Shown here in pieces: positions 1 through 64,000 of a stretch of 64,000 nt of DNA. Under the pieces are notes generated by a model, which did not search any database, was not told where the DNA came from, and saw nothing but the letters and a program-made list of their open reading frames with translations. The position numbers and the translations under genes are program-made. Numbering within the stretch: position 1 is the stretch's first letter; each line of letters opens with the position of its first letter. Origin of the DNA: Calothrix sp. FI2-JRJ7 (GTDB lineage: Bacteria; Cyanobacteriota; Cyanobacteriia; Cyanobacteriales; Nostocaceae); contig JAHHGX010000015.1 in assembly GCA_019359675.1 (NCBI GenBank), forward strand, positions 1-64,000. Direction: 5' to 3'.

Positions 1-1
1 A

Positions 2-106
2 TCCTGTAGTGAGCTAGTAAATGAGTTAATGAAATTAAATCTCAATAAACGCAAGTATTATCAACGAGGCATGAGAGCTATGAATCTTATTGAATCTATG
101 TTGTAG
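2..106 (+). CDS. C-terminal end of an unidentified gene (partial)
   Basis: An open frame enters from the left edge and ends at a TAG at 104-106, giving the last 34 residues of a basic protein that ends in NLIESML. The piece is too short to name. It runs towards the clipped Uma2 gene, with only 17 bases between the two stop codons, so this looks like a junction between an older gene and a truncated one. Calling it coding rests only on the open frame and plausible composition. Confidence 0.35.
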   Translation, partial: SCSELVNELMKLNLNKRKYYQRGMRAMNLIESML

Positions 107-123
107 GCGCCTTTGTCACCCCT

Positions 124-636
124 TCAGCACACAAATATAGTAGGAACTTTAGGATTCCCAATAAATACACGCCCCCCTAATGCTGCATAATCTACAATCC
201 AGTATTCAGGAATTCCCATCGCTTCATAATCACGAAGTTTATTGTAATAATCATCCTGCCAATTAGTACTAACAACTTCTACTATCAATTTGACCGAACT
301 TGCATTTTGAATAATTGATTCGCCTTCCCAGCGTGTCTCTGTGCCAATAGTGTCTTGATTCAAAACAATAATGTCTGGTTCGTAGCCTGTTAAGTTATTA
401 GGTTTTACAATAGATTCTTTGGGTATTGTCCAAATTCTACGTTTACCCATCGAAGAGATGGTTATGAGTAATTCTTCCATTAAATAACCTGCTAAATCTG
501 AATGCTTCCCTTTAGGCTTAGGCATTTCAACAATTACTCCATCATGCAATTCGTAATGTACTTCTGAATTTTCTTTCTCCCATTCGATAAATTCATCGAA
601 GGTGTATAGTTTTACTTCGGGTAAGGCTTGAGTCAT
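124..636 (-). CDS. Uma2 family (DUF820) putative endonuclease, C-terminally clipped
   Basis: The 170-residue protein is a member of the Uma2/DUF820 family, a very numerous cyanobacterial group with a PD-(D/E)XK-type nuclease fold and no settled role. Visible family landmarks are the N-terminal YTFDEFIEW segment, YELHDGVIVEMP near residue 30, GYEPDIIVL near residue 85, LIVEVVS near residue 117 and the YEAMGIPEYWIVD block near residue 140. The last two regions carry the acidic residues expected in the active core. Family members usually continue 20-30 residues past the KVPTI segment. Here the protein stops almost at once with FVC, so the 3' end is probably lost at a junction next to the partial gene at 2-106. 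It may be inactive. Confidence 0.8.
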   Translation of the reverse strand: MTQALPEVKLYTFDEFIEWEKENSEVHYELHDGVIVEMPKPKGKHSDLAGYLMEELLITISSMGKRRIWTIPKESIVKPNNLTGYEPDIIVLNQDTIGTETRWEGESIIQNASSVKLIVEVVSTNWQDDYYNKLRDYEAMGIPEYWIVDYAALGGRVFIGNPKVPTIFVC

Positions 637-838
637 CGCAATTTACCAATAATAATTAATTTGTATTTATAATTTTACTCATTCTCCTTATTTGGTTATG
701 CACTCCGTTAGTACTTTTAGTATATTAAGGGCGCCGCGAATTTGCTTTTTTAACAAAGCAATGGTAAATCCCCATCATATTCACTGTCGCACTACGCATG
801 TACTTGCGACCAACGAAAAGCGCGACTTGCGACTTGTT

Positions 839-1909
839 TTAACGGTGCCAACGATTTAGGTTGAGCGAACTTGCTTCGTCTTCGTCGGCGTGCAGGTAGT
901 TATCGATGGTAATTTTACCGCTGGAATGTCCTAGTGTTTTGGTAATTACGTGGATGGGGGTATTTTTAGCTGCGTGGGTGGCGTGGGAGTGGCGCAACCA
1001 GTGGGGTGAGGGTATGCGTGTTAGTCCTGCAGATACTGCAATATCTTTGATGATGCGGCGAATGTGTCTGTCGGTTACGGGTTCTGAGGTTTTTTGACTT
1101 CGGAATATGGGTTCTGTTTTGTCGCTTGGGCGCCGACGGTTGGCTAGTAAAAATTGGTAAAGTTCTGTAGGGAGACGCACGTCGCGTTCTTTGTCTCCTT
1201 TGCCCACTACTTTTATATATGGTAATCCTGATTGGTTGAGGTGTATTGCATTCCAGGTGAGTGTGGCTACTTCGCCAACTCTAAACCCTCCACAATAAAA
1301 TAACTCGAACACTAAGTAGTTGCGCTGCGCTTGAATTTTTTTCTGAGGTGTTTTGGCGCCGCTTATTGCTAAAACTGCCGCGTTGCTCATCATTTCTATT
1401 TCGGTGACGGATAGTGTTCGCTCTTTTATCTTCTTACGTTCGGCTGGCACCTTCAATAACATTGCTGGGTTCGCGCGCAGATACCCAACATCACACCCAT
1501 ACCGCAAAAAACTTTTGAGTGATGCAAGGCGCCTTCTAACTGATGCGCGCGCAATATGTCCCATTGTTTCCCTCTTTAATAGATAAGCTTTGTAATTATC
1601 TACGTCTTCTTTGGTGATGGTGTGCAAATTCAAATCATCGAGGTCGGGGTAGTCAATACCTAATTTGTATTGGACAAAATGCATTACGTCGTTACGGTAA
1701 GCGCGCGCTGTTTGCTCTGACTCGCGTGAACCTAACCAACTGCTGAATAATTCGCTTGTTGTGTTGGCGCCTGTAATTTTTGTGTTGCCCGTTGCTTTAA
1801 CCACTGCATCAACAGTTGCCTGAATAAATGCTAACTGCTCAGGTGATAAATGAGCAATCGCCTCGCTCAATTGGGTTTTGTCGATGTTGGAATTGGTGGC
1901 GCCTTCCAT
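839..1909 (-). CDS. Tyrosine recombinase / integrase (XerC/XerD-like)
   Basis: Site-specific recombinase of the phage-integrase family, about 356 residues. The N-terminal half is a SAM-like core-binding domain (from about residue 55, EQTARAYRNDV). The C-terminal half is the catalytic domain with all expected residues visible: Arg in GGFRVGEVATL, Lys in VGKGDKER, HxxR in HWLRHSHATH, His in LGHSS and the nucleophile Tyr in NYLHADED. The ATG at 1909 is preferred because GAGG lies nine bases upstream; the same frame also has a TTG at 1924. No attachment site or matching cargo could be delimited, so it may be a mobile-element integrase or a solo chromosomal recombinase. It sits in a zone of broken genes, which suits a former mobile element. 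Confidence 0.9.
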   Translation of the reverse strand: MEGATNSNIDKTQLSEAIAHLSPEQLAFIQATVDAVVKATGNTKITGANTTSELFSSWLGSRESEQTARAYRNDVMHFVQYKLGIDYPDLDDLNLHTITKEDVDNYKAYLLKRETMGHIARASVRRRLASLKSFLRYGCDVGYLRANPAMLLKVPAERKKIKERTLSVTEIEMMSNAAVLAISGAKTPQKKIQAQRNYLVFELFYCGGFRVGEVATLTWNAIHLNQSGLPYIKVVGKGDKERDVRLPTELYQFLLANRRRPSDKTEPIFRSQKTSEPVTDRHIRRIIKDIAVSAGLTRIPSPHWLRHSHATHAAKNTPIHVITKTLGHSSGKITIDNYLHADEDEASSLNLNRWHR

Positions 1910-2662
1910 TACAAACTGCCTCAATATATATAATGATGCTGACTCTATGTATCATTATGACCGATAACGGCTGTTCCCAGACATTTATTTCCACACCACA
2001 CTTTGGCACCTGTTTACTCTCTATACTGGTAATGTTTTTATCAATCTATACGTAATGTAAATTTATGTTGCATTGCTGGCATTATAAAGTAGGATGCGTT
2101 ATTGGTTGGCGGTTAAGGTAGGTGATAAAGGATACTGTGGTTGTGATGATTTTGTATGGGGGATTATACGGTTTTTTGTTGTGATATTGGATGCGTAGGT
2201 GTGAGTGGAAGGCGCCTGGTGTTCTGTATCCTGTATCGCGCGTCTGGTGTCCGGTGTGCCGTGTCCGGTGTCCCGTACCTGTATCCTGTATCGCGCGTCC
2301 CGTTCCCCTCACCAAACGAAGGGTGGGGTTATACGAGCGAAGCCTGCCAGGAGCAGGCTGTAAGTCTTGATTTTGCGTTTTGTTGATATAAATGAATGTT
2401 TGTTGAGAGGGAAAAGGTTAAGTATTTATACTGAATGTGGATTCTGGTGAGCCGGGAGTTATCGGCGCCTTTTATGCGAGACTGAAATATGAAATAAACT
2501 GCTTTCCTTAAAGCTTAAAGTATTTATATTTTTACTTTTTTAGTCCATTTTAATGGACGGATGCTATTAGCCTTTTCATTTGATTCCAAGGCGATCAAAG
2601 TGTGTTATGAAGGTGATAGTAATAAAAGAATTTTTTATAGCATTTGGGGCAATAATTAACAC
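1910..2662. other. Non-coding stretch with short tandem repeats
   Basis: About 750 bases between the recombinase and the next gene. I find no convincing gene here; open frames across the middle are translations of heptamer-like repeats rich in TGTATCC and GTCCGGT. Nothing else was recognised. Confidence 0.6.
2224..2299. repeat. Short tandem repeat (STRR-like) with duplicated 21-bp block
   Basis: The stretch is built from degenerate seven-base words (TGTATCC, TGTATCG, GTCCGGT, GTCCCGT). One 21-bp block containing TGTATCCTGTATCGCGCG occurs exactly twice, at 2224-2244 and 2279-2299, 55 bases apart. Such heptamer arrays between genes are typical of Nostocales genomes. Confidence 0.65.
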
Positions 2663-3209
2663 ATGGCTCGTACTTCTACACCTAAAAAAACGGCTGCTGA
2701 TACGTCAAAAACGAAGACTAGGCGCCAAAAATCAAGTACTGCTAGTAATAACAATTCAATTTTAAATGCGGATAAAAATGATAATAATTTTATTGATTTA
2801 TCTGAGTCGGTGAGCCAGTGCGTTGGGCGGGTTTCCCGACTTGAAGCAACTGGCGAACCCCCAAGGGTGGCGCCTTCCTTGCAAGAAGATAGTGTAGATG
2901 TAGCGGCGCCATTGGTAACTACGGATAAAACTTTTGATACTATTGATGCCGTAGTTACTACGAGTAGTGATGGGGTGCAATCTGGAGATACTGCTTTAAA
3001 ATGCTATTGAGTACGATTTGAGTTTAAAGGAAATCCGCGCGGAAGTTAAAAAATATAATCCTGCTCCCCAAAAAGCTCAACTGCAAACCCGCATGGAGAA
3101 TGCTTATAATAATTTTAAAAAAAGTAAGGCATGGGATAATCCTGAACTGCACGACAAGTTGGCGCCGATACTATCCCAGTTAGAAGCGATATTGGGTATC
3201 GAGGGTTAA
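2663..3209 (+). pseudogene. Hypothetical gene split by a one-base frameshift
   Basis: The first part (2663-3010) encodes 115 residues: a Lys/Thr/Ser-rich N terminus, then a low-complexity Asn/Asp/Ser/Val region. The frame stops just after TTTAAAATGC near 3000. Moving one base forward there opens a frame giving AIEYDLSLKEIRAEVKK and running to 3209, ending LSQLEAILGIEG. The second part has only an internal TTG as a possible start and no ribosome site, so the two parts are probably one gene with an extra A in the A4 run at 2998-3001. The C-terminal part is helical and charged. The family was not recognised. A true mutation and a read error cannot be told apart here. Confidence 0.6.
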
Positions 3210-3272
3210 TGGGGTGGTTGGTCGCTCTGGTTATTACTAAGTGTTTTTTAGAATAAATATACTAATATTATC

Positions 3273-3439
3273 TCTCTTCTGTCACTCTCCAAAAAAATCA
3301 AAAGCAATGCTAAAAACTCTCACTGAAATTGGGTTTGTAGTTCTATTTTCTAATATGATAAACATTATCACTGCTTTATTCTGAAACCCTTGTCCTACAA
3401 ATATGCCAGCTTTTAATCTACGGGATGTGACAGAAGAGA
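3273..3439. mobile_element. Candidate MITE with 13-bp terminal inverted repeats
   Basis: TCTCTTCTGTCAC at 3273-3285 is matched by its exact reverse complement at 3427-3439, bounding 167 bp without coding capacity. The bases just outside both ends are AT-rich with an AATATT-like word on each side, but no clean target duplication could be fixed. It lies between a frameshifted gene and a nuclease fragment, a setting where such elements are common. It could also be a chance inverted repeat. Confidence 0.4.
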
Positions 3440-3469
3440 AATATTCTCCTTAGTTATTTTTGGTTTAAA

Positions 3470-3685
3470 TTATATCTCTATTAAATCTTTCCATTGTTCT
3501 TTAGCAAATTTAATTAGTCCTTCAGTACGAGATTTAATTTTGTCACTATCCCACACATCATATTCTGAAACAATTGCATTTAATAGTTTGATATTAGCTT
3601 TCTTGTAGACTTCCTTTTTCTCATCAAAGGATTTGTTGCTAGCTTCGGAATTTAAACTAGGCGCCATAAACAGGAGTGTGAACAA
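3470..3685 (-). pseudogene. Remnant of a DUF262/DUF1524 (GmrSD-like) nuclease, C-terminal end only
   Basis: The 71 residues match, by eye, the extreme C terminus of DUF1524 HNH proteins of the GmrSD type: LNSEASNKSFDEKK, a following YKKANIKL, then YDVWDSDKIKSRTEGL and a final aromatic-basic helix with KEQWKDL. Full-length proteins have several hundred residues before this, with ParB-like and HNH parts, none of which are present. GmrSD enzymes cleave modified phage DNA, so this is probably the scar of a lost defence gene. A GGCGCC palindrome lies inside the first codons. Confidence 0.55.
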
Positions 3686-3810
3686 ATTCTTTACCTGAAG
3701 GCAGGTGTGTAAAATTTTACGGCATCTGTCCAGATTATGAATGAACGTTCACTCGTAGGTAATATCATAGTAGTGGAATTTAGTACACCTATATCAACTT
3801 TTGCCATAAA

Positions 3811-4206
3811 ATGAGTCAAATTAAAGAAAAACATACTGTAGCTATGGATTTAGCGGAAGCTGCTTTTGTTGCCAAACTTCGAGGTGATTTAGAAGAAGCT
3901 TCGCAACTTACTCGACAAGCTTTTGAGAAAGAGCAAGAAGCTGCTGCATTAGTTGCTCATCAATTAGATGCAGAACCAACTCGCTCGATTTTACATCGCA
4001 GTGCAGCAACTCTAGCTATCGATTGTGGAGAATTGAAAGCCGCAGAACGTTTAATTGCAACCGCTTTATCCGGAAATCCTCCTGAAGAAATAGCTGAAGA
4101 ATTAAAGGACTTGTTTATCCAAATTAATTTACGCCCTTATTTAGAGCGTCGTGGTATAGATGTTGATAATGAACAAATCAACGCTTTAATTTTAAAGAGT
4201 AAATAG
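3811..4206 (+). CDS. Small helical hypothetical protein
   Basis: Intact 131-residue protein of unrecognised family. It is rich in Ala, Glu and Leu with a helical pattern: the first 90 residues resemble two or three TPR-like helix pairs (AEAAFVAKLRGDLEEASQL and ATLAIDCGELKAAERLI), and the tail is charged (RPYLERRGIDVD). No signal peptide or membrane segment is seen. The gene stands alone between fragments. The decayed frame just downstream could once have been its operon partner, a TPR-like helper beside a larger protein, but this is inference. Confidence 0.7.
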   Translation: MSQIKEKHTVAMDLAEAAFVAKLRGDLEEASQLTRQAFEKEQEAAALVAHQLDAEPTRSILHRSAATLAIDCGELKAAERLIATALSGNPPEEIAEELKDLFIQINLRPYLERRGIDVDNEQINALILKSK

Positions 4207-4336
4207 TTTATATCTGAAAGAATGAGACATTAACCTTAAACAATTAGCATAATTAGCTCTAACTTCAATTAGACATCTCCAGAAAACATTTTGAAATCAC
4301 TACGATATTTTTTTAGCTTTGGATATTTAACCAATT

Positions 4337-4586
4337 ATGTTAGAGTTAGTACAAATTGGTGAATTAATGACGAGTGTAGATACCCCTGGCGCCATAAACT
4401 TGTGGCAGATTCCCATACTATTGAAGAATATCAACGCGCTTGCAGCCATCTTATTAATGTACAAGTTTTACGCATAGCTATCTTGAAGATAATGTTGCTC
4501 GTCAATTAATTGAGCGTCGAGTTGCAGATTTTACCTTGCGTTATGAACCGGATGCTGTTGAATATGTGTTATATCATGTCCGGTAG
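4337..4586 (+). pseudogene. Decayed coding remnant with frameshifts
   Basis: An ATG at 4337 opens MLELVQIGELM, but sensible sequence jumps frame: HKLVADSHTIEEYQRACSH follows in a second frame from about 4396, and SYLEDNVARQLIERRVADF, ending at a TAG at 4584-4586, in a third. Reading the pieces in order gives one plausible protein of about 80 residues, so this looks like a small gene or gene fragment hit by at least two indels. The family was not recognised. Confidence 0.4.
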
Positions 4587-4817
4587 CGTGACTATAATTA
4601 AATTATTGTCATCTGTACTAATATAAATAATATTAACAGCGCTACTGTGGTTCTTCCGGAATTAGCGTGCTAAATTTTAATCGCAGTCGGTAACTTTCCT
4701 TTAAAATCAAGGCTTACAGGCGCTTATAGTCGTGCATTTTAGTTAGAATGCAGTATTGTAGTCAAAAATGGCTATAATAAAAGCCTAGTAAGAATTTCAA
4801 GCTTATTTTTCAATAAT

Positions 4818-5979
4818 TTAGCACGCGCTTTGTACGGAAGAGCCATGTTTTTTAGGCGCCAGTTCTGGTGGTAAATTTTTTGCATCTTGTCCTTCTTTTA
4901 AAACACGAGGAATAATTTCTCGATAAATAGGGTTAGCTATTACTAGTCCACCATTTGGTTCTCGACGTAATAAACCTAAATCAACTAAATATTGTCGGTC
5001 GTCATCTGGTGTATTACCTAATGTATCTCCCGCTAACATTGGTTCGATTATTGCTTTGATTCTTGTTTCAGTAAGTCTATCCGCAAGAGAATCAAGGTGA
5101 GTATCTTTACGCGAAATTAATATTTCTTTAGCCTGAAAAATATGTTCTACTGTAATTGTTACTTGTGTATCAGTTACTAATTGTTCTACGATTTCTTTTG
5201 CTAAGGCGTTGATTAACCAGGGTTGTCCATAAGTTAAATCATAAGCCATTTGGGCTGCTTCAGCAGTAAAAACCTGTCCTGTATCTAAAGTATGCTCTTG
5301 ATATAATTCTACAACTTCGGCGGCATTAAAATACCTCATTGTTAATGAGCGGTCTTTAATGTTGAAAGGACTTGCTGTATTTAACCTCTCTTTACCACCA
5401 GAAGCAACTTTATAATCTCGCACATCCCGCATACCGACTAACCCTACAGATGAATGAAAGTTTTTGGGACGTTCAGAATAGCTATCACGCAACTGCCGCA
5501 AAACAGAAATTAATACTTGGTTTTCTAGGGAATCTATTTCATCTATAAATAGTACTAAAGGTCACGGAAAATAGTACTAAAGGTCACGGACAACTTTGTG
5601 CCCAGAGCCTCAGATTAGCTCGAATTCTCTGTCCGGGTGGTCCAGAAATCCAATCAGGAGGTTGTAAGTCGGATGGTAATCAGTCTACTATTTTATCACG
5701 CCATGTCGCCAAAATTGCAGACTCGGCGCCTCCAATATCATCTTTAAAAGCGTTTCCGACTTCTACCGATAAAGTAGCTGCACAGTACTCTCCCATGCGG
5801 GTTATTTGTTCAGCTAACGCTAGTATTGCTGTAGTTTTACCCGTTTGACGTGGTGCGTGGATTACAAAATAACTGCGTTGCCTAATCAAGCGCTCAAGAG
5901 AAGGCAATCGAACGGTAGGTGACAACATGTAGTGGTCGTCCCTGTTACATGGACCTGAGATGTTGAACCAACGAAACAT
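4818..5979 (-). pseudogene. AAA-like ATP-binding protein gene, inactivated
   Basis: Two pieces of one cyanobacterial P-loop ATPase are visible. The N-terminal piece (5979-5680) starts MFRWFNISGPCNRDDHYM and has the Walker A motif HAPRQTGKTTAI. The C-terminal piece (from about 5560 to 4818) has the Walker B-like LVLFIDEIDSLENQ, then a helical lid region. Between them the frame meets an in-frame TGA at 5680-5682, probably once TGG in VDWLPSDLQPP. A second TGA follows, before PLVLFIDEID. A 22-bp tandem duplication (5547-5590) also shifts the frame. The intact form would be near 390 residues from these pieces. No active protein is expected. Confidence 0.75.
5547..5590. repeat. Perfect 22-bp tandem duplication
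   Basis: The 22-base unit at 5547-5568 is repeated without change at 5569-5590. Twenty-two is not a multiple of three, so it breaks the ATPase frame just upstream of its Walker B motif. The perfect match suggests a recent event. Confidence 0.9.
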
Positions 5980-6129
5980 AACAATGGAGCGCAAGCTTAT
6001 TGTGACAATGCCCAGTGTAGCGCATATGAGCAAGTGCTAATGCCCATCTGCCGTAAATTTCAAAATGTTACAGGCATGTTCGTTCTTGTAATATATAACA
6101 ATATCGAATAGGCACCTTTAATAATTCTG

Positions 6130-6264
6130 ATGGTTTCATTTCTAAATAGGGTAAGTAAAACTCTGATTGTCAATCATCCAGAAGATAGAAAATATTATAT
6201 TGATTTTTCTTCGGTACGGGTTGCAGCACTAATTATCGCTAAAAACTTAGACGTACACAATTAA
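6130..6264 (+). pseudogene. N-terminal fragment of another P-loop ATPase
   Basis: Forty-four residues contain NHPEDRKYYIDFSSVR, resembling the opening of a cyanobacterial P-loop ATPase family in which a YYIDFSSVRG segment precedes the Walker A region. The frame then fails, and no Walker A follows before the next gene. A short remnant is the most economical reading, but it rests on one motif. Confidence 0.4.
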
Positions 6265-6366
6265 ACGCCACCAGCAAAATCAACCAGACTCTCGCAACTG
6301 ATGGTTATGCAGCATTTTTCAAAAGTAAAAGATTTCGAGAGTGGTTTACCTGCATATTACTCTAGT

Positions 6367-6396
6367 GAGCCACCCTACAGAGTAATAAGGTGGCTC
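6367..6396. repeat. Hairpin upstream of the sigma-like gene
   Basis: GAGCCACC (6367-6374) pairs with GGTGGCTC (6389-6396) around a 14-base loop, about 70 bases before the start at 6466. There is no following T run, so a classical terminator is unlikely. The GGTGGCT core resembles an intergenic palindrome seen again at 50743-50830. It may be a repeat element or affect the 5' leader. Confidence 0.5.
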
Positions 6397-6465
6397 AAAG
6401 CGAGCCAAAACAAGTTAGTACTCTAGTATTGAAACTTAGTCAATATCCAGGGATAAAGAGGTAAT

Positions 6466-8049
6466 ATGTTGAATTTTACAAATCGCAAGAACGTTCCAAC
6501 ACTACCCAAGCATAAAAATAATGCTCAAAAATTTTATACGTATCTTGTACTGAATAATGAAAAGGGATTATCTTCGCTGCAATGGAAGAATCAGCCAATT
6601 TTACAGCGTAATATTAAGTTGTATGAACAAATGCACGACGAGTTTCGTAATTTATGCAGTCAGGAAGATAGAGGAAATGGAATAGCACAGTTTTGGCGCC
6701 AAATTGTACTGAACCAACAAACTACTGTTTCTTGGGAACCGACGAATAAAACGCAGTTAGCATGGGAACATTTAGCTTCTTATTTTGAAGAAAAGTGTTA
6801 TTGGACAGCTAAAGATTTATGCCGGGACTGTAATTTAGAGACTTGGGAAGAATTTTTATGTTTAGCAAGATTGCTAGTTTATAATCCTCTCAAATTAAGA
6901 GAAATTTTAGTTCGTTACAATCCTTCTAAAGCCAATATAGATTCTTATGTATATGAAGTTTTAACTAACCATGTCAAAAGTGAAACTACTCAAAATAAAT
7001 TCTCGCGTTGGCGCCTTCTTTACAGCAAAAGTGATAAAGAGTTGAAAGAAGCACTACAAGTATTTGGACGTAAGGAACCAGAAATTTCACAGCTTATCTT
7101 TGCTAGAAAATATTTTAAAGAAGTTTATTTGATAAGTAAAGTCAAAAATCCGGCTCGAAAGTCCGGTCAAAAATGGCTAAATCCAGATGCACAAGATTTT
7201 GAGCAATCTGCACAGTGTTATAATGCAGAAAAATTTAGTAAGTCGGCGCCATACGAAGTATTAGTTAATTCAACAAACGTTACTGGTAAACTAATTCAAG
7301 AGTGGATGCAGGTTTGTATCCAAGCATTAGAACAATATCCCAAATCAATTTTACCTAAGTTTTCACTTGAAGCTTTGCAATCAACAGGAATTGAAGTTCA
7401 ATCTGAATCAGCAACCGAAAAACTTGAATTGACAGAAGATATTAGCGAAGATGACTTTTATTTTTCAAAAGAAATTAATCCAGTTTTATCTGAAATTTTA
7501 ATAACATTGAAGCCTGATGCTCAAAAATTACTATTTCTTTATTATGGTTTTAAGTTCAGTCAAAAACAGCTAGCTGATACATTAAATATTAATCAAAGTA
7601 CTATTTCTCGTTGTATAGCAAAATCTACTCTCAATTTATTAAATAAGATGTTGGAAATTTCACAACCACATAAATGGACAGATGATTGTGTGAAAAGCTG
7701 GCTTAAGCAAAGCTATCAGGCGCCTATCCATTCAGATATAATTCAAGCAAGTTTAGTTGATGCTGTGAAGAAACTTTCAGTTGAAGAACGAAATATTTTA
7801 CAAGGTTATCGTAATCAACAAATAAATCAAGAAGACACAAAACTTAGCAAAATAATTTGTCATTTACAAAATAACTTATTATTAAATATTGACAATTGGA
7901 TGAAAAAATATATCGATAAATGGTTGACAAAGCATTATAAAGCTCTTATGATAGATATTTTAAATGGTTCTAATAATTTAGAAACAAAAACAATAGTTTC
8001 TTTCGTTGAAAAACATCTTCAATCTGCAACAAAAGTCATCGTTAAATAG
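6466..8049 (+). CDS. Sigma-70-like regulator of a CHAT/exoprotein locus
   Basis: The 527-residue protein has one clear sigma-like feature, a region-4-type helix-turn-helix at about residues 364-385 (FSQKQLADTLNINQSTISRC), preceded by an acidic linker (TEDISEDDFYF). The N-terminal 300 residues are helical and Trp-rich and only vaguely suggest a sigma region 2 (LCLARLLVYNPLKLREILV). Related large sigma-like proteins often head cyanobacterial runs of DUF1822, CHAT, DUF928 and hemagglutinin genes. It lies 23 bases before the DUF1822 gene, on the same strand as the five genes that follow. It may set expression of the downstream exoprotein, by analogy only. No transmembrane segment is visible. Confidence 0.65.
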   Translation: MLNFTNRKNVPTLPKHKNNAQKFYTYLVLNNEKGLSSLQWKNQPILQRNIKLYEQMHDEFRNLCSQEDRGNGIAQFWRQIVLNQQTTVSWEPTNKTQLAWEHLASYFEEKCYWTAKDLCRDCNLETWEEFLCLARLLVYNPLKLREILVRYNPSKANIDSYVYEVLTNHVKSETTQNKFSRWRLLYSKSDKELKEALQVFGRKEPEISQLIFARKYFKEVYLISKVKNPARKSGQKWLNPDAQDFEQSAQCYNAEKFSKSAPYEVLVNSTNVTGKLIQEWMQVCIQALEQYPKSILPKFSLEALQSTGIEVQSESATEKLELTEDISEDDFYFSKEINPVLSEILITLKPDAQKLLFLYYGFKFSQKQLADTLNINQSTISRCIAKSTLNLLNKMLEISQPHKWTDDCVKSWLKQSYQAPIHSDIIQASLVDAVKKLSVEERNILQGYRNQQINQEDTKLSKIICHLQNNLLLNIDNWMKKYIDKWLTKHYKALMIDILNGSNNLETKTIVSFVEKHLQSATKVIVK

Positions 8050-8072
8050 TTGGATAATGTGAGGAAAATACT

Positions 8073-9305
8073 ATGTTGAGATTACCTGATTTTATGTCAA
8101 TTGACACAACAAAATTATGGCTGAATATTTCGCCAGCAGAACAAGAAAAAGCATATAGACATGCTCAATGCTATTCTAATCCAACTGCTTGTTATAATGC
8201 TTATTTGAGTAGCGTTTGTTTGTATCAGTTTCTCAATTGGCTTCAAGATTGGTCACGCGAAGAATATAATTCAAGCGCTTCCGTTTTTCCTTCTGAGCAA
8301 GATATTACTCACATTTGGGAAGTTGTCAGTGGTGCAGCTATTCAATTTGGTAATACTCGAATAGTATTAATTCCAACAGAAACCTTAGATTTAGATGTTT
8401 TATGTGTACCTCAAGAATGGGTAGATATTGAAAGCTGGAAAGCTGATTACTATGTTGCTATACAAGTTAATTTAGATGGTGATGATGATTGCTGGATGCG
8501 AGTATGTGGTTTTACAACGCATCGTCAACTTAAAAATCAAGGTATTTGTAACGAAGATTCTCGTACTTATTGTTTACCACGAGAAGCATTAGCTGATAAT
8601 ATTATTTCTTTATTTGCAACATTGGAATTAAATTTGCAGGTGGAAGTACCTTCTCTTGTAAGCTTATCTGAAGCTGAAGTTACAGATTTATTACATATTT
8701 TAGGTGATGCATCTGTTTATACTCCAAGATTGTTCGACATCCCGTTTACTAAATGGGCAGCACTTATTTCTAATGAACAATGGCGCCAACAACTTTACAA
8801 TCGACGTTTAGGTATAGTCAAAAATGTTGCGTCAGTGTCTTCAGTAAACGAGTCAAGAGCTTTAGTCAATCTTAATCAATGGTTTGAAAAGTTTTTTGAA
8901 GCAGGTTGGCAGTCTGTTGATGTACTTGTCAATACGCATTTACTAAATTTACCGCTTGAGTGTAGAAATTCCCACAGCAAAGGATTAGCACAAAAAGGCG
9001 CCAAGTTAATTGACTTGGGAATGCAAATCGATGGAAAATCTGTAGTGCTGTTACTTGCTATTTCTACTGAAGCTGAGGGAAAAACAGGAGTGGTTGCACA
9101 AGTTCATCCTACTGGTAATGATAGCTACTTACCACTGAATTTAAAGTTGTCACTTATAGAATCTGGTAACGTTTTACAAGAAGTTCAATCTCGTCGTCGA
9201 GATTGCTATATTCAATTAAATCGGTTTAAAGTGCAAAGGGGTGCTAATTTTAGTATTAGACTGGTTTTAGGCGAATTTAGTATCACCGAAGATTTTGTAA
9301 TTTGA
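8073..9305 (+). CDS. DUF1822 family protein
   Basis: The 410-residue protein matches the cyanobacterial DUF1822 pattern: an N-terminal helix-rich part (WLNISPAEQEKAYRHAQCY), the block IQFGNTRIVLIPTETLDLD near residue 95, VPQEWVDIESWKADYYVAIQ near residue 125, a WMRVCGFTTH strand, and a C-terminal beta-rich part. The biochemical role is unknown. These proteins nearly always sit in CHAT-domain clusters behind a sigma-like gene, as here (23 bases after it, 32 before the CHAT gene). No signal peptide is seen, so it is probably cytoplasmic, perhaps an adaptor between regulator and protease. Confidence 0.8.
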   Translation: MLRLPDFMSIDTTKLWLNISPAEQEKAYRHAQCYSNPTACYNAYLSSVCLYQFLNWLQDWSREEYNSSASVFPSEQDITHIWEVVSGAAIQFGNTRIVLIPTETLDLDVLCVPQEWVDIESWKADYYVAIQVNLDGDDDCWMRVCGFTTHRQLKNQGICNEDSRTYCLPREALADNIISLFATLELNLQVEVPSLVSLSEAEVTDLLHILGDASVYTPRLFDIPFTKWAALISNEQWRQQLYNRRLGIVKNVASVSSVNESRALVNLNQWFEKFFEAGWQSVDVLVNTHLLNLPLECRNSHSKGLAQKGAKLIDLGMQIDGKSVVLLLAISTEAEGKTGVVAQVHPTGNDSYLPLNLKLSLIESGNVLQEVQSRRRDCYIQLNRFKVQRGANFSIRLVLGEFSITEDFVI

Positions 9306-9337
9306 TACAAAACTTAATTTAATACAGTAATTGCGCC

Positions 9338-10948
9338 ATGAGTAAGTTAGTTGTTATCAGCTTAGACGACGGTAGCTTAAATGATGGGTTTTCTCTAGTC
9401 ACCGCACAATATTGGGAGACTAGCAATTCTCTTCCAGTCAAGTTTAAAGGTAGTCTACCATCGGCGCCTGAAATAGGCGAAATTTACAAACGCTTTCAGT
9501 TAATATATGAATCACTTCATGGACGTATGGTAAAACGCACGATGATTGAAATTGATTCAGTGGGATTAAATAATGTTAGCGAAGTTGATTTTGACGAGGT
9601 TAAACAGCAGTTGTACAAAGCACTTAACGATTGGCTAAATTCCAACTTATTTCGTTCAATTGACAAACAATTAAGGACACGACTAGCTAGCGATGATGAG
9701 CTTCAAGTCATTTTTGAAATTAATGATAGTTTATTACGGCAATTGCCTTGGCAGTTGTGGGATTTTTTTGAAGATTACCGTCATGCTGAATTTGGATTAA
9801 GTTCTCCTAAATATGAACGAGTCAAACCGTTAAATAAAAATCATAGCAGAAGTAAAGTTAGAATTTTGGCAGTATTGGGAAATAGTGTCGGAATTGATGT
9901 GCAAAAAGACCGGAAGTTTTTAGAAGATTTACCGGATTCTTCAACAGTTTTTTTAGTCGAACCTTCTCGTCAAGAATTAGATAGACATTTGTGGGATGAA
10001 AAGGGTTGGGATATTCTCTATTTTGCAGGTCATAGTGATAGTGAAAATAATCGAGGTAAAATACATATTAATCAAAATAGTACTTTAACAGTTGCTGAGT
10101 TACGAAATGCTTTAAAATTCGCAATCGCGCGCGGTTTAAAGTTGGCTATATTTAATTCTTGTGATGGTTTAGGTTTGACGCAGCAGCTAGCAGATTTACA
10201 AATTCCACAAATTATAGTTATGCGTCTGAATGTACCCGATGTAGTTGCACAAGAGTTCTTAAAATATTTTCTCACTTCCTTTGCTAGAGGTACACCTTTT
10301 TATATGGCAATGCGTTACGCGCGTGAAAGGTTACAGGGTTTAGAAGATAATTATCCGGGTGTGTCTTTGCTACCTGTTGTTTGTCAAAACCCAGCTGAAG
10401 AACCTACCACTTGGCAAGAAATGAAGAATTTTCGCAGTATAACGACGACTCAGCTATGGAAACTTTTCCCAATAATACTTCTAAGTGCATATTTAACTTC
10501 ATTAATACTACCATTTATTTTTGAAAAATTACCATTCCATTTTGTCGGTAGACCATCAAGTTCTTTCCAAAATAGTTGTGATAACATTTCTATCATTGGA
10601 AGCGACGTATCAGCAAAATGTAAAACAGTAGATAATAAGGATAATTTGACAACTATTAGCGTTCCTGGTATTCGCAATGATAATGGAAATTTATCGTTTG
10701 TAGGTTTTAATAATCTTAGTAATTTTCATTCTGCTAATGAGTGCAAAAACATTTATATTAATAGGGATGTAATATCAGGAAATTGTCGTAGAAATGATGG
10801 CAGCTACAATTTAACTAGTATTTCTCTTCCTGGCATTCATAATTATGATGGAAATTTGAGCATAAATCAGGAAGACAAAGGGAAATACTTATGTACTGAG
10901 TTACGAGTTATAAAACATTCGTTTTATTTATGTAATTTTGTTATTTAA
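9338..10948 (+). CDS. CHAT protease-like protein fused through a membrane helix to a cyanovirin-N-type lectin domain
   Basis: Residues about 1-160 are a CHAT-associated N-terminal region and about 170-350 a CHAT (caspase-like) domain, with putative catalytic His232 in FAGHSDSE and Cys275 in NSCDGLG. A hydrophobic helix follows at about 376-397. The C-terminal part (about 410-518) matches the cyanovirin-N homology fold: two internal repeats, each with a Cys pair 14 residues apart (Cys414/Cys428, then the pair in the NIYINRDVISGNC segment) and each ending in a DGNLSF/DGNLSI-like motif. That spacing fits the two disulfides of cyanovirin-N. Oriented N-in, the lectin would face outside and the protease the cytosol. 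The CHAT half is a close paralogue of the next gene. The domain call is from pattern, not a search. Confidence 0.8.
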   Translation: MSKLVVISLDDGSLNDGFSLVTAQYWETSNSLPVKFKGSLPSAPEIGEIYKRFQLIYESLHGRMVKRTMIEIDSVGLNNVSEVDFDEVKQQLYKALNDWLNSNLFRSIDKQLRTRLASDDELQVIFEINDSLLRQLPWQLWDFFEDYRHAEFGLSSPKYERVKPLNKNHSRSKVRILAVLGNSVGIDVQKDRKFLEDLPDSSTVFLVEPSRQELDRHLWDEKGWDILYFAGHSDSENNRGKIHINQNSTLTVAELRNALKFAIARGLKLAIFNSCDGLGLTQQLADLQIPQIIVMRLNVPDVVAQEFLKYFLTSFARGTPFYMAMRYARERLQGLEDNYPGVSLLPVVCQNPAEEPTTWQEMKNFRSITTTQLWKLFPIILLSAYLTSLILPFIFEKLPFHFVGRPSSSFQNSCDNISIIGSDVSAKCKTVDNKDNLTTISVPGIRNDNGNLSFVGFNNLSNFHSANECKNIYINRDVISGNCRRNDGSYNLTSISLPGIHNYDGNLSINQEDKGKYLCTELRVIKHSFYLCNFVI

Positions 10949-10998
10949 GACCTATAATTTTTGAGTAATTATTTTACTAATTAAAAAGGGCAAGTGCA

Positions 10999-13347
10999 AT
11001 GAGTAAATTAGTTGTAATCAAATTAGACAAAGGTAGCTTAAATGATGGATTTACTCTAGTGACCGCACAATATTGGGAGACTAGTAGTTCTCGTCCAACA
11101 CAGTTTACAGCTAGTTTACCACCGGCGCCTGAAATAGGTGAAATTTATAAACGTTTTCAATTGATGTACGAATCACTTCATGAACGCATGGTAAAACGTT
11201 CGATGATTGAAATTGATTCAACCGGATTAAATAATGTTAGCGAAGTTGATTTTGGCGAAGTTCAACAGCAGTTACATTCAGCACTAAACGACTGGCTAAA
11301 TTGTAACTCATTTCGTCCAATTGACCAACAATTAAGGGCACGGTTGGCTTTAGATGACGAACTCCAAGTTATCTTTGAAACTAGTAATTATCTATTACGA
11401 CAATTGCCTTGGCATTTGTGGAATTTTTTTGAAGATTACCGTTATGCAGAAGTTGGATTAAGTTTTCCTAAGTACGAGCAAGTTAAACCATTTATTAAAA
11501 AACATAATATAAATCAGGTTAGAATTTTGGCAGTATTAGGAAATAGTGCCGGAATTGATGTTCAAGAAGATAAAAAGATTTTAGAAGGATTACCATCATC
11601 TTCAACTGTTTTTTTAGTCGAACCTTCGCGTCAAGAATTAGACAAACATTTATGGGATAAACGAGGTTGGGATATTCTCTTTTTTGCGGGACATAGCGAA
11701 AGTCAAAATAATAAAGGTAAAATACATATTAATCAAAATAGTACTTTAACAATTGCTGAGTTACGAAATGCTTTAAAATTTGCAATCGCGCACGGTTTAA
11801 AGTTGGCTATATTTAATTCTTGTGATGGTTTAGGATTGACGCAGCAGCTAGCAGATTTGCAAATTCCGCAAACTATAGTTATGCGTCATAATATACCTGA
11901 TGTAGTAGCACAAGAGTTCTTAAAATATTTTCTGACCTCTTTTGTTTATACACCTTTTTATGTAGCAATGCGTTACGCGCGTGAAAGGTTACAGGGTTTA
12001 GAAGATAACTATCCAGGAGTATCTTGGTTGCCTGTTGTTTGTCAAAACCCAGCCGAAGAACCTGTAACTTGGCTTTCTTTATGCGGTCAACCTAATACAA
12101 TTTCATTACCTCCCTTTCCAAATCAGAAATTTCAAATAATTTTTCTTGCCAGTATTGTTATTACCAGTTTACTAATGGGAATACGTTCGCTCTCGATATT
12201 ACAATACTGGGAACTTTCAGTATTCGATACAATGATGCGAATGCGTCCTGCTGAAAAACCAGATCCTCGAATTGTAGTTGTTACCGTTACAGAAGCAGAT
12301 ATTCAAGCTCAAGAACAAAGGCAAAAATCTTCTATATCAGATGAAACGTTGCAAAAGCTATTACAGAAGTTACAATTATACAAACCAGCAGTTATCGGAT
12401 TGGATGTTTATAGAGACTTTCCTGTAGACAAAAAGTATCCAGATTTGAAAACACAGTTGCAAAAAAATGATAATTTAATCGCTGTTTGTCAAGCTGCTAG
12501 TAGTAAAATACAGTCAAAGGGTGTTTCACGTCCTCCCGAAGTTTCTGAAGAGCGTACTGCTTTTAGCGATGTTTCGATAGATGATTATTCTATAATTCGT
12601 CGTCACCTACTTTCAATGAACCCAGACCCTGATTCACTGTGTAAATCAAGTTATTCATTTAGTTTGAGAGTCGCAATACAGTATCTTGGCACAAAGGGGA
12701 TTTTATCAGACATAACAGAAGAAAATTTAATTAAACTAGGTGATGTTGTATTGAACCCAATAGATGTTCCTACAGGTGGATATCAAAAATTTAGTTCAGG
12801 AGGCTATCAAATATTACTTAATTATCGTTCTTCAAAAGATGTTAGCAAAAAAGTTACTCTTGGACAAGTTTTAAGCGGTGAGTTTAATAGTACACTATTT
12901 AAAGATAAAATTGTGTTGATAGGTGTAGATGCTGATAGTGTTAAAGATTATTTCTTAACACCATACAGTGTTGCAAATCCTGTACGGCAAGAAGTTCCGG
13001 GAGTAGTGATTCATGCTCACATGGTTAGTCAAATTATTAGTGCAGTATTAAATAAACGTCCTTTACTTTTTGCTTTACCTGTATGGGGGGAAGTTATTGT
13101 TGTTGGTGGTTGTTCAATACTAGGTTGCATTTTAGCTTTATATGCTAAATCTCGACTGCAATTTATTATCTTTATAGGTACTGTATTAATTGCTTTATAT
13201 ATAACTTGCTTAATTTTGCTTATTAGAGGATGTTGGGCGCCTTTTTTACCTTCGTCACTAGCATTTGTGTCTTCAGCTATTGCTGTTAAAGTTTGTAAAA
13301 ATCAACAGCAAGATTGTCAATTTATTCTAGAGACTAAACATGTTTAG
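10999..13347 (+). CDS. CHAT domain protein with extracytoplasmic CHASE2 sensor
   Basis: The first 350 residues repeat the preceding gene almost residue for residue, again with His232 (AGHSESQ) and Cys275 (NSCDGLG). After it come a membrane helix at about 380-400 (FLASIVITSLLMG), a CHASE2 domain at about 405-690 (WELSVFDTMMRMRP, RIVVVTVTEADI, KPAVIGLDVYRDFP, FKDKIVLIGVDA) and two or three C-terminal helices up to about 765. CHASE2 is an extracellular sensing domain. Usually it drives kinases or cyclases; here it is wired to a caspase-like protease. It lies 50 bases after the lectin-fused copy. The pair looks like one duplicated protease with two different sensors. Confidence 0.88.
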   Translation: MSKLVVIKLDKGSLNDGFTLVTAQYWETSSSRPTQFTASLPPAPEIGEIYKRFQLMYESLHERMVKRSMIEIDSTGLNNVSEVDFGEVQQQLHSALNDWLNCNSFRPIDQQLRARLALDDELQVIFETSNYLLRQLPWHLWNFFEDYRYAEVGLSFPKYEQVKPFIKKHNINQVRILAVLGNSAGIDVQEDKKILEGLPSSSTVFLVEPSRQELDKHLWDKRGWDILFFAGHSESQNNKGKIHINQNSTLTIAELRNALKFAIAHGLKLAIFNSCDGLGLTQQLADLQIPQTIVMRHNIPDVVAQEFLKYFLTSFVYTPFYVAMRYARERLQGLEDNYPGVSWLPVVCQNPAEEPVTWLSLCGQPNTISLPPFPNQKFQIIFLASIVITSLLMGIRSLSILQYWELSVFDTMMRMRPAEKPDPRIVVVTVTEADIQAQEQRQKSSISDETLQKLLQKLQLYKPAVIGLDVYRDFPVDKKYPDLKTQLQKNDNLIAVCQAASSKIQSKGVSRPPEVSEERTAFSDVSIDDYSIIRRHLLSMNPDPDSLCKSSYSFSLRVAIQYLGTKGILSDITEENLIKLGDVVLNPIDVPTGGYQKFSSGGYQILLNYRSSKDVSKKVTLGQVLSGEFNSTLFKDKIVLIGVDADSVKDYFLTPYSVANPVRQEVPGVVIHAHMVSQIISAVLNKRPLLFALPVWGEVIVVGGCSILGCILALYAKSRLQFIIFIGTVLIALYITCLILLIRGCWAPFLPSSLAFVSSAIAVKVCKNQQQDCQFILETKHV

Positions 13348-13390
13348 TTTCATTCTTACGGTATGTAACATCTAATTTATTGAGTTAAAT

Positions 13391-14167
13391 ATGAAAAAAC
13401 TTTCTTATTTCACCACGCTACTAATTAGTGTAGCCATTTTAATGAGTTTAACAGAACAAGTAGTATTTTCACAAAATCAAGCAAATAAAAAAGTAAATTT
13501 TATTCAACCAATTTTGCGAAGACTACCAGTAAATAGAGGCGCCCCTAATGACAGAAGAGGAGCAGGATCCCGTGGTGAGTGTCCAGCAGTAAGTATGGCG
13601 CCTACAGGTTTAATGCCAATAGTAACATCGAATAATTCTTCATATGTTTTAGGTAATACCGAAACAGAATACCCGACTTTTTGGTATTATCTACCTTATC
13701 AGACAGAAAGCATTAGTTCTGTCAAATTTGCGCTCGTAGATGGAGACGAAAATTTATTGACTAAAGAACCAATTCCTGTTAATATATCTGGAATACCAGG
13801 AGTTATCAGTTTTACCCTTCCTAAAACCCAGCAACCTCTAAAAGAAGGACAGTTTTATCATACGTATTTATTAATTGATTGTAATCCTCAAAGTAATTCG
13901 GAAGATGTAGTGATTGAAGGGTTGGTTCAAGTTGTGGCGCCTACTGCCGAATTAAAAAAGCGTTTACAAACAGCAACAGAACGCGAAAAAGTTAGTATTT
14001 ATGCTCAACAAGGTTATTGGCAAGATGCTATTACCACTTTAGGAGAACTCCGGCGCCAGTCCCAGAAAGATACAACTTTGATAGAAGATTGGAAAACATT
14101 ATTAAATTCTGCAGGTTTGGAAAATATTGCAGCAGAACCTATATCACCTTGCTGTAAACCTAAATAA
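13391..14167 (+). CDS. DUF928 secreted protein
   Basis: 258 residues with an N-terminal signal peptide (MKKLSYFTTLLISVAILMSL, likely cut near VVFSQ), a GAGSRGECP segment and the DUF928 core: LMPIVTSNNSSYVLG, YPTFWYYLPY, VSFTLP-like strands, YHTYLLIDC and VVAP. The C-terminal helix (ATEREKVSIYAQQGYW) and a short tail complete it. Members are periplasmic or outer-membrane associated, role unknown, and commonly sit between CHAT and hemagglutinin genes. It starts 43 bases after the CHASE2 gene and 102 bases before the exoprotein, so it may help export or hold that protein. Confidence 0.82.
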   Translation: MKKLSYFTTLLISVAILMSLTEQVVFSQNQANKKVNFIQPILRRLPVNRGAPNDRRGAGSRGECPAVSMAPTGLMPIVTSNNSSYVLGNTETEYPTFWYYLPYQTESISSVKFALVDGDENLLTKEPIPVNISGIPGVISFTLPKTQQPLKEGQFYHTYLLIDCNPQSNSEDVVIEGLVQVVAPTAELKKRLQTATEREKVSIYAQQGYWQDAITTLGELRRQSQKDTTLIEDWKTLLNSAGLENIAAEPISPCCKPK

Positions 14168-14269
14168 AAATTCGCATCTAGCAATCCGCGCATCATTTGT
14201 ATTAACTTGATTTACACTATTTGTAGTTTACTCAAAATAGAGTGCAACTGCTGCTGATTGGAGAGTGCT

Positions 14270-17200
14270 ATGTCTTTTATGACTACTCGTTGGAGCTTGT
14301 TATTACTTAGTACGATGGCTTTGGGGGCAAATTGTGCCAATGCCCAAATTATACCAGATGGAACTCTACCCAATAATTCCATCGTTACAGAAAATAATAG
14401 AACATTTGATATCACAGGTGGAACCCAAGCAGATGGCAACCTATTCCACAGCTTTAAATCATTTTCTCTCCGCATTGGAGAGACGGCAAACTTTAACTTT
14501 AACAATGCTCTAAATATTCAAAACGTTATAAGTCGGGTAACGGGAAGTACTAGCTCTAATATTAATGGTTTAATCAGAGCTACAGGAAATGCTAACTTAT
14601 TTCTTATTAATCCCAATGGCATCGTTTTTGGACGAAATGCCAGATTGGATGTTGGAGGGTCATTTATTGCGACTACAGCCAATGCCATCAAATTTGGCAA
14701 TCAGGGTTTTTTCAGTGCAATGAATCCAAATAATCCTGCATTACTAACAATTAATCCAACAGCTTTATTTTATAACCAAATTGCTGCTACTGCATCTATT
14801 CAAAATAATTCATCCGCACTATCTAGATTAGATCCATCCGGTTTATTTATTGCTACAGGGCTAGGTGTTCCGGATGGTAAGAGTTTACTGCTAGTAGGTG
14901 GCGATATCACTATGAATAATGGTGGTTTGTTTGCTTATGGTGGTCGAGTTGAGCTAGGCGGATTAGCTACACCAGGAACTATTGAACTTGTGAGTGATAA
15001 TAGTAATGATTTGAGCCTGAGTTTTCCAGCTAATGTACAACGTGCTGACGTATCTTTAAATAATGGTGCTAGAGTGGATGTTGCTGCGGGTGGTGAGGGA
15101 AATATTGTTGTTAATGCTCGCAATTTAAACATTACAGGTGGAAGTGTTTTGAATGGTGGTATTAAGCAAGGTTTGGCTAGTGTTGGCGCCCAAGCTGGAG
15201 ATATTACGTTGAATGCGACTAGGGAAATAAAAGTTGCAGAGAGCAGTGTTTATAATGATGTGGGAAGTAATACTCTAGTTGGTTTCATAAACAACGACGG
15301 AAATATTGTAGGATTTCCCGCCTATGGCAACGGGGGAAATATTAATATCTCCTCTGGCTCGCTTTCCTTAATTAATAATGCTTACCTATCTGCTAGTACC
15401 TATGGACAAGGGGACGCGGGCAGCGTAAAGATTAATGCAGAGGCATCTGTTACCGTTAACAACAGCAGTATCAGGAGTAATGTAAGTGATAGTAACCTTA
15501 CATATCAAGGGTTTATATACTTTTTCTCAGGGATAGGCAAAAGTGGTGGCATTAGCATCGATACTGGTTCACTCACTGTTGCTAATTCCGCTGAACTTAA
15601 TTCCAGCACTACTGGACGCGGAATAGGACGCGCGGGTGGTATAACCATCAAAGCCCGCGATCAAGTTTTATTTAATAATGGGTTTGCACGTAGCAGGTTG
15701 GAATTAGGAGGTATTGGTAAAGCAGGCGATATTAGCATTACCACAGATGGTTCTGTCTTAGTAACGGGTGTTCCTTCAAATACTGCCGATGCCCAAATCG
15801 GTCAACTGGTGTCCGCCACTTTTGGAGAGGGGGATGCAGGCAGTATAATGATCAAAGCTGGTAATAACGTCGAGTTTGATGGAAGAGGCAGTGATGCATA
15901 TACTCTTGTGGCTGAAAATAGGGGAGTGGGCGATGCAGGTAACATCACGATTAATAGTCGATCCCTCTCGGTGAGGAATGATGCTAGATTGGTTGCTAAC
16001 ACAGAAAGCCAGGGAAATGCAGGCAGCGTTTACATAATTGCTTCAGATTCGGTATCGCTTGACAATGGGTTAATCTTCAGTTTCGTGAACCCAAGCGGAA
16101 ACGGTAAAGGTGGTAATATCAACATCAGCGCTAATTCTCTATCTTTAACTAATGGTGCTGAATTCGCAACCGTAACCCTTGGACGAGGTGATGCAGGTAA
16201 TATCAAAATCAACGCAACGGATTCTGTTAATATTTCTGGAACCAGTTCTGAAAGACCCTCTAGGCTACGTACAGCTACAGATTCCGATTCCACAGGCAAG
16301 GGTGGCAACATCACTGTCAGTACTCAAAATTTGCGTATATCAGATGGTGCGGTGTTAGACGCGCGAACCGAAAATAATAGCGATGGTGGCAGTATTACCC
16401 TAGGCGTGAAACAGGCTGAAATTCTTAATGGTGGACAGGTTCTCTCTACTTCTTCTAGCGCTGGAAATGCCGGGAAAATTACAATTAATGCCACAGACAA
16501 AGTTATTATTAATAGTAGCAATCGCGCTTTCAATGACCGAGTTGCTCCCTTTGGCACAGCAGTTGCACCTATTGAAGCTTTTACTGGTTTGCTTGTGCTT
16601 GCTCAAAGCACAGGTAGCGCAGGTAACATTGATGTTACCACATCTCAAATTCGTTTAGACAACACCGCCCGGTTGAACGCTGAATCGGCATTAGGTAGTG
16701 GCGGTAATATTATTCTAAACTTCGCCGACTTGCTGCTGCTGCGTCGTGGTAGCCGAATTTCTACCTCTGCGGGTACTGCTGGTACAGGTGGCGATGGCGG
16801 TAACATTAATATCAACGCTCCTAACGGCTTTATAGTCGCTGTCCCGAACGAAAATAGTGACATTACTGCTAATGCTTACACAGGCAGTGGTGGTAGAGTC
16901 CAAGTCAACGCATCTGGTATCTATGGCACTCAATTTCGCGAACTTGAAAATCTACTTACAAGCGATATTACTGCTAGTTCACAATTTGGTGCATCTGGTA
17001 CTGTAATATTTAACATACCTGATGTTGACCCCAGAAGAGGATTAGTTCCCTTAAAAATACGTTTGGTAGATGTTGCCAGTTTAGTGGACGATAATATGTG
17101 TGCGAGAACTGCTAAAAGTAGTTTCACTTATATCGGACGTGGTGGTTTATCTCCCTCTCCCGATAACGCACTGAATAGTGATGCTCTGTGGGAAGATTGG

Positions 17201-17419
17201 CGCCTCACTACTGTGCCATATGAGCGTCGCCCAACTACTGCCAAAAAACCAATCACAACAAAACATACCATACCAGAACCTATCGTTGAAGCAACTAGTT
17301 GGATAAAGAATAAGAAAGGCGAAATAGAATTTACAGCGACACCACCTACTGTTACGCTAAATAGTTTATGGCAACATTGTTACAACCAATTACCAATTAA
17401 AACGTATGGCGCCCAATAA
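14270..17419 (+). CDS. Filamentous-hemagglutinin-type exoprotein 1 (TpsA-like)
   Basis: Large secreted protein of about 1049 residues. A signal peptide (TMALGANCANAQ) leads into the two-partner secretion domain with GNLFHSF, NVISRVTGS, NANLFLINPNGIVFG and ARLDVGGSFIATTA. The middle is a beta-helix made of many GDAGNI or GGNINI-type turns. The C terminus has the [11 protein letters not shown] and DDNMCARTAKSS blocks, then WEDWRL and a last Cys about 13 residues before the end. I prefer the ATG at 14270, with GGAGAG just upstream, over a TTG at 14258. No TpsB pore is in the window. The last 40 bases overlap the 3' end of the convergent CHAT gene. Probably an adhesin or matrix protein and a candidate target of the CHAT proteases. 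Confidence 0.85.
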   Translation: MSFMTTRWSLLLLSTMALGANCANAQIIPDGTLPNNSIVTENNRTFDITGGTQADGNLFHSFKSFSLRIGETANFNFNNALNIQNVISRVTGSTSSNINGLIRATGNANLFLINPNGIVFGRNARLDVGGSFIATTANAIKFGNQGFFSAMNPNNPALLTINPTALFYNQIAATASIQNNSSALSRLDPSGLFIATGLGVPDGKSLLLVGGDITMNNGGLFAYGGRVELGGLATPGTIELVSDNSNDLSLSFPANVQRADVSLNNGARVDVAAGGEGNIVVNARNLNITGGSVLNGGIKQGLASVGAQAGDITLNATREIKVAESSVYNDVGSNTLVGFINNDGNIVGFPAYGNGGNINISSGSLSLINNAYLSASTYGQGDAGSVKINAEASVTVNNSSIRSNVSDSNLTYQGFIYFFSGIGKSGGISIDTGSLTVANSAELNSSTTGRGIGRAGGITIKARDQVLFNNGFARSRLELGGIGKAGDISITTDGSVLVTGVPSNTADAQIGQLVSATFGEGDAGSIMIKAGNNVEFDGRGSDAYTLVAENRGVGDAGNITINSRSLSVRNDARLVANTESQGNAGSVYIIASDSVSLDNGLIFSFVNPSGNGKGGNINISANSLSLTNGAEFATVTLGRGDAGNIKINATDSVNISGTSSERPSRLRTATDSDSTGKGGNITVSTQNLRISDGAVLDARTENNSDGGSITLGVKQAEILNGGQVLSTSSSAGNAGKITINATDKVIINSSNRAFNDRVAPFGTAVAPIEAFTGLLVLAQSTGSAGNIDVTTSQIRLDNTARLNAESALGSGGNIILNFADLLLLRRGSRISTSAGTAGTGGDGGNININAPNGFIVAVPNENSDITANAYTGSGGRVQVNASGIYGTQFRELENLLTSDITASSQFGASGTVIFNIPDVDPRRGLVPLKIRLVDVASLVDDNMCARTAKSSFTYIGRGGLSPSPDNALNSDALWEDWRLTTVPYERRPTTAKKPITTKHTIPEPIVEATSWIKNKKGEIEFTATPPTVTLNSLWQHCYNQLPIKTYGAQ

Positions 17420-20046
17420 CGTGGGTGTGGTTTTTTTTGTAATATATATTGTTGAGCTAGTTGTAAAGCTTTTGATTTAGTAATATCGGGGTTGTTGGCT
17501 AACTCTTCATAAAATTTACCCATTAAGTCAGCAGTAGATTCATCTCCAACTGACCATAATGATGCAAGTGTACTGCGGGCACCGGAACGCACGGCAACTC
17601 CAGCTAGTCCTAGTGCTGCTCGTCTATCACCTGTAGCGGTTTGGCAAGCACTCAATACTAATAATTCGATCGGGTTAGGTACATTAGATGAACGTCCAAC
17701 AATTTGTTCTCTAGTTTGGAGTATACCACGCAATTCTTTAATATCTATTCTATCGTTCCAAGCTAGAATAAATGTATTTCCTAGTTGCGAACTAAATTGA
17801 CCATGAGTTGCTAAGTGAACTACTTCATATGCATCAGAACTGATTTTTTGTTCAATATTTGCATTAGTAAATTCTTGATTAAGAAGTGACGTTGAAGGAA
17901 AAATAGATTTAATTTTTTTTATCTCATTTTCAACGTTTGTTAAGGCAGGAAAATTTTCAACTGATTTCGTTAACCCTCCAGCTAAAGCTTCAAAACGTCG
18001 TTTTTTTGCATTTGGCTCTATTAACCGTAAACCTGGTGATAATGCAACACTATACTTCTCGATTAAATATTGCTTACCATCGTACAATGCTGCCATTGGA
18101 ATGTTTCGTAATGCACCATCTAGTACGAATACTAAATTTTTAACTTGTAAACGCTCTAGGTCTTTCTCGGCGCCTTTAATTATCCAATTATAAATTTTAA
18201 GTGCAAGTTGATTGCGTTCTTTGCGCGTATAGCTTTGTTGTAACTGTTTAAGAAATGTTTCTAAATCATCTTCAACTTGATTTGATGTTTGTGTAGTATA
18301 ATGCAGTAAATCTTTTTGTTTTGGTAATTTAACAATAACTTCGATGCGGTTAGCCAAAATAATTGGGTAAAAAACTGCTGTTGCTGGATTTGCATTATCA
18401 ACAATTTCGTCAATTGGTGTTTGTTGAACAATATTACAAGCATCGCGGAAAAAGTTGTCTAATTCAGCTAATTGTAAAGCTTCGATAACATCGCGCGCTT
18501 GAATTAAATTCTTTTGATTTACTTTACCTGATGCATCTTGATTTAATAATAAACTAACTAACTGACGATATACTGGCTCAACCTCATCACGAAAATCGAA
18601 TTGAGCTTCAGTACTTAGACTTACCAAATCATTACGTATTGATTTTAACGTAGTAACTGCGTTTTGATATGCTGCTGTTGCCGCTGAAATATTGTTTTGT
18701 AAATAGTTTAACCGACCTAACTGCCACTGCCACTGGTAAGTAATATCCGGTGCATTAATTGACTGAGCAAGTGTTAAAGCAGACTCAGTATATTGTTTGG
18801 CAAGATTATATTCTTTTTGTAGCTCATACATTTGACCTAAATTACCCAAAGCAAAACTAAGAGCGCGCGCATCCTTCAATTCTTGACTTTGTTGAACGGC
18901 GCCTTTCAATAATTCTATAATTTCAGGAGGAAAGGAGTTAGGAGTCAGGAGGGAGGGGTTTAGACATGCTAAGTTACGGGCAAATTTAACTTTAGCATAA
19001 ACTGCGGCTCGACTGGGAGTTAATGTAGTTATTTCTGATTTTATCGCTGCAATTTCTTGTGTTATTGGCTTTTGCCTAAGTTCTGGAGGTACACTTAAAA
19101 TATTAAGCTGTACTTGAACTTTGGTTATTTTTGATGTAGATTTATTGAGACTTTTTTGATAAAAATCGAGTGACTGAGCGTAATCTTTTTTTGCATTGTC
19201 TGAAATAGCAGTAATTGCATTGCAGCGTAATGGTGTATAATTCTGATGAAAAGCGTTATTTAGTGGTAATTTTGTTTTAGCTTTTGCTAAATATAAATTA
19301 CCCAATGAGAGCAAAGTCGCACTTTCTTCCGAAGCAGATTGTAATTGTTGTGCTGCGATTAAACTTTGCTTTAACATTTTCTGCGATTCATCAAATTTAC
19401 CTGTTGCTTGGAGAACGTTCCCTAAACTTCGCAAACCAGCAACTTTTAACGGAGAATTTGCTGAGGATAGTAAATCTTTTTCTACTGATTCAAAAACTGA
19501 CACAGAGCGTCGGTAAAATCCTAATGCTTGGTAAGCATTTGCTTTGTTAATTAAGCTGCCAATACGACCAGTATCATCATTAATTTCAGTATAAATATTT
19601 ACAGCTTTTTGCCAAGACTCAATAGCTTTTTCAGTTTCTCCGCGTGCAAGTAGTAAACTTCCTTGAGTATTAAAAGCTAGAGCTAGAACATGTTTACTGT
19701 CATGTGAATTTAAATTTAACTTGTTTAATATATTAAGACTATTTGTAACAGATTCACTGGCGCCGTTCCAATCTCCAAGTTTTTGTTGAGTTAAAGAAAG
19801 ATAATTTAATGCTAAAGCTTCATTACTAAAATCTCCTTGTAATTCATAAGCGCGCGCTACTTGCTTTAAATGAGAAGCAGCATCAGCAAACTGTCCTGCT
19901 TGATATAAAGTTTTACCCTGCTGCATCTTTTCTAGTACAGGAGTTTGTACTATTTTAGTATTTGCGGAAACAATATCAATAGGGAACAGGTGAATACCCA
20001 AACTTAAAATTATTCCAAACAGTACTAAGAAGATTTTAGATGTCAT
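17380..20046 (-). CDS. TPR-CHAT domain protein with signal peptide
   Basis: 888 residues. The N terminus is a signal peptide or anchor (MTSKIFLVLFGIILSLGIHL). TPR repeats fill about 40-520 (YQAGQFADAASHLKQ, YNLAKQYTESALTLAQ). The CHAT domain occupies about 590-888, with His748 in LATHGQF and Cys801 in LSACQTATG, then GAVRSGARSTLASLWSV-like sequence. This is the common separase-like CHAT architecture; the TPR part should select the substrate. Unlike the two CHAT proteins above, its signal peptide suggests an extracytoplasmic site. Its tail overlaps exoprotein 1 by 40 bases on the opposite strand. It is encoded downstream of exoprotein 2, on the same strand. Confidence 0.88.
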   Translation of the reverse strand: MTSKIFLVLFGIILSLGIHLFPIDIVSANTKIVQTPVLEKMQQGKTLYQAGQFADAASHLKQVARAYELQGDFSNEALALNYLSLTQQKLGDWNGASESVTNSLNILNKLNLNSHDSKHVLALAFNTQGSLLLARGETEKAIESWQKAVNIYTEINDDTGRIGSLINKANAYQALGFYRRSVSVFESVEKDLLSSANSPLKVAGLRSLGNVLQATGKFDESQKMLKQSLIAAQQLQSASEESATLLSLGNLYLAKAKTKLPLNNAFHQNYTPLRCNAITAISDNAKKDYAQSLDFYQKSLNKSTSKITKVQVQLNILSVPPELRQKPITQEIAAIKSEITTLTPSRAAVYAKVKFARNLACLNPSLLTPNSFPPEIIELLKGAVQQSQELKDARALSFALGNLGQMYELQKEYNLAKQYTESALTLAQSINAPDITYQWQWQLGRLNYLQNNISAATAAYQNAVTTLKSIRNDLVSLSTEAQFDFRDEVEPVYRQLVSLLLNQDASGKVNQKNLIQARDVIEALQLAELDNFFRDACNIVQQTPIDEIVDNANPATAVFYPIILANRIEVIVKLPKQKDLLHYTTQTSNQVEDDLETFLKQLQQSYTRKERNQLALKIYNWIIKGAEKDLERLQVKNLVFVLDGALRNIPMAALYDGKQYLIEKYSVALSPGLRLIEPNAKKRRFEALAGGLTKSVENFPALTNVENEIKKIKSIFPSTSLLNQEFTNANIEQKISSDAYEVVHLATHGQFSSQLGNTFILAWNDRIDIKELRGILQTREQIVGRSSNVPNPIELLVLSACQTATGDRRAALGLAGVAVRSGARSTLASLWSVGDESTADLMGKFYEELANNPDITKSKALQLAQQYILQKKPHPRYWAPYVLIGNWL

Positions 20047-20105
20047 AAATTTAGCAATATAGTTTTCTAAGAGTTGATTTATAGAGTAAATATTAAACTA
20101 TTGTA

Positions 20106-20130
20106 GTTGGGTTCCGTTCCTCCACCCAAC
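20106..20130. repeat. Hairpin between exoprotein 2 and the TPR-CHAT gene
   Basis: GTTGGGT (20106-20112) pairs with ACCCAAC (20124-20130) around 11 bases, directly after the stop of exoprotein 2. It lacks a clear T run. It may be a weak terminator, a 3' stabiliser, or an intergenic repeat related to the GTTGGG/CCCAAC palindrome at 24370-24436. Confidence 0.5.
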
Positions 20131-23100
20131 CTACTGGCATTGAGATAATACATTATTTTGGGATAAACTAACAGGATAAGCAGCCGTCAATATAACACTA
20201 CCGTCTTTATCAATTACCCATCGCTGCGCTTCAACAATTTGATTAGAAATAGATGAGGAAGTATTTGAGATAGGAGTATTTCGGACTGTTACACTCCTTT
20301 GTTGTTTCGATACTTCCAACAGGCGCCAATCTTCCCAAGAAGAATTACTAACTGCGGGATTATCTGGAGAAGAAGGTATACCACCACGTCCTATTACTGT
20401 GAAACTACTATTTGCGGTACGCACGCAAATATTATCATCGACTAGCCGAGCAACATCAACAACATCTACTGTTAAAGGCACTAAATCTTTACTAGGGTCT
20501 GCCAAGGTAGTAATATTGATATTACCACTTAATGCGCTAGTTGCTCCAGTGGCTGTAATGCTGCTATCTAAACTGCGAAAAAGACCTTGAGTTTTGATAT
20601 TAATATTACCACCGCGAGAGTTAAGAGAGTTGGCGGTAATGTTACTGCCTTGTAATAAAGCTAATACGTCTGTGTTGATATTGATATTGCCACCAATAAC
20701 CTCAGAACCAAATGCGTTAGTGGTAATCTGGCTACCACGACGCATGATTAAATCTGCGGAATTAATCTTAATTGTGGCTTGGGTAACATCCGTTTTATTA
20801 CTGAAGGTGTTTGCAGTGAGTAAGGCGTTGTTGTCTAAATTGATGGAGTTAGCATCTATAGTTAAGTTACCTGCAGTTCCAGTTCCCAAACTTCGTGCAG
20901 TTATTACTGCTTCATTTTTGACTAACAACTCACCAACATTGATTGTCAAATCTCCACCTCGACCAGCACCAAATGTACCAGCGCTAACATATGCTTTATC
21001 AAGAACTCGCAATAAAGGTGTATTGATTGTTAAATTTCCTGCATTTCCTGTTGCACGTTGGTTATTCTGTTGAGTAAACAAACCACTGGGAAACCTACTA
21101 TCAACAGTATTTCGACCAATCAATTCCACCTTTGATGTCGCATCAACTGTCAGATTTCCACCAGTACCCGCACCTGATGTAATAGCACGAATTTGTCCCC
21201 CATTTTGTACTATCAACTCACCAGTATTAATTGTCAAGTTTCCTGCTTTTCCTAAAGCTCTTGGATTAGTTTGAGCATCAACACTACTAGGGTTACCACT
21301 ACTTGATGTACCAATTACTTCTACTCTGCCAGCGCCAGTATTAATATTCAAATCTCCACCTCGACCGGCACCAGATGTACTAGCGCTAACATATGCTCCA
21401 TCTTTGACTTGCAACAAAGGGGTATTAATTGTTAAACTTCCTGCATCTCCTGTTCGCCCATCTCCTGTCTGAGTAAATAAACCGCTAGTATCATTACTAT
21501 TGTGAGGACTTACACCAGCTAGTTCTACTTTATTTGTCGCAATTACAGTTAACTTTCCTGCATTACCCGGACTAAAAGTCTTAGCACTAACCTCTGCACC
21601 GTTCTCAACTAATAACTCTCCTGTTTGAACTGTAATATCACCTGCTTTTCTACTTGCATTACGATAAGCCACAGTTAGCAAACCACTGCGAGACTTACCA
21701 TCGACGGAAGTACCACTGAGTTGTACTGTTCGAGTCGAATTAATGTTGAGATTTCCACCCTGACCCGCACCAAATGTACTAGCATCAACTCGTCCTCCAT
21801 TTTGGACTATCAACTCACCAGTATTAATTGTCAAGTTTCCTGCTGCTCCTGTTGCAGTTGACTCAGCTTGAGCTTTAATACTACTAGGGTCACCACTGCT
21901 TGGTGTACCAATTACTTCTACTCTGCCAGCGCCAGTATTAATATTCAAATCTCCACCTCGACCGGCACCAGATGTACTAGCGCTAACATATGCTCCATCA
22001 AGAACTCGTAACAAAGGGGTATTAATTGTTAAAATTCCTGCATCTCCTGTTCGCCCATCTCCTGTCTGAGTAAATAAACCGCTAGTATCATTACTATTGT
22101 GAGGACTTACACCAACTAGTTCTACTTTATTTGTCGCAGTCACACTTAACTTTCCTGCATTACCCGGACTAAAAGTCTTAGCACTAACCTCTGCACCGTT
22201 CTCAACTAATAACTCTCCTGTTTGAACTGTAATATCACCTGCTTTTCCACTTGCATTACGATAAGCCACAGTTAGCAAACCACTGCGAGACTCACCATCG
22301 ACGGAAGTACCACTGAGTTGTACTGTTCGAGTCGAATTAATGTTGAGATTTCCACCCTGACCCGTACCAAATGTACTAGCATTAATTTTTGCTCCATCAA
22401 GAACTCGCAACAAAGGGGTATTTATTGTTAAACTTCCTGCATCTCCTGTTCGCCCAGGTCCTGTCTCAGTAAATAAACCGCTAGTATCATTACTATTGCG
22501 GCGACTTACACCAACTAGTTCCACTTTATTTGTCGCAGTCACAGTTAACTTTCCTGCATTACCCGGACTAAAAGTCTTAGCACTAACCTCTGCACCGTTC
22601 TCAACTAGTAACTCTCCTGTTTGAACTGTAATATCACCTGCTTTCCCACTTGCACGAAGATCAGCCACAGTTAGCAAACCACTACGAGACTTACCATCGA
22701 CGGAAGTACCGCTGAGTTGTACTGTTCGAGTCGAATTAATGTTGATATTTCCAGAATCACCTGCACCAGATGTGCTAGCATCAACTCGTCCTCCATTTTG
22801 GACTATCAACTGGTCAGTATTTATTGTCAAATCTCCACCTCGACCTGCTCCAGATGTACCAGCGCTAACAATTGCTCGATCAAGGACTCGTAACAAAGGG
22901 GTATCTATTGTTAACCTTCCTGCATTTCCTGTTGCGTCTGTTCGATTCTGTCCAGCAAACAAAGCACTAGGGTTATTATTAGAAGTATTATCTACACCAG
23001 TCAATTCCACCTTCCGAGTAGCATCAACTGTCAAATTTCCACCCTGACCTGCACCAAATGTACCAGAAACCACTTGTCCACCATTTTGTACTATCAACTC

Positions 23101-24342
23101 ACCAGTCTTAATTGTCAAGTTTCCTGCTGCTCCAGTTGCGGTTGAATAAGCAGAAGCAAAAATACTACCACCATACCTACTGCTTGATGTACCAATTACT
23201 TCTACTCTACCAGCGCCAGTATTAATGTTTAAATCTCCACCTTGACCCACACCTAATGTACTAGCACTAACTTCTCCCCCTGAAGCTAATCTCAAGGTGT
23301 TAGCTCTTATATTGACATCACCTCCTTGCCCCAAAGCGTTCGCTTGTACATCATTAAAAATGCCACTGCTCTGTTCGAGAGAAACTGTTCTTGTTGCATT
23401 AATATCAATACTCCCCGCTTTACTATTATCAGAACCCAGCCTGCTTTCTATTCCAGCTAATACCTGACTGTTTTCTGTCATATCTAAATTGTTTGCATTA
23501 ACCCCAATACTTCCACCATTACCCGCGCGCACATTTACAAGAGCATTATTACTCAGAGAAATATCACTTCTTTGTATGCCATCCGTCCACGTCAAGCTAA
23601 AATTACCACCATCCCCATTCAACCCAACGGTTCCTACACCTGCTAAACCCCCTAACTCAACTCGTCCACCAAAAGCATACAGTCCCCCACCATTGACACT
23701 GACATCACCGCCGACTAATAGTAAGCTTTTACCATCATCCACGCGCAAACCTCTAGCCTCAAATGCGTTTGACGGATTTCTACCATCACTTGCAACCGAG
23801 CTAGTTTCAATCGAACTTCTTTGAATTTGACTAAATAACAACGCCGAAGGATTTATTGTCAATAAAGGGGATGGTGCTTCTGGGTTCGTTGCACTAAAAT
23901 TTCCGCTCCTTCCAAATCCAATTGCGTTTGCTGTACTCCCTATAAACGAACCACCAATATCCAACCGCGCGTTAAGACCAAATATAATTCCGTTCGGATT
24001 TATCAAAAATAAATTTGCAGAATCATTAGCTTTGATTATACCGTTAATATCAGAGCGCGCGCTACCTGTTACCCTAGTTAAAATATTTTGAACATCCGCA
24101 GGATTATTAAAAAAAGCTGTACTATTATTTGGTACAGAAAATTCTGAAAAACTATGGAATAAATTGTTACCAGCGCGCGTTCCACCTTCAATTAATTGCG
24201 TATTATCCTGCAACTGTACAGTAGACTGAGTAGGCAATGTTGCATCCGGAATTATTTGCGCGTTACAAAAGCCCGGATATTGAATGGTAAAAAATAGGAC
24301 ATAAAAAGCAAATTTAGCTTGTTGTAACCACTTAAATTGCAT
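20131..24342 (-). CDS. Filamentous-hemagglutinin-type exoprotein 2 with recent internal repeats
   Basis: 1403 residues. The signal peptide (YPGFCNAQ cut region) is followed by a TPS domain with [31 protein letters not shown] and [13 protein letters not shown]. The body is a beta-helix of GRGGDLNIN, AGNLTIN and NGGRVDAST turns. Three copies of a block starting near STRTVQLSGTSVDG, each followed by ELLVENGAEVSAKTFSPGN, are almost identical at DNA level. The C-terminal block DDNICVRTANSS, WEDWRL and a final Cys next to the stop match the other two exoproteins. Probably surface-exposed or released. A TpsB partner is not present here. Confidence 0.87.
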   Translation of the reverse strand: MQFKWLQQAKFAFYVLFFTIQYPGFCNAQIIPDATLPTQSTVQLQDNTQLIEGGTRAGNNLFHSFSEFSVPNNSTAFFNNPADVQNILTRVTGSARSDINGIIKANDSANLFLINPNGIIFGLNARLDIGGSFIGSTANAIGFGRSGNFSATNPEAPSPLLTINPSALLFSQIQRSSIETSSVASDGRNPSNAFEARGLRVDDGKSLLLVGGDVSVNGGGLYAFGGRVELGGLAGVGTVGLNGDGGNFSLTWTDGIQRSDISLSNNALVNVRAGNGGSIGVNANNLDMTENSQVLAGIESRLGSDNSKAGSIDINATRTVSLEQSSGIFNDVQANALGQGGDVNIRANTLRLASGGEVSASTLGVGQGGDLNINTGAGRVEVIGTSSSRYGGSIFASAYSTATGAAGNLTIKTGELIVQNGGQVVSGTFGAGQGGNLTVDATRKVELTGVDNTSNNNPSALFAGQNRTDATGNAGRLTIDTPLLRVLDRAIVSAGTSGAGRGGDLTINTDQLIVQNGGRVDASTSGAGDSGNININSTRTVQLSGTSVDGKSRSGLLTVADLRASGKAGDITVQTGELLVENGAEVSAKTFSPGNAGKLTVTATNKVELVGVSRRNSNDTSGLFTETGPGRTGDAGSLTINTPLLRVLDGAKINASTFGTGQGGNLNINSTRTVQLSGTSVDGESRSGLLTVAYRNASGKAGDITVQTGELLVENGAEVSAKTFSPGNAGKLSVTATNKVELVGVSPHNSNDTSGLFTQTGDGRTGDAGILTINTPLLRVLDGAYVSASTSGAGRGGDLNINTGAGRVEVIGTPSSGDPSSIKAQAESTATGAAGNLTINTGELIVQNGGRVDASTFGAGQGGNLNINSTRTVQLSGTSVDGKSRSGLLTVAYRNASRKAGDITVQTGELLVENGAEVSAKTFSPGNAGKLTVIATNKVELAGVSPHNSNDTSGLFTQTGDGRTGDAGSLTINTPLLQVKDGAYVSASTSGAGRGGDLNINTGAGRVEVIGTSSSGNPSSVDAQTNPRALGKAGNLTINTGELIVQNGGQIRAITSGAGTGGNLTVDATSKVELIGRNTVDSRFPSGLFTQQNNQRATGNAGNLTINTPLLRVLDKAYVSAGTFGAGRGGDLTINVGELLVKNEAVITARSLGTGTAGNLTIDANSINLDNNALLTANTFSNKTDVTQATIKINSADLIMRRGSQITTNAFGSEVIGGNININTDVLALLQGSNITANSLNSRGGNINIKTQGLFRSLDSSITATGATSALSGNINITTLADPSKDLVPLTVDVVDVARLVDDNICVRTANSSFTVIGRGGIPSSPDNPAVSNSSWEDWRLLEVSKQQRSVTVRNTPISNTSSSISNQIVEAQRWVIDKDGSVILTAAYPVSLSQNNVLSQCQ
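21540..22790. repeat. Near-identical intragenic repeats in exoprotein 2
   Basis: The word ACCATCGACGGAAGTACC starts at 21697, 22294 and 22693, intervals of 597 and 399 bases, or 199 and 133 codons. The flanking modules (AACTCTCCTGTTTGAACTG and neighbours) recur with the same spacing and only scattered changes. The steps look like multiples of a 66-67-codon module. In-frame expansion keeps the beta-helix intact while changing its length. Confidence 0.8.
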
Positions 24343-24369
24343 AGGCGCCCCTTAATCATTTATATGTAG

Positions 24370-24436
24370 GTTGGGGAGTCACTTACGTGCGGGGGTTTCC
24401 CGCGTCCGGAGTGAAGTGACGTTGGAGGAACCCAAC
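24370..24436. repeat. Nested intergenic palindrome
   Basis: Outer arms GTTGGG (24370-24375) and CCCAAC (24431-24436) enclose inner arms GTCACTT (24378-24384) and AAGTGAC (24414-24420), with a GC-rich centre that can pair again. It lies about 30 bases before the start of exoprotein 2, on its untranslated leader. It resembles dispersed cyanobacterial intergenic palindromes. Confidence 0.6.
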
Positions 24437-24676
24437 TCTGTGGATATTGCCGTTCAATATGACTATAGGCACAAGGAGAGCTAGTTTATGCAACGAATCA
24501 ATTATTAACTTTTGTAACATATTTAAAATCATCGTAAAAAATTGCATATTTTGATTTCACCTATTCCAAAGAGCAAGCTTGTTATATTCAATTCTGTATA
24601 CTTAGCAGGCGCCCTGAAGAAAAAGAACTAAAAAGTTTAATTTATCTGCATATCTACTTGAACTCCATCCTATTAA

Positions 24677-24790
24677 TTAATAAACCCTTAAAACTAATAT
24701 TTTTAACAAAAAGCCCCGTAAATGGTTAAAAAAATTAAAAAATTCTTGAAATGCTTTTTGATTCGCTTGTGTTCGGCTGTTAATAGACAT
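24677..24790 (-). CDS. Possible 37-residue small protein
   Basis: The ATG at 24790 is preceded by GGAG at eight or nine bases and opens MSINSRTQANQKAFQEFF, ending in a hydrophobic-basic helix (LRGFLLKILVLRVY). No family was recognised. The pattern, a polar start and an amphipathic positive tail, suits a small membrane-binding peptide. The same frame is open further upstream, so the start rests only on the ribosome site. Chance is quite possible. Confidence 0.25.
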   Translation of the reverse strand: MSINSRTQANQKAFQEFFNFFNHLRGFLLKILVLRVY

Positions 24791-25086
24791 TTTTGTTTCT
24801 CCGTTTTTGTGTTTAATGGAAAAAACAATTGTTTGATTGCCTTCTATATACACTCTTGGCAAGTACAAGTCTGAATTATGCATGAATTTAAAAATAATTA
24901 GACCCAATTTCAACTAAATATGTCATGAAGTAAAAACCTCAACGTAGTTACGGGTCTTCTAGCGTCACGCACTTAGTATTGATTGTAACAATAAGCACTA
25001 AATTTCAATTGTAACAATATCCAGTTAATATTAGGTTGGAGCATAAAGAATTAAATAGTCTTTTTTTACTTCTTTTGGGGGATGCT

Positions 25087-28000
25087 ATGTTGGGTAAAAA
25101 TATGAATTTAAGGTGCCTCAACAAACTAGGAATTGCCATCGCGCAAGCCTTAAGTCAGTTTGCGATAATATTGTCTGCTAACTGCGCGCTTGCTCAAATT
25201 ACACCAGATAGCACACTCCCCAATAATTCCAATGTCAAGTTAGAAGACGACACTAGAATAATAGAAGGAGGAACGCGCGCGGGTAGCAATTTATTCCACA
25301 GCTTTTCCGAATTTTCCGTCCCCACTAGCAGTACTGCCTTCTTTAACAATGCACTTGACATTCAGAACATCCTTACACGAGTAACAGGTAAGTCAATTTC
25401 TAATATCGACGGTTTAATTCGCGCAAACGGTACAGCAAACTTATTCCTGCTCAATCCTAATGGCATTATTTTTGGACAAAATGCAAGGGTTAATATTGGT
25501 GGTTCATTTTCTGCAACTACAGCCAGCAGTTTTAAATTTGCTAATGGCGCCACTTTCAGTGCTACTAATCCACAAGCACCGCCATTACTGAGAGTAAATA
25601 TTACACCGGGGTTGCAATACGGAGCAAGTCAGCCAGGTGCAACTATTACTAATACTGGAAATTTAACATCCCAAGAAGACCTGACGCTAGTAGCTGACAA
25701 GCTTGATTTACAGGGACAATTAAAAGCAGGCAGAGATTTAACACTCTTCGCCACTGATACAATACGAGTGCGAGATAATGTGACAAATCCGTTTTTAGCT
25801 TCAAGTGGCGCCAATCTTACAATTAGGGGAAATCAAGGAATTGATATTCTAGCACTCAATCACCCAACACAAATACCATTTATAAGTGGGGGAAATTTAA
25901 GCTTAATCAGTGATGGCTCTATCTCTCTTGACGCGAGCTTTGCAAATGGTGGAAATTTTTCGCTCTCTAGTGTATCAGGGGGACTAGCAAACTTTGTCAG
26001 CTTTTATAACCCGATTATTAGTAGCAATGGTGACGTAGATATTGCAGCTAACTACACAGGAGCTTCGTTATTAGTCGAAAGCAAAGGTAATATTCGTTTT
26101 CAAGGTGATATAAATATTATTAAACCAGATACTAGTACAGCTATTGGAAAAGACACCGAAACTTTAAATAATAGTACAGCGTTAATCATGCGCTCTGGGC
26201 AGAATACTCTAAATTATGAAGGTGTTAATTATGGCTCAGTACCTGCATTGAAGAGTGGAACTGTACCACAAGGAATTACTTTAGATGGAAACGTTATTTT
26301 ACAGCCATTTAATAATGCAGGGGGGATAGTTAGCTTAACAACAACACGGGGAGATGTAAGCACTAAAAGAATTACTACTAATGGAGGTGAAATTAATATT
26401 AACAGTGCTGGGTCAATTACCACAAAAGGACAAATCCTGGACACAAGAAATGGCGCCTCTAATGGGGGTAGAATTACTCTAAATGCTGCCAACAACATAA
26501 ACACTGGCATTTTAAACTCTTCATCTGAACTTAATTTTCAAAATGCAGAAAATGGTGGCGCCATTAGTCTCACTGCTACAGCGGGTAATATTATCACAAA
26601 CGCTCTCAACTCTTCCTCATACTCCGAGTCTGGCAGTGCAGGTCAGGGAGGTACAATTAGTCTATCTGCAGTTAATGGCAGCATTACTACAGACTTTCTG
26701 GCATCGAACTCGCGCTCTGGCATACTAGGAGGAGGAGGAAGCGGAGGCGCCATTAACCTTCAAGCTAGTAACGACATTAAAACGGGTGACTTGTTATCTT
26801 TCTCTAATCAACCATTAGTTGGCAATAATAGTGGGAATATTACTATTAACAGTACAAAGGGGACAGTGAGTACAGGCTTTTTAGACGCAAGCACATTGAC
26901 TAGCAACGGCGGAACTGTTCAAATTTCTGCTTTTAAGAATATTAATATAGAAGGCAAAACAGATACATCGACGTTTGGTTCTTTTGGAAATGGTGGCGCC
27001 ATTAATCTTACTGCTACAACGGGTAATATTATCACAAACGCTTTCAATTCTTCCTCGTACTCCGAGTCTGGCAGTGGAGGTCAGGGAGGTACAATTAGTC
27101 TATCTGCACTTAATGGTGCTATTACTACAGACTTTCTAGCAGCGAACTCGTACTCTGGCATACTAGGAGGAGGAGGAAGCGGAGGCGCCATTAATCTTCA
27201 AGCTAGTAACGACATCAAAACGGGTAGCTTGTTATCTTACTCGAATCGACCTGGAGTTGGTAATAATAGTGGGAATATTATTATTAACAGTACAAAGGGA
27301 ACAGTAAGTACAGGCTTTTTGAACGCGAGTACGCTGACTAACAACGGCGGAAATGTTCAAATTTCTGCTTTTAAGAATATTGATATTAACGGCAAGACAG
27401 ATACTTCCACGTCTGGTTCTTTTGGAAATGGTGGCGCAATAACCTTAACAGCCAATGGCAACATTACCACCCAAATTTTAAACTCTTCGTCACAATCTTT
27501 GTCTTCTAGTAACGCGGGTGATGGAGGTGCTATTGACTTGAAAGCTAACGGCAGTATAAACACTGGCAGTTTGTTTTCTGCCTCATATTCTGCCTCTGGT
27601 AGTGCTGGTTCGGGAGGCACCATTAATTTGCAAGCCACCGATAGCATAAACGTCACTGACACTTGGAACGCAGGGCCTGTTGATTTTGTCGGTGGCGCCT
27701 GGAACTCTTCCTCATTTTCTCCTAATGCCGCTGGTCAAGGGAAAAAAGGGGGTGACGTTAAGATAATTGCTGACAACAACATGAATATTAATGGTGATTC
27801 TTTCTCTTACTCGCTTTCTTTTCAAGAAACCGCAGGTAATGGTGGTGCAATCAAGCTTGAAGCTAAAAATGGTAGCATTCTCACTGGACGTTTAGATGTT
27901 AGCTCGCGTTCTGACCGTGGCACGCCAGGTTCGGGTGGTACAATTCAACTTAAAGCTTCCAACACTATTAACACAGGCATTTTATTATCGGCTTCGGCAT

Positions 28001-30381
28001 CTGATGATAATATTAGACGACAAGTTGGAGGCACAATTAGTTTACAAGCCAATAATACAGTTAAAGTTGATGGGATAGACTCTCAAGGAGCGAAAGGTTC
28101 GGGAGACATTACTATTGATACAGGGGTGCCTTTCGTTTTAAGCAATGGTAACATTTCCAGTAACACCTTTGGCGACGGCAAAGGAGGGAATATTTTAATT
28201 AAAGCTCCTTCTGTTTCTCTGACCAATAATGCTCAATTAATTACTTCTACATTTGGTAGTGGCACTGCTGGCAGCGTGTTTGTCAATGCAACCGACTCTG
28301 TGTCTCTTGTCAACGGAAGAATTTTCAGCACTGTGGAATCAGGAGCAGTTGGTAATGGAGGCAAGGTCGAAATCAACGCAGCTTCACTTTCGCTCAAAGA
28401 TGGCGCCCAAATATTAACCTTGGTACGTGAGGCATCTAATGATAAACCAGCTGGAAGAGGAAATGCAGGAGATGTCAACGTTGATGTAACAGGTGCAGTA
28501 AAGCTCGAAGGCATTAGGGATATATTTCCTAGTGCAATTTTTAGCAGTGTGGGTACAGGGGCGATTGGTAATAGTGGAAATATTAATATCACAGCCAACT
28601 CAGTCTCTCTTGATAATGGCGCCGGAGTGTATGCCCAAGCTCTAGAAAACGCGGTAGGCAATGCAGGTAATATCAAAATTAAAACTACTGGGTTATTTTC
28701 TGCGGCACTCACTAGTCAAATAGCGACCAACACCAGAGCGCAGGGCAATTCGGGCAACATTACAATTCAAGCAGGAGAGTTTTTAATGACGGGTAATGCT
28801 GCATTGAGAGCGGATTTAGATAAGGGTGGAACAGCGCAAGAGGCAGCAAATATCAATTTAATAGTTGATGGTTCCGTCTCGCTAATTGGAGGCAAAACTG
28901 AAGCTATTACTGCTCCTACTGGAGAATCAACAAGAATTACACTAGGAGTGCTGCCAACGGGAAAAGGTCCAGGTGGAAACCTTTCAATTAAAGCTAATTC
29001 TTTAGTGCTAAAGGACGGCGCCTTGATCAAAGCCAGTACTCAGGGAGAAGGTGTTGCAGGAAGTATTAATATTGATACGAAAGTTGTTGATATCTCAGGC
29101 AATAGCCCTATTAGTGGATTAGCTAGCGGATTATTTACAAGTACCGATACTTCTTTTGATGCTCGTGACATCAATATTAATACTGAGACATTCCGAATTG
29201 CAGATTCAGCAGGTTTAAGCGCTCGCACCCGTGGAGATGGGAAAGGTGGCAATATTACCGTGAATACTAAATATTTTGAGGCAATAAATGGTGGACAATT
29301 AGTTACAACAACAACAGGTAAGGGACAAGCAGGTAATATCTCGATTAACACAAAAGACCGGATGACTATCTCTGGTATTGACCAGAAATACAACACTCGC
29401 GTTGCCCAAGTTCAGGCAAATGAAGAGCGTATCCGCCCAGACCCAGAGCAATTACAATTAATTGCCAACAATTTTATAGAAACAGGAGCTTCTAGCGGTC
29501 TATTTGCCAACACCTTCAAAGACTCCACAGGCAAGGGAGGAAACATTAACATCACTAGTGGGTCGTTAACTATGGGGGATAATGCTGAAGTAACTGCAAA
29601 CAGTCAAGGGTTAGGTAGTGCAGGCGCCATAACAGCTACATCTAATTCTATCCTTTTAAATAACGAGGCAACTATTAGTGCTAACACCACAGGTGGAGGG
29701 GGAGATATCTTTATTAATTCACCCCTATTACTACTGCGTCGCGGTAGTAGCATCACGACTAACGCTAGTGGAGACAATATTACTGGCGGTAATATAAACA
29801 TCAATGCTAAAAATGGTTTTATCGTCGCCGTCGAAAAAGAAAATAGCGACATTCGTGCTGACTCTCTTAACTTTCGTGGTGGCAAAATTTCTATCGATGC
29901 TGCTGGTATCTTTGGTATTCAACGCAGAGAAGAACCTAACCCACAAACAAGTGATATTACTGTTAAGGGCGCCACTCCACAACTTAGTGGTACACTGCAA
30001 ATTAATGACCCTGATGTTGATCCTCGCAGAGGATTAGTTCCCTTAAAAATAGATATAGTGGATATCGCGCGTTTAGTAGATGATAATGTTTGTGTGAGAA
30101 CGGCTAAAAGTAGCTTTACTTACACTGGACGTGGTGGTTTACCTACTTCTCCCGATAACGCACTTGATAATAATGCGGTGTGGGAAGATTGGCGCCTTAC
30201 TGGTGTACAAAGGGAAACGCAAGAAATAAGGAACCAAAAACGAGATAATAATTCTTCATACCCTACTCAAATTGTGGAAGCGCAAAGCTGGATAATGGAA
30301 AATGGCGAAGTAACACTTACAGTTAAGCCTCCCACAGTGGCGCCACGCGAGTTAGAAAGTTCATCATTGGGATGTCATTAA
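25087..30381 (+). CDS. Filamentous-hemagglutinin-type exoprotein 3, giant
   Basis: About 1764 residues from the ATG at 25087. That start is preferred because its leader (TTGGGGGATGCT) resembles the leader of exoprotein 1; a TTG at 25036 is also in frame. A signal peptide ([10 protein letters not shown]) precedes the TPS domain: [34 protein letters not shown]. The body is a long beta-helix. Residues about 490-780 contain a 146-residue unit repeated in tandem, marked by [18 protein letters not shown] and ISAFKNI. The C terminus repeats the [23 protein letters not shown] and WEDWRL blocks, with a final Cys next to the stop. Likely a surface adhesin. No secretion pore is encoded nearby. Confidence 0.86.
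26551..27426. repeat. 438-bp tandem duplication in exoprotein 3
   Basis: Units begin with AATGGTGGCG at 26551 and 26989, and the start of a third, diverged unit lies at 27427. Both intervals are exactly 438 bases (146 codons). The first two units differ at scattered sites only. In-frame duplication lengthens the beta-helix by a fixed number of turns. Confidence 0.82.
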
Positions 30382-30543
30382 TTTTGAGAAATTGAAAAAG
30401 AGCGCATAAATTTGCCCAGACCATCCCTATAGAAATATAGGTTCGTACATTTGTTGTTTTGCGAGTATTGAAAAAAAACCCTAAATTGTATTTATCCAAC
30501 GTCAAAAAATGTAACAATTAATACCTAAATTTAGACTCAAAAT

Positions 30544-33500
30544 ATGGAGCGCTATTTTTGTAAAAGTTGTGGTTATAAGAATCCAACTAATAATGTTAAT
30601 TTTTGTTCTGACTGTGGTCAACAATTAGTACAAACTTGTACGAGTTGTGGACAGAACAACCCGTCTAATTTCAATTTCTGTTCATACTGTGGTACGTCAT
30701 TTGACAAGTACCGAAATTTTCAAGTATCAAAAGTAAAACAAATAACTTCTAACAGTACAAATGTTGGACAAAATGGTAAGGGTGATAACAACATTAGTGT
30801 AGGTGTGGCTTTATGTGAGTTGCCTATTAATTACCGTCGTCCCGTAGATAAACCTTTCCAGGCGCCACCTCTACCAAAATACTATATTGATCGTCCTGAA
30901 TATAGCCAAAAATTGAAAAAATGTTTGCTAACAGAGTCGGAAAATGCACTGACTTCGGTAGTTACAGTCATTCACGGTTTGGGTGCAATAGGTAAATCTA
31001 TTTTAACAACGGCTTTAGCGCACGACACAGAAGTACAAGCTCAGTTTAGTGATGGTATTCTCTGGGCAACTTTAGGTCACGAACCAAATCTTTTATCTCT
31101 CCTTAGTGGGTGGGTACAGGCGTTGGGAGACTATAATTTTAAAGCTACTAATGTAGAAGCGACCTCTGACCATCTGCGTACCCTGCTTTATGACAAACAA
31201 GTGCTGCTAGTGGTAGACGATGCTTGGAATATAGAAGATGCACAAGCGTTTAATGTTGGTGGAGCTAAGTGTCAAGTTTTGGTAACAACCCGCTTAGAAG
31301 AAATCGCCCTTCTCGAAGCGAGTAAGTATTCTATAAATGTAATGAAGCCAGAACAAGCGATGGAACTGCTGACCAAGAAGTTAGGGCGTGACCTGGATGA
31401 CGCAGAAATTCATGATGCTGAAATTTTAGCAGCATTGGTTGGTTATCTACCTCTAGCACTAGATTTAATTGCTGCACAAGTTGCTGATTGTACTTCTTGG
31501 AAAGTTTTACTACAAAATATGCAGCAAGAAGTAGCCCGGTTAAAAACATTGGACGACTCGGAGACTAAAGATGCTGATGATGAAATTTCTTTGAAACGCT
31601 TAAGTTTAACTGCATTATTTAATTTAAGCGTACAGCAATTGTCAGAAGAAACGCGCGAAAATTTTATTTGGCTGGGGATATTAGCGGAGGATGTCAACAT
31701 TGCTCAGAAAATGGTTGTAACGCTTTGGGATATGGATTCGTCTAGCTTTGCTGATGATGAACTACAGTACTTGCATTCAAAAGCGCTATTATTGCCTGGT
31801 GTTCCTTTGCCTGATAAAACACCTACCTACCGTTTACACGACTTATTTTATGACCTCGCGCGTAATTTGTTAACCGCAAAAGAAAAACCTTCTGGCGGTA
31901 ATTTACCAGGATTAGGTAAAACTCTAAGAGTTGCTCACGCTACTTTTTTGGATAAATACCGACATTTAATTAATAATAACCTCTGGCACACCCTTCCCAA
32001 TGATGGTTATATCCATCAGCATCTAGTTTGGCATTTGGAAAAAGCCCAAAAGATAGAAGAAATTCATAAATTGTTGCGCTCTGAATCAGAAACGGGAGGT
32101 AATGGCTGGTATGAAGCTTGCGAAAAACTAGGACAAGTTGCCAACTTTGTAACTGATGTGAGGCGTGCTTTAAAGCTAGCGGAAGATGATAAACACAGCA
32201 ACGCAAACATGCCATCTATAATTGGATTGCAATGTCGCTATGCTTTAATTATTGCATCGCTTAACAGTCTGGCAGCCGATTTACCAGCAGAACTGCTGAT
32301 TGCGTTAGTTCAAAAAGAAGTATGGACAAAAGAACAAGGACTTGCTCATGTGTTACAAAGCTCGAAGAAAGAGCAAAAAGCAAAGTTGCTTATTAAGCTA
32401 GCCAATTATTTGCCATCACGTCTAAAAGAACTAGCACTGTCGAAAGCACTAGCTGCTGCTAGGCAGATTCAAGATGAGTATAGTCGCGCCGATGCTCTAA
32501 GTAGTTTAGCTGATAAATTGCCACGAGAATTGTTACCAGAGGCGCCGCCTGCTGTTAAACAGATTCAGGATAAGTATCGCGCGGATACCTTAAGTAGTTT
32601 GGTTGATAAACTGCCACGAGAATTGTTACCAGAGGCACTAGCTGCTGCTAGACAAATTCAAGATGAGTACTATCGAGCTGAAGCTCTGAGTAGTTTGGTT
32701 AATAAACTGCCAGAAATATTACCAGAGGCACTAGCTGCTGCTAGGCAAATTCAAGATGAGTACTATCGCGACTGTATAATAAGTAGTTTGGTTAATAAAC
32801 TGTCACGAGAATTGTTATCAGAGGCACTGGCTGCTGCTAGGCAGATTCAAGATGAGTACTATCGCGACTATGCCCTAAGCAGTTTAGCTGATAAACTGCC
32901 ACAAGAATTGTTACCAGAGGCACTGGCTGCTGCTAGGCAGATTCAAGATGAGTACTATCGCGCCAAAGCCTTAAGTAGTTTAGCTGATAAACTGCCAGAA
33001 ATATTACCAGAGGCACTGGCTGCTGCTAGGCAGATTCAAGATGAGGAGTATCGCGACTGTGTTCTAAGTAGTTTGGCTGATAAACTGCCACAAGAATTGT
33101 TACCAGAAGCACTGGCTGCTGCTAGGCAGATTCAAGATGAGGAGTATCGCGACTATGCCTTAAGTAGTTTGGCTGATAAACTGCCACGAGAATTGTTACC
33201 AGAAGCATCAGCTGTTGCTAGGCAGATTCAACCTGACGAGTATGGCGCCATCCTAAGTAGTTCAGCTGATAAATTACCAAAGGCACTGGCTGCTGCTAGG
33301 CTAATTAACGATGAGTACTATCGCGCGGATGTTCTAAGTAGTTTGGCTGATAAACTTGTACAAATACAAAAAACTGAACTTTTTTCTCACTGGCGAGATA
33401 CTCTTCACATCTTATCTCTTCGTACTCGCCCACATTTACTTAGGGATATAAACGCATTAACTCCTGTTATATTTACTTTGGGTGGCGAACAAGGAGTAAA

Positions 33501-33546
33501 AGACACAGCTTCTGCTATTCAAGACGTGTCGCGGTGGTGGTTTTAA
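30544..33546 (+). CDS. STAND NTPase: double zinc ribbon, NB-ARC and degenerate helical repeats
   Basis: 1000 residues. Two zinc ribbons open the protein: Cys6/9/21/24 and Cys32/35/46/49. An NB-ARC-type NTPase follows, with Walker A GLGAIGKS at 145-152 (Ala where Gly is usual), Walker B VLLVVDDAW near 220 and VLVTTR near 243. A winged-helix-like part (YRLHDLFYDLA) is near 430. The C-terminal third holds about ten 31-32-residue repeats, LAAARQIQDEYYR then ALSSLADKLP. The plan is sensor-NTPase-repeat, as in bacterial NLR-like STAND proteins, some of which act in phage defence. No effector such as a nuclease, TIR or CHAT domain is fused; the ribbons occupy that place. Its operon is itself alone. 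Confidence 0.85.
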   Translation: MERYFCKSCGYKNPTNNVNFCSDCGQQLVQTCTSCGQNNPSNFNFCSYCGTSFDKYRNFQVSKVKQITSNSTNVGQNGKGDNNISVGVALCELPINYRRPVDKPFQAPPLPKYYIDRPEYSQKLKKCLLTESENALTSVVTVIHGLGAIGKSILTTALAHDTEVQAQFSDGILWATLGHEPNLLSLLSGWVQALGDYNFKATNVEATSDHLRTLLYDKQVLLVVDDAWNIEDAQAFNVGGAKCQVLVTTRLEEIALLEASKYSINVMKPEQAMELLTKKLGRDLDDAEIHDAEILAALVGYLPLALDLIAAQVADCTSWKVLLQNMQQEVARLKTLDDSETKDADDEISLKRLSLTALFNLSVQQLSEETRENFIWLGILAEDVNIAQKMVVTLWDMDSSSFADDELQYLHSKALLLPGVPLPDKTPTYRLHDLFYDLARNLLTAKEKPSGGNLPGLGKTLRVAHATFLDKYRHLINNNLWHTLPNDGYIHQHLVWHLEKAQKIEEIHKLLRSESETGGNGWYEACEKLGQVANFVTDVRRALKLAEDDKHSNANMPSIIGLQCRYALIIASLNSLAADLPAELLIALVQKEVWTKEQGLAHVLQSSKKEQKAKLLIKLANYLPSRLKELALSKALAAARQIQDEYSRADALSSLADKLPRELLPEAPPAVKQIQDKYRADTLSSLVDKLPRELLPEALAAARQIQDEYYRAEALSSLVNKLPEILPEALAAARQIQDEYYRDCIISSLVNKLSRELLSEALAAARQIQDEYYRDYALSSLADKLPQELLPEALAAARQIQDEYYRAKALSSLADKLPEILPEALAAARQIQDEEYRDCVLSSLADKLPQELLPEALAAARQIQDEEYRDYALSSLADKLPRELLPEASAVARQIQPDEYGAILSSSADKLPKALAAARLINDEYYRADVLSSLADKLVQIQKTELFSHWRDTLHILSLRTRPHLLRDINALTPVIFTLGGEQGVKDTASAIQDVSRWWF
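32446..33360. repeat. 96/93-bp tandem repeats coding for helical repeats
   Basis: CTGGCTGCTG starts at 32827, 32923, 33016 and 33112, intervals of 96, 93 and 96 bases. About ten units are present, the central ones nearly identical at DNA level. The 93-base units lack one codon in the LPRELLPEA turn. This pattern favours copy-number change by recombination. Confidence 0.85.
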
Positions 33547-33576
33547 AGTGGTTCGAGAAATAAATTATCCCGCACG

Positions 33577-33626
33577 ATAGGCGTCCCGCCTGTCCTACAT
33601 ATAGACGGACAGGCGAGGACGCCTAT
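33577..33626. terminator. Long hairpin between convergent genes
   Basis: Arms at 33577-33595 and 33607-33626 pair over about 18 bases with one bulge (ATAGGCGTCC against GGACGCCTAT) around 11 bases. The right arm overlaps the stop of the amine oxidase gene; the STAND gene ends 31 bases to the left. It can serve as a terminator for both strands, although no T run is evident. GC-rich arms of this kind also occur as dispersed repeats. Confidence 0.6.
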
Positions 33627-34978
33627 GCTACAACTTCGGCTGATAGCGCATTCAAAACTTCCTCACTAGCTCGTTCCCCAGATTGAAGCGCTCCTTCCAT
33701 AAAGCTGCGCCACTCTGTCGCCGTTTCGGCGCCCGCAAAGTGAATACCGTTAAAGGGAGACGTTAGGGTATGTTCCGGCTCGCTCCAGCCACCGATAGCT
33801 CTGCGCGAAGCATAGCCCCCTTGAGACCATTTTTCAGATGTCCAATCGATTGAAACGATGTCTGTGAGTTGTCCAGATGCCTTACCTAAGACATTCTCTA
33901 CGTAAGATAACACTGCCTTATAACGAGTTTCGTCGTCCATCAAACTCAACTCCACCGCGCGCTGTCCGCTACTAAAAGCAGCCAGAATGCCTGGTTTTCC
34001 ATCAAAGTCTGAACTATCTACTAGAGTACTAATGAGTTCTGTGGGGGTGCTAGCAACGCCGCTTAAACCTTTATCTCGCCACCAAGCATGGTCATAAACA
34101 ATCAGAGTTTTGGTAACTTGCCCCAGTATCCTATCTTTTGGCTTGTTCACGGGTCGGTTAGTCAAACTATCGTCAAATGAAATCGACTCAATCAGTTGAG
34201 GTGGTAAGGCTAGGATCACCCGTTTTCCTAAAAATTCACCTCTAGCTGTTATTACCTGAACAAATTGACCGTGGCGCCTGAGAGCTTGTACTGGTGTGTT
34301 TGTGTGGATACAGTCGCCAAGTTCTGAAGCCATGCATTGTGCTAGGTTTTGGGCGCCGTCGGCAAAGAATTCATGCCCCGACTTCTCAAGTCCTTCCAAA
34401 CCACCCATTGTAGCAAGCTGCTGCAACCACTCCAAAGGAGAAAAGCGGTCAGCACTGGCACACAAGTCTTCTTCAGCTACATGAAGCCAAAATGCTCGTG
34501 CTTCTTTGGAGGATGCGTTTTGCTGTAGCCATTCGCGAAACGATTGCTTATCGAGCTGTTTGGCACGTTGATGCTGGCACGGGTCTACAACAGCAATTTG
34601 CTTAATCAATCGGTCTAACTGCCAGCCTAATTTGAGAGTATCGAGCTTCCCAGGAACTGACATTGGTGGCACTGTATCAGTTGTTCGCTGATATTTTCCA
34701 TCCGCTAAAAATATGTTATCCCCTTGAGTGTGGGAAACAATCGTCTTCAGTCCGTACTCCTTAGCCAGGGCATATACGCGCGTTTGTCCCGGTCCAATCC
34801 ACTGCCCACCTAAATCGATTGTTGTTCCATTGGATAGTCGTTGACTCAATACCCGTCCACCAATGCGGTCGCGAGCTTCGAGAACCGCAACCGTTAGTCC
34901 TGCTCGTCGCAGTATTCTCGCCGCATAAAGTCCAGAAAGACCGGCGCCAACTATTAAAACATCTGCATGTGTAGTCAT
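33623..34978 (-). CDS. Flavin-containing amine oxidase (MAO-like)
   Basis: 451 residues. The N terminus is an FAD-binding Rossmann motif (VLIVGAGLSGLYAARIL with EARDRIGGRV), then GGQWIGPGQTRVY. The C terminus has GIHFAGAETATEW and FMEGALQSGERA, the second flavin contact of monoamine/polyamine oxidases. Such enzymes oxidise amines to imines or aldehydes. The gene is the last of the minus-strand biosynthetic run, 68 bases after the ACP-like gene, and a stem-loop follows it. In context it may oxidise an amine of the long-chain product or act in its turnover. Cytoplasmic; no signal peptide. The family call is firm and the substrate is inferred. Confidence 0.88.
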   Translation of the reverse strand: MTTHADVLIVGAGLSGLYAARILRRAGLTVAVLEARDRIGGRVLSQRLSNGTTIDLGGQWIGPGQTRVYALAKEYGLKTIVSHTQGDNIFLADGKYQRTTDTVPPMSVPGKLDTLKLGWQLDRLIKQIAVVDPCQHQRAKQLDKQSFREWLQQNASSKEARAFWLHVAEEDLCASADRFSPLEWLQQLATMGGLEGLEKSGHEFFADGAQNLAQCMASELGDCIHTNTPVQALRRHGQFVQVITARGEFLGKRVILALPPQLIESISFDDSLTNRPVNKPKDRILGQVTKTLIVYDHAWWRDKGLSGVASTPTELISTLVDSSDFDGKPGILAAFSSGQRAVELSLMDDETRYKAVLSYVENVLGKASGQLTDIVSIDWTSEKWSQGGYASRRAIGGWSEPEHTLTSPFNGIHFAGAETATEWRSFMEGALQSGERASEEVLNALSAEVVA

Positions 34979-35007
34979 AGATTTCCTCTAATATATTTAA
35001 AACTTAG

Positions 35008-35077
35008 GCAAAGAAACCGGGTTTCTACGCGAAATGGTCGTTTTGATTACAATATTTCAATAAATAAACCCGGTTTA
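35008..35077. repeat. Dispersed palindromic element, copy A
   Basis: AGAAACCGGGTTTCT-type sequence at one end and AAACCCGGTTT at the other bound a 70-bp imperfect palindrome. A related copy in the other orientation is at 57413-57483; both share the inner ATTACAATATTTCAA word. The left part lies between two genes and the right part supplies the final codons and stop of the ACP-like gene. Confidence 0.75.
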
Positions 35078-35562
35078 TGGCTAATGTAATCAATGATTTG
35101 TTGTACTGTAAAAAGTGTTTTAGCACTGTGAGATGGAATTTCAATCTTGAAGGTTGACTCTAGTGCTATAGCTAATTTTATCGCATCTAAATAGCCTAGT
35201 TCTAAGTCATTAAGAACATGAGCTTCAGGAATTACTCGCTCCGACTTAATTCCAAATTCTTTTACAAAAATTGCTCGTATTTTTTCGAGGATTTTCTTGT
35301 TTTTTGATTTTTCATACTGAATTGTTATCTCAATTTCTTCTGTTAGTGTAGATATCTCCTTTAATACCGTTAAAATATTTTGATAGTGCTGAATATCCTC
35401 CTTTTCTAAAGGCCAACCACCATGCGATTGAAGCCAGTATTTACATATTTGATAACTATCCCTAAAGTTTCCAACTTCCGCTAGTCCGTGTGAGCGCGCA
35501 TTTTTACTTTGCCCATTACCTGTTAATGATTTACTAATGTTTTGTGAAAAATGCTTAGACAT
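35047..35562 (-). CDS. Acyl-carrier-protein-like protein without the attachment serine
   Basis: 171 residues from the ATG at 35562, seven bases after the exporter gene. The first 80 residues are an unrecognised helical domain (YQICKYWLQSHGGWPLEKED). Residues about 90-163 follow the ACP pattern: IRAIFVKEFGIK, then DLELGYLDAIKLAIALE, FKIEIP and TVQQIIDYI. In working ACPs the centre reads D-S-L, with Ser carrying phosphopantetheine; here it is Gly123-Tyr124-Leu125. The protein therefore cannot be loaded in the usual way and may be a docking or regulatory partner. Its last residues (PGLFIEIL) and stop come from the palindromic repeat. The same frame extends upstream inside the exporter gene, so the start is chosen by spacing. 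Confidence 0.65.
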   Translation of the reverse strand: MSKHFSQNISKSLTGNGQSKNARSHGLAEVGNFRDSYQICKYWLQSHGGWPLEKEDIQHYQNILTVLKEISTLTEEIEITIQYEKSKNKKILEKIRAIFVKEFGIKSERVIPEAHVLNDLELGYLDAIKLAIALESTFKIEIPSHSAKTLFTVQQIIDYISHKPGLFIEIL

Positions 35563-35569
35563 AATAATA

Positions 35570-37345
35570 TTAGGATTGCTTCTTATATATTTCCTTTTGT
35601 TTCCACCAAAGCTGCGAATACAAACCTTGAAGATAAAGTAACTGTGTATGATTCCCTTGCTCAATAATTCTTCCTCCTTTAAGTACAAAGATACAGTTTG
35701 AATCCATAATAGAAGCAAGTCTGTGGGTGACAGAGATAACAGTACGTCCTTTTGCTAGCTTTCTTAAAGTGGCATTGATGGCGAATTCTGTTTCTGCATC
35801 TAGCGAGGAAGTTGCTTCATCAAGTATAAGTATTGCAGGATTCCGCAAAATTGCACGTGCTATAGCAATTCGCTGTCGCTGACCACCTGAGAGTTTCCCT
35901 CCCCTTTCGCCAACTATAGTGTCATATTTCTGAGGAAAAGTTAGGATACTTTCATGTATTTCCGCAGCTTTAGCAGCTGCTTCGATTTCGGCATCAGTTG
36001 CATCGAGCTTACCCAAGCAAATGTTTTCGCGAATTGTTGTGTTGAAAAGGAACGTTTCTTGAAAAACAACGCCAATTTGTGACCGTAGGGATGCTTGAGT
36101 AACTTGTCGGATATCGTGACCGTCAATTATTACTGAACCCTCGTTAGGGTCGTAAAAGCGCATAAGTAAGTTGAGGAGTGTACTTTTGCCAGAACCACTA
36201 AGACCAACAAAAGCCACAGACTGACCAGCTTGAATTTTAAAGCTTATTTTGTTTACGTTGGGTTGCGTTCCTGAATAGCTAAAGCTTACATTATTAAACC
36301 GAATCCCTTGTGCTAGCGGTGGTAGTGTTATTGCTTCGGCTGTATCTGTAATTGTAGCTTGCTTTGACAACAGTTCTTTAATTCGTATCAACCCACTTGT
36401 TGCCTTTACTAGAGATGGAAATTGTTGAGTTAAGCCATCAATAGCAACATTCATGTTGAATAAAAGGCTAATAAACCCTACTAGCGACCCCGCAGTTAGG
36501 GCGCCACGAATAGCTAAGAAGGCGCCTACAGCAATAATTAATATTTGCAGAAAGTAGATGCTTAAGAGTGAGAGCCTACCTATTAAAAGGTTGAAGAAGT
36601 TACTGTTTTTGCTGCTAAGTGATAGGACAGCCGCTTGCTCTTGGAATTTGAATATCTCTGACTTTTGCAATCCAAAACTCCGAATCATCGCTTGAGCACT
36701 AATATTTTCTTGGATTTTACTTAAGACATTTGCCTCCTCTTGTCTTAGTTTATAACTACTTTTACTAACTTTTGACCCGAATACATTAGGTCCTATTAAG
36801 ACTATGGGTGACGCTATCACTGTCACCAAAGCCAGTCGCCATTCTACAGCGAAGAGTAGCAAAGTACTAGCTATCCCCAAAAAAATGTTGTAAATGCTCT
36901 TTGGAAAATCGATTGTAACCACTCTTTCGACATCATTCAAATTGCTAGAAAAGCGAGACATAAGTTCGCCCACTGTTATACCAGCATAAAAACTTAAACA
37001 GAGGTGCTGCAAATGCTTAAACATTGCTATGCTTATATCTTTAATAACACCTGCTCCAATCAGGGTACTGAAATAATCCTGAATAAGGCTTGCTAGGGAA
37101 AAAATGATATAGGCAACAACCAATACACTTAGTAAAATTAAGAGTAAGTTAGAATCACGAGTACTGATAACACGGTCAAATATCAACTGGTAAATAAAGG
37201 GAAGAAGTAACTCAAAGGCTAGTTGAAATATTAAACTCAGAACGAGCAAAATTACTTTAGACCAGTATTTATAAAGAAAACTGAAGAAAAATGGCAAGAG
37301 GTTTTTCCGGTCAGGTGGCGAAATAAAAGTCACTTTCCACCTCAT
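35570..37345 (-). CDS. ABC exporter, permease fused to ATPase (MsbA/LmrA type)
   Basis: 591 residues, a half-transporter expected to act as a homodimer. Six membrane helices lie in residues about 25-320 (from KVILLVLSLIFQLAFELLLP). The ATPase has Walker A GLSGSGKST near 395, Q-loop VVFQETFLF, signature LSGGQRQR near 490 and Walker B ILILDEATSSLD. No peptidase domain is present, so it is not a peptide-leader exporter. It overlaps the glycosyltransferase gene by 35 bases, which ties it to the biosynthetic run. A role in exporting the finished glycosylated product, or flipping a lipid-linked form, is inferred from position. Confidence 0.9.
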   Translation of the reverse strand: MRWKVTFISPPDRKNLLPFFFSFLYKYWSKVILLVLSLIFQLAFELLLPFIYQLIFDRVISTRDSNLLLILLSVLVVAYIIFSLASLIQDYFSTLIGAGVIKDISIAMFKHLQHLCLSFYAGITVGELMSRFSSNLNDVERVVTIDFPKSIYNIFLGIASTLLLFAVEWRLALVTVIASPIVLIGPNVFGSKVSKSSYKLRQEEANVLSKIQENISAQAMIRSFGLQKSEIFKFQEQAAVLSLSSKNSNFFNLLIGRLSLLSIYFLQILIIAVGAFLAIRGALTAGSLVGFISLLFNMNVAIDGLTQQFPSLVKATSGLIRIKELLSKQATITDTAEAITLPPLAQGIRFNNVSFSYSGTQPNVNKISFKIQAGQSVAFVGLSGSGKSTLLNLLMRFYDPNEGSVIIDGHDIRQVTQASLRSQIGVVFQETFLFNTTIRENICLGKLDATDAEIEAAAKAAEIHESILTFPQKYDTIVGERGGKLSGGQRQRIAIARAILRNPAILILDEATSSLDAETEFAINATLRKLAKGRTVISVTHRLASIMDSNCIFVLKGGRIIEQGNHTQLLYLQGLYSQLWWKQKEIYKKQS

Positions 37346-38612
37346 CTATTTTAAGTTGTTTTTCAATTGCATCACAGGCATTTTGTATTCCATTTTCCGA
37401 CTGAATGCAGTTTTGCACTTTTAATATCTTGGCTTTATATTTAGGTTGAGTTAGCAATTTTTTTAGCTCAACCACCGCCTGCTCGGCACGATACGTTTGT
37501 AACTTGAGCCTGCGTCCGATACCTAAGTTAACAATACGTTCTGCATTGTCTGGTTGTTCGTAACTGTGAGCAACCACTAACATAGGAACTCCGGACAGCA
37601 ATGCTTGCGATGTTGTGCCCATGCCGCCTTGATGCACAATCGCTGCCGCACGAGGAAAAAGTTCTGAATGCGGTGCATAATTAACGGCAATTATGTCTTT
37701 TGTTAATAGCTCCGATGGCAAATTTTCCGGCGCGTTACCAACTAGTAAAATGGCGCGATAGCCTAATTTTTTAGCAGCAATTACACTCTGTGTGTAAAAA
37801 TTAAGAGCTTCTTCAAAGTAAACAGTCGAAGAACCTAGTGTAAAAACAATGGGCGGAGGACCCGAATCTAAAAACTCTACTAGTGTTTGAGAGAGTTTTT
37901 GATTGGGGGTGAGGCGGTCAAAAAAGACGCAACCTGTTATTTGGATATTGGCAGGATAATTGTTTCGTAGCCTTGCCATCACAGGCGAATACATTGCTAG
38001 CATTAGTTGTGGTGAAGATAACTCTGGCAAAAACCTGTGGAGTTTGACAGGTGGAAGCCCGATTTCTGCCCGTAACTGCGAAATATGTTTGTGTAATAAC
38101 AGCACCGACGGCACGAAAGACAAGCAATACATTACTAACTTAATAAAAACATGATTTACCCAAGCAAATGGTGTCAACCCTAGCATATCGTCATCAACAT
38201 AATATGGGTCTAGGAAGCAAGATATCCACGGAATTTTTGTTTTCTGAGCTACGAGTGGGGCAACCACTACTGTGCAGTTCATTGATATCAATAAATCAGC
38301 TACCTCCGCTGCTTTAAGTAAATCCTCATATGTTTCTCGCTGACTGGAACACACTAAGTCCATTAACTCTTTATTTTTTATCCTTCCATTGAAAATTAGC
38401 TTTGTCCATTCAGCACCTAGCTCGGCAGGTAATTTAGGGCGCAAGGAATGAAAGTTAATACCAATTTCTTCTACTTTAGAACGGTAACCTTCGCTAGTCG
38501 CAATAACAACGTGATGTCCGCGAGTCTGTAATTCCTGCGCGAGCGCTATTGCTGGATATAAGTCACCAAGAGTACCGAAAGCTGTCAAAACAATTCGTTT
38601 GCTACTAACCAT
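37311..38612 (-). CDS. UGT/MGT-type glycosyltransferase (GT-B fold)
   Basis: About 433 residues from the ATG at 38612; a TTG at 38663 is in frame but adds a stretch unlike the family. The N-terminal domain opens RIVLTAFGTLGDLYPAIALA, typical of macrolide and sterol glycosyltransferases. The C-terminal donor domain has PPIVFTLGSSTVYF, VNYAPHSELFPRAAAIVHQGGMGTT and PMLVVAHSYEQPDNA, the sugar-nucleotide signature with the HQGG and E/DQ pair. It transfers a sugar from a UDP- or TDP-donor to a small-molecule hydroxyl or amine. It is tightly packed with the exporter gene, so glycosylation before or during export is plausible, perhaps as self-protection. Confidence 0.85.
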   Translation of the reverse strand: MVSSKRIVLTAFGTLGDLYPAIALAQELQTRGHHVVIATSEGYRSKVEEIGINFHSLRPKLPAELGAEWTKLIFNGRIKNKELMDLVCSSQRETYEDLLKAAEVADLLISMNCTVVVAPLVAQKTKIPWISCFLDPYYVDDDMLGLTPFAWVNHVFIKLVMYCLSFVPSVLLLHKHISQLRAEIGLPPVKLHRFLPELSSPQLMLAMYSPVMARLRNNYPANIQITGCVFFDRLTPNQKLSQTLVEFLDSGPPPIVFTLGSSTVYFEEALNFYTQSVIAAKKLGYRAILLVGNAPENLPSELLTKDIIAVNYAPHSELFPRAAAIVHQGGMGTTSQALLSGVPMLVVAHSYEQPDNAERIVNLGIGRRLKLQTYRAEQAVVELKKLLTQPKYKAKILKVQNCIQSENGIQNACDAIEKQLKIDEVESDFYFAT

Positions 38613-38694
38613 ATAGATAATTGTACTGAGAATTCTGAAGGAGGGTTCATACTTTATCTTCAATTAAAACAGCTGAAAACAAATTTGCAAGGGA

Positions 38695-39855
38695 TTAAAA
38701 ATAAGATTGCAAGGTTCCACGGCGCCTAACATCTAAAGTTGCACAATGAAAGGCGCCTCCAAAGGGATTAAAGTGTAAAAAATCACATGGTATTGGCTTA
38801 AATCCCCAATCTTTTAAGGCTCGAATTGTTGGCTCCTGATTTCTTTCACATATAACCCGCTCTTCATCGAGTGCTAAAACATTCATACTTAACCACATGC
38901 TACACAAAGCAGCAGTTTCACTAAAAAAACCTCTATCGACGATGACGGGTTCAGGTGCAATCAAAATATCCCAAGATTTTAAAATTGATGGCAACCTATT
39001 AACATCAACGTATTTTGGATTAATCATGACTTTTCCAGGTGCAAGAGGTACAAATGTAGTATCGATATGCATAGGTTGCTTAGAATGCGTCTCAATAATA
39101 TGAATGCGATATGAGTCACCCAAATGATTTTGTAACCAATTTATACCAGCCTGATTGGTGACATTACTTTTTGTTACAAAAATATCTCGACCGCAACGCG
39201 CGAAATCTGCTGCATCAAAAACAACCTCAGATTCGTTAATTACATATCGCATCTCTTCCCCAGCTTTTGGGACTGTATAATTTGTATCATACAGAGAATC
39301 TAGTAAAGGTGGTTTTGGGGCAGAAGTCCATTTTGCTCCTTGTTCAGAATACTCTTTAAACAAGTGATAATAGGCGTGAGTTTCAAAATAACGGGTTCTC
39401 CATGACATCGGCGCCTCAATAATTTCATTGCCTACTACTAAAAAACAATCTCTAGGACAAGCTGAACAAAAGCCTTTAGATGACCAATTTGGAGTAGAAA
39501 ATTTGCGACTAAAATCAGTTATGCTAGGGCGCCTAACTTTAACACCTTCTGCTTCAAGAATATGAATAAATTCATCCAATTCTTTTTGCGCTGGCATAAT
39601 ACCCACTTTTTTGTTAACTCTAGTTCCACCAACAAGGAACAGATAATCATAAAACTTTTGGGGAATTCCTCCTAGTAAATATTTATGTCGAGGGGGATGC
39701 ATAGAATTCTCTAGTCTCCCAACAACAACTTCTTCAAGTGGGTCCCATTCATTGTATGAGTTTACAACACAACCCATCGAAGGAGTATTATGGCTTTTAA
39801 TCTCATTGAGACTTTTCACAGAAGCATCTTTTATTTCTAATTTGTTGATTGTCAT
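38695..39855 (-). CDS. Amidinotransferase 1 (glycine amidinotransferase family)
   Basis: 386 residues. Enzymes of this family move the amidino group of arginine to an amine, giving a guanidine and ornithine. The catalytic Cys371 is in FHCATLDVRRRG; the His lies in HIDTTFVPLAPGKVMIN and the acidic partner in FDAADFARCGRDIF. All match the arginine:glycine amidinotransferase fold, which also includes cyanobacterial toxin enzymes such as CyrA and SxtG. It differs clearly from its paralogue at 50833 in the N-terminal part, so the two probably take different acceptors or positions. It stands between the KS-CLF-DH-DH gene and the glycosyltransferase. The acceptor is unknown; an amine of the megasynthase product is the likely choice. 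Confidence 0.92.
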   Translation of the reverse strand: MTINKLEIKDASVKSLNEIKSHNTPSMGCVVNSYNEWDPLEEVVVGRLENSMHPPRHKYLLGGIPQKFYDYLFLVGGTRVNKKVGIMPAQKELDEFIHILEAEGVKVRRPSITDFSRKFSTPNWSSKGFCSACPRDCFLVVGNEIIEAPMSWRTRYFETHAYYHLFKEYSEQGAKWTSAPKPPLLDSLYDTNYTVPKAGEEMRYVINESEVVFDAADFARCGRDIFVTKSNVTNQAGINWLQNHLGDSYRIHIIETHSKQPMHIDTTFVPLAPGKVMINPKYVDVNRLPSILKSWDILIAPEPVIVDRGFFSETAALCSMWLSMNVLALDEERVICERNQEPTIRALKDWGFKPIPCDFLHFNPFGGAFHCATLDVRRRGTLQSYF

Positions 39856-39888
39856 AGTTTTTGAGTCTCCTATATTTTTCTTTGTTGT

Positions 39889-42800
39889 TTAAAGACTTGA
39901 GGGGTTAAACGAGGTAAACCTGACACCCAAATCATCAAGAATACCAATTACTTTCTGATTGACAATAATTTCTGCAACTGCAACGATGTAAGGGTCGTTC
40001 GCATCATTAATTTCTTTTACAGTTATGCGAAATTGTACTTTGTTTGTTGACTGGTTGACCTGTCCTCGCAATTTAGCAGTACTTTTTAAGCCGTAACAAA
40101 ACGCAAATTTAAAGTTCTCAAACTTAGTATGTAACCCTAAATAGTACATATAGAAAGCGAGAACTTGATTGCAACCTTCTACTAACATTGTACCTGGTAA
40201 AACTGGGTCGTTTTTAAAATGTGCTTTAAATGTCCAATGGTCGGGGTCGATGTCTACTTCTCCGATAATTTGCCCTAACCCCCACAAACCGCCTTGAGAA
40301 TCTAGTTGTAAAATTCGATTAAGCATTAGCAGTTTATCGCTTCCCAGAGGTAAGGGCTTTTTCGTCAAATATGCATTACCAAAGCAGTGGCTAAAATCGC
40401 CTTTTTGTAAAGCTTGAATATCGGCATCGCTAAATTGAGTTTTATTGCAGGTAAGTCTAGGTGAAAAATGTTCCTTAACAATTGTTTTTCCTTTAGGAAC
40501 TGTAAAGGTAGGTACTCCTTTGGAATTATTGAGGTCAGCTTCAGAAAAATAACCTGAATTAGCAGTAATCCTCATTAAATGCTTATCTTTATAATAGCAG
40601 TTATATTCGTATTGAAGAAGTAAATTCTTTTTAGTATTTACCATATTAGTGATAGATACTTCTCCACGTAAAGTCTCACCTGGGGGAGGAAGTTCATTAA
40701 AACAAATAACTTGGCTATCTATTGCACGATAACGTAATTTCCCTTCAAACATCATATCACAACCTGTATAAGCAAGAGCCAAAAGCATGACGTGAGAAGC
40801 TTCAAAGGGAATTAATGAAGTTAGTACATTATGGGCTGCATAAAAGCTATCGCTCGGAATATCATACTCCCATTCAATTGTACACGGTTCCAACTTACCT
40901 CGCTGTGCAGTCATTTTGGTGACTCTACTAACGAACATAAAAGGTGGTAAAGGTGTACGACTACGTATGGGGTAATCATCCATTGGTTCATAATAATCTC
41001 CCAATACGTTAGAAATTTTTCCCTCTACCATTTCAGTAATTTGTTCTAAATTCCAAACGATACTTTTTGGTTCAATATTAGTAACCGTTGTCAGTGTAGG
41101 TGTTAGAAGTGTATCGTTTGTTAAGTTACGGTTTAATTGTTGATAAAATTCATCTTGAATTTGCAAGAACAAATGTTGTAATTTGGCATTTGCTGTTAAT
41201 TGATTTTCTATCATGAATTGTTTGTTGTTAAGCAAACGAGGCGGAATTTGTGTAACCATTTGTGTAACCAAAGGTAGAGAGACTTGAGAAAATTGCTTAA
41301 TATTATCTTCGCTAAGAATAATATCTCTCATTCTTGGCATACCATTTAATAAGGTTTTGACCACTGCTTTGCTTTTATTTGTTTTAGGTTCTGTTGTCCG
41401 GTTACTTTGCTTAAGCTCCCAATGATGGGCTGAACTCAAAATAAGATGGGCGATTGAAGAGTCATTACTCATACCGTTAACAGCTATACACCGTTTATGT
41501 TTTCTATCTAATGATTCCCATAACTCATTAGGCTGTATGGGTACACCTGGGAAAAAATGATGATAAAGACAAAGAGAACTTTTGATAATGCTTGCCATAG
41601 CTGACAACACAAAACTGTTACCAACATTTGTCTTAACTGAACCAATTTGTGTTTGCTCCAAAGAATATACCTGGCTCAATCCTGCTATTTCGTTACTGTC
41701 TTGTGCAGCAATACCATTTTGGCTGACCTCTAGGTATGCCACCTCTTTTGGTGTAATTTTGGCATCGGCCAAGGCGCCTTTAGCTGCTTGACATACACCA
41801 CTAGCTTCAACTTCATGCCCTTGAACAATTGCCAGCGATTCGATAGTGGCATAAATCCTGTTTTTATTTTTTTGCGCTGTTTCTTTCCTACAAAGCACAA
41901 TTGCACCTGCACCTTCACCAAAAGTCAGGTCAGAATTATGCTTACCAACTTTTTGGCGCCATTGTACATGTTCCCAAACACCAGCTTGGTCGATACTTCC
42001 TACCACTACAGCATCCACATGCCCTAATTCGAGTAGAAATCTAGCTACAGCGATCGCTTTATATACAGAATTTTCTTGAGATGAAACACTGAAAGCTGGG
42101 CCTGTAAAATTCTGCAAAGCTGAAATTCGGCTCGCGGCTAAATTTCCAATCCCTCCAGTTATCCCTTCTACATAAAAGTCAGGTGAAATACTTTCTTTTA
42201 ATATAGATTCCAGTTTGCTCGCTTGGTCATCAGTTAATTGAATGTTGAACTTTTCAAACGTTTGCTGTAAGTACCAGGGTATGTTGAGCCGAGTTACAGT
42301 GCGGTGAGTCATCAAATTCATTTCGCAAGCAATGATGACAGCAGTTTTTCTAAAATGCTCTTCGTGGGTAAAACCAGCATCGCGCAAAGCAGCATCAGCC
42401 ACTTTCATCATAAATAAATGGTCGAATACTGAAAGTTTAATTTCGCTAGGAGGAAATTTGAAGGCGGCACAATTAAAATCGAATTTTTCTAGGTAAGCTG
42501 CTTTTGGCGCCGGTTCTTTTAAACTCTCCTCAGCTCCTACCCAACGTTCGGCTGGTAACGATGTCGTCACGTCTCGGCCATCTGAAAGTACTTGGGCAAA
42601 TGCATCAAGTCCTTCGACAGACCCGATGTGTATATGCATCCCAACAATAGCCAAGGTACTTTCTTTTGTTTGACTAGGTACATTTGGTGTCGGCTTAATG
42701 GTTTGGGGTATATATTCTGTTAAAATTAGATGGGCGTTAGTTCCACCAAAACCAAATGCATTGATACCAGCCCTTTTGAGTTCGTTTTGCGGCCAGGGAG

Positions 42801-44046
42801 TATGTTTTTGGATAATATTTGCAGAACCTATTATCTTATGCTGAGATTCGCTCGCATTTTTTATACCAATGCTAGCTGGAATAACCCCTTCTTTCATCGC
42901 CCATATAACCTTGATTATGCTAGCCATGCCCGAAACTGTTAGCATGTGACCGATGTGAGCTTTATTGGCGCCTAGCATCGGTATTTTAGCTTTGTCTGCA
43001 AAGAATTTTTCTAGGGAATCCAATTCCGTCTGGTCTCCTAGAGGGGTTCCAGTAGCGTGGCACTCTATATAATCTGCTGGTGACGACTGCCCGTAAGCCC
43101 TTTCTAAAGCCAAATATTGTCCTTTACTAGATGGGCTGAGAATGTGTTTTCCTCCACCATCATTGGATAAACCAATGTTTTCGATAACAGCATATATATG
43201 GTCGCCAGCTTTTTCGGCGTCAGTCAAGCGTTTAAGAACAAAAAGACTTGCTCCTTCTCCCATTTTGATGCCTTCGGATGATTTATCAAAAGGAAGACAG
43301 TTTCCCTGACCTGGGAAAGCATGAAGCACATTAAACCCATGAGTTATAAAAAGACGTTCAGGTGAACATACGGCGCCAGCAAGCATCATATCAACCTGAC
43401 CAGTTTTTAGGTAATAAGAAGCTAGTTCCATAACATATAATGAACTGGCGCAAGCAGCATCAATTGTGTAAGTAATTCCACCCAGCCCTAAACCATTACA
43501 AATTATATTAGCTGGTAAGCCAGCAGTCATAGCGTTATCGAGAGAAATATCGGGTAACGACGCGCGACCCTCAAACGAGAAATTTTGATTATTTAGAAGT
43601 TCTTTAACAAAGTACTCCAAAGCTTCTAGGTGTATCGACGAGAACAGCTTGCTCGAAGACTCTGTTGGAAAAGAAAGATTACCTAATATTAGTCCTGTCT
43701 TTTTTAAAACTTCTTCAGAATTGAAATAACCACTATCTTTAAGAGCTTCCTTTGCAGCATAAAGCGACCAGTGAAATATTTTATCTAAAGTCATTAGCTT
43801 TTCGGGGGAGATTTTATAGCCATTAGCGTCAAAATCAAAATCCCGAATGTAACCGTTTTTGGTATAGCTAATTTTGTCTGGTGTTCCCAACTGAGGATTG
43901 TGGTAAATTGAAGGGTCTGTGCCGATATCTTCTACAGTCATTTCGTGGGTAAAATCCATACCAGCCATTAAGTTTTTCCAAAATTCATCAGGCTTTTTCG
44001 CACCTGGAAATAAGCAACCTATTCCAACAATAGCAATTTTATCCAT
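39889..44046 (-). CDS. PUFA-synthase-type subunit: KS, chain-length factor, two dehydratase domains (PfaC-like)
   Basis: 1385 residues in four parts. An active ketosynthase (1-455) has Cys199 in DAACASS, HATGT and NKAHIGH. A second KS-fold (about 470-870) has FSVSSQENSVY, with Gln657 where Cys would be, the mark of a chain-length factor. Then come two FabA-like hotdog domains: TPLPPFMFVSRV near 1010 and FKNDPVLPGTMLVEGCNQ near 1270. This is the order of PfaC in polyunsaturated fatty acid synthases and of the polyamine synthases of zeamine/fabclavine type. It would elongate and dehydrate the ACP-bound chain iteratively. Its 5' end overlaps the KR-DH gene by 8 bases. Confidence 0.9.
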   Translation of the reverse strand: MDKIAIVGIGCLFPGAKKPDEFWKNLMAGMDFTHEMTVEDIGTDPSIYHNPQLGTPDKISYTKNGYIRDFDFDANGYKISPEKLMTLDKIFHWSLYAAKEALKDSGYFNSEEVLKKTGLILGNLSFPTESSSKLFSSIHLEALEYFVKELLNNQNFSFEGRASLPDISLDNAMTAGLPANIICNGLGLGGITYTIDAACASSLYVMELASYYLKTGQVDMMLAGAVCSPERLFITHGFNVLHAFPGQGNCLPFDKSSEGIKMGEGASLFVLKRLTDAEKAGDHIYAVIENIGLSNDGGGKHILSPSSKGQYLALERAYGQSSPADYIECHATGTPLGDQTELDSLEKFFADKAKIPMLGANKAHIGHMLTVSGMASIIKVIWAMKEGVIPASIGIKNASESQHKIIGSANIIQKHTPWPQNELKRAGINAFGFGGTNAHLILTEYIPQTIKPTPNVPSQTKESTLAIVGMHIHIGSVEGLDAFAQVLSDGRDVTTSLPAERWVGAEESLKEPAPKAAYLEKFDFNCAAFKFPPSEIKLSVFDHLFMMKVADAALRDAGFTHEEHFRKTAVIIACEMNLMTHRTVTRLNIPWYLQQTFEKFNIQLTDDQASKLESILKESISPDFYVEGITGGIGNLAASRISALQNFTGPAFSVSSQENSVYKAIAVARFLLELGHVDAVVVGSIDQAGVWEHVQWRQKVGKHNSDLTFGEGAGAIVLCRKETAQKNKNRIYATIESLAIVQGHEVEASGVCQAAKGALADAKITPKEVAYLEVSQNGIAAQDSNEIAGLSQVYSLEQTQIGSVKTNVGNSFVLSAMASIIKSSLCLYHHFFPGVPIQPNELWESLDRKHKRCIAVNGMSNDSSIAHLILSSAHHWELKQSNRTTEPKTNKSKAVVKTLLNGMPRMRDIILSEDNIKQFSQVSLPLVTQMVTQIPPRLLNNKQFMIENQLTANAKLQHLFLQIQDEFYQQLNRNLTNDTLLTPTLTTVTNIEPKSIVWNLEQITEMVEGKISNVLGDYYEPMDDYPIRSRTPLPPFMFVSRVTKMTAQRGKLEPCTIEWEYDIPSDSFYAAHNVLTSLIPFEASHVMLLALAYTGCDMMFEGKLRYRAIDSQVICFNELPPPGETLRGEVSITNMVNTKKNLLLQYEYNCYYKDKHLMRITANSGYFSEADLNNSKGVPTFTVPKGKTIVKEHFSPRLTCNKTQFSDADIQALQKGDFSHCFGNAYLTKKPLPLGSDKLLMLNRILQLDSQGGLWGLGQIIGEVDIDPDHWTFKAHFKNDPVLPGTMLVEGCNQVLAFYMYYLGLHTKFENFKFAFCYGLKSTAKLRGQVNQSTNKVQFRITVKEINDANDPYIVAVAEIIVNQKVIGILDDLGVRFTSFNPSSL

Positions 44047-46339
44047 GATTAGTCACACTCCTTTTTTGTAGCTTTTTAACGATAATGTAATCAATATGAG
44101 TCCATTGAATGTAAATTTCTCCACGTTCGTTGTGGACAAAAACATTTGCTGTTACACAACTATTATTGCTCGAAATTATTTCCGCAGAAACATAAAAATC
44201 TTGTTGAAAGTTCAAGGGCTGAAACTGTTCGATTTTTTTGCAGCCCAGTGGTAAACAAACTCCACCCAATTGCTGATTAGCCCAAAGCAGTACATTTTGT
44301 AATTGAACATCAGCTAAATAAGCATTGAAAGAATTTACAGAGAACTGTCCTTGTTCTTTTTGCTCAACAACACCCAAATTACAAAGGGAAGTAATTTTGT
44401 CATTGCCTAGTTGTAAAACTTTTTTCACACCTTGGAAGGTTTCACCGTGGAAAAGAACACTTTCTGACCCATATGGTGTATATAATTTCCCATCTGATTT
44501 AATATCTAAGTTGGTGTAGATGGGCATAATACCCCATTCTTTCTCAAAAGATATTGTGGCGCCATAGTGATAAATGCGATTATTATTCAATTTGTGTTGA
44601 CTGCTAACTCGAACTTCAAAGGTATATAAGTCTTCTTGAACACCAAGGAAAGTTAGACTAGTAAAGTACTCGTTATTATAGTTTTCGTCAAAAACGATTC
44701 CTTTCAAAACTTTGAACTTTTCAATTAATCTAACTTTGTAGTTAGGTAAAATATCCTCGCACGATTTTACCATCCAATTAATAGCACAAGTTGCAGGTAA
44801 AACAGCATTGTTGAGGATAACATGGTCTTTTAAAAACGGATTATTATCAGCTGACAGTATGCGTTGAATTTCTGCTGCTTTTGGGTTTTCTATCTGCTGA
44901 TTTGGGATGCTTAAGCGCGCGCTTACAAGGATTTGCTCTGCTGCGTACTCTAAAGGTATACAAAATTCATCGCGACAAAATTTGACTCCTAAATCAACAG
45001 GAATTAGCTCAATATTATGTAACTTGTAATATGAGTTTAGCGTTGGGTCTATCATTCCCCGTTCCCAAGGACCCCAGTTAATGGAAACAACATGAGTCTG
45101 AGGAAACAGATGTTTAAAAGAGTAAGCAAATTTATTCAAAATTTCATTAGCCAAGGCGTAATCAGTCTGACCTGGATTTCCAAAATAGCCAGCTACAGAA
45201 GAAAACAAAAACAGATATTTCAACTCCAAAGGATTAATAACAGAAAGTATATTCTCCAGTCCTTTAACTTTAGGTTCTATAACTCGATGGTAATCTTCTT
45301 GCGACTTTTTCTCAATCCGTTTATCAGCTATATTTCCAGCCCCGTGGATGATACCCGTAATAACTCCTATATTTTTTTGTACTCTTGCAATTTGCTCTTG
45401 TAAATCTGTTTTATTGGTAACATCGGTACTAATATAAATTGCTTCTCCCCCGCAACTATTTACACGCTCTAAAGTATTTTGAATTTCACGTTGTGATATT
45501 AAATCATGTAAAATTTTGTTTACCTCAACAGGAGTTGGTTTCTTGCCTTTTTGAACAATATCGTCGATAATCAACTTTTTAAGTTCTTTCTCATCAGTAC
45601 ATTTGTCAGCCCAATCAGGTTTATCGACTTGCAAAGCTGTACGTCCTAATAAAATAAATTTAGATTTATAGGAGTAAGCAAGTTCTACTACACAGTCGGC
45701 GGTAATACCACGTCCTCCACCACTAACTAAAAACACACTTTCTCGATTTGGCTTTTTGACTTTTGTGTAAGCGTTATGTTGATAAGCGTTATGCTGAACT
45801 TGCTCTAAAGTTAGGGTCATTCTCTCTAGTTTTGTACGTCCAACTTCCAGCAAGCCAGAATTTGTATCTGCCATCTCCTCTAAGATGACGTTTGCTGCTT
45901 CGTCTACAGCCATACCAGGTTCTAAATCAATATGACGGCTACAAACCGGCGCCCATTCACGGTGTAACGATTTAACTAACCCTGGTAAGCCACCACCAAT
46001 AATTGAAGAAGCTTTTTTTGCTCCGGTTCCAAGCTGACCATCAAGTTGACTAACAGTTAAAAAATATGCGTTACTATCACTAGAATTTTTTGCTGCTGTA
46101 TTCAGAGAAGATTTTAGATGTTTGGCAATTAAAAAGACTAATTTGACTATTTCTTTTTCGTTCTCTGGAAATAAATCAAAGAGCGATGAAGCATTTTTAG
46201 CCGCTGGATGGATGTGGATAAATCCTGCTATGGCGCCAAATTTTTTCTGAATATCGCTCAATGTTGATTCTAAATGCGATTCTGTTGAGTTGCTGAGGTT
46301 GACTACATCAATCATTTTTGGCATTTTTGAAGCACCCAA
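44039..46339 (-). CDS. PUFA-synthase-type subunit: ketoreductase and dehydratase-like domains
   Basis: Residues from the TTG at 46339 give 766 aa. A ketoreductase occupies about 205-500, with NADPH motif SGGGRGITADC, then GIIHGAG, FSSVAGYFGNPGQTDYA (Ser, Tyr) and SINWGPW. A double-hotdog DH-like part follows from about 520 (NPFLKDHVILNNAVLPATC), with His in KDH. The frame is open further upstream to about 46504 and there encodes a real part of the KR structural subdomain (GHVWLIAEAGDGIASALAQK), yet it has no start codon. The natural N terminus is therefore probably the ACP gene, reached by a frameshift at the A9 run, giving about 1216 residues, ACP-KR-DH. Internal ATGs at 46324 or 46315 would give a clipped KR. 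Confidence 0.82.
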   Translation of the reverse strand: MGASKMPKMIDVVNLSNSTESHLESTLSDIQKKFGAIAGFIHIHPAAKNASSLFDLFPENEKEIVKLVFLIAKHLKSSLNTAAKNSSDSNAYFLTVSQLDGQLGTGAKKASSIIGGGLPGLVKSLHREWAPVCSRHIDLEPGMAVDEAANVILEEMADTNSGLLEVGRTKLERMTLTLEQVQHNAYQHNAYTKVKKPNRESVFLVSGGGRGITADCVVELAYSYKSKFILLGRTALQVDKPDWADKCTDEKELKKLIIDDIVQKGKKPTPVEVNKILHDLISQREIQNTLERVNSCGGEAIYISTDVTNKTDLQEQIARVQKNIGVITGIIHGAGNIADKRIEKKSQEDYHRVIEPKVKGLENILSVINPLELKYLFLFSSVAGYFGNPGQTDYALANEILNKFAYSFKHLFPQTHVVSINWGPWERGMIDPTLNSYYKLHNIELIPVDLGVKFCRDEFCIPLEYAAEQILVSARLSIPNQQIENPKAAEIQRILSADNNPFLKDHVILNNAVLPATCAINWMVKSCEDILPNYKVRLIEKFKVLKGIVFDENYNNEYFTSLTFLGVQEDLYTFEVRVSSQHKLNNNRIYHYGATISFEKEWGIMPIYTNLDIKSDGKLYTPYGSESVLFHGETFQGVKKVLQLGNDKITSLCNLGVVEQKEQGQFSVNSFNAYLADVQLQNVLLWANQQLGGVCLPLGCKKIEQFQPLNFQQDFYVSAEIISSNNSCVTANVFVHNERGEIYIQWTHIDYIIVKKLQKRSVTNHG

Positions 46340-46494
46340 TTGATTGGATAAGTTGGCAGGGAAGTTAAGGATTACTACTTTTTGACCCTGCCCGTACAGT
46401 TTTTGAGCTAAAGCGCTTGCTATTCCATCTCCCGCTTCCGCGATTAGCCAGACGTGACCCTCAGCTAACCGCAGTTCCCGTAAATCGGGTTTAC

Positions 46495-46512
46495 TCAGGA
46501 ATTTTTTTTTAC
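46495..46512 (-). other. A9 slippery run linking ACP and KR-DH reading frames
   Basis: On the minus strand the ACP frame reads GTA AAA AAA AAT TCC TGA. A -1 shift, or one extra A in the transcript, gives GTA AAA AAA AAA TTC CTG and runs on into the KR-DH frame. The run is nine A's (46510-46502), long enough for RNA-polymerase slippage as well as ribosomal -1 slippage. A genuine one-base deletion or read error would look the same. Confidence 0.65.
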
Positions 46513-47688
46513 AACCTGTCTTTCGATAGCTGAAGTAGGTTCGTCAGTTGCCACATTTTTTTTGACGTAATCAACAATTTTAGTAAGCGTTCGTAACTCA
46601 GCGATCGCTTCTGCATCTAGGTCAACTTCGGGGAATTCCTCTTGCATAGCGGCGAAAATCTGCACTTGCTTAATTGAATCAATCCCCAAATCTGCTTCTA
46701 AATCCATATCCATATCTAACATATCGATTGGATACCCAGTTTTGTCGCTAATTACTTCTAACAATCGAGTACCAAATTTAGTAGCATCGATGGAATTTGT
46801 AGCTGAAGTATCAACAACAGGTGCTGGTGGAGTACTTTCAACACTGGTAGAATTATCCTCTACAGGATAACTCTTGGTTTCAAGGATGGGGGATTGAGGT
46901 GATGTAGAAACTGGCGCCGAAGAAGGAGTACTAATAGGAGTACTACTGGTTGGTATATTTTCTTGTGTAATAGTGACTCCCTTTAAGGTGGGGAGAATTT
47001 GAGGTGATGTAGAAGTTAGTTCAGAAGGAGTTTTACCATTAGTTGATTGACTAGTTGATGATTGACTAGTTGACGTATCAACAGACTTATGCACTTCTTG
47101 CTGATTTGAGAAAGAAGGTGCGATTTCAACTTCGTCGATGGGATAGTTGGGCGCCACTTCCATATGTGCATTACTTGACTTGTTGGATGCAGGGAGAATT
47201 GGCGCTTCAGCTTCAGTTTTGAAAGGTTCAGTTTGGAAAACAGGATAATTGGGTACTTGATTTAGAGAAGAATCATTGAGCGTATTTGATGCATTTGTTA
47301 AAAACTCTTCTCCTTGGATTAAAGCCAATTGGTTTTGTAAGTAGCCTTCGTGGTTCGTATTATAGTGAGACTGATTGTTATGCAAAATATGTAATATTTG
47401 CTCTATATTTTGCATTATCTTTGGCAGAGTAGAGGAATTTTGATATTTTTCCACCATAACGGCTTGAGATTCCACCACTTTTGTCAACAAATCAATATAT
47501 TTACCTTGATTGTAATGGAATTGCTGATGTACTGCACTTAATACATTTTGTGTTTGAATTTGAGACATTATATTAGTTGGTTTAATTACATCGTAGGTTG
47601 GTTCGTCAAATTTTTGCATTTTACTTTTGTCTCCGTTATTAGAATAAATACCGTTAGCGGCGCCGTTTGTTGCTATTGCTCGATTCAT
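46495..47688 (-). CDS. PUFA-synthase-type acyl carrier protein subunit with single ACP
   Basis: 397 residues in the unshifted frame. The N-terminal part (about 40-125) is a helical domain (IMSQIQTQNVLSAVHQQFHY) like the segment that follows the acyltransferase in PfaA proteins. A Ser/Thr/Pro-rich linker (about 195-300) comes next, then one ACP at about 308-380 with Ser338 in DLGIDSIKQVQ. PfaA homologues usually carry several ACPs in a row; here there is one. The final residues run into the A9 slip site, which would join it to the ketoreductase. It lies 49 bases after the KS-AT gene. Confidence 0.9.
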   Translation of the reverse strand: MNRAIATNGAANGIYSNNGDKSKMQKFDEPTYDVIKPTNIMSQIQTQNVLSAVHQQFHYNQGKYIDLLTKVVESQAVMVEKYQNSSTLPKIMQNIEQILHILHNNQSHYNTNHEGYLQNQLALIQGEEFLTNASNTLNDSSLNQVPNYPVFQTEPFKTEAEAPILPASNKSSNAHMEVAPNYPIDEVEIAPSFSNQQEVHKSVDTSTSQSSTSQSTNGKTPSELTSTSPQILPTLKGVTITQENIPTSSTPISTPSSAPVSTSPQSPILETKSYPVEDNSTSVESTPPAPVVDTSATNSIDATKFGTRLLEVISDKTGYPIDMLDMDMDLEADLGIDSIKQVQIFAAMQEEFPEVDLDAEAIAELRTLTKIVDYVKKNVATDEPTSAIERQVVKKNS

Positions 47689-47737
47689 GACTGACTCCTT
47701 AGTTTTTGTAGTTTTGGTAGTTTACGTATTTTGGTGT

Positions 47738-50704
47738 TTATCGAGAGTGGATTTGCTGTTTAATTAAGGCATCCAACAGTGTTGTATCTCTTTGAAGCAG
47801 AGATGATTGTCTGAGTTCTAGCGTTTGAGGATTTAAATATACGCCACCATTCAAAGTGATAGGTAAACCTCTTTTTGATTTGGGTTGTTCGATAGGTTTT
47901 GGCATTTGATAAGGGTCGATATTTTCGATGTCAAGACCAGCTACCAAAAGCTGAACTATAGAGCGGCGAAACTCGTATTCAGAATTTGCTATTAAACCTG
48001 GATTTAGAGAAACTGCTATATGCTCTTTATCTCGAAGAATATCGCTAACAAAGTTGGTTAATACTTTTTTGGGTCCAATTTCAATAAATACAGAACCTCC
48101 TTGATTATAAATTAATTCAATTCCTTGTCTAAAAGCAACTGAGCTTACGAGGTGACCTGCCAGTATTTTTTTGATTTTATCTGTATTGTGAGGGTAAGGC
48201 CTAGCAGTCACATTAGAATATACAGGAATGGAAGGTAACTCAAAGTCGGTGAGGGCTATTGACTGAGCAAAAGGTTTAGAAGCATGGCTGACAAAATCGG
48301 TATGAAATGCATTGGAAACGTTCAGAATGATGGATTTAATACCCTGACTTTGAAAAAGTTCGTGTAACGCTTTAATTGATTGTTTGCTGCCACCTAAAAC
48401 TACCTGACTATTTGAATTATAGTTTGTAATTTTAATATCTGCAACATTATCAATAATATCTTTTATTTTTTGTTCATTGGCGTTGACAGCTAACATTAAA
48501 CCACTATCGAGTCCCGAATTGTTTTCAAAACTCATTGCACGCCCTCTAGCTATAGCTAAGTGATAAAAAGCTTCATCACTTAAAACCCCAGATGCCCAAA
48601 GAGCGGTGAGTTCGCCAAAACTGTGACCCATAATAAAGTCAGGCTTAAACCCTGCTTTTTGAAGTATTTTGTAAATTCCTGCGCTGATGGCGCCAATAGC
48701 AGGTTGTGCATTTTCAGTTTTCAAAAGCTCCTGTTCTTGTTTAATTTTCTTATCTTGATTAAAAGTAGTAGGCGGATAGATAATATCCGATACAATTGGC
48801 TGGTTTTGTTGATATAGGATTTGATTCATATCTGACAAAACTTGGCGCATCTGGGGATAGTTATTAGCTAGCTCTGCCGCCATATTCACATATTGCGAAC
48901 CTTGTCCTGGGAATAAAGCTACTACTTTTCCATTTAAGTCCATGCCAACAGTTCGATAGTAAATACCTTTTGGATGTTGCCAGTAATCTTTAGCATGAGC
49001 TAACATTAATAGCGATTCTTTCAGATATTCTATAGTCTGTTCTAAAGACTCACTAACAAAACCAATTCTAGCCGAGTTTATGGGAATTTTTTGATGCCTA
49101 GAGTCGTTTAAATATTGATGATAACAATTTTTACCTGCTGACGATTTAAACTTCTCTAACAATTCTTCACAAGTTGCGATTAAAGTATCGCGATTGCTAG
49201 CTTGCACAATCACAATATCTGGAACATTATGTGTTCTATAAGGCGCCTCGTGTTCCTTTTGATATTCTTCTAGCACCAGATGAAAATTAGTGCCTCCAAA
49301 ACCGAAAGAGCTAATTGCTGCTCGGCGTTTTGAACCATTAGGAGGTTGAATCCAAGGACGAGTTTGGGCATTTAAATAAAAACTACTGTTTTCAAGCTCG
49401 AACTGTGGGTTTGGTTGAGTAACATTAATTGTTGGAGGTAATATTTTATTATACAGCGCTAATGTTGCCTTAATTAAAGAAGCAGCTCCAGCAGCTGTTC
49501 TAGTATGTCCAATCTGTGACTTTACACTACCTAGAGCAACAGATTCCTTTGCTACTTGGTGTTCGTCGTATACAGAAGCAATACTTTTAAATTCGCAAAT
49601 ATCTCCAGCAACTGTCCCCGTTCCGTGTGCTTCAACTAACTGGATATCTTTGGGAGTAAGTCCAGCTCGCTCATAAGCTCTATTCAAAGCTTTAACTTGC
49701 CCCTCAAATCTTGGAGCATAAATACTTTTAGCGCGGCCATCGCTGGAAGTACCGATGCTTTTAATTACACCATATATTTTATTACCATCTCTTTCTGCAT
49801 CCTCTAAACGTTTGAGAACCACCATCCCTACTCCGTCACCAAGAACAATACCGTCTGAGTCTGCATCAAAAGGACGGGAAAGACCTTCTCTTGATAGTGC
49901 AGGAGTTTTACTAAAGCACATATATGCAACTATGGAGTTATCAACATTGACTCCACCAGTTAATACTGCATCGCAACTGCCATCGGTGAGTTCTGCTATA
50001 GCCATTTTGATTGCGGCTAAACTACTAGCACAAGCTGCATCAATGGTACAGTTTGTCCCTCCAAGGTCAAAATGGCTGGTAATTCGACCCGACACTACAT
50101 TAGCTAATAGACCAGGGAAACTACTTTCTCGCCAGTTAGCGTATAAACTTTTTAGTTTCTCTACAATGCTAGTTACCATTTCATCAGGGAAACCAAAATT
50201 TTTAATGACTTTTTCCCATCTGGGTGCATCTGTTCTGGCAGCAAGAGTAAATGCGATATTGCCAGAACCTCCAACCCCAAGAATTACTCCTGTTTTGTCG
50301 CGCAATAAAGCAGTAGACTCATCTCTAGTATAACCAGCATCTGCTAAAGCCTGCTTGGCTACCAGCAACGCCATTATTTGTACAGTACTAATTGACTCTA
50401 AATTTATTGGTGGAATTCCAAATTCTATAGGGTCAAACTCTACTTCAGGAAAAAAAGCACCAGTTTTGCCATAGGTTCTATCGCTAGTGGCTGGGTCTGA
50501 ATTGAAGTATTCATCCATTCTCCAGTATCCGTCATAATACTCAGGCTCTCGGTCTACTATTTCTTGAATGCTGTTTTTTCTGGATAAAATATTTTCCCAA
50601 AATTCTCCAACCGTGCGTGCTTCTGGAAAGATACTGCCTATTCCAACAATTGCAATGGGTATTGGTTGACGCTCTTTACAATTACTTGTTTCAACTGGTT
50701 TCAT
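47738..50704 (-). CDS. PUFA-synthase-type subunit: ketosynthase and acyltransferase (PfaA N-terminal half)
   Basis: 988 residues. The ketosynthase (about 15-485) has Cys225 in DAACASS, EAHGTGT and KSQIGHT, so the active triad is complete. The acyltransferase (about 605-910) has GQGSQY, Ser695 in GHSFGEL and NAFHTDFV, suggesting malonyl-CoA loading. In marine PUFA synthases this would continue directly into ACPs and KR; here the protein is split after the AT and the remainder is in the next two frames. It would condense malonyl units repeatedly with the KS-CLF subunit. Confidence 0.92.
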   Translation of the reverse strand: MKPVETSNCKERQPIPIAIVGIGSIFPEARTVGEFWENILSRKNSIQEIVDREPEYYDGYWRMDEYFNSDPATSDRTYGKTGAFFPEVEFDPIEFGIPPINLESISTVQIMALLVAKQALADAGYTRDESTALLRDKTGVILGVGGSGNIAFTLAARTDAPRWEKVIKNFGFPDEMVTSIVEKLKSLYANWRESSFPGLLANVVSGRITSHFDLGGTNCTIDAACASSLAAIKMAIAELTDGSCDAVLTGGVNVDNSIVAYMCFSKTPALSREGLSRPFDADSDGIVLGDGVGMVVLKRLEDAERDGNKIYGVIKSIGTSSDGRAKSIYAPRFEGQVKALNRAYERAGLTPKDIQLVEAHGTGTVAGDICEFKSIASVYDEHQVAKESVALGSVKSQIGHTRTAAGAASLIKATLALYNKILPPTINVTQPNPQFELENSSFYLNAQTRPWIQPPNGSKRRAAISSFGFGGTNFHLVLEEYQKEHEAPYRTHNVPDIVIVQASNRDTLIATCEELLEKFKSSAGKNCYHQYLNDSRHQKIPINSARIGFVSESLEQTIEYLKESLLMLAHAKDYWQHPKGIYYRTVGMDLNGKVVALFPGQGSQYVNMAAELANNYPQMRQVLSDMNQILYQQNQPIVSDIIYPPTTFNQDKKIKQEQELLKTENAQPAIGAISAGIYKILQKAGFKPDFIMGHSFGELTALWASGVLSDEAFYHLAIARGRAMSFENNSGLDSGLMLAVNANEQKIKDIIDNVADIKITNYNSNSQVVLGGSKQSIKALHELFQSQGIKSIILNVSNAFHTDFVSHASKPFAQSIALTDFELPSIPVYSNVTARPYPHNTDKIKKILAGHLVSSVAFRQGIELIYNQGGSVFIEIGPKKVLTNFVSDILRDKEHIAVSLNPGLIANSEYEFRRSIVQLLVAGLDIENIDPYQMPKPIEQPKSKRGLPITLNGGVYLNPQTLELRQSSLLQRDTTLLDALIKQQIHSR

Positions 50705-50742
50705 TTATTACCTCGAAGGGCGCGTTATATTTTTGTAAATAT

Positions 50743-50830
50743 GTAGGGTGGCTGAAGCCACCTTATCCTTATTAGGTATTACCGTCATATTTTTGTGAAT
50801 ATGCAGGTAGAGTGGCTTAAGGCACCCTAC
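50743..50830. repeat. Nested hairpins in an intra-operon gap
   Basis: GTAGGGTG (50743-50750) and CACCCTAC (50823-50830) can close a large loop. Inside, GGTGGC-TGAA-GCCACC (50747-50762) forms a tight hairpin. CATATTTTTGTGAATATG-like words flank the repeats. The gap is the widest of the operon before the KS-AT gene, so these structures might modulate the ratio of downstream mRNA. They also resemble dispersed repeats. Confidence 0.55.
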
Positions 50831-50832
50831 CA

Positions 50833-51960
50833 CTAGGCGTATGACTTAAGTTCACCGCGTCTACGGACATCTAAGGTTGCACAGTGGAAAGAACCTAAGA
50901 AAGGATAGTGATCTTCAAATGTGCAAGGAATAGGTTTAAATCCCCAGTCTTTTAATGCTTGAATCATTGACTCCTGGGATTTTTCGACAATAACCCGCTC
51001 CTCATCGAGACTAAGTACGTTCATATTCACCCAGTGACTAATCACACTTGTTCCATAAACGGTAGCGGGAGTTCTATTGGGTTTAGGTGCTATTAATACA
51101 TCCCATGACTTAAAGAAGTCAGGAAGCTTATCAACATCTAAGTTGACCGGATTGACCATCACTTTCCCAGGCGCCAGGGGAATAAGTGTCGTGTCGATAT
51201 GCAGTGCTTGCGGACAGAGCGACTGTACAGTGTGAATGCGGTATTCATCACCTAAGTGACGCTGTAACCATTTTATACCAAGAGCATTAGTTACATGACT
51301 TTTTTGAACAAAAATATCGCGTCCGCAGCGTATAAAATCAGCAGCATCGAAAGTTGGCTCGAACTCGTTAATAACATACCGGATTTCTTCACCGGGTTCA
51401 GAAGCTTTATAATTTGCGTCATAAAGCGCATCGATTAGCTGGGGTTTGGGAGCGGAAGTCCATTTTGCTCCTCCCTTAAAGTACTCCTTAAGCAGGGAGC
51501 GATAAGCCCAAGCCTCGAAATAACGACCTCGGTCAGCCATTGGCGCCTCAATAATATCATTACCGACTACGAGGAAGGCATCGCGAGGGTTGGCAACACA
51601 GAAGCCATTTTGTATCTTCCAGGCAGGGGTACTAAAAGAAGCAGAAAGGTCTGCTATATCAGGGCGCCGGACTACAACCCCTTCTGCTTCCAGAATATGA
51701 ACGAATTCTTGAAGGTTCTTTGTTGCAGCATTAATCATCTTCTTAGGATAGGGAAGTCGCTGATTTTCCATCGCCTTCCTTAATTCATCCATTTTGTCAT
51801 CCTGCCCAGGAGGTAGTGCCGCCTGGTAGATTGTATGCCAAGATGGAAACATTGCTCCATCGACCCTGCCAACGATGACTTCTTCTAATAAGTCCCATTC
51901 ATTATAAGAGCTTACGGGACATGCGTTATTAGTGGTTGGTGGATTTGTATTAGTTAACAT
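50833..51960 (-). CDS. Amidinotransferase 2 (glycine amidinotransferase family)
   Basis: 375 residues, a paralogue of the gene at 38695. The active Cys360 is in FHCATLDVRRRGELKSY; HIDTTLIPLAPGKVMVN and FDAADFIRCGRDIF supply the His and acidic residues. The N-terminal region (MFPSWHTIYQAALPPGQDD) differs from paralogue 1, and this part shapes the acceptor pocket in the family. It is encoded 15 bases after the thioester-reductase-like gene and before the KS-AT gene. It probably transfers an amidino group from arginine to a primary amine, either a starter unit or the amine set by the aminotransferase. Confidence 0.92.
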   Translation of the reverse strand: MLTNTNPPTTNNACPVSSYNEWDLLEEVIVGRVDGAMFPSWHTIYQAALPPGQDDKMDELRKAMENQRLPYPKKMINAATKNLQEFVHILEAEGVVVRRPDIADLSASFSTPAWKIQNGFCVANPRDAFLVVGNDIIEAPMADRGRYFEAWAYRSLLKEYFKGGAKWTSAPKPQLIDALYDANYKASEPGEEIRYVINEFEPTFDAADFIRCGRDIFVQKSHVTNALGIKWLQRHLGDEYRIHTVQSLCPQALHIDTTLIPLAPGKVMVNPVNLDVDKLPDFFKSWDVLIAPKPNRTPATVYGTSVISHWVNMNVLSLDEERVIVEKSQESMIQALKDWGFKPIPCTFEDHYPFLGSFHCATLDVRRRGELKSYA

Positions 51961-51975
51961 TGATTACCTCTGTGT

Positions 51976-53199
51976 TTAAACTAGTTGTTCGTTGTTGATA
52001 GTTGCAAGAGAATATCGTTCGTTAGGAGACGGTATAAACCCTTGCTTAATGCAGTAATTTAAGTAGGTTGAAATTAAGTTGATATCAACCTCTGGACAAG
52101 TAATACCTGCTTTTTCAAGAAAATGTTGGGCATTTGATGTATCAATTTTAGCTCCTGTAAAAATTACAACACAATGGGGAGGTAATTCTGAACCGACTAC
52201 AAAATATGAAAAGAGCATCAGGCTAGTAAAAGCAGAACTGTAAATCTTTCCTTCTCTGGAAACAAGATTGTTTTGAAACAACTTGAGATAGAAATCAATG
52301 GAAACTACTTTAACTTTGTAGCCAAAATCAATGATGAGATTTACAAATTCATAATAATACCTTTGGTCTGGATTAACAATGTGAAAAGTTTGACCGTAAG
52401 CTAACGGATTAAGACCAAGGTGAAGAGAAGCTTTGGCTGCGTAATCCACTGGAGTTACATAGAAATAATCCTCGGTAAAATAAAACAATCCTGTTTCAAC
52501 TATCGTTTTAACAATATTATAGTATATACCTCGACTAGTAGTAGTTTGAAGTGGATAACATCCTGTTTTACTGTCACCAAAAACATCACCTAGTCTGACT
52601 ATAACCCATTTTAACCCTCGCTTTCCTGCCTCATGAACTAGCTTTTCAGCATTTATTTTTGTTAATTCATAAGGTTGATAATCAAAACTTTGTCCAATAT
52701 CAAGGTCGCTTTCTTTGAATATAAACTCTTCATCCAAAGATTTATTACCTATTACGCTGTAACTGGATGTATGCAGCATTGGGATATTACCAGTTAGACA
52801 AAACTCAATGACTTGCGAAGTTCCTTGAACATTGACTTCAGCTAATTTTTCATAACTGGCTACCATATTCACGTTTGCTGCAACATGAAATACTTGGTCA
52901 ATTTGATGGACAAGTTGGTAGTAATCTTCAGGGTTTAAGCCAAATTTGGGTTTAGTAATATCTCCAATTATGGGAATAACTCTTGATTCAAATTGCTCGT
53001 ACAGTATACTATCAGGGTCGTAAACTGCAAGCATGTTTGCAATTCTTATTCTTGCTTTTTCTGTACCCTCCGCCCTAACTAAACAATACACCTTGGCTTT
53101 TGTAGTAGCTAGAATTTCAAATAAAATTCTTCCTCCTACTACTCCTGTAACACCTGTGATAAAGATATTTTCACAATCATCACAATCAATTAATTCCAT
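51976..53199 (-). CDS. Thioester-reductase-like protein (extended SDR, NAD-binding 4 family)
   Basis: 407 residues with the Rossmann motif ITGVTGVVGGRIL, ARGxxx-like CLVRAEGTEKA, YELTKINAEKLV holding the YxxxK pair, VIVRLGDVFGD and HIVNPDQRYYYEF. This family reductively releases ACP-bound acyl chains as aldehydes or alcohols, or works as the terminal domain of NRPS/PKS lines. It is a free-standing protein, as in zeamine/fabclavine-type systems. An aldehyde would suit the neighbouring aminotransferase, giving a terminal amine. No ACP is fused to it. Confidence 0.88.
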   Translation of the reverse strand: MELIDCDDCENIFITGVTGVVGGRILFEILATTKAKVYCLVRAEGTEKARIRIANMLAVYDPDSILYEQFESRVIPIIGDITKPKFGLNPEDYYQLVHQIDQVFHVAANVNMVASYEKLAEVNVQGTSQVIEFCLTGNIPMLHTSSYSVIGNKSLDEEFIFKESDLDIGQSFDYQPYELTKINAEKLVHEAGKRGLKWVIVRLGDVFGDSKTGCYPLQTTTSRGIYYNIVKTIVETGLFYFTEDYFYVTPVDYAAKASLHLGLNPLAYGQTFHIVNPDQRYYYEFVNLIIDFGYKVKVVSIDFYLKLFQNNLVSREGKIYSSAFTSLMLFSYFVVGSELPPHCVVIFTGAKIDTSNAQHFLEKAGITCPEVDINLISTYLNYCIKQGFIPSPNERYSLATINNEQLV

Positions 53200-53223
53200 T
53201 ATCCTAATTTAACTCCACTGTAT

Positions 53224-54006
53224 TTAACTCCACTGTGAGGTTTCTAGCGTACCTATATTTAGACCTCCATCCAATGCAACAACCGCCCCGTTGAGGTAGT
53301 TAGTTTTACAAGCAGCGAGAAACGTAACTATTTCAGCAACATCTGACGGATGTCCAAAACGACCAGAAGGAATAAGGTTTAACAATAGTTTGTCTGCAGT
53401 AACAGTACTATGTTTATCTTCATTTTCAAGCATTTCGGTTTGGAAGATACCAGGGGTTATTGCATTAACGCATACACCAAAAGAACCCAGTTCTCTTGCC
53501 CAAGATTTAGAAGCAGCTATCAAACCTGCTTTAGAAGCAGCGTAAGCAGAAGCAGAAGCCGCTCCCCAAGTTCCGGCAATAGAGGCAATATTAATTACAC
53601 GTCCATTTCTCTTTTTGACCATAAACTTAGAGAAAATTGTGGTACAACTATATGCCCCTATTAAATTTACATCAATCACTTTAGCGACTGTATCTTGATA
53701 CTCTGGCAGTAAAACAGGAGTACGCTCAAAAATTCCTGCATTGTTTACTAGAACAGCAATAGAGTCTCCGAAATAACTAGTTATTTGCTCGGCTGCTTGT
53801 TGGATGCTGTAGGTGCTACATACATCCATTACAAATAAGCCTAGTTTTTCAGAATTTTTTACATAACTTTGTAATGAGTCAAGTTTATTTTGGGAAACAT
53901 CTGTTGCAGCAACACAAAACCCTTCTGCTAACAGATGTTGAACTATTTGGCGCCCAAATCCTCCAGCAGCCCCTGTTACGACTGCAATTTTCTGATGATT
54001 CTGCAT
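53224..54006 (-). CDS. Short-chain dehydrogenase/reductase (FabG-like)
   Basis: 260 residues of the classical SDR type: VVTGAAGGFGRQIV at the N terminus, NNAG near 92, a catalytic Ser in INIASIAG, YAASKAG with the Tyr/Lys pair near 159, and the usual C-terminal glycine-rich DGGLNIG. It might reduce a beta-keto group outside the synthase or make an alcohol for glycosylation. It lies 22 bases after the aminotransferase gene and 24 before the thioester-reductase-like gene. A housekeeping fatty acid role is less likely in this context. Confidence 0.85.
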   Translation of the reverse strand: MQNHQKIAVVTGAAGGFGRQIVQHLLAEGFCVAATDVSQNKLDSLQSYVKNSEKLGLFVMDVCSTYSIQQAAEQITSYFGDSIAVLVNNAGIFERTPVLLPEYQDTVAKVIDVNLIGAYSCTTIFSKFMVKKRNGRVINIASIAGTWGAASASAYAASKAGLIAASKSWARELGSFGVCVNAITPGIFQTEMLENEDKHSTVTADKLLLNLIPSGRFGHPSDVAEIVTFLAACKTNYLNGAVVALDGGLNIGTLETSQWS

Positions 54007-54028
54007 TGAGTTTGCCTACTTTATAAGT

Positions 54029-55354
54029 CTAAAATATTCCGCTAATTCTTTGGGATTCGGCTATTGCTTCTTGTATCCTTTCTTGGAAAAAGCTCACATC
54101 TGTGTCATTCATCATCAGATTACTGTAAAATCTAGAGATTTTCGAGAATTGGATGCCATAATCTTTACAAATCCGGGTAATCAAAATATCCCGAAGTTTT
54201 GTAGTGTCGTTGTAATCTCCAGGGCTGCTAACAGGTGTTTCTTGAGAATGGAAAATTAGTACGTTAGGTACTCCTTGAACTACCATTGGCATTCCCACAT
54301 TTTTTGCTGCATCAACTAGAGACTGACCTATTTGCAGCAGGTAATTACCCATCCTTTCGTAACATGAAACATCGTTTTCAATCAATTCAATAGTAGCTAA
54401 CACCGCAGCTAAACCTAGTGGATAACCGTTAAATGTTCCTGCATGGATAACTTTTTGATCCACATATAGTTGCATAATTTCTTTCTTACCCACAATGGCT
54501 GACATTGGTAGAGAGCCTCCAGCCAGTGCTTTACCAAAAACAGTAATATCGGGTGTTACGCCTAACTGAGATTGGGCGCCGCCTAAAGCGACTCTAAAGC
54601 CAGTAATTACCTCATCAAATATGAGTACCACATTATAGCGGTCACAAAGTTCTCTGACTTTTTCTAAATATCCTGGGACGGGTAGTATACCTCCTCCATT
54701 AATACAGATAGGTTCCATAATCACAACGCCAATTTCCGAAGCGCGCTCACTAAGCAACTTTTCTAGGGCGACGCTATCGTTCCAGGGAAGCAAGAAAGAT
54801 TGGTCTTGCAAAATATTAGGCGCGCGTCCATCAGTGCCAAGAAAATCTCCTTCGTAATCAACAGGAGCTGGATAATCCGCAGATAATGGTTTACCGCCCA
54901 TAATATTATCTGCATTACCATGATAGTGTCCCTGAAATCGGACAAATTTGGGCTTACCAGTATAAGCTCTAGCAAGTCTAATGGCATTTTGTATAGACTC
55001 AGTACCACTTAAACCAAAACGTACCATTTCGGCACTAGGTACATGATGAATAATTTTTTCGCAAACTAACCCTTCCAAATCGCATTGGTCAACAGAAAGG
55101 ACTTTAGTCGTATAATCATTCAACCTTGCATTATATTCTTCATTACAATGCCCTACAATTAAAGCACCAAATTTACAAAACAAATCGAGATGTTCGTTAC
55201 CATCTAAATCCCATACTCTCGAACCCTTTCCTTTATTAAAGGGTATAATAGTCTCTTTTCCACTGTAACGGAAGTTATAGTGTACTCCACCGGGCATATA
55301 ATGCTTGATTTGCTGTACAACTTTTTGAGATTGGGGAAATTTAAGTTTCGGCAT
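54029..55354 (-). CDS. Class III aminotransferase (glutamate-1-semialdehyde aminomutase-like)
   Basis: 441 residues, PLP-dependent. Landmarks are GGVHYNFRYSGKE near the start, RFGLSGTESIQNAIRLARAYTG near 115, GHYHG near 143, IFDEVITGFRVALGG near 243 and FGKALAGGSLPMSA with the probable PLP lysine near 275. Related enzymes aminate aldehydes or ketones of ACP-bound or released chains in polyketide pathways. It probably installs the amine group. It stands 11 bases after the PfaD-like gene and is too divergent in neighbours to be a tetrapyrrole HemL. Confidence 0.9.
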   Translation of the reverse strand: MPKLKFPQSQKVVQQIKHYMPGGVHYNFRYSGKETIIPFNKGKGSRVWDLDGNEHLDLFCKFGALIVGHCNEEYNARLNDYTTKVLSVDQCDLEGLVCEKIIHHVPSAEMVRFGLSGTESIQNAIRLARAYTGKPKFVRFQGHYHGNADNIMGGKPLSADYPAPVDYEGDFLGTDGRAPNILQDQSFLLPWNDSVALEKLLSERASEIGVVIMEPICINGGGILPVPGYLEKVRELCDRYNVVLIFDEVITGFRVALGGAQSQLGVTPDITVFGKALAGGSLPMSAIVGKKEIMQLYVDQKVIHAGTFNGYPLGLAAVLATIELIENDVSCYERMGNYLLQIGQSLVDAAKNVGMPMVVQGVPNVLIFHSQETPVSSPGDYNDTTKLRDILITRICKDYGIQFSKISRFYSNLMMNDTDVSFFQERIQEAIAESQRISGIF

Positions 55355-55365
55355 TGCAAATTCTC

Positions 55366-56994
55366 CTAAATAGTAATTGAGTTGATTATTTTATAGGTTC
55401 CGTGATGTGTAGCATAGTTAACGCTTAACATATTGAGTAGACGAAGACGAAACAGATAAGCAGCTCCTCTCATTAAATGGTAAGCAACATCGACAACATG
55501 GCGGTTTTCTGGTTTTTCTAAATAAGAACCTCTAGTCCATTCATTAAAAGCTCCCATTGCTGGACCGCACCAAACTTGGTAATCAGGTTTTCGCTCCTGC
55601 ATTCCCGCGCTAGCCCAACGAGATGATTTACCGAGATACCACTTAAAAATCAAGGCCATTTTTTTCTTCGGGTTGTTTATAGCTCTATTTATCTGATTAG
55701 GATCTCTTTTCTCAAAATATGCAACAGTTTCATTCCATACGCTATCCAAATCTTTTTGAAAAAACTCTTTTTCAATTTTTTGTCTTTCTACAGCCGGAAT
55801 TTCATCAATCGAGTTATACTCCCTGTACATGTCATACAGTTTTTGAGCGCGCATTGCATAAAGTGTTCCTCTTTTTAAAACTTGTACCTTTACGCCCATC
55901 TCAAACATATCCCCTGCTGGAGTCATGGCAACATCTGCAATATCTGCTTGAGCTAACGAGGCTTTAACGGTTTCTGATGTACCAGATTCTAAGCAAGCTT
56001 GATTCACCGAGCCAGTTACAACATAATCTGCTCCCATCATAAAAGCTGCTAACACAGCGTTTGGAGTACTAATTCCACCTGCTGCACCCACTCGGATATT
56101 TTTTTGATATTGATATTCCGATTGAATACGGTCTCTTATTTCTTGAATAAAAGGTAGCAGACAAACAAGTGGTCTATTATCTGTATGTCCGGCTGAATCT
56201 GCTTCTACAGTGATATCACCAGCAACAGGAACCTTACAAGCCAAAGCTGCCTGCTCTTCGGTAATTTTTCCTTGCATTACCAAATCCCGCAGCATTTTCT
56301 CTGGGGCTGGTTTCATCAATAGTTCAGCTACTTCTCTTCTAGAGATTTTAGCAATAATATGATTTTTTGCAATTATCTGACCATCACTATTTTGAGAAAG
56401 TCCTGCCGCGCGATAATAAACGAGGTTTGGTGTCAAGTTCATAAAAGCAGATGCTTCTAACGTTTTGATACCATATTTGAGATACAACTCAACACATTCC
56501 CTTTCCAATTGAGGTTCGGAGGGGCTATGAATTAAGTTAAAAGCATAAGGGGCATTAGTCAAATTCGCTTGCAGCTTGACTATCGCTTCTTCTACTCGTG
56601 CTAAAGGTAAACCAGCGGCGCCAAAGCAAGCTAAATATCCTTTTCGAGCTAAGGCAGTCACCAAATCGACTGAAGAAATACCATTAGCCATTGCCCCTGC
56701 TTGGTAAGCATAATTAGTATTATGGTCTTTTTTAAACTCATCGCTACCAAGCCACTCCGGCTTTAACGCTGGTATTAAACCGCTACAAGGGTAATCTCCT
56801 GTTGGTAACACTTCTCCGCCAGATGCAAGTGCTATGCCGTAATCCCTATGTTTTATAACATGAAAGGATGTATTTAAATCGTGCAAACAACGCTCAATTT
56901 GCATTCTATTGGTTGCTATTTGCTCGTCTGACCCTTTCCATCTTAGGGATGTCTCTATGCTATTTGTTTTGAGACAAAGACTATTATTAATCAT
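55366..56994 (-). CDS. PfaD-type trans-acting enoyl reductase (NMO/2-nitropropane dioxygenase fold)
   Basis: 542 residues. It has a flavin-binding TIM barrel with RVGAAGGISTPNAVLAAFMMGADYVVTGSVNQAC near 320-350, LLPFIQEI, AMTPAGDMFEMGVKVQVLKRGT near 400, and the PfaD C-terminal region (WCGPAMGAFNEWTRGSYL). The length matches PfaD, not the shorter nitronate monooxygenases. It reduces selected enoyl intermediates of the iterative synthase. It is the first gene of the minus-strand run, starting at 56994, so the promoter should lie in the following intergenic region. Confidence 0.92.
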   Translation of the reverse strand: MINNSLCLKTNSIETSLRWKGSDEQIATNRMQIERCLHDLNTSFHVIKHRDYGIALASGGEVLPTGDYPCSGLIPALKPEWLGSDEFKKDHNTNYAYQAGAMANGISSVDLVTALARKGYLACFGAAGLPLARVEEAIVKLQANLTNAPYAFNLIHSPSEPQLERECVELYLKYGIKTLEASAFMNLTPNLVYYRAAGLSQNSDGQIIAKNHIIAKISRREVAELLMKPAPEKMLRDLVMQGKITEEQAALACKVPVAGDITVEADSAGHTDNRPLVCLLPFIQEIRDRIQSEYQYQKNIRVGAAGGISTPNAVLAAFMMGADYVVTGSVNQACLESGTSETVKASLAQADIADVAMTPAGDMFEMGVKVQVLKRGTLYAMRAQKLYDMYREYNSIDEIPAVERQKIEKEFFQKDLDSVWNETVAYFEKRDPNQINRAINNPKKKMALIFKWYLGKSSRWASAGMQERKPDYQVWCGPAMGAFNEWTRGSYLEKPENRHVVDVAYHLMRGAAYLFRLRLLNMLSVNYATHHGTYKIINSITI

Positions 56995-57552
56995 TGGTTA
57001 AAGAATCGATATACGTCATAAAAATTTATTTCTCAGCCCTTTAGATTGTTTCGTACTGAACACTTCAGCCTATTCAAACAGCACAAATTCCATGATTATT
57101 TACTACTTAGTCCTATTACCAATATGACTCGATAAACCTATTTGGTTTTTAAAAACTCGAAGTATTAGTCTTGGAATGTAGTATTACTTAGCTGCTTTTT
57201 TATAAATTCATTTTCTTGCAGCATCTTGAACACAAAACTAACTTTAAAAATTCAATTATGGCATCTGTCTAAAGGTAGAGATAATTTCTCTCGGCTGTCA
57301 TTGTCGCTAATTCTGCAATGCTATAATGCATCTGTGTGGATTTTGCTGAATAATTGAACCATCAACACACCATATAGAGATTTTGAAAGGCATAAATATT
57401 TCTTAGAATCCTAGAAACCGGGTTTCTCCGTTGAAATATTGTAATAAAAACAACGATTTTGCGTAGAAACCCGGTTTCTTTGCATAACTCATAGGGATGA
57501 TGGCTATAGATATTGAGCATAAGACCGCGCGTAAATTTTTTAAAGGGGAAAT
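56995..57552. promoter_or_regulatory. Divergent intergenic region of the biosynthetic locus
   Basis: 558 bases separate the two transcription directions of the cluster. It includes the second palindromic element (57413-57483). AT-rich segments suit promoters on both sides, but no -10/-35 pair or NtcA box was found that I could stand behind. AGGGGA lies a few bases before the DevB-type start. Confidence 0.5.
57413..57483. repeat. Dispersed palindromic element, copy B
   Basis: The arms are AGAAACCGGGTTTCT and GTAGAAACCCGGTTTCT. Reverse-complemented it aligns along its length with copy A at 35008-35077, sharing the CCGGGTTTCTACGC end and the ATTACAATATTTCAA core. Likely a small non-autonomous element. 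Confidence 0.75.
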
Positions 57553-58731
57553 ATGAATTTAAAATCACTCTCTAAATCTTCTAGCCAATGGCTACTTGGG
57601 TTATTTATTGCTGTAACTGCTGTTACAGGTGCAATTGTTTTAATTGGGATGGAGGAGTTTAGGCTGGAGAGTAAAAATTCTTCTCAGCCTGTAAAAACAG
57701 TTCCTGTAGTAAAAGAAGTAACAGCTTTAGGAAGACTACAACCGCAAAAAGAGGTTATTCGTTTGTCGTCGCCTCTCGCTTTGAATGAAGACCGTGTGGC
57801 TCAACTACTGGTAAAAGAAGGTGACAGCGTACAGAAAGGGCAAGTTGTTGCAATATTAGACTCTCGTAATCGCCTCCAGTCTGCTGTTTTAGAAGCGCAG
57901 AACCGAGTTAAAGAAGCCAAGGTGAGGTTAGCACAGGTGAAAGCCGGAGCTAAAAAAGGCGAAATACAAGCGCAGCAGGCAATTATTAATCGGTTGCAGG
58001 CGGAGAGAAACGGAAACATTGCAATCCAAAAGGCGAATATTACCCGTTTGCAATCAGAAGTACGTAATGCCCGTAGTGAGTATAAACGCAACCTTTGGTT
58101 GCATCAGCAGGGTGCTATTTCCGCCTCAGCCCTAGATAGTAAGAGGTTGGCAGCAGAAACAGCAGCAGCACAGATGGAGCAAGCTATTGCCCAACAAAAA
58201 AGTACAGCAAAGTCTCTTACTGCCCAAGAAAAAGAAGCTATAGCTACACTAAATCGCATTGTTGAAATTCGTCCTGTTGAGGTGGAGACAGCCCAAACTC
58301 AAGTGGGCACTGCAATTGCCCAGTTACAGCGTGCCAAAATCGAACTAGAGCAAGCTTATATAAAAGCACCAATGGCGAGTCAGATTTTCAAAATTTACGC
58401 CAAAACTGGAGAAAAACTTGGAGACAATGGCATTGCTGACCTGGGGCAAACTGACAGCATGATGGTAGTAGCAGAAATATATCAAACCGACATAGACAAA
58501 GTTCGTATAGGACAGTCAGTAACTATTACCAGTTCAGTCTTTCCCGGTAAATTACAGGGAAAAGTCGATTTAGTTGGTTTACGGCTAAGTCGGCAAAATG
58601 TCTTTAGCAATCAACCAGGAGAAAACCTAGACCGTCGAGTAGTGGAGGTTAAAATTAACTTGACTAAAGAAGCAAGTCGCCAAGTGGCTTCGTTGACGGA
58701 TTTACAAGTGGAGGTAGCAATTCAAATATAA
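57553..58731 (+). CDS. DevB-type membrane fusion protein (HlyD family)
   Basis: 392 residues. One N-terminal membrane helix (WLLGLFIAVTAVTGAIVLIG) anchors a periplasmic adaptor. The lipoyl half-motifs (LLVKEGDSVQKGQVVAILDS and AQLQRAKIELEQAYIKAP) flank a long coiled coil at about 110-255. The C-terminal beta-barrel contains GQSVTITSSVFPGKLQGKV. DevB proteins link an inner-membrane DevCA transporter to TolC; in heterocysts DevBCA exports glycolipid. Here the pair stands at the head of the divergent plus-strand genes, 58 bases before DevC. It probably helps move the cluster product, or a glycolipid, across the envelope. Confidence 0.88.
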   Translation: MNLKSLSKSSSQWLLGLFIAVTAVTGAIVLIGMEEFRLESKNSSQPVKTVPVVKEVTALGRLQPQKEVIRLSSPLALNEDRVAQLLVKEGDSVQKGQVVAILDSRNRLQSAVLEAQNRVKEAKVRLAQVKAGAKKGEIQAQQAIINRLQAERNGNIAIQKANITRLQSEVRNARSEYKRNLWLHQQGAISASALDSKRLAAETAAAQMEQAIAQQKSTAKSLTAQEKEAIATLNRIVEIRPVEVETAQTQVGTAIAQLQRAKIELEQAYIKAPMASQIFKIYAKTGEKLGDNGIADLGQTDSMMVVAEIYQTDIDKVRIGQSVTITSSVFPGKLQGKVDLVGLRLSRQNVFSNQPGENLDRRVVEVKINLTKEASRQVASLTDLQVEVAIQI

Positions 58732-58789
58732 TGATACATTTTCGCAAATACTCCTACTGATTCAAATTTATTCGTTTAAAGGCTAATTT

Positions 58790-59956
58790 ATGGTTTTCAA
58801 ATTATTAAGTAAAAAAACTCCACTTGCTTGGCGCCAGTTGATGAAAAATAAAACCCGACTAGCAGTTGCTGTGGCGGGGATTGCTTTTGCTGATATGCTG
58901 ATGTTTTTGCAAATGGGGTTGTTAGATTCATTGTTTGATAGTGCGACACAACCTCACCGAAATCTTGAGGGTGATTTGGTTATGGTAGATTCTTTTTATC
59001 AAAGCATAACCACACTCAACAGCTTTAGAAGAGATAGGTTGCAGAAAGCTTTAGGATATGAAGGAGTCAGTTCTATTAGCCCACTGCGCGTGGACTCTGG
59101 CTCATGGCGTAATCCCGAAACACTTAAAAGTAGAAACATTTTAATATTTGGAATCGATCTAGATAAACCAGCATTTAATTTTCCCTCAGTCCACCAAAAC
59201 TTAGGTCGGCTCAAGTTACTAAATCGAGTGCTATTTGACAAAGCTTCACGACCGGAATACGGTCGAATTCCTGAACTCTTACAGCAGCATGGAACTGTAG
59301 AAGCACAGTTGAAGGATCAAGTTATACAAACAGTGGGTTTATTTAATCTAGGTGTATCCTTTGGTGCTGACGGTAACGTCATCACTAGTGATTCAACTTT
59401 CCTCAAACTATTTCCAGGAAGTCGGTCGTATCAAATTTCAGTTGGTTTAATTCATCTTAAACCTAATGCTGATGTCACTAAGGTGCAATCACTTCTAAAT
59501 GAAACCTTACCAAAAGATGTGAAAGTATTGACCCCTCAAGAATTTATCGACATCGAAATCGACTATTGGGCAAGTCAGGGGACTGGGTTTATTTTTATGC
59601 TGGGTGTAGTAGTGGGGTTTATTGTCGGTATTGTAATTGTTTACCAAATTTTGTACGCCGATGTCTCTGAACATTTACCGGAGTACGCTACTTTGAAAGC
59701 AATGGGATACAGCGATCGGTATTTACTCGGCGTTTTACTACAAGAAGCATTATTATTAGCTGTATTAGGGTTTCTGCCTGGTTTTTTGCTTTCGATAGGG
59801 TTGTACCAAATTACCTTTGCTGCAACCCTGTTACCAGTCACAATGAAGACTGGTCGGGCGATTGTTGTATTACTGCTTACAATATTTATGTGCAGTATTT
59901 CTGGAGCGATTGCAATGCAAAAATTGCGTTCAGCTGACCCGGCTGATGTTTTCTAG
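58790..59956 (+). CDS. DevC-type ABC transporter permease
   Basis: 388 residues. The start LAWRQLMKNKTRLAVAVAGIAFADMLMFLQMG is characteristic of DevC permeases; a large periplasmic loop (about 50-255) and three C-terminal helices (GFIFMLGVVVGFIVGIVIV, LLLAVLGFLPGFLLSIGL, AIVVLLLTIFMC) follow. It ends in ADPADVF. It would form the channel of a MacB-like exporter with DevB. The ATPase partner (DevA) is not encoded next to it; a glycosyltransferase follows, so the ATPase must come from elsewhere if the system works. Confidence 0.88.
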   Translation: MVFKLLSKKTPLAWRQLMKNKTRLAVAVAGIAFADMLMFLQMGLLDSLFDSATQPHRNLEGDLVMVDSFYQSITTLNSFRRDRLQKALGYEGVSSISPLRVDSGSWRNPETLKSRNILIFGIDLDKPAFNFPSVHQNLGRLKLLNRVLFDKASRPEYGRIPELLQQHGTVEAQLKDQVIQTVGLFNLGVSFGADGNVITSDSTFLKLFPGSRSYQISVGLIHLKPNADVTKVQSLLNETLPKDVKVLTPQEFIDIEIDYWASQGTGFIFMLGVVVGFIVGIVIVYQILYADVSEHLPEYATLKAMGYSDRYLLGVLLQEALLLAVLGFLPGFLLSIGLYQITFAATLLPVTMKTGRAIVVLLLTIFMCSISGAIAMQKLRSADPADVF

Positions 59957-60057
59957 TTATTATCGATAAGTTGACATATTCAACAAATCCGTAAAATTTA
60001 CGAATTTGAACTGCTCTACAACTACCGTAATTAAAGCTTTTAAAGGTTGAGAAAACT

Positions 60058-61509
60058 ATGATTGCAATAGCCTACTTGTGTTTGGTTACCTATTTCATTT
60101 TATTGGTAATTAGCGCCTTATCCTCTTGGCTGCTAGTTCCAACAGTGATGACTCATCGAAAACATCTGGTACAGCAGAAGCCACAGGCGCCGCTCGTTAT
60201 ACACCCGACAGTAACAATTCAACTTCCCATCTTTAACGAATATTATGTTTCTACCCGCCTACTCGATGCCCTGAAATTATTGAACTATCCAAAAGATTGC
60301 TTCGACATTCAAATTCTTGATGACTCGACGGATGAAACCAGCGATTTGTTGGCAGTAAAAACAATAGAACTGAAGCAAGAGGGGTTTTCTGTTTCGCATA
60401 TTCGACGTTCTATGCGAGAGGGATTTAAAAGCGGCGCGCTACAGCATGGAATGCAGATTTCAAATAGTGACTTTTTTGCAATTTTCGATGCTGACTTCGT
60501 GCCCGATCCTGACTTTCTGGTGAAGGTAATGCCTTATTTTCAAAATGAGCAAGTTGCAATCGTCCAAACCAAGCTACACTTTGCCAATTGGGACACTTCC
60601 TTCCTGACCCGAATTCAGCAAATGCAAACAAGCCTTGAATTTGAAATCGATATTCATCGACGGACAAGCCAGGGAGGCTTTTTGCACTTTAGTGGTACTG
60701 GTGGAGTATTACGTGGTTCGTCAATTCAACAGGCAGGGGGTTGGCAGGGCGATACGTTGTCAGAAGATTTAGACCTTAGTACTAGGCTTTACCTGAAGGG
60801 GTGGCAGGCAGTTTACGCCCCAGAGGTGATTTCTACAGGAGAATTCCCAATAGACCTAGTTAGCCTCTGTGTACAACAGTTCCGTTGGGCAAAGGGAACG
60901 ACAGAAGTATTTCGGAAGCTAGGAGACCAAGTCCTCAACTCAGCACTATCACCAAATACCAAAGACGATTGGATATCACTCTGTGTGTCCTACTCAATGT
61001 TTCCCGTCTTTTTTGCTACCGGAATTCTAAGTATAACGGTCACTTCGCTCAATAATTATCTTCCGTCTTTCCTCCTTTATGGATCATCATGGCTGTACCT
61101 GCTTTGGATTGTCCCTATGTTGATAACCTATGCCTATGCAATTAGCCTGGGCAAAGAGAAACATAACTGGTGGAAATATTGGGGTGACTCTGTGTTTTTT
61201 TTGTTTTATAACCTGGCTGTTTCCTGGCAAAATTCTATTGCAGTTTTCCAGGGAGGATTAGGTTGCCGAAGTGAGTTTAAACGTACCCCTAAGCTAGCAA
61301 ACACTAAACCACAAGAACACAACAAATATCTTAATTTTCAGTGGGATGGAATGCTATTAAGTGAAGTTTTTCTAGGGGGAATATATGCTATGATGACAAT
61401 TATTGATAGTTTAGAAAAGCTACCATTCTTGTTCATACATATTCTTTTTGCTACTAGCTTCATTGGTAAAGTTGTCTATACTTTATCTTTTCGTTTGTTC
61501 AATTCTTAG
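60058..61509 (+). CDS. GT2 membrane glycosyltransferase, copy 1
   Basis: 483 residues. An N-terminal membrane helix (FILLVISALSSWLLV) precedes a GT-A domain with VTIQLPIFNE, ILDDSTDETSD, Asp144-Ala-Asp146 in FDADFVPD, Glu236-Asp237 in SEDLDLS and the processive-type QQFRW (Trp277). Three or four C-terminal helices follow. The arrangement is that of cellulose-synthase-like and glucomannan-type GT2 enzymes, which transfer one or several sugars across the membrane. It may glycosylate a lipid-like product. A near copy is at 62724. It starts 101 bases after the DevC gene. Confidence 0.88.
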   Translation: MIAIAYLCLVTYFILLVISALSSWLLVPTVMTHRKHLVQQKPQAPLVIHPTVTIQLPIFNEYYVSTRLLDALKLLNYPKDCFDIQILDDSTDETSDLLAVKTIELKQEGFSVSHIRRSMREGFKSGALQHGMQISNSDFFAIFDADFVPDPDFLVKVMPYFQNEQVAIVQTKLHFANWDTSFLTRIQQMQTSLEFEIDIHRRTSQGGFLHFSGTGGVLRGSSIQQAGGWQGDTLSEDLDLSTRLYLKGWQAVYAPEVISTGEFPIDLVSLCVQQFRWAKGTTEVFRKLGDQVLNSALSPNTKDDWISLCVSYSMFPVFFATGILSITVTSLNNYLPSFLLYGSSWLYLLWIVPMLITYAYAISLGKEKHNWWKYWGDSVFFLFYNLAVSWQNSIAVFQGGLGCRSEFKRTPKLANTKPQEHNKYLNFQWDGMLLSEVFLGGIYAMMTIIDSLEKLPFLFIHILFATSFIGKVVYTLSFRLFNS

Positions 61510-61550
61510 TAATTTAAGAATCAAGATTTTTGACTTTTAGGAGGTTTTTT

Positions 61551-62624
61551 ATGTTGCAATTGACAAGTTTACAACCTACCCTTAACAGATGGCAAGCTCG
61601 GTTGTTTTTCTTCTTACAAGAACGGTTTGGCGTAACCCTCTTTATGAGGTTTCAGGAAGACAACGAAGTATCGCAAAAGAAATTTATCGACAGTTATGAA
61701 GACATTTTTTACCATATAATGAACGTAGATATGTGTCGCATGAACGCATATACTGACGTGGCTACAAACCGCACATTGTGTGGAGATAAAACTTTTGTAG
61801 ATATTGGCACAGGAATGTACTTGACACTCACTAAGTTGCTGTTAAAAGGAGGCGTTGCCCATGTACATGCCATTGAGGCAAACAAAGAATCTTACAAAAA
61901 AGCACTAGAAGAGTGCAAATGTATGGAGCGGGTCGCTCAAGACAAAATTACGCTTCATCAAAGTCTTTCTACAGAAATTACTTTTAATCAAAGGGTAGAT
62001 GGCATTATACACGAGATTGTGGGTAGAATTGCTTCAAACGAAGGAATGCCATATGTGATTGCAGATGCACAAGAAAGGTTTTTGGTTCCTAATGGTTTGG
62101 TGATTCCAAAACTTGTTGAAACACTTATGGTACCGATTGAAGAACCTTCTATAGGTTTTGTTGGACGACTTATGTCTTGGTTTGGCTTTGAAAGCAAGCC
62201 AGAACTTAAACAAGGTCTTCAGGTTATTTACAATCCAACTAAGCAGATTCGGCTCTCTAATGTTGCTGAAGTTGTAGAGTCTTTTGTTTGTGGCCCTTCG
62301 GCGCCTCCTATGCGCGAGCAACTCGTTCAGACCAAGCGCATCAGCTTCTCAATAGATCGCACTGGCAACTTCTGCGGATTTCTTCTTGGTTGTCGTGTTG
62401 TAACCCATGAAAATTCCCCTGTAATTAATGCACTTGACCAGATTACTAGCTGGGGTACAGTATTTGTACGAATTCTGGAAACACCACGCACTCTTTCTAA
62501 GGGTACAAAGATTGATGTTGACTTCCATGTTGATGCATCCACTATTACCCCAAACTATTTCATCGCAGTTTCATTGGAAGATAGCAAACTTGCGGAAGTG
62601 AAGTGGAGTGGTCCACTAAACTGA
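61551..62624 (+). CDS. PRMT-like SAM methyltransferase
   Basis: 357 residues from the ATG at 61551, which has a strong GGAGG seven bases upstream. The SAM-binding motif I is FVDIGTG at about 82-88, followed by HVHAIEAN (motif II acidic residue). Glu155 and Glu164 lie in a segment HEIVGRIASNEG. Their spacing of nine equals that of the double-E loop with which protein arginine methyltransferases hold a guanidinium. The C-terminal half is a beta-rich barrel, also PRMT-like. Sitting between two GT2 copies and close to two amidinotransferases, it may methylate a guanidino small molecule and not a protein. The PRMT assignment is by motif; the substrate is inference. Confidence 0.75.
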   Translation: MLQLTSLQPTLNRWQARLFFFLQERFGVTLFMRFQEDNEVSQKKFIDSYEDIFYHIMNVDMCRMNAYTDVATNRTLCGDKTFVDIGTGMYLTLTKLLLKGGVAHVHAIEANKESYKKALEECKCMERVAQDKITLHQSLSTEITFNQRVDGIIHEIVGRIASNEGMPYVIADAQERFLVPNGLVIPKLVETLMVPIEEPSIGFVGRLMSWFGFESKPELKQGLQVIYNPTKQIRLSNVAEVVESFVCGPSAPPMREQLVQTKRISFSIDRTGNFCGFLLGCRVVTHENSPVINALDQITSWGTVFVRILETPRTLSKGTKIDVDFHVDASTITPNYFIAVSLEDSKLAEVKWSGPLN

Positions 62625-62652
62625 CTTTTTACTTTCTGAAAAAAAGATTTTT

Positions 62653-62693
62653 GTCGGTTGGGTTCTTCGCCACGGAGTGTCTTTACAACCGAC
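62653..62693. repeat. Hairpin between methyltransferase and second GT2 gene
   Basis: GTCGGTTG (62653-62660) pairs with CAACCGAC (62686-62693) around 25 bases, starting 29 bases after the methyltransferase stop. No T run follows, so termination would be weak. It resembles the dispersed GGTTGGGTTCTTC-type palindromes of cyanobacteria. Confidence 0.5.
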
Positions 62694-62723
62694 AATCGTA
62701 TTGATAACAGTTTGAGGAAAATA

Positions 62724-64000
62724 ATGAACACAATCGCCTACTTATGTTTGGGAACTTATCTCATTTTATTGGTAATTAGCGCCTTATCCTCTTGGCTGCT
62801 AGTTCCAACAGTAATAACTCATCGAAAACATTCGGAACAGCAGAAGCCACAGGCGCCGCTTGTGAAATTCCCAAAAGTAACAATTCAACTTCCCATCTTT
62901 AACGAATATTATGTTTCTGCCCGCCTGCTCAATGCCCTCAAATTATTGAACTATCCAAAAGATTGCTTCGACATTCAAATTCTTGATGACTCGACGGATG
63001 AAACCAGCGATTTGTTGGCAGTGAAAACAATAGAACTGAAGCAAGAGGGGTTTTCTGTTTCCCATATTCGACGTTCTATGCGAGAGGGATTTAAAAGCGG
63101 TGCGCTACAGCATGGAATGCAGATTTCAAATAGTGACTTTTTTGCAATTTTCGATGCTGACTTCATGCCCGATCCTGACTTTCTAGTGAAGGTGATGCCT
63201 TATTTTCAAAATGAGCAAGTTGCAATCGTCCAAACCAAGCTACACTTTGCCAATTGGGACACTTCCTTCCTGACCCGAATTCAGCAGATGCAAACAAGCC
63301 TTGAATTTGAAATCGATATTCCTCGACGGGCAGGTTTGGGAAGCTTTTTACAATTTAATGGTACTGGCGGGGTGTTGCGTCGTTCGTCAATTCAACAGGC
63401 AGGGGGTTGGCAGGGCGATACATTGGCAGAAGATTTAGACCTCACTACCAGGCTTTACCTGAAGGGGTGGCAGGTAGTTTATGCCCCAGAGGTGATTTCT
63501 ACAGGGGAATTTCCAATAGATGTAATTAGCCTCTGTTCACAACAGTTCCGTTGGGTAAAGGGAACGACGGAAGTATTTCGGAAGCTAGGAGACCAAGTTT
63601 TCAACTCAGCACTACCACCAAATACCAAAGACGATTGGGTATCGCTATGTTTGTTCTACAACTCAATGTTCCCCATCTTTTTTGCTACGGGAATCCTAAG
63701 TATAACGGTCACTTTGCTTAATAATTATCTTCCGCCTTCCCTCGTTTATTGGTCATCATGGCTGTACCTGTTTTGGATTGTCCCCATGTTAATAACCTAT
63801 ACCTATGCAATTAACCTGGGCAAAGAGAAACATAACTGGTGGAAAAATTGCGGTGACTTTCTGTTTTTTTTGTTCTATACCCTAGCTTTTTCCTGGCAGA
63901 ACTCTATTGCAGTTTTCCAGGGAGGATTAGGTTGGCGAAGTGAGTTTAAACGCACCCCTAAGCTAGCCAACACTAAACCACAGGAACGCAAAAAATATCT
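62724..64000 (+). CDS. GT2 membrane glycosyltransferase, copy 2 (runs off the window)
   Basis: The ATG at 62724, with GAGG upstream, opens 425 codons to the right edge. The sequence is nearly identical to the gene at 60058 over long stretches: the same LVISALSSWLLV helix, ILDDSTDETSD, FDADFMPD, AEDLDLT and QQFRW. It differs at a patch with PRRAGLGSFLQF in place of HRRTSQGGFLHF, close to the acceptor site, and has one extra residue in LCLFYNSMFP. All catalytic residues are kept. A recent duplication with divergence of the acceptor region is likely; the end of the protein is not seen. Confidence 0.88.
   Translation, partial: MNTIAYLCLGTYLILLVISALSSWLLVPTVITHRKHSEQQKPQAPLVKFPKVTIQLPIFNEYYVSARLLNALKLLNYPKDCFDIQILDDSTDETSDLLAVKTIELKQEGFSVSHIRRSMREGFKSGALQHGMQISNSDFFAIFDADFMPDPDFLVKVMPYFQNEQVAIVQTKLHFANWDTSFLTRIQQMQTSLEFEIDIPRRAGLGSFLQFNGTGGVLRRSSIQQAGGWQGDTLAEDLDLTTRLYLKGWQVVYAPEVISTGEFPIDVISLCSQQFRWVKGTTEVFRKLGDQVFNSALPPNTKDDWVSLCLFYNSMFPIFFATGILSITVTLLNNYLPPSLVYWSSWLYLFWIVPMLITYTYAINLGKEKHNWWKNCGDFLFFLFYTLAFSWQNSIAVFQGGLGWRSEFKRTPKLANTKPQERKKY

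Follow-up and report, generated by a model that had tools for sequence, protein, structure and literature searches.

A PUFA-synthase-like gene cluster with two amidinotransferases, shared by a Calothrix strain and a second cyanobacterial genus, as a candidate pathway to guanidinylated long-chain amine lipids

The window (the whole 64,000-nucleotide stretch of Calothrix sp. FI2-JRJ7 DNA analysed here) carries on its minus strand, at 33623-56994, a run of 14 genes that joins a PUFA-synthase-like line to nitrogen genes, a UGT and an ABC exporter (Table 1), and that may form a single transcript. Pfam and NCBIfam searches recovered within the window every enzyme class named in the original prediction, PDB sequence matches were obtained for the six proteins queried (five in the window and an amidase beyond its end), and six syntenic copies of the cluster were identified, confirming as a whole the proposed association of a PUFA-synthase-like set with an aminotransferase and amidinotransferases. 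Exact NtcA-type boxes (GTAN8TAC) were absent from the 600 bases upstream of PfaD in all six clusters.

Table 1. Genes of the cluster and its flank within the window, with strand and supporting matches.
Feature	Position	Strand	Evidence
FAD amine oxidase, putrescine/monoamine-oxidase-like; last gene of run	33623..34978	-	Pfam Amino_oxidase, 6e-71
ACPb, small ACP-like protein	35047..35562	-	Weak PP-binding match (Pfam)
MsbA-like ABC exporter (TMD-NBD)	35570..37345	-	Pfam; NCBIfam matches all below cut-offs
UGT, UDPGT/GT28-type glycosyltransferase	37311..38663	-	Pfam; counterpart at 67-68% in 3/5 relatives
AmtA, SxtG/AGAT-type amidinotransferase	38695..39855	-	PDB SxtG, 4e-137; in 6/6 clusters
PfaC-like KS-CLF-DH, 1385 aa	39889..44046	-	Pfam; 63-64% in 5/5 relatives
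KR-DH, C-terminal half of PfaA type	44039..46474	-	Pfam; TIGR02813 positions 1796-2564
ACP protein, single PP-binding domain (LGIDSI)	46495..47688	-	Pfam; motif on alignment
PfaA-like KS-AT	47738..50704	-	TIGR02813, 1118 bits (cut-off 1010)
AmtB, second SxtG/AGAT-type amidinotransferase	50833..51960	-	PDB SxtG, 2e-167
Free-standing thioester reductase	51976..53199	-	TIGR01746, 221 bits (cut-off 213)
SDR/FabG-like reductase (YAASK)	53224..54006	-	Pfam/NCBIfam
Class III (GSA-type) PLP aminotransferase	54029..55354	-	Pfam Aminotran_3; PDB GSA aminomutase, 3e-68
PfaD trans-enoyl reductase; first gene of run	55366..56994	-	TIGR02814, 674 bits (cut-off 449)
DevB-family membrane fusion protein, divergent	57553..58731	+	TIGR02971, above cut-off
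DevC permease	58790..59956	+	TIGR01185, above cut-off
GT2, unknown 364-aa protein, GT2 (continues past window)	60058..63998	+	Flank

The synthase is of the PUFA-synthase-like (secondary lipid) kind, with PfaA-type KS-AT, ACP and KR proteins, a PfaC-type KS-CLF-DH and a PfaD. Its KS-AT shares 72-74% identity with the counterparts in all five relatives, and the ACP protein has a long N-terminal stretch, free of Pfam matches, ahead of its carrier domain. The PfaC-like protein has the KS Cys/His/His residues and carries Gln in place of Cys in the CLF. Pfam finds one FabA-like domain in it (residues 1236-1367), and residues ~992-1383 form one block when aligned with the PfaC proteins of other synthases, among which L202, L205 and L211 have a second such block; the KS-CLF-DH-DH layout first proposed is reread here as KS-CLF-DH, in which the DH would be one double-hotdog unit. 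The listed reading frame of the KR-DH begins at a TTG at 46339, homology continues upstream to 46474, and the frame upstream of that TTG holds no ATG, GTG or TTG before a stop; a rare start codon is possible. The dehydratase motif of the same protein, DHVILNNAVLPA, is without the usual Gly. ACPb, a second ACP-like protein that the original prediction did not include, occurs in all six clusters; in an alignment of the six, its phosphopantetheine Ser is lost in the window (LGYLD) and the DSL is kept in every relative. Given the KR-DH motif and start and this Ser loss, the window copy may be less sound than those of its relatives.

The limits first drawn for the cluster were off. The gene set extends past the window end to an ABC ATPase (contig 65314-66000), with a close counterpart in the clusters of four of the five relatives (67-68%), and to the amidase (contig 66550-67917), with one in all five (73-75%); an amidase motif pattern matched none of the six amidases. 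The ATPase, which lies 5.4 kb from DevBC on the opposite strand, is a possible partner of DevC, and the DevB is 36-38% identical to the DevB of relatives G347 and G1082. The amine oxidase (whose top PDB hits are monoamine and putrescine oxidases), both GT2s and the gene at 61530 went unmatched (E<=1e-12) in the stretches fetched from the five relatives; on this ground the amine oxidase and GT2s were rejected as members of the core, and the GT2-containing flank as a whole probably lies outside it. A UGT close to that of the window is found in four of six clusters (the G347 contig lacks it, and it was not seen in the G1095 stretch), and the ABC exporter in five (66-67% in four of five relatives). 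UGT motif patterns matched none of four UGTs. The idea that the product is glycosylated thus keeps the UGT in its favour in most clusters and loses the GT2 genes, and stands as a weaker claim than the central one.

Eleven genes make up a core that keeps the same relative order in all six clusters, those of the window's genome (G000) and of all five genomes examined from a different genus (g133: G347, G1082, G1094, G1095 and G1096); because there are six syntenic copies, this is not a chance cluster, and its presence in 5/5 g133 genomes suggests a trait of that genus and not of an odd strain. The amidase is likewise present in all six. In G000, AmtA and ACPb flank the UGT and ABC exporter, and the amidase lies beyond PfaD. 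The aminotransferase, AmtA and AmtB show the highest identities to the window among the shared genes in the six clusters (77-82%; aminotransferase 79-80% in 5/5 relatives), and the SDR is present in two copies in each relative. Within g133 the genes are under purifying constraint, with pairwise dN/dS medians of 0.05-0.28 for 15 genes, all pairs being drawn from that genus (10 per gene; 3 for the UGT and 6 for the ABC exporter). A fatty acid hydroxylase was identified on the basis of G347.

When the amidase served as a blind marker across 99 genomes of the family, it matched in three (the window's own, G347 and G1082), and G1082, newly found in this way, has the whole core. Scoring the best few candidates per genome, the aminotransferase matched in 3 of 388 genomes of the order, namely its own, G347 (80%) and G106 (38%), the last with no synthase gene in its 20-kb stretch, and in 386 genomes of the phylum it matched in its own genome only. 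In a further genome scan, which may omit records close to the window's own genome, the best 80 loci listed for the aminotransferase were 32-41% identical to it; at E<=1e-10 none of these 80 had a match to the synthase, thioester reductase, amidinotransferases, UGT or DevBC. A plasmid collection held no match of at least 60% identity to the aminotransferase or KS-AT.

The nearest likeness in gene kinds is to the zeamine (zmn10-14; accession HE995400) and fabclavine (fclC-E with neighbouring genes) pathways, which have in common with the window a PfaA/PfaC/PfaD-like line, a GSA-type aminotransferase, a stand-alone ketoreductase and a stand-alone thioester reductase. By Table 1 of PMC3547906, on zeamine, Zmn10 has 2259 aa (KS-AT, ACP and KR-DH of the window together, ~2150-2200), Zmn11 1439 (PfaC-like protein, 1385; relatives 1420-1439), Zmn12, a PfaD plus aminotransferase, 1010 (PfaD 542 and aminotransferase 441), Zmn13 255 (260) and Zmn14 412 (407), and the synthase bears one ACP, as in the window. 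The likeness is one of gene kinds and sizes, and the window genes are split, not fused. The window set further differs in adding two amidinotransferases, a UGT and an amidase, and no NRPS partner of the zeamine sort was found among the scanned core and flanking genes; the only frame above 1010 aa in the relatives' fetched stretches is that of PfaC. A PfaC-like match occurred in 15 of 369 gammaproteobacterial genomes, and 15 stretches from 13 of these (all except G695 and G996) gave no aminotransferase, thioester reductase or amidinotransferase match. Gene content and conservation in six genomes both give good support to the original prediction of a zeamine-type, amine-making line joined to amidinotransferases.

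Both amidinotransferases have full-length AGAT/SxtG homology and the motifs FDAADF, HIDTT (MHIDTT in AmtA, LHIDTT in AmtB) and FHCATLD, which we take to hold the catalytic Asp, His and Cys; these motifs are present in all six AmtA and all six AmtB proteins. SxtG, AGAT, HsvA and StrB resemble them in near end-to-end match and in the same motifs, but differ in gene setting, and here two distinct lineages stand side by side. In the tree, AmtA formed a clade of its own (100/100), and AmtB joined (99/97) five proteins that have the size of A-PCP-amidinotransferases, two of them domain-scanned. The AmtB proteins came together in 38% of bootstrap trees, and either AmtB or the fusions may have arisen first. 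With such core enzymes, guanidinylation is the natural reading of their role. The thioester reductase keeps the motifs TGVTGVVG and YELTK.

On the strength of domains, motifs, synteny, purifying constraint and the two amidinotransferase lineages, we consider, with a probability of roughly 60%, that the cluster makes and exports a long-chain amine or polyamine lipid that is guanidinylated and in many cases glycosylated; substrates, step order, the number of amines and guanidines, the product and its activity are all read from the genes. The KS-AT, ACP, KR-DH, KS-CLF-DH and PfaD would extend a malonyl-derived chain as in PUFA and heterocyst-glycolipid synthases. The aminotransferase would introduce nitrogen at the beta-keto stage of selected cycles (compare the proposal for Zmn12) and/or at an aldehyde, and a single terminal amine would fit this GSA-type enzyme as well as several mid-chain amines. 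The thioester reductase would release the chain as the aldehyde, and the SDR might set hydroxy positions or reduce a carbonyl. With arginine as donor, AmtB and AmtA would each amidinate a different amine, the acceptor of AmtB perhaps being a carrier-bound amino-acyl chain and that of AmtA a released amine. The UGT, where present, would glycosylate the chain, the amidase may remove or trim an amide, and the MsbA-like and DevBCA-type transporters would export the product.

CyrA is known to form a guanidino acid in the cylindrospermopsin pathway. By analogy, one amidinotransferase here could form a small guanidino acid, or modify a carrier-bound amino acid, that primes the synthase and yields an omega-guanidino chain, with the second acting on a terminal amine made by the thioester reductase and aminotransferase. 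The grouping of AmtB with A-PCP-amidinotransferase loading modules of other cyanobacteria (~75% identity), together with a second ACP-like protein in every cluster, speaks for priming, but no adenylation domain or CoA ligase was found among the core or scanned flanking genes, the window's ACPb lacks its phosphopantetheine Ser, and we think this route unlikely. In those modules the amidinotransferase is fused behind adenylation and carrier domains, with NRPS genes following in one scanned locus; as AmtB is free-standing, it need not have retained a carrier-bound substrate. Relatives of AmtB (E<=1e-60) occurred in 32 of 291 genomes of the order, its own included; 17 neighbourhoods from 16 of the other 31 contained no KS-AT, PfaC, KR-DH, ACP, PfaD or thioester reductase match, and two (L055 and L057) had an aminotransferase match at 32-33%.

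Still less likely is a pathway like that of heterocyst glycolipids, in which the thioester reductase and SDR yield a long-chain alcohol or diol that is glycosylated by the UGT and exported by DevBCA, the nitrogen genes only decorating it as a mono-guanidino glycolipid. The KS tree, in which long branches were flagged, united the window KS (97/96) with sequences from four cyanobacterial loci that we assume to be, and label, 'hgl-like' and with one gammaproteobacterial sequence, and so groups it nearer to hgl-like synthases. PfaD and DevBC genes are also common to both systems, a thioester reductase adjoins two of the hgl-like loci as in the window set, and a UGT is at hand. Yet the KS has a clade to itself (100/100) that excludes the four hgl-like sequences, the aminotransferase and both amidinotransferases are kept in every cluster at 77-82% and the UGT in only four, and a distinct hgl-like cluster lies on contig C8 of the window's genome. 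No aminotransferase or amidinotransferase match turned up in the four hgl-like loci. Recruitment of tailoring enzymes by secondary lipid synthases, in some cases in Nostoc-type cyanobacteria, is also seen in the hybrid PUFA-synthase clusters charted in PMC13291983, a survey that required PKS and NRPS genes and whose main text has no word beginning 'amidino' or 'guanidin'. That the window holds unrelated pathways side by side, or a decaying copy, as its private amine oxidase and GT2s, degenerate ACPb and KR-DH start without a usual codon might suggest, is very improbable given a core order kept in six clusters of two genera and dN/dS well below 1 within g133.

The predicted product looks related to, yet distinct from, the zeamine antibiotics and heterocyst glycolipids. 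The literature searches listed no described pathway with this gene set. A more specific form of the guanidinylated-amine reading, which we advance tentatively, is that the amines of a zeamine-like long-chain polyamine are converted to guanidines by a dedicated pair of amidinotransferases, one of which works on the carrier-bound chain, in a genus-wide pathway that was passed to a second genus and makes a new class of natural product. If true, the guanidinylated-amine reading would add guanidino lipids, whose chemistry is strongly cationic and likely membrane-active, to the range of secondary lipid synthases. Six genomes are available for chemical comparison, and because AmtB is kin to carrier-linked amidinotransferases, on-line guanidinylation of a lipid chain can be put directly to the test.

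The window covers positions 1-64000 of a contig 72172 bases long; the genome measures 8.66 Mb. Fourteen minus-strand genes stand in it head to tail with short gaps or overlaps, and because this spacing is short they presumably form one operon. The genes at 8073-33546 seem unrelated to the cluster.

Positions of the cluster genes and of features around them (positions past 64000 lie beyond the window end)
Feature	Position	Strand	Basis or remark
Phage-type integrase	window 839-1924		contig end
CHAT, CHASE2, DUF1822, DUF928, three large TPS-domain proteins, then the NB-ARC/zinc-ribbon protein of the next row	window 8073-33546		
NB-ARC/zinc-ribbon protein	window 30544-33546		after the TPS-domain proteins
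PfaD, class III aminotransferase (AT3), SDR, thioester reductase (TR), amidinotransferase AmtB, KS-AT, ACP	window 33623-56994, genes 1-7 in gene order	-	Pfam/NCBIfam
KR-DH, PfaC-type KS-CLF-DH, amidinotransferase AmtA, UGT, MsbA-like ABC exporter, small ACP-like protein (ACPb), amine oxidase	window 33623-56994, genes 8-14	-	Pfam/NCBIfam
ACPb	window 35047-35562		
KR-DH frame 5' of the first ATG/GTG/TTG	window 46339-46474	-	open and homologous
DevB, DevC, GT2, gene without assignment, GT2	after the fourteen-gene run	+	
364-aa protein between two GT2 genes	window 61530-62624		no Pfam/NCBIfam match at E<=0.001
ABC ATPase	contig 65314-66000		68% to G347
Amidase	contig 66550-67917		73% to G347
ParA-like ATPase	contig ~69843-70637		contig end
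Second, heterocyst glycolipid (hgl)-like cluster: KS-AT-ACP-ACP protein, KR-DH, PfaC, PfaD, thioester reductase, DevBC	contig C8 ~24400-46000		

The KS-AT (TIGR02813, 1118 bits against a cut-off of 1010), PfaD (TIGR02814, 674 against 449) and TR (TIGR01746, 221 against 213) proteins scored above their cut-offs, as did DevB and DevC above those of their curated families. Expected motifs were intact in KS, AT, ACP, KR, SDR, TR and AT3; in the CLF, Gln replaces Cys, and the dehydratase motif of KR-DH is without its usual Gly. The KR-DH of the relatives starts where the window copy has no usual start codon. ACPb has lost the phosphopantetheine Ser kept in all five relatives, which may mean that the carrier is less needed here. 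In PDB sequence searches AT3 matched glutamate-1-semialdehyde aminomutases best (3e-68), with the mycosubtilin synthase A aminotransferase domain more distant (1e-36).

The cluster is real and conserved. When AT3 was sought in 388 genomes of the same order, it turned up in the window's own genome and in G347 (80%), besides one distant match. Content and order of the core are shared by G347, whose contig places the amidase and ABC ATPase in the common set. The amidase then served as a blind marker: of 99 family genomes three were positive, namely the window's own, G347 and a new one, G1082, which has the whole core. AT3 was present in all five genomes searched of the genus g133, to which both relatives belong, each with the order PfaD-AT3-SDR-SDR-TR-AmtB-KSAT-ACP-KRDH-PfaC-AmtA-ACPb plus amidase, whereas the window has a single SDR and the amidase on the opposite side; there, unlike in the g133 core, AmtA and ACPb are separated by the UGT and ABC exporter. 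Identities of g133 to window proteins were 79-80% for AT3, 77-82% for AmtA, 78-80% for AmtB, 72-74% for KS-AT, 75-76% for PfaD, 73-75% for the amidase, 65-67% for TR, 63-64% for PfaC, 62-63% for KR-DH, 41-43% for ACP and 41-44% for ACPb, and median pairwise dN/dS within g133 (NG86) ranged from 0.05 (AT3) to 0.28 (ACP). Across the six clusters the UGT occurs in four (absent from the G347 contig and from the G1095 stretch, which runs to the end of its contig), the ABC exporter in five (absent in G347) and the ABC ATPase in five (not in that G1095 stretch); the amine oxidase, GT2s, the gene at 61530 and a GT8 were unmatched in the five fetched g133 stretches. Four of the five g133 clusters have a fatty acid hydroxylase gene between DevB and DevC (Pfam in G347), and four have a PMT_2-type gene and second UGT after the amidase (loci L098, L222, L232, L236 and L224).

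Within the window's own genus, neither the AT3 nor the amidase marker was found in G379, nor the amidase marker in G1077, so the window's lineage likely acquired the cluster by transfer, and horizontal sharing of it is probable. Given the integrase and ParA-like ATPase at the contig ends, it may lie on a plasmid or island.

PfaC/KS matches at E<=1e-120, of the hgl type, occurred in 67 of 69 sampled genomes from other genera of the family, which suggests that the organism is a heterocyst-forming cyanobacterium of the Nostocaceae kind. The genome's own hgl-like cluster (L046, L047) has a KS-AT of 50% identity. A tree of 19 KS rows with flagged long branches (nine gammaproteobacterial, four cyanobacterial hgl-like, no zeamine row) placed the six clusters in one clade (100/100), which grouped at 97/96 with the four hgl-like rows and one gammaproteobacterial row (L202), the other eight falling outside. 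The gene content is nearer to that of zeamine. The sections of PMC3547906 on that pathway describe Zmn10 (PfaA-like, single ACP, 2259 aa), Zmn11 (two KS and one FabA-like domain, 1439 aa), Zmn12 (PfaD with aminotransferase, 1010 aa), Zmn13 (3-oxoacyl-ACP reductase, 255 aa) and Zmn14 (thioester reductase, 412 aa); the window has PfaC of 1385 aa (1420-1439 in relatives), separate PfaD and AT3 of 542 and 441 aa, SDR of 260 aa and TR of 407 aa. For zeamine, the aminotransferase is proposed to replace reduction in chosen cycles and also to aminate the released aldehyde (PMC3547906); fabclavine polyamines contain three to five amine units (PMC7214866).

Both amidinotransferases matched SxtG in the PDB over nearly the whole length (AmtA 4e-137, AmtB 2e-167), followed by AGAT, HsvA and inosamine-phosphate amidinotransferase, and the Asp, His and Cys motifs of the family were kept in all six copies of each. 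A 40-protein tree gave AmtA as a single clade (100/100) beside relatives in 367-388-aa frames, while AmtB grouped (99/97) with five cyanobacterial proteins, the C-terminal parts of 1132-1168-aa frames in which AMP-binding and carrier domains precede the amidinotransferase (both of the two scanned); NRPS genes follow the fusion at the one locus scanned further. These A-PCP-amidinotransferase fusions (L012-L016, L048-L052; two of the five domain-scanned) have ~75% identity to AmtB. These groupings indicate, at the level of sequence, that two separate amidinotransferase lineages were recruited and that AmtB is closely related to enzymes positioned to act on a carrier-bound amine. Since its kin sit behind carrier domains, guanidinylation on the assembly line is supported, if not proven.

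Among the papers listed in the literature searched, none describes a PUFA-synthase-like line with amidinotransferases; a description may exist elsewhere, in subscription papers or preprints. The one paper listed that joins amidinotransferases with thioester reductases is on desotamides. PMC11837572, the one listed for amidinotransferases together with heterocyst glycolipids, mentions cyrA and hgl clusters apart from each other, and PMC13291983 charts hybrid clusters, cyanobacterial ones included, the words amidino and guanidin being absent from its main text. The predicted product is best read as a guanidinylated long-chain amine or polyamine.
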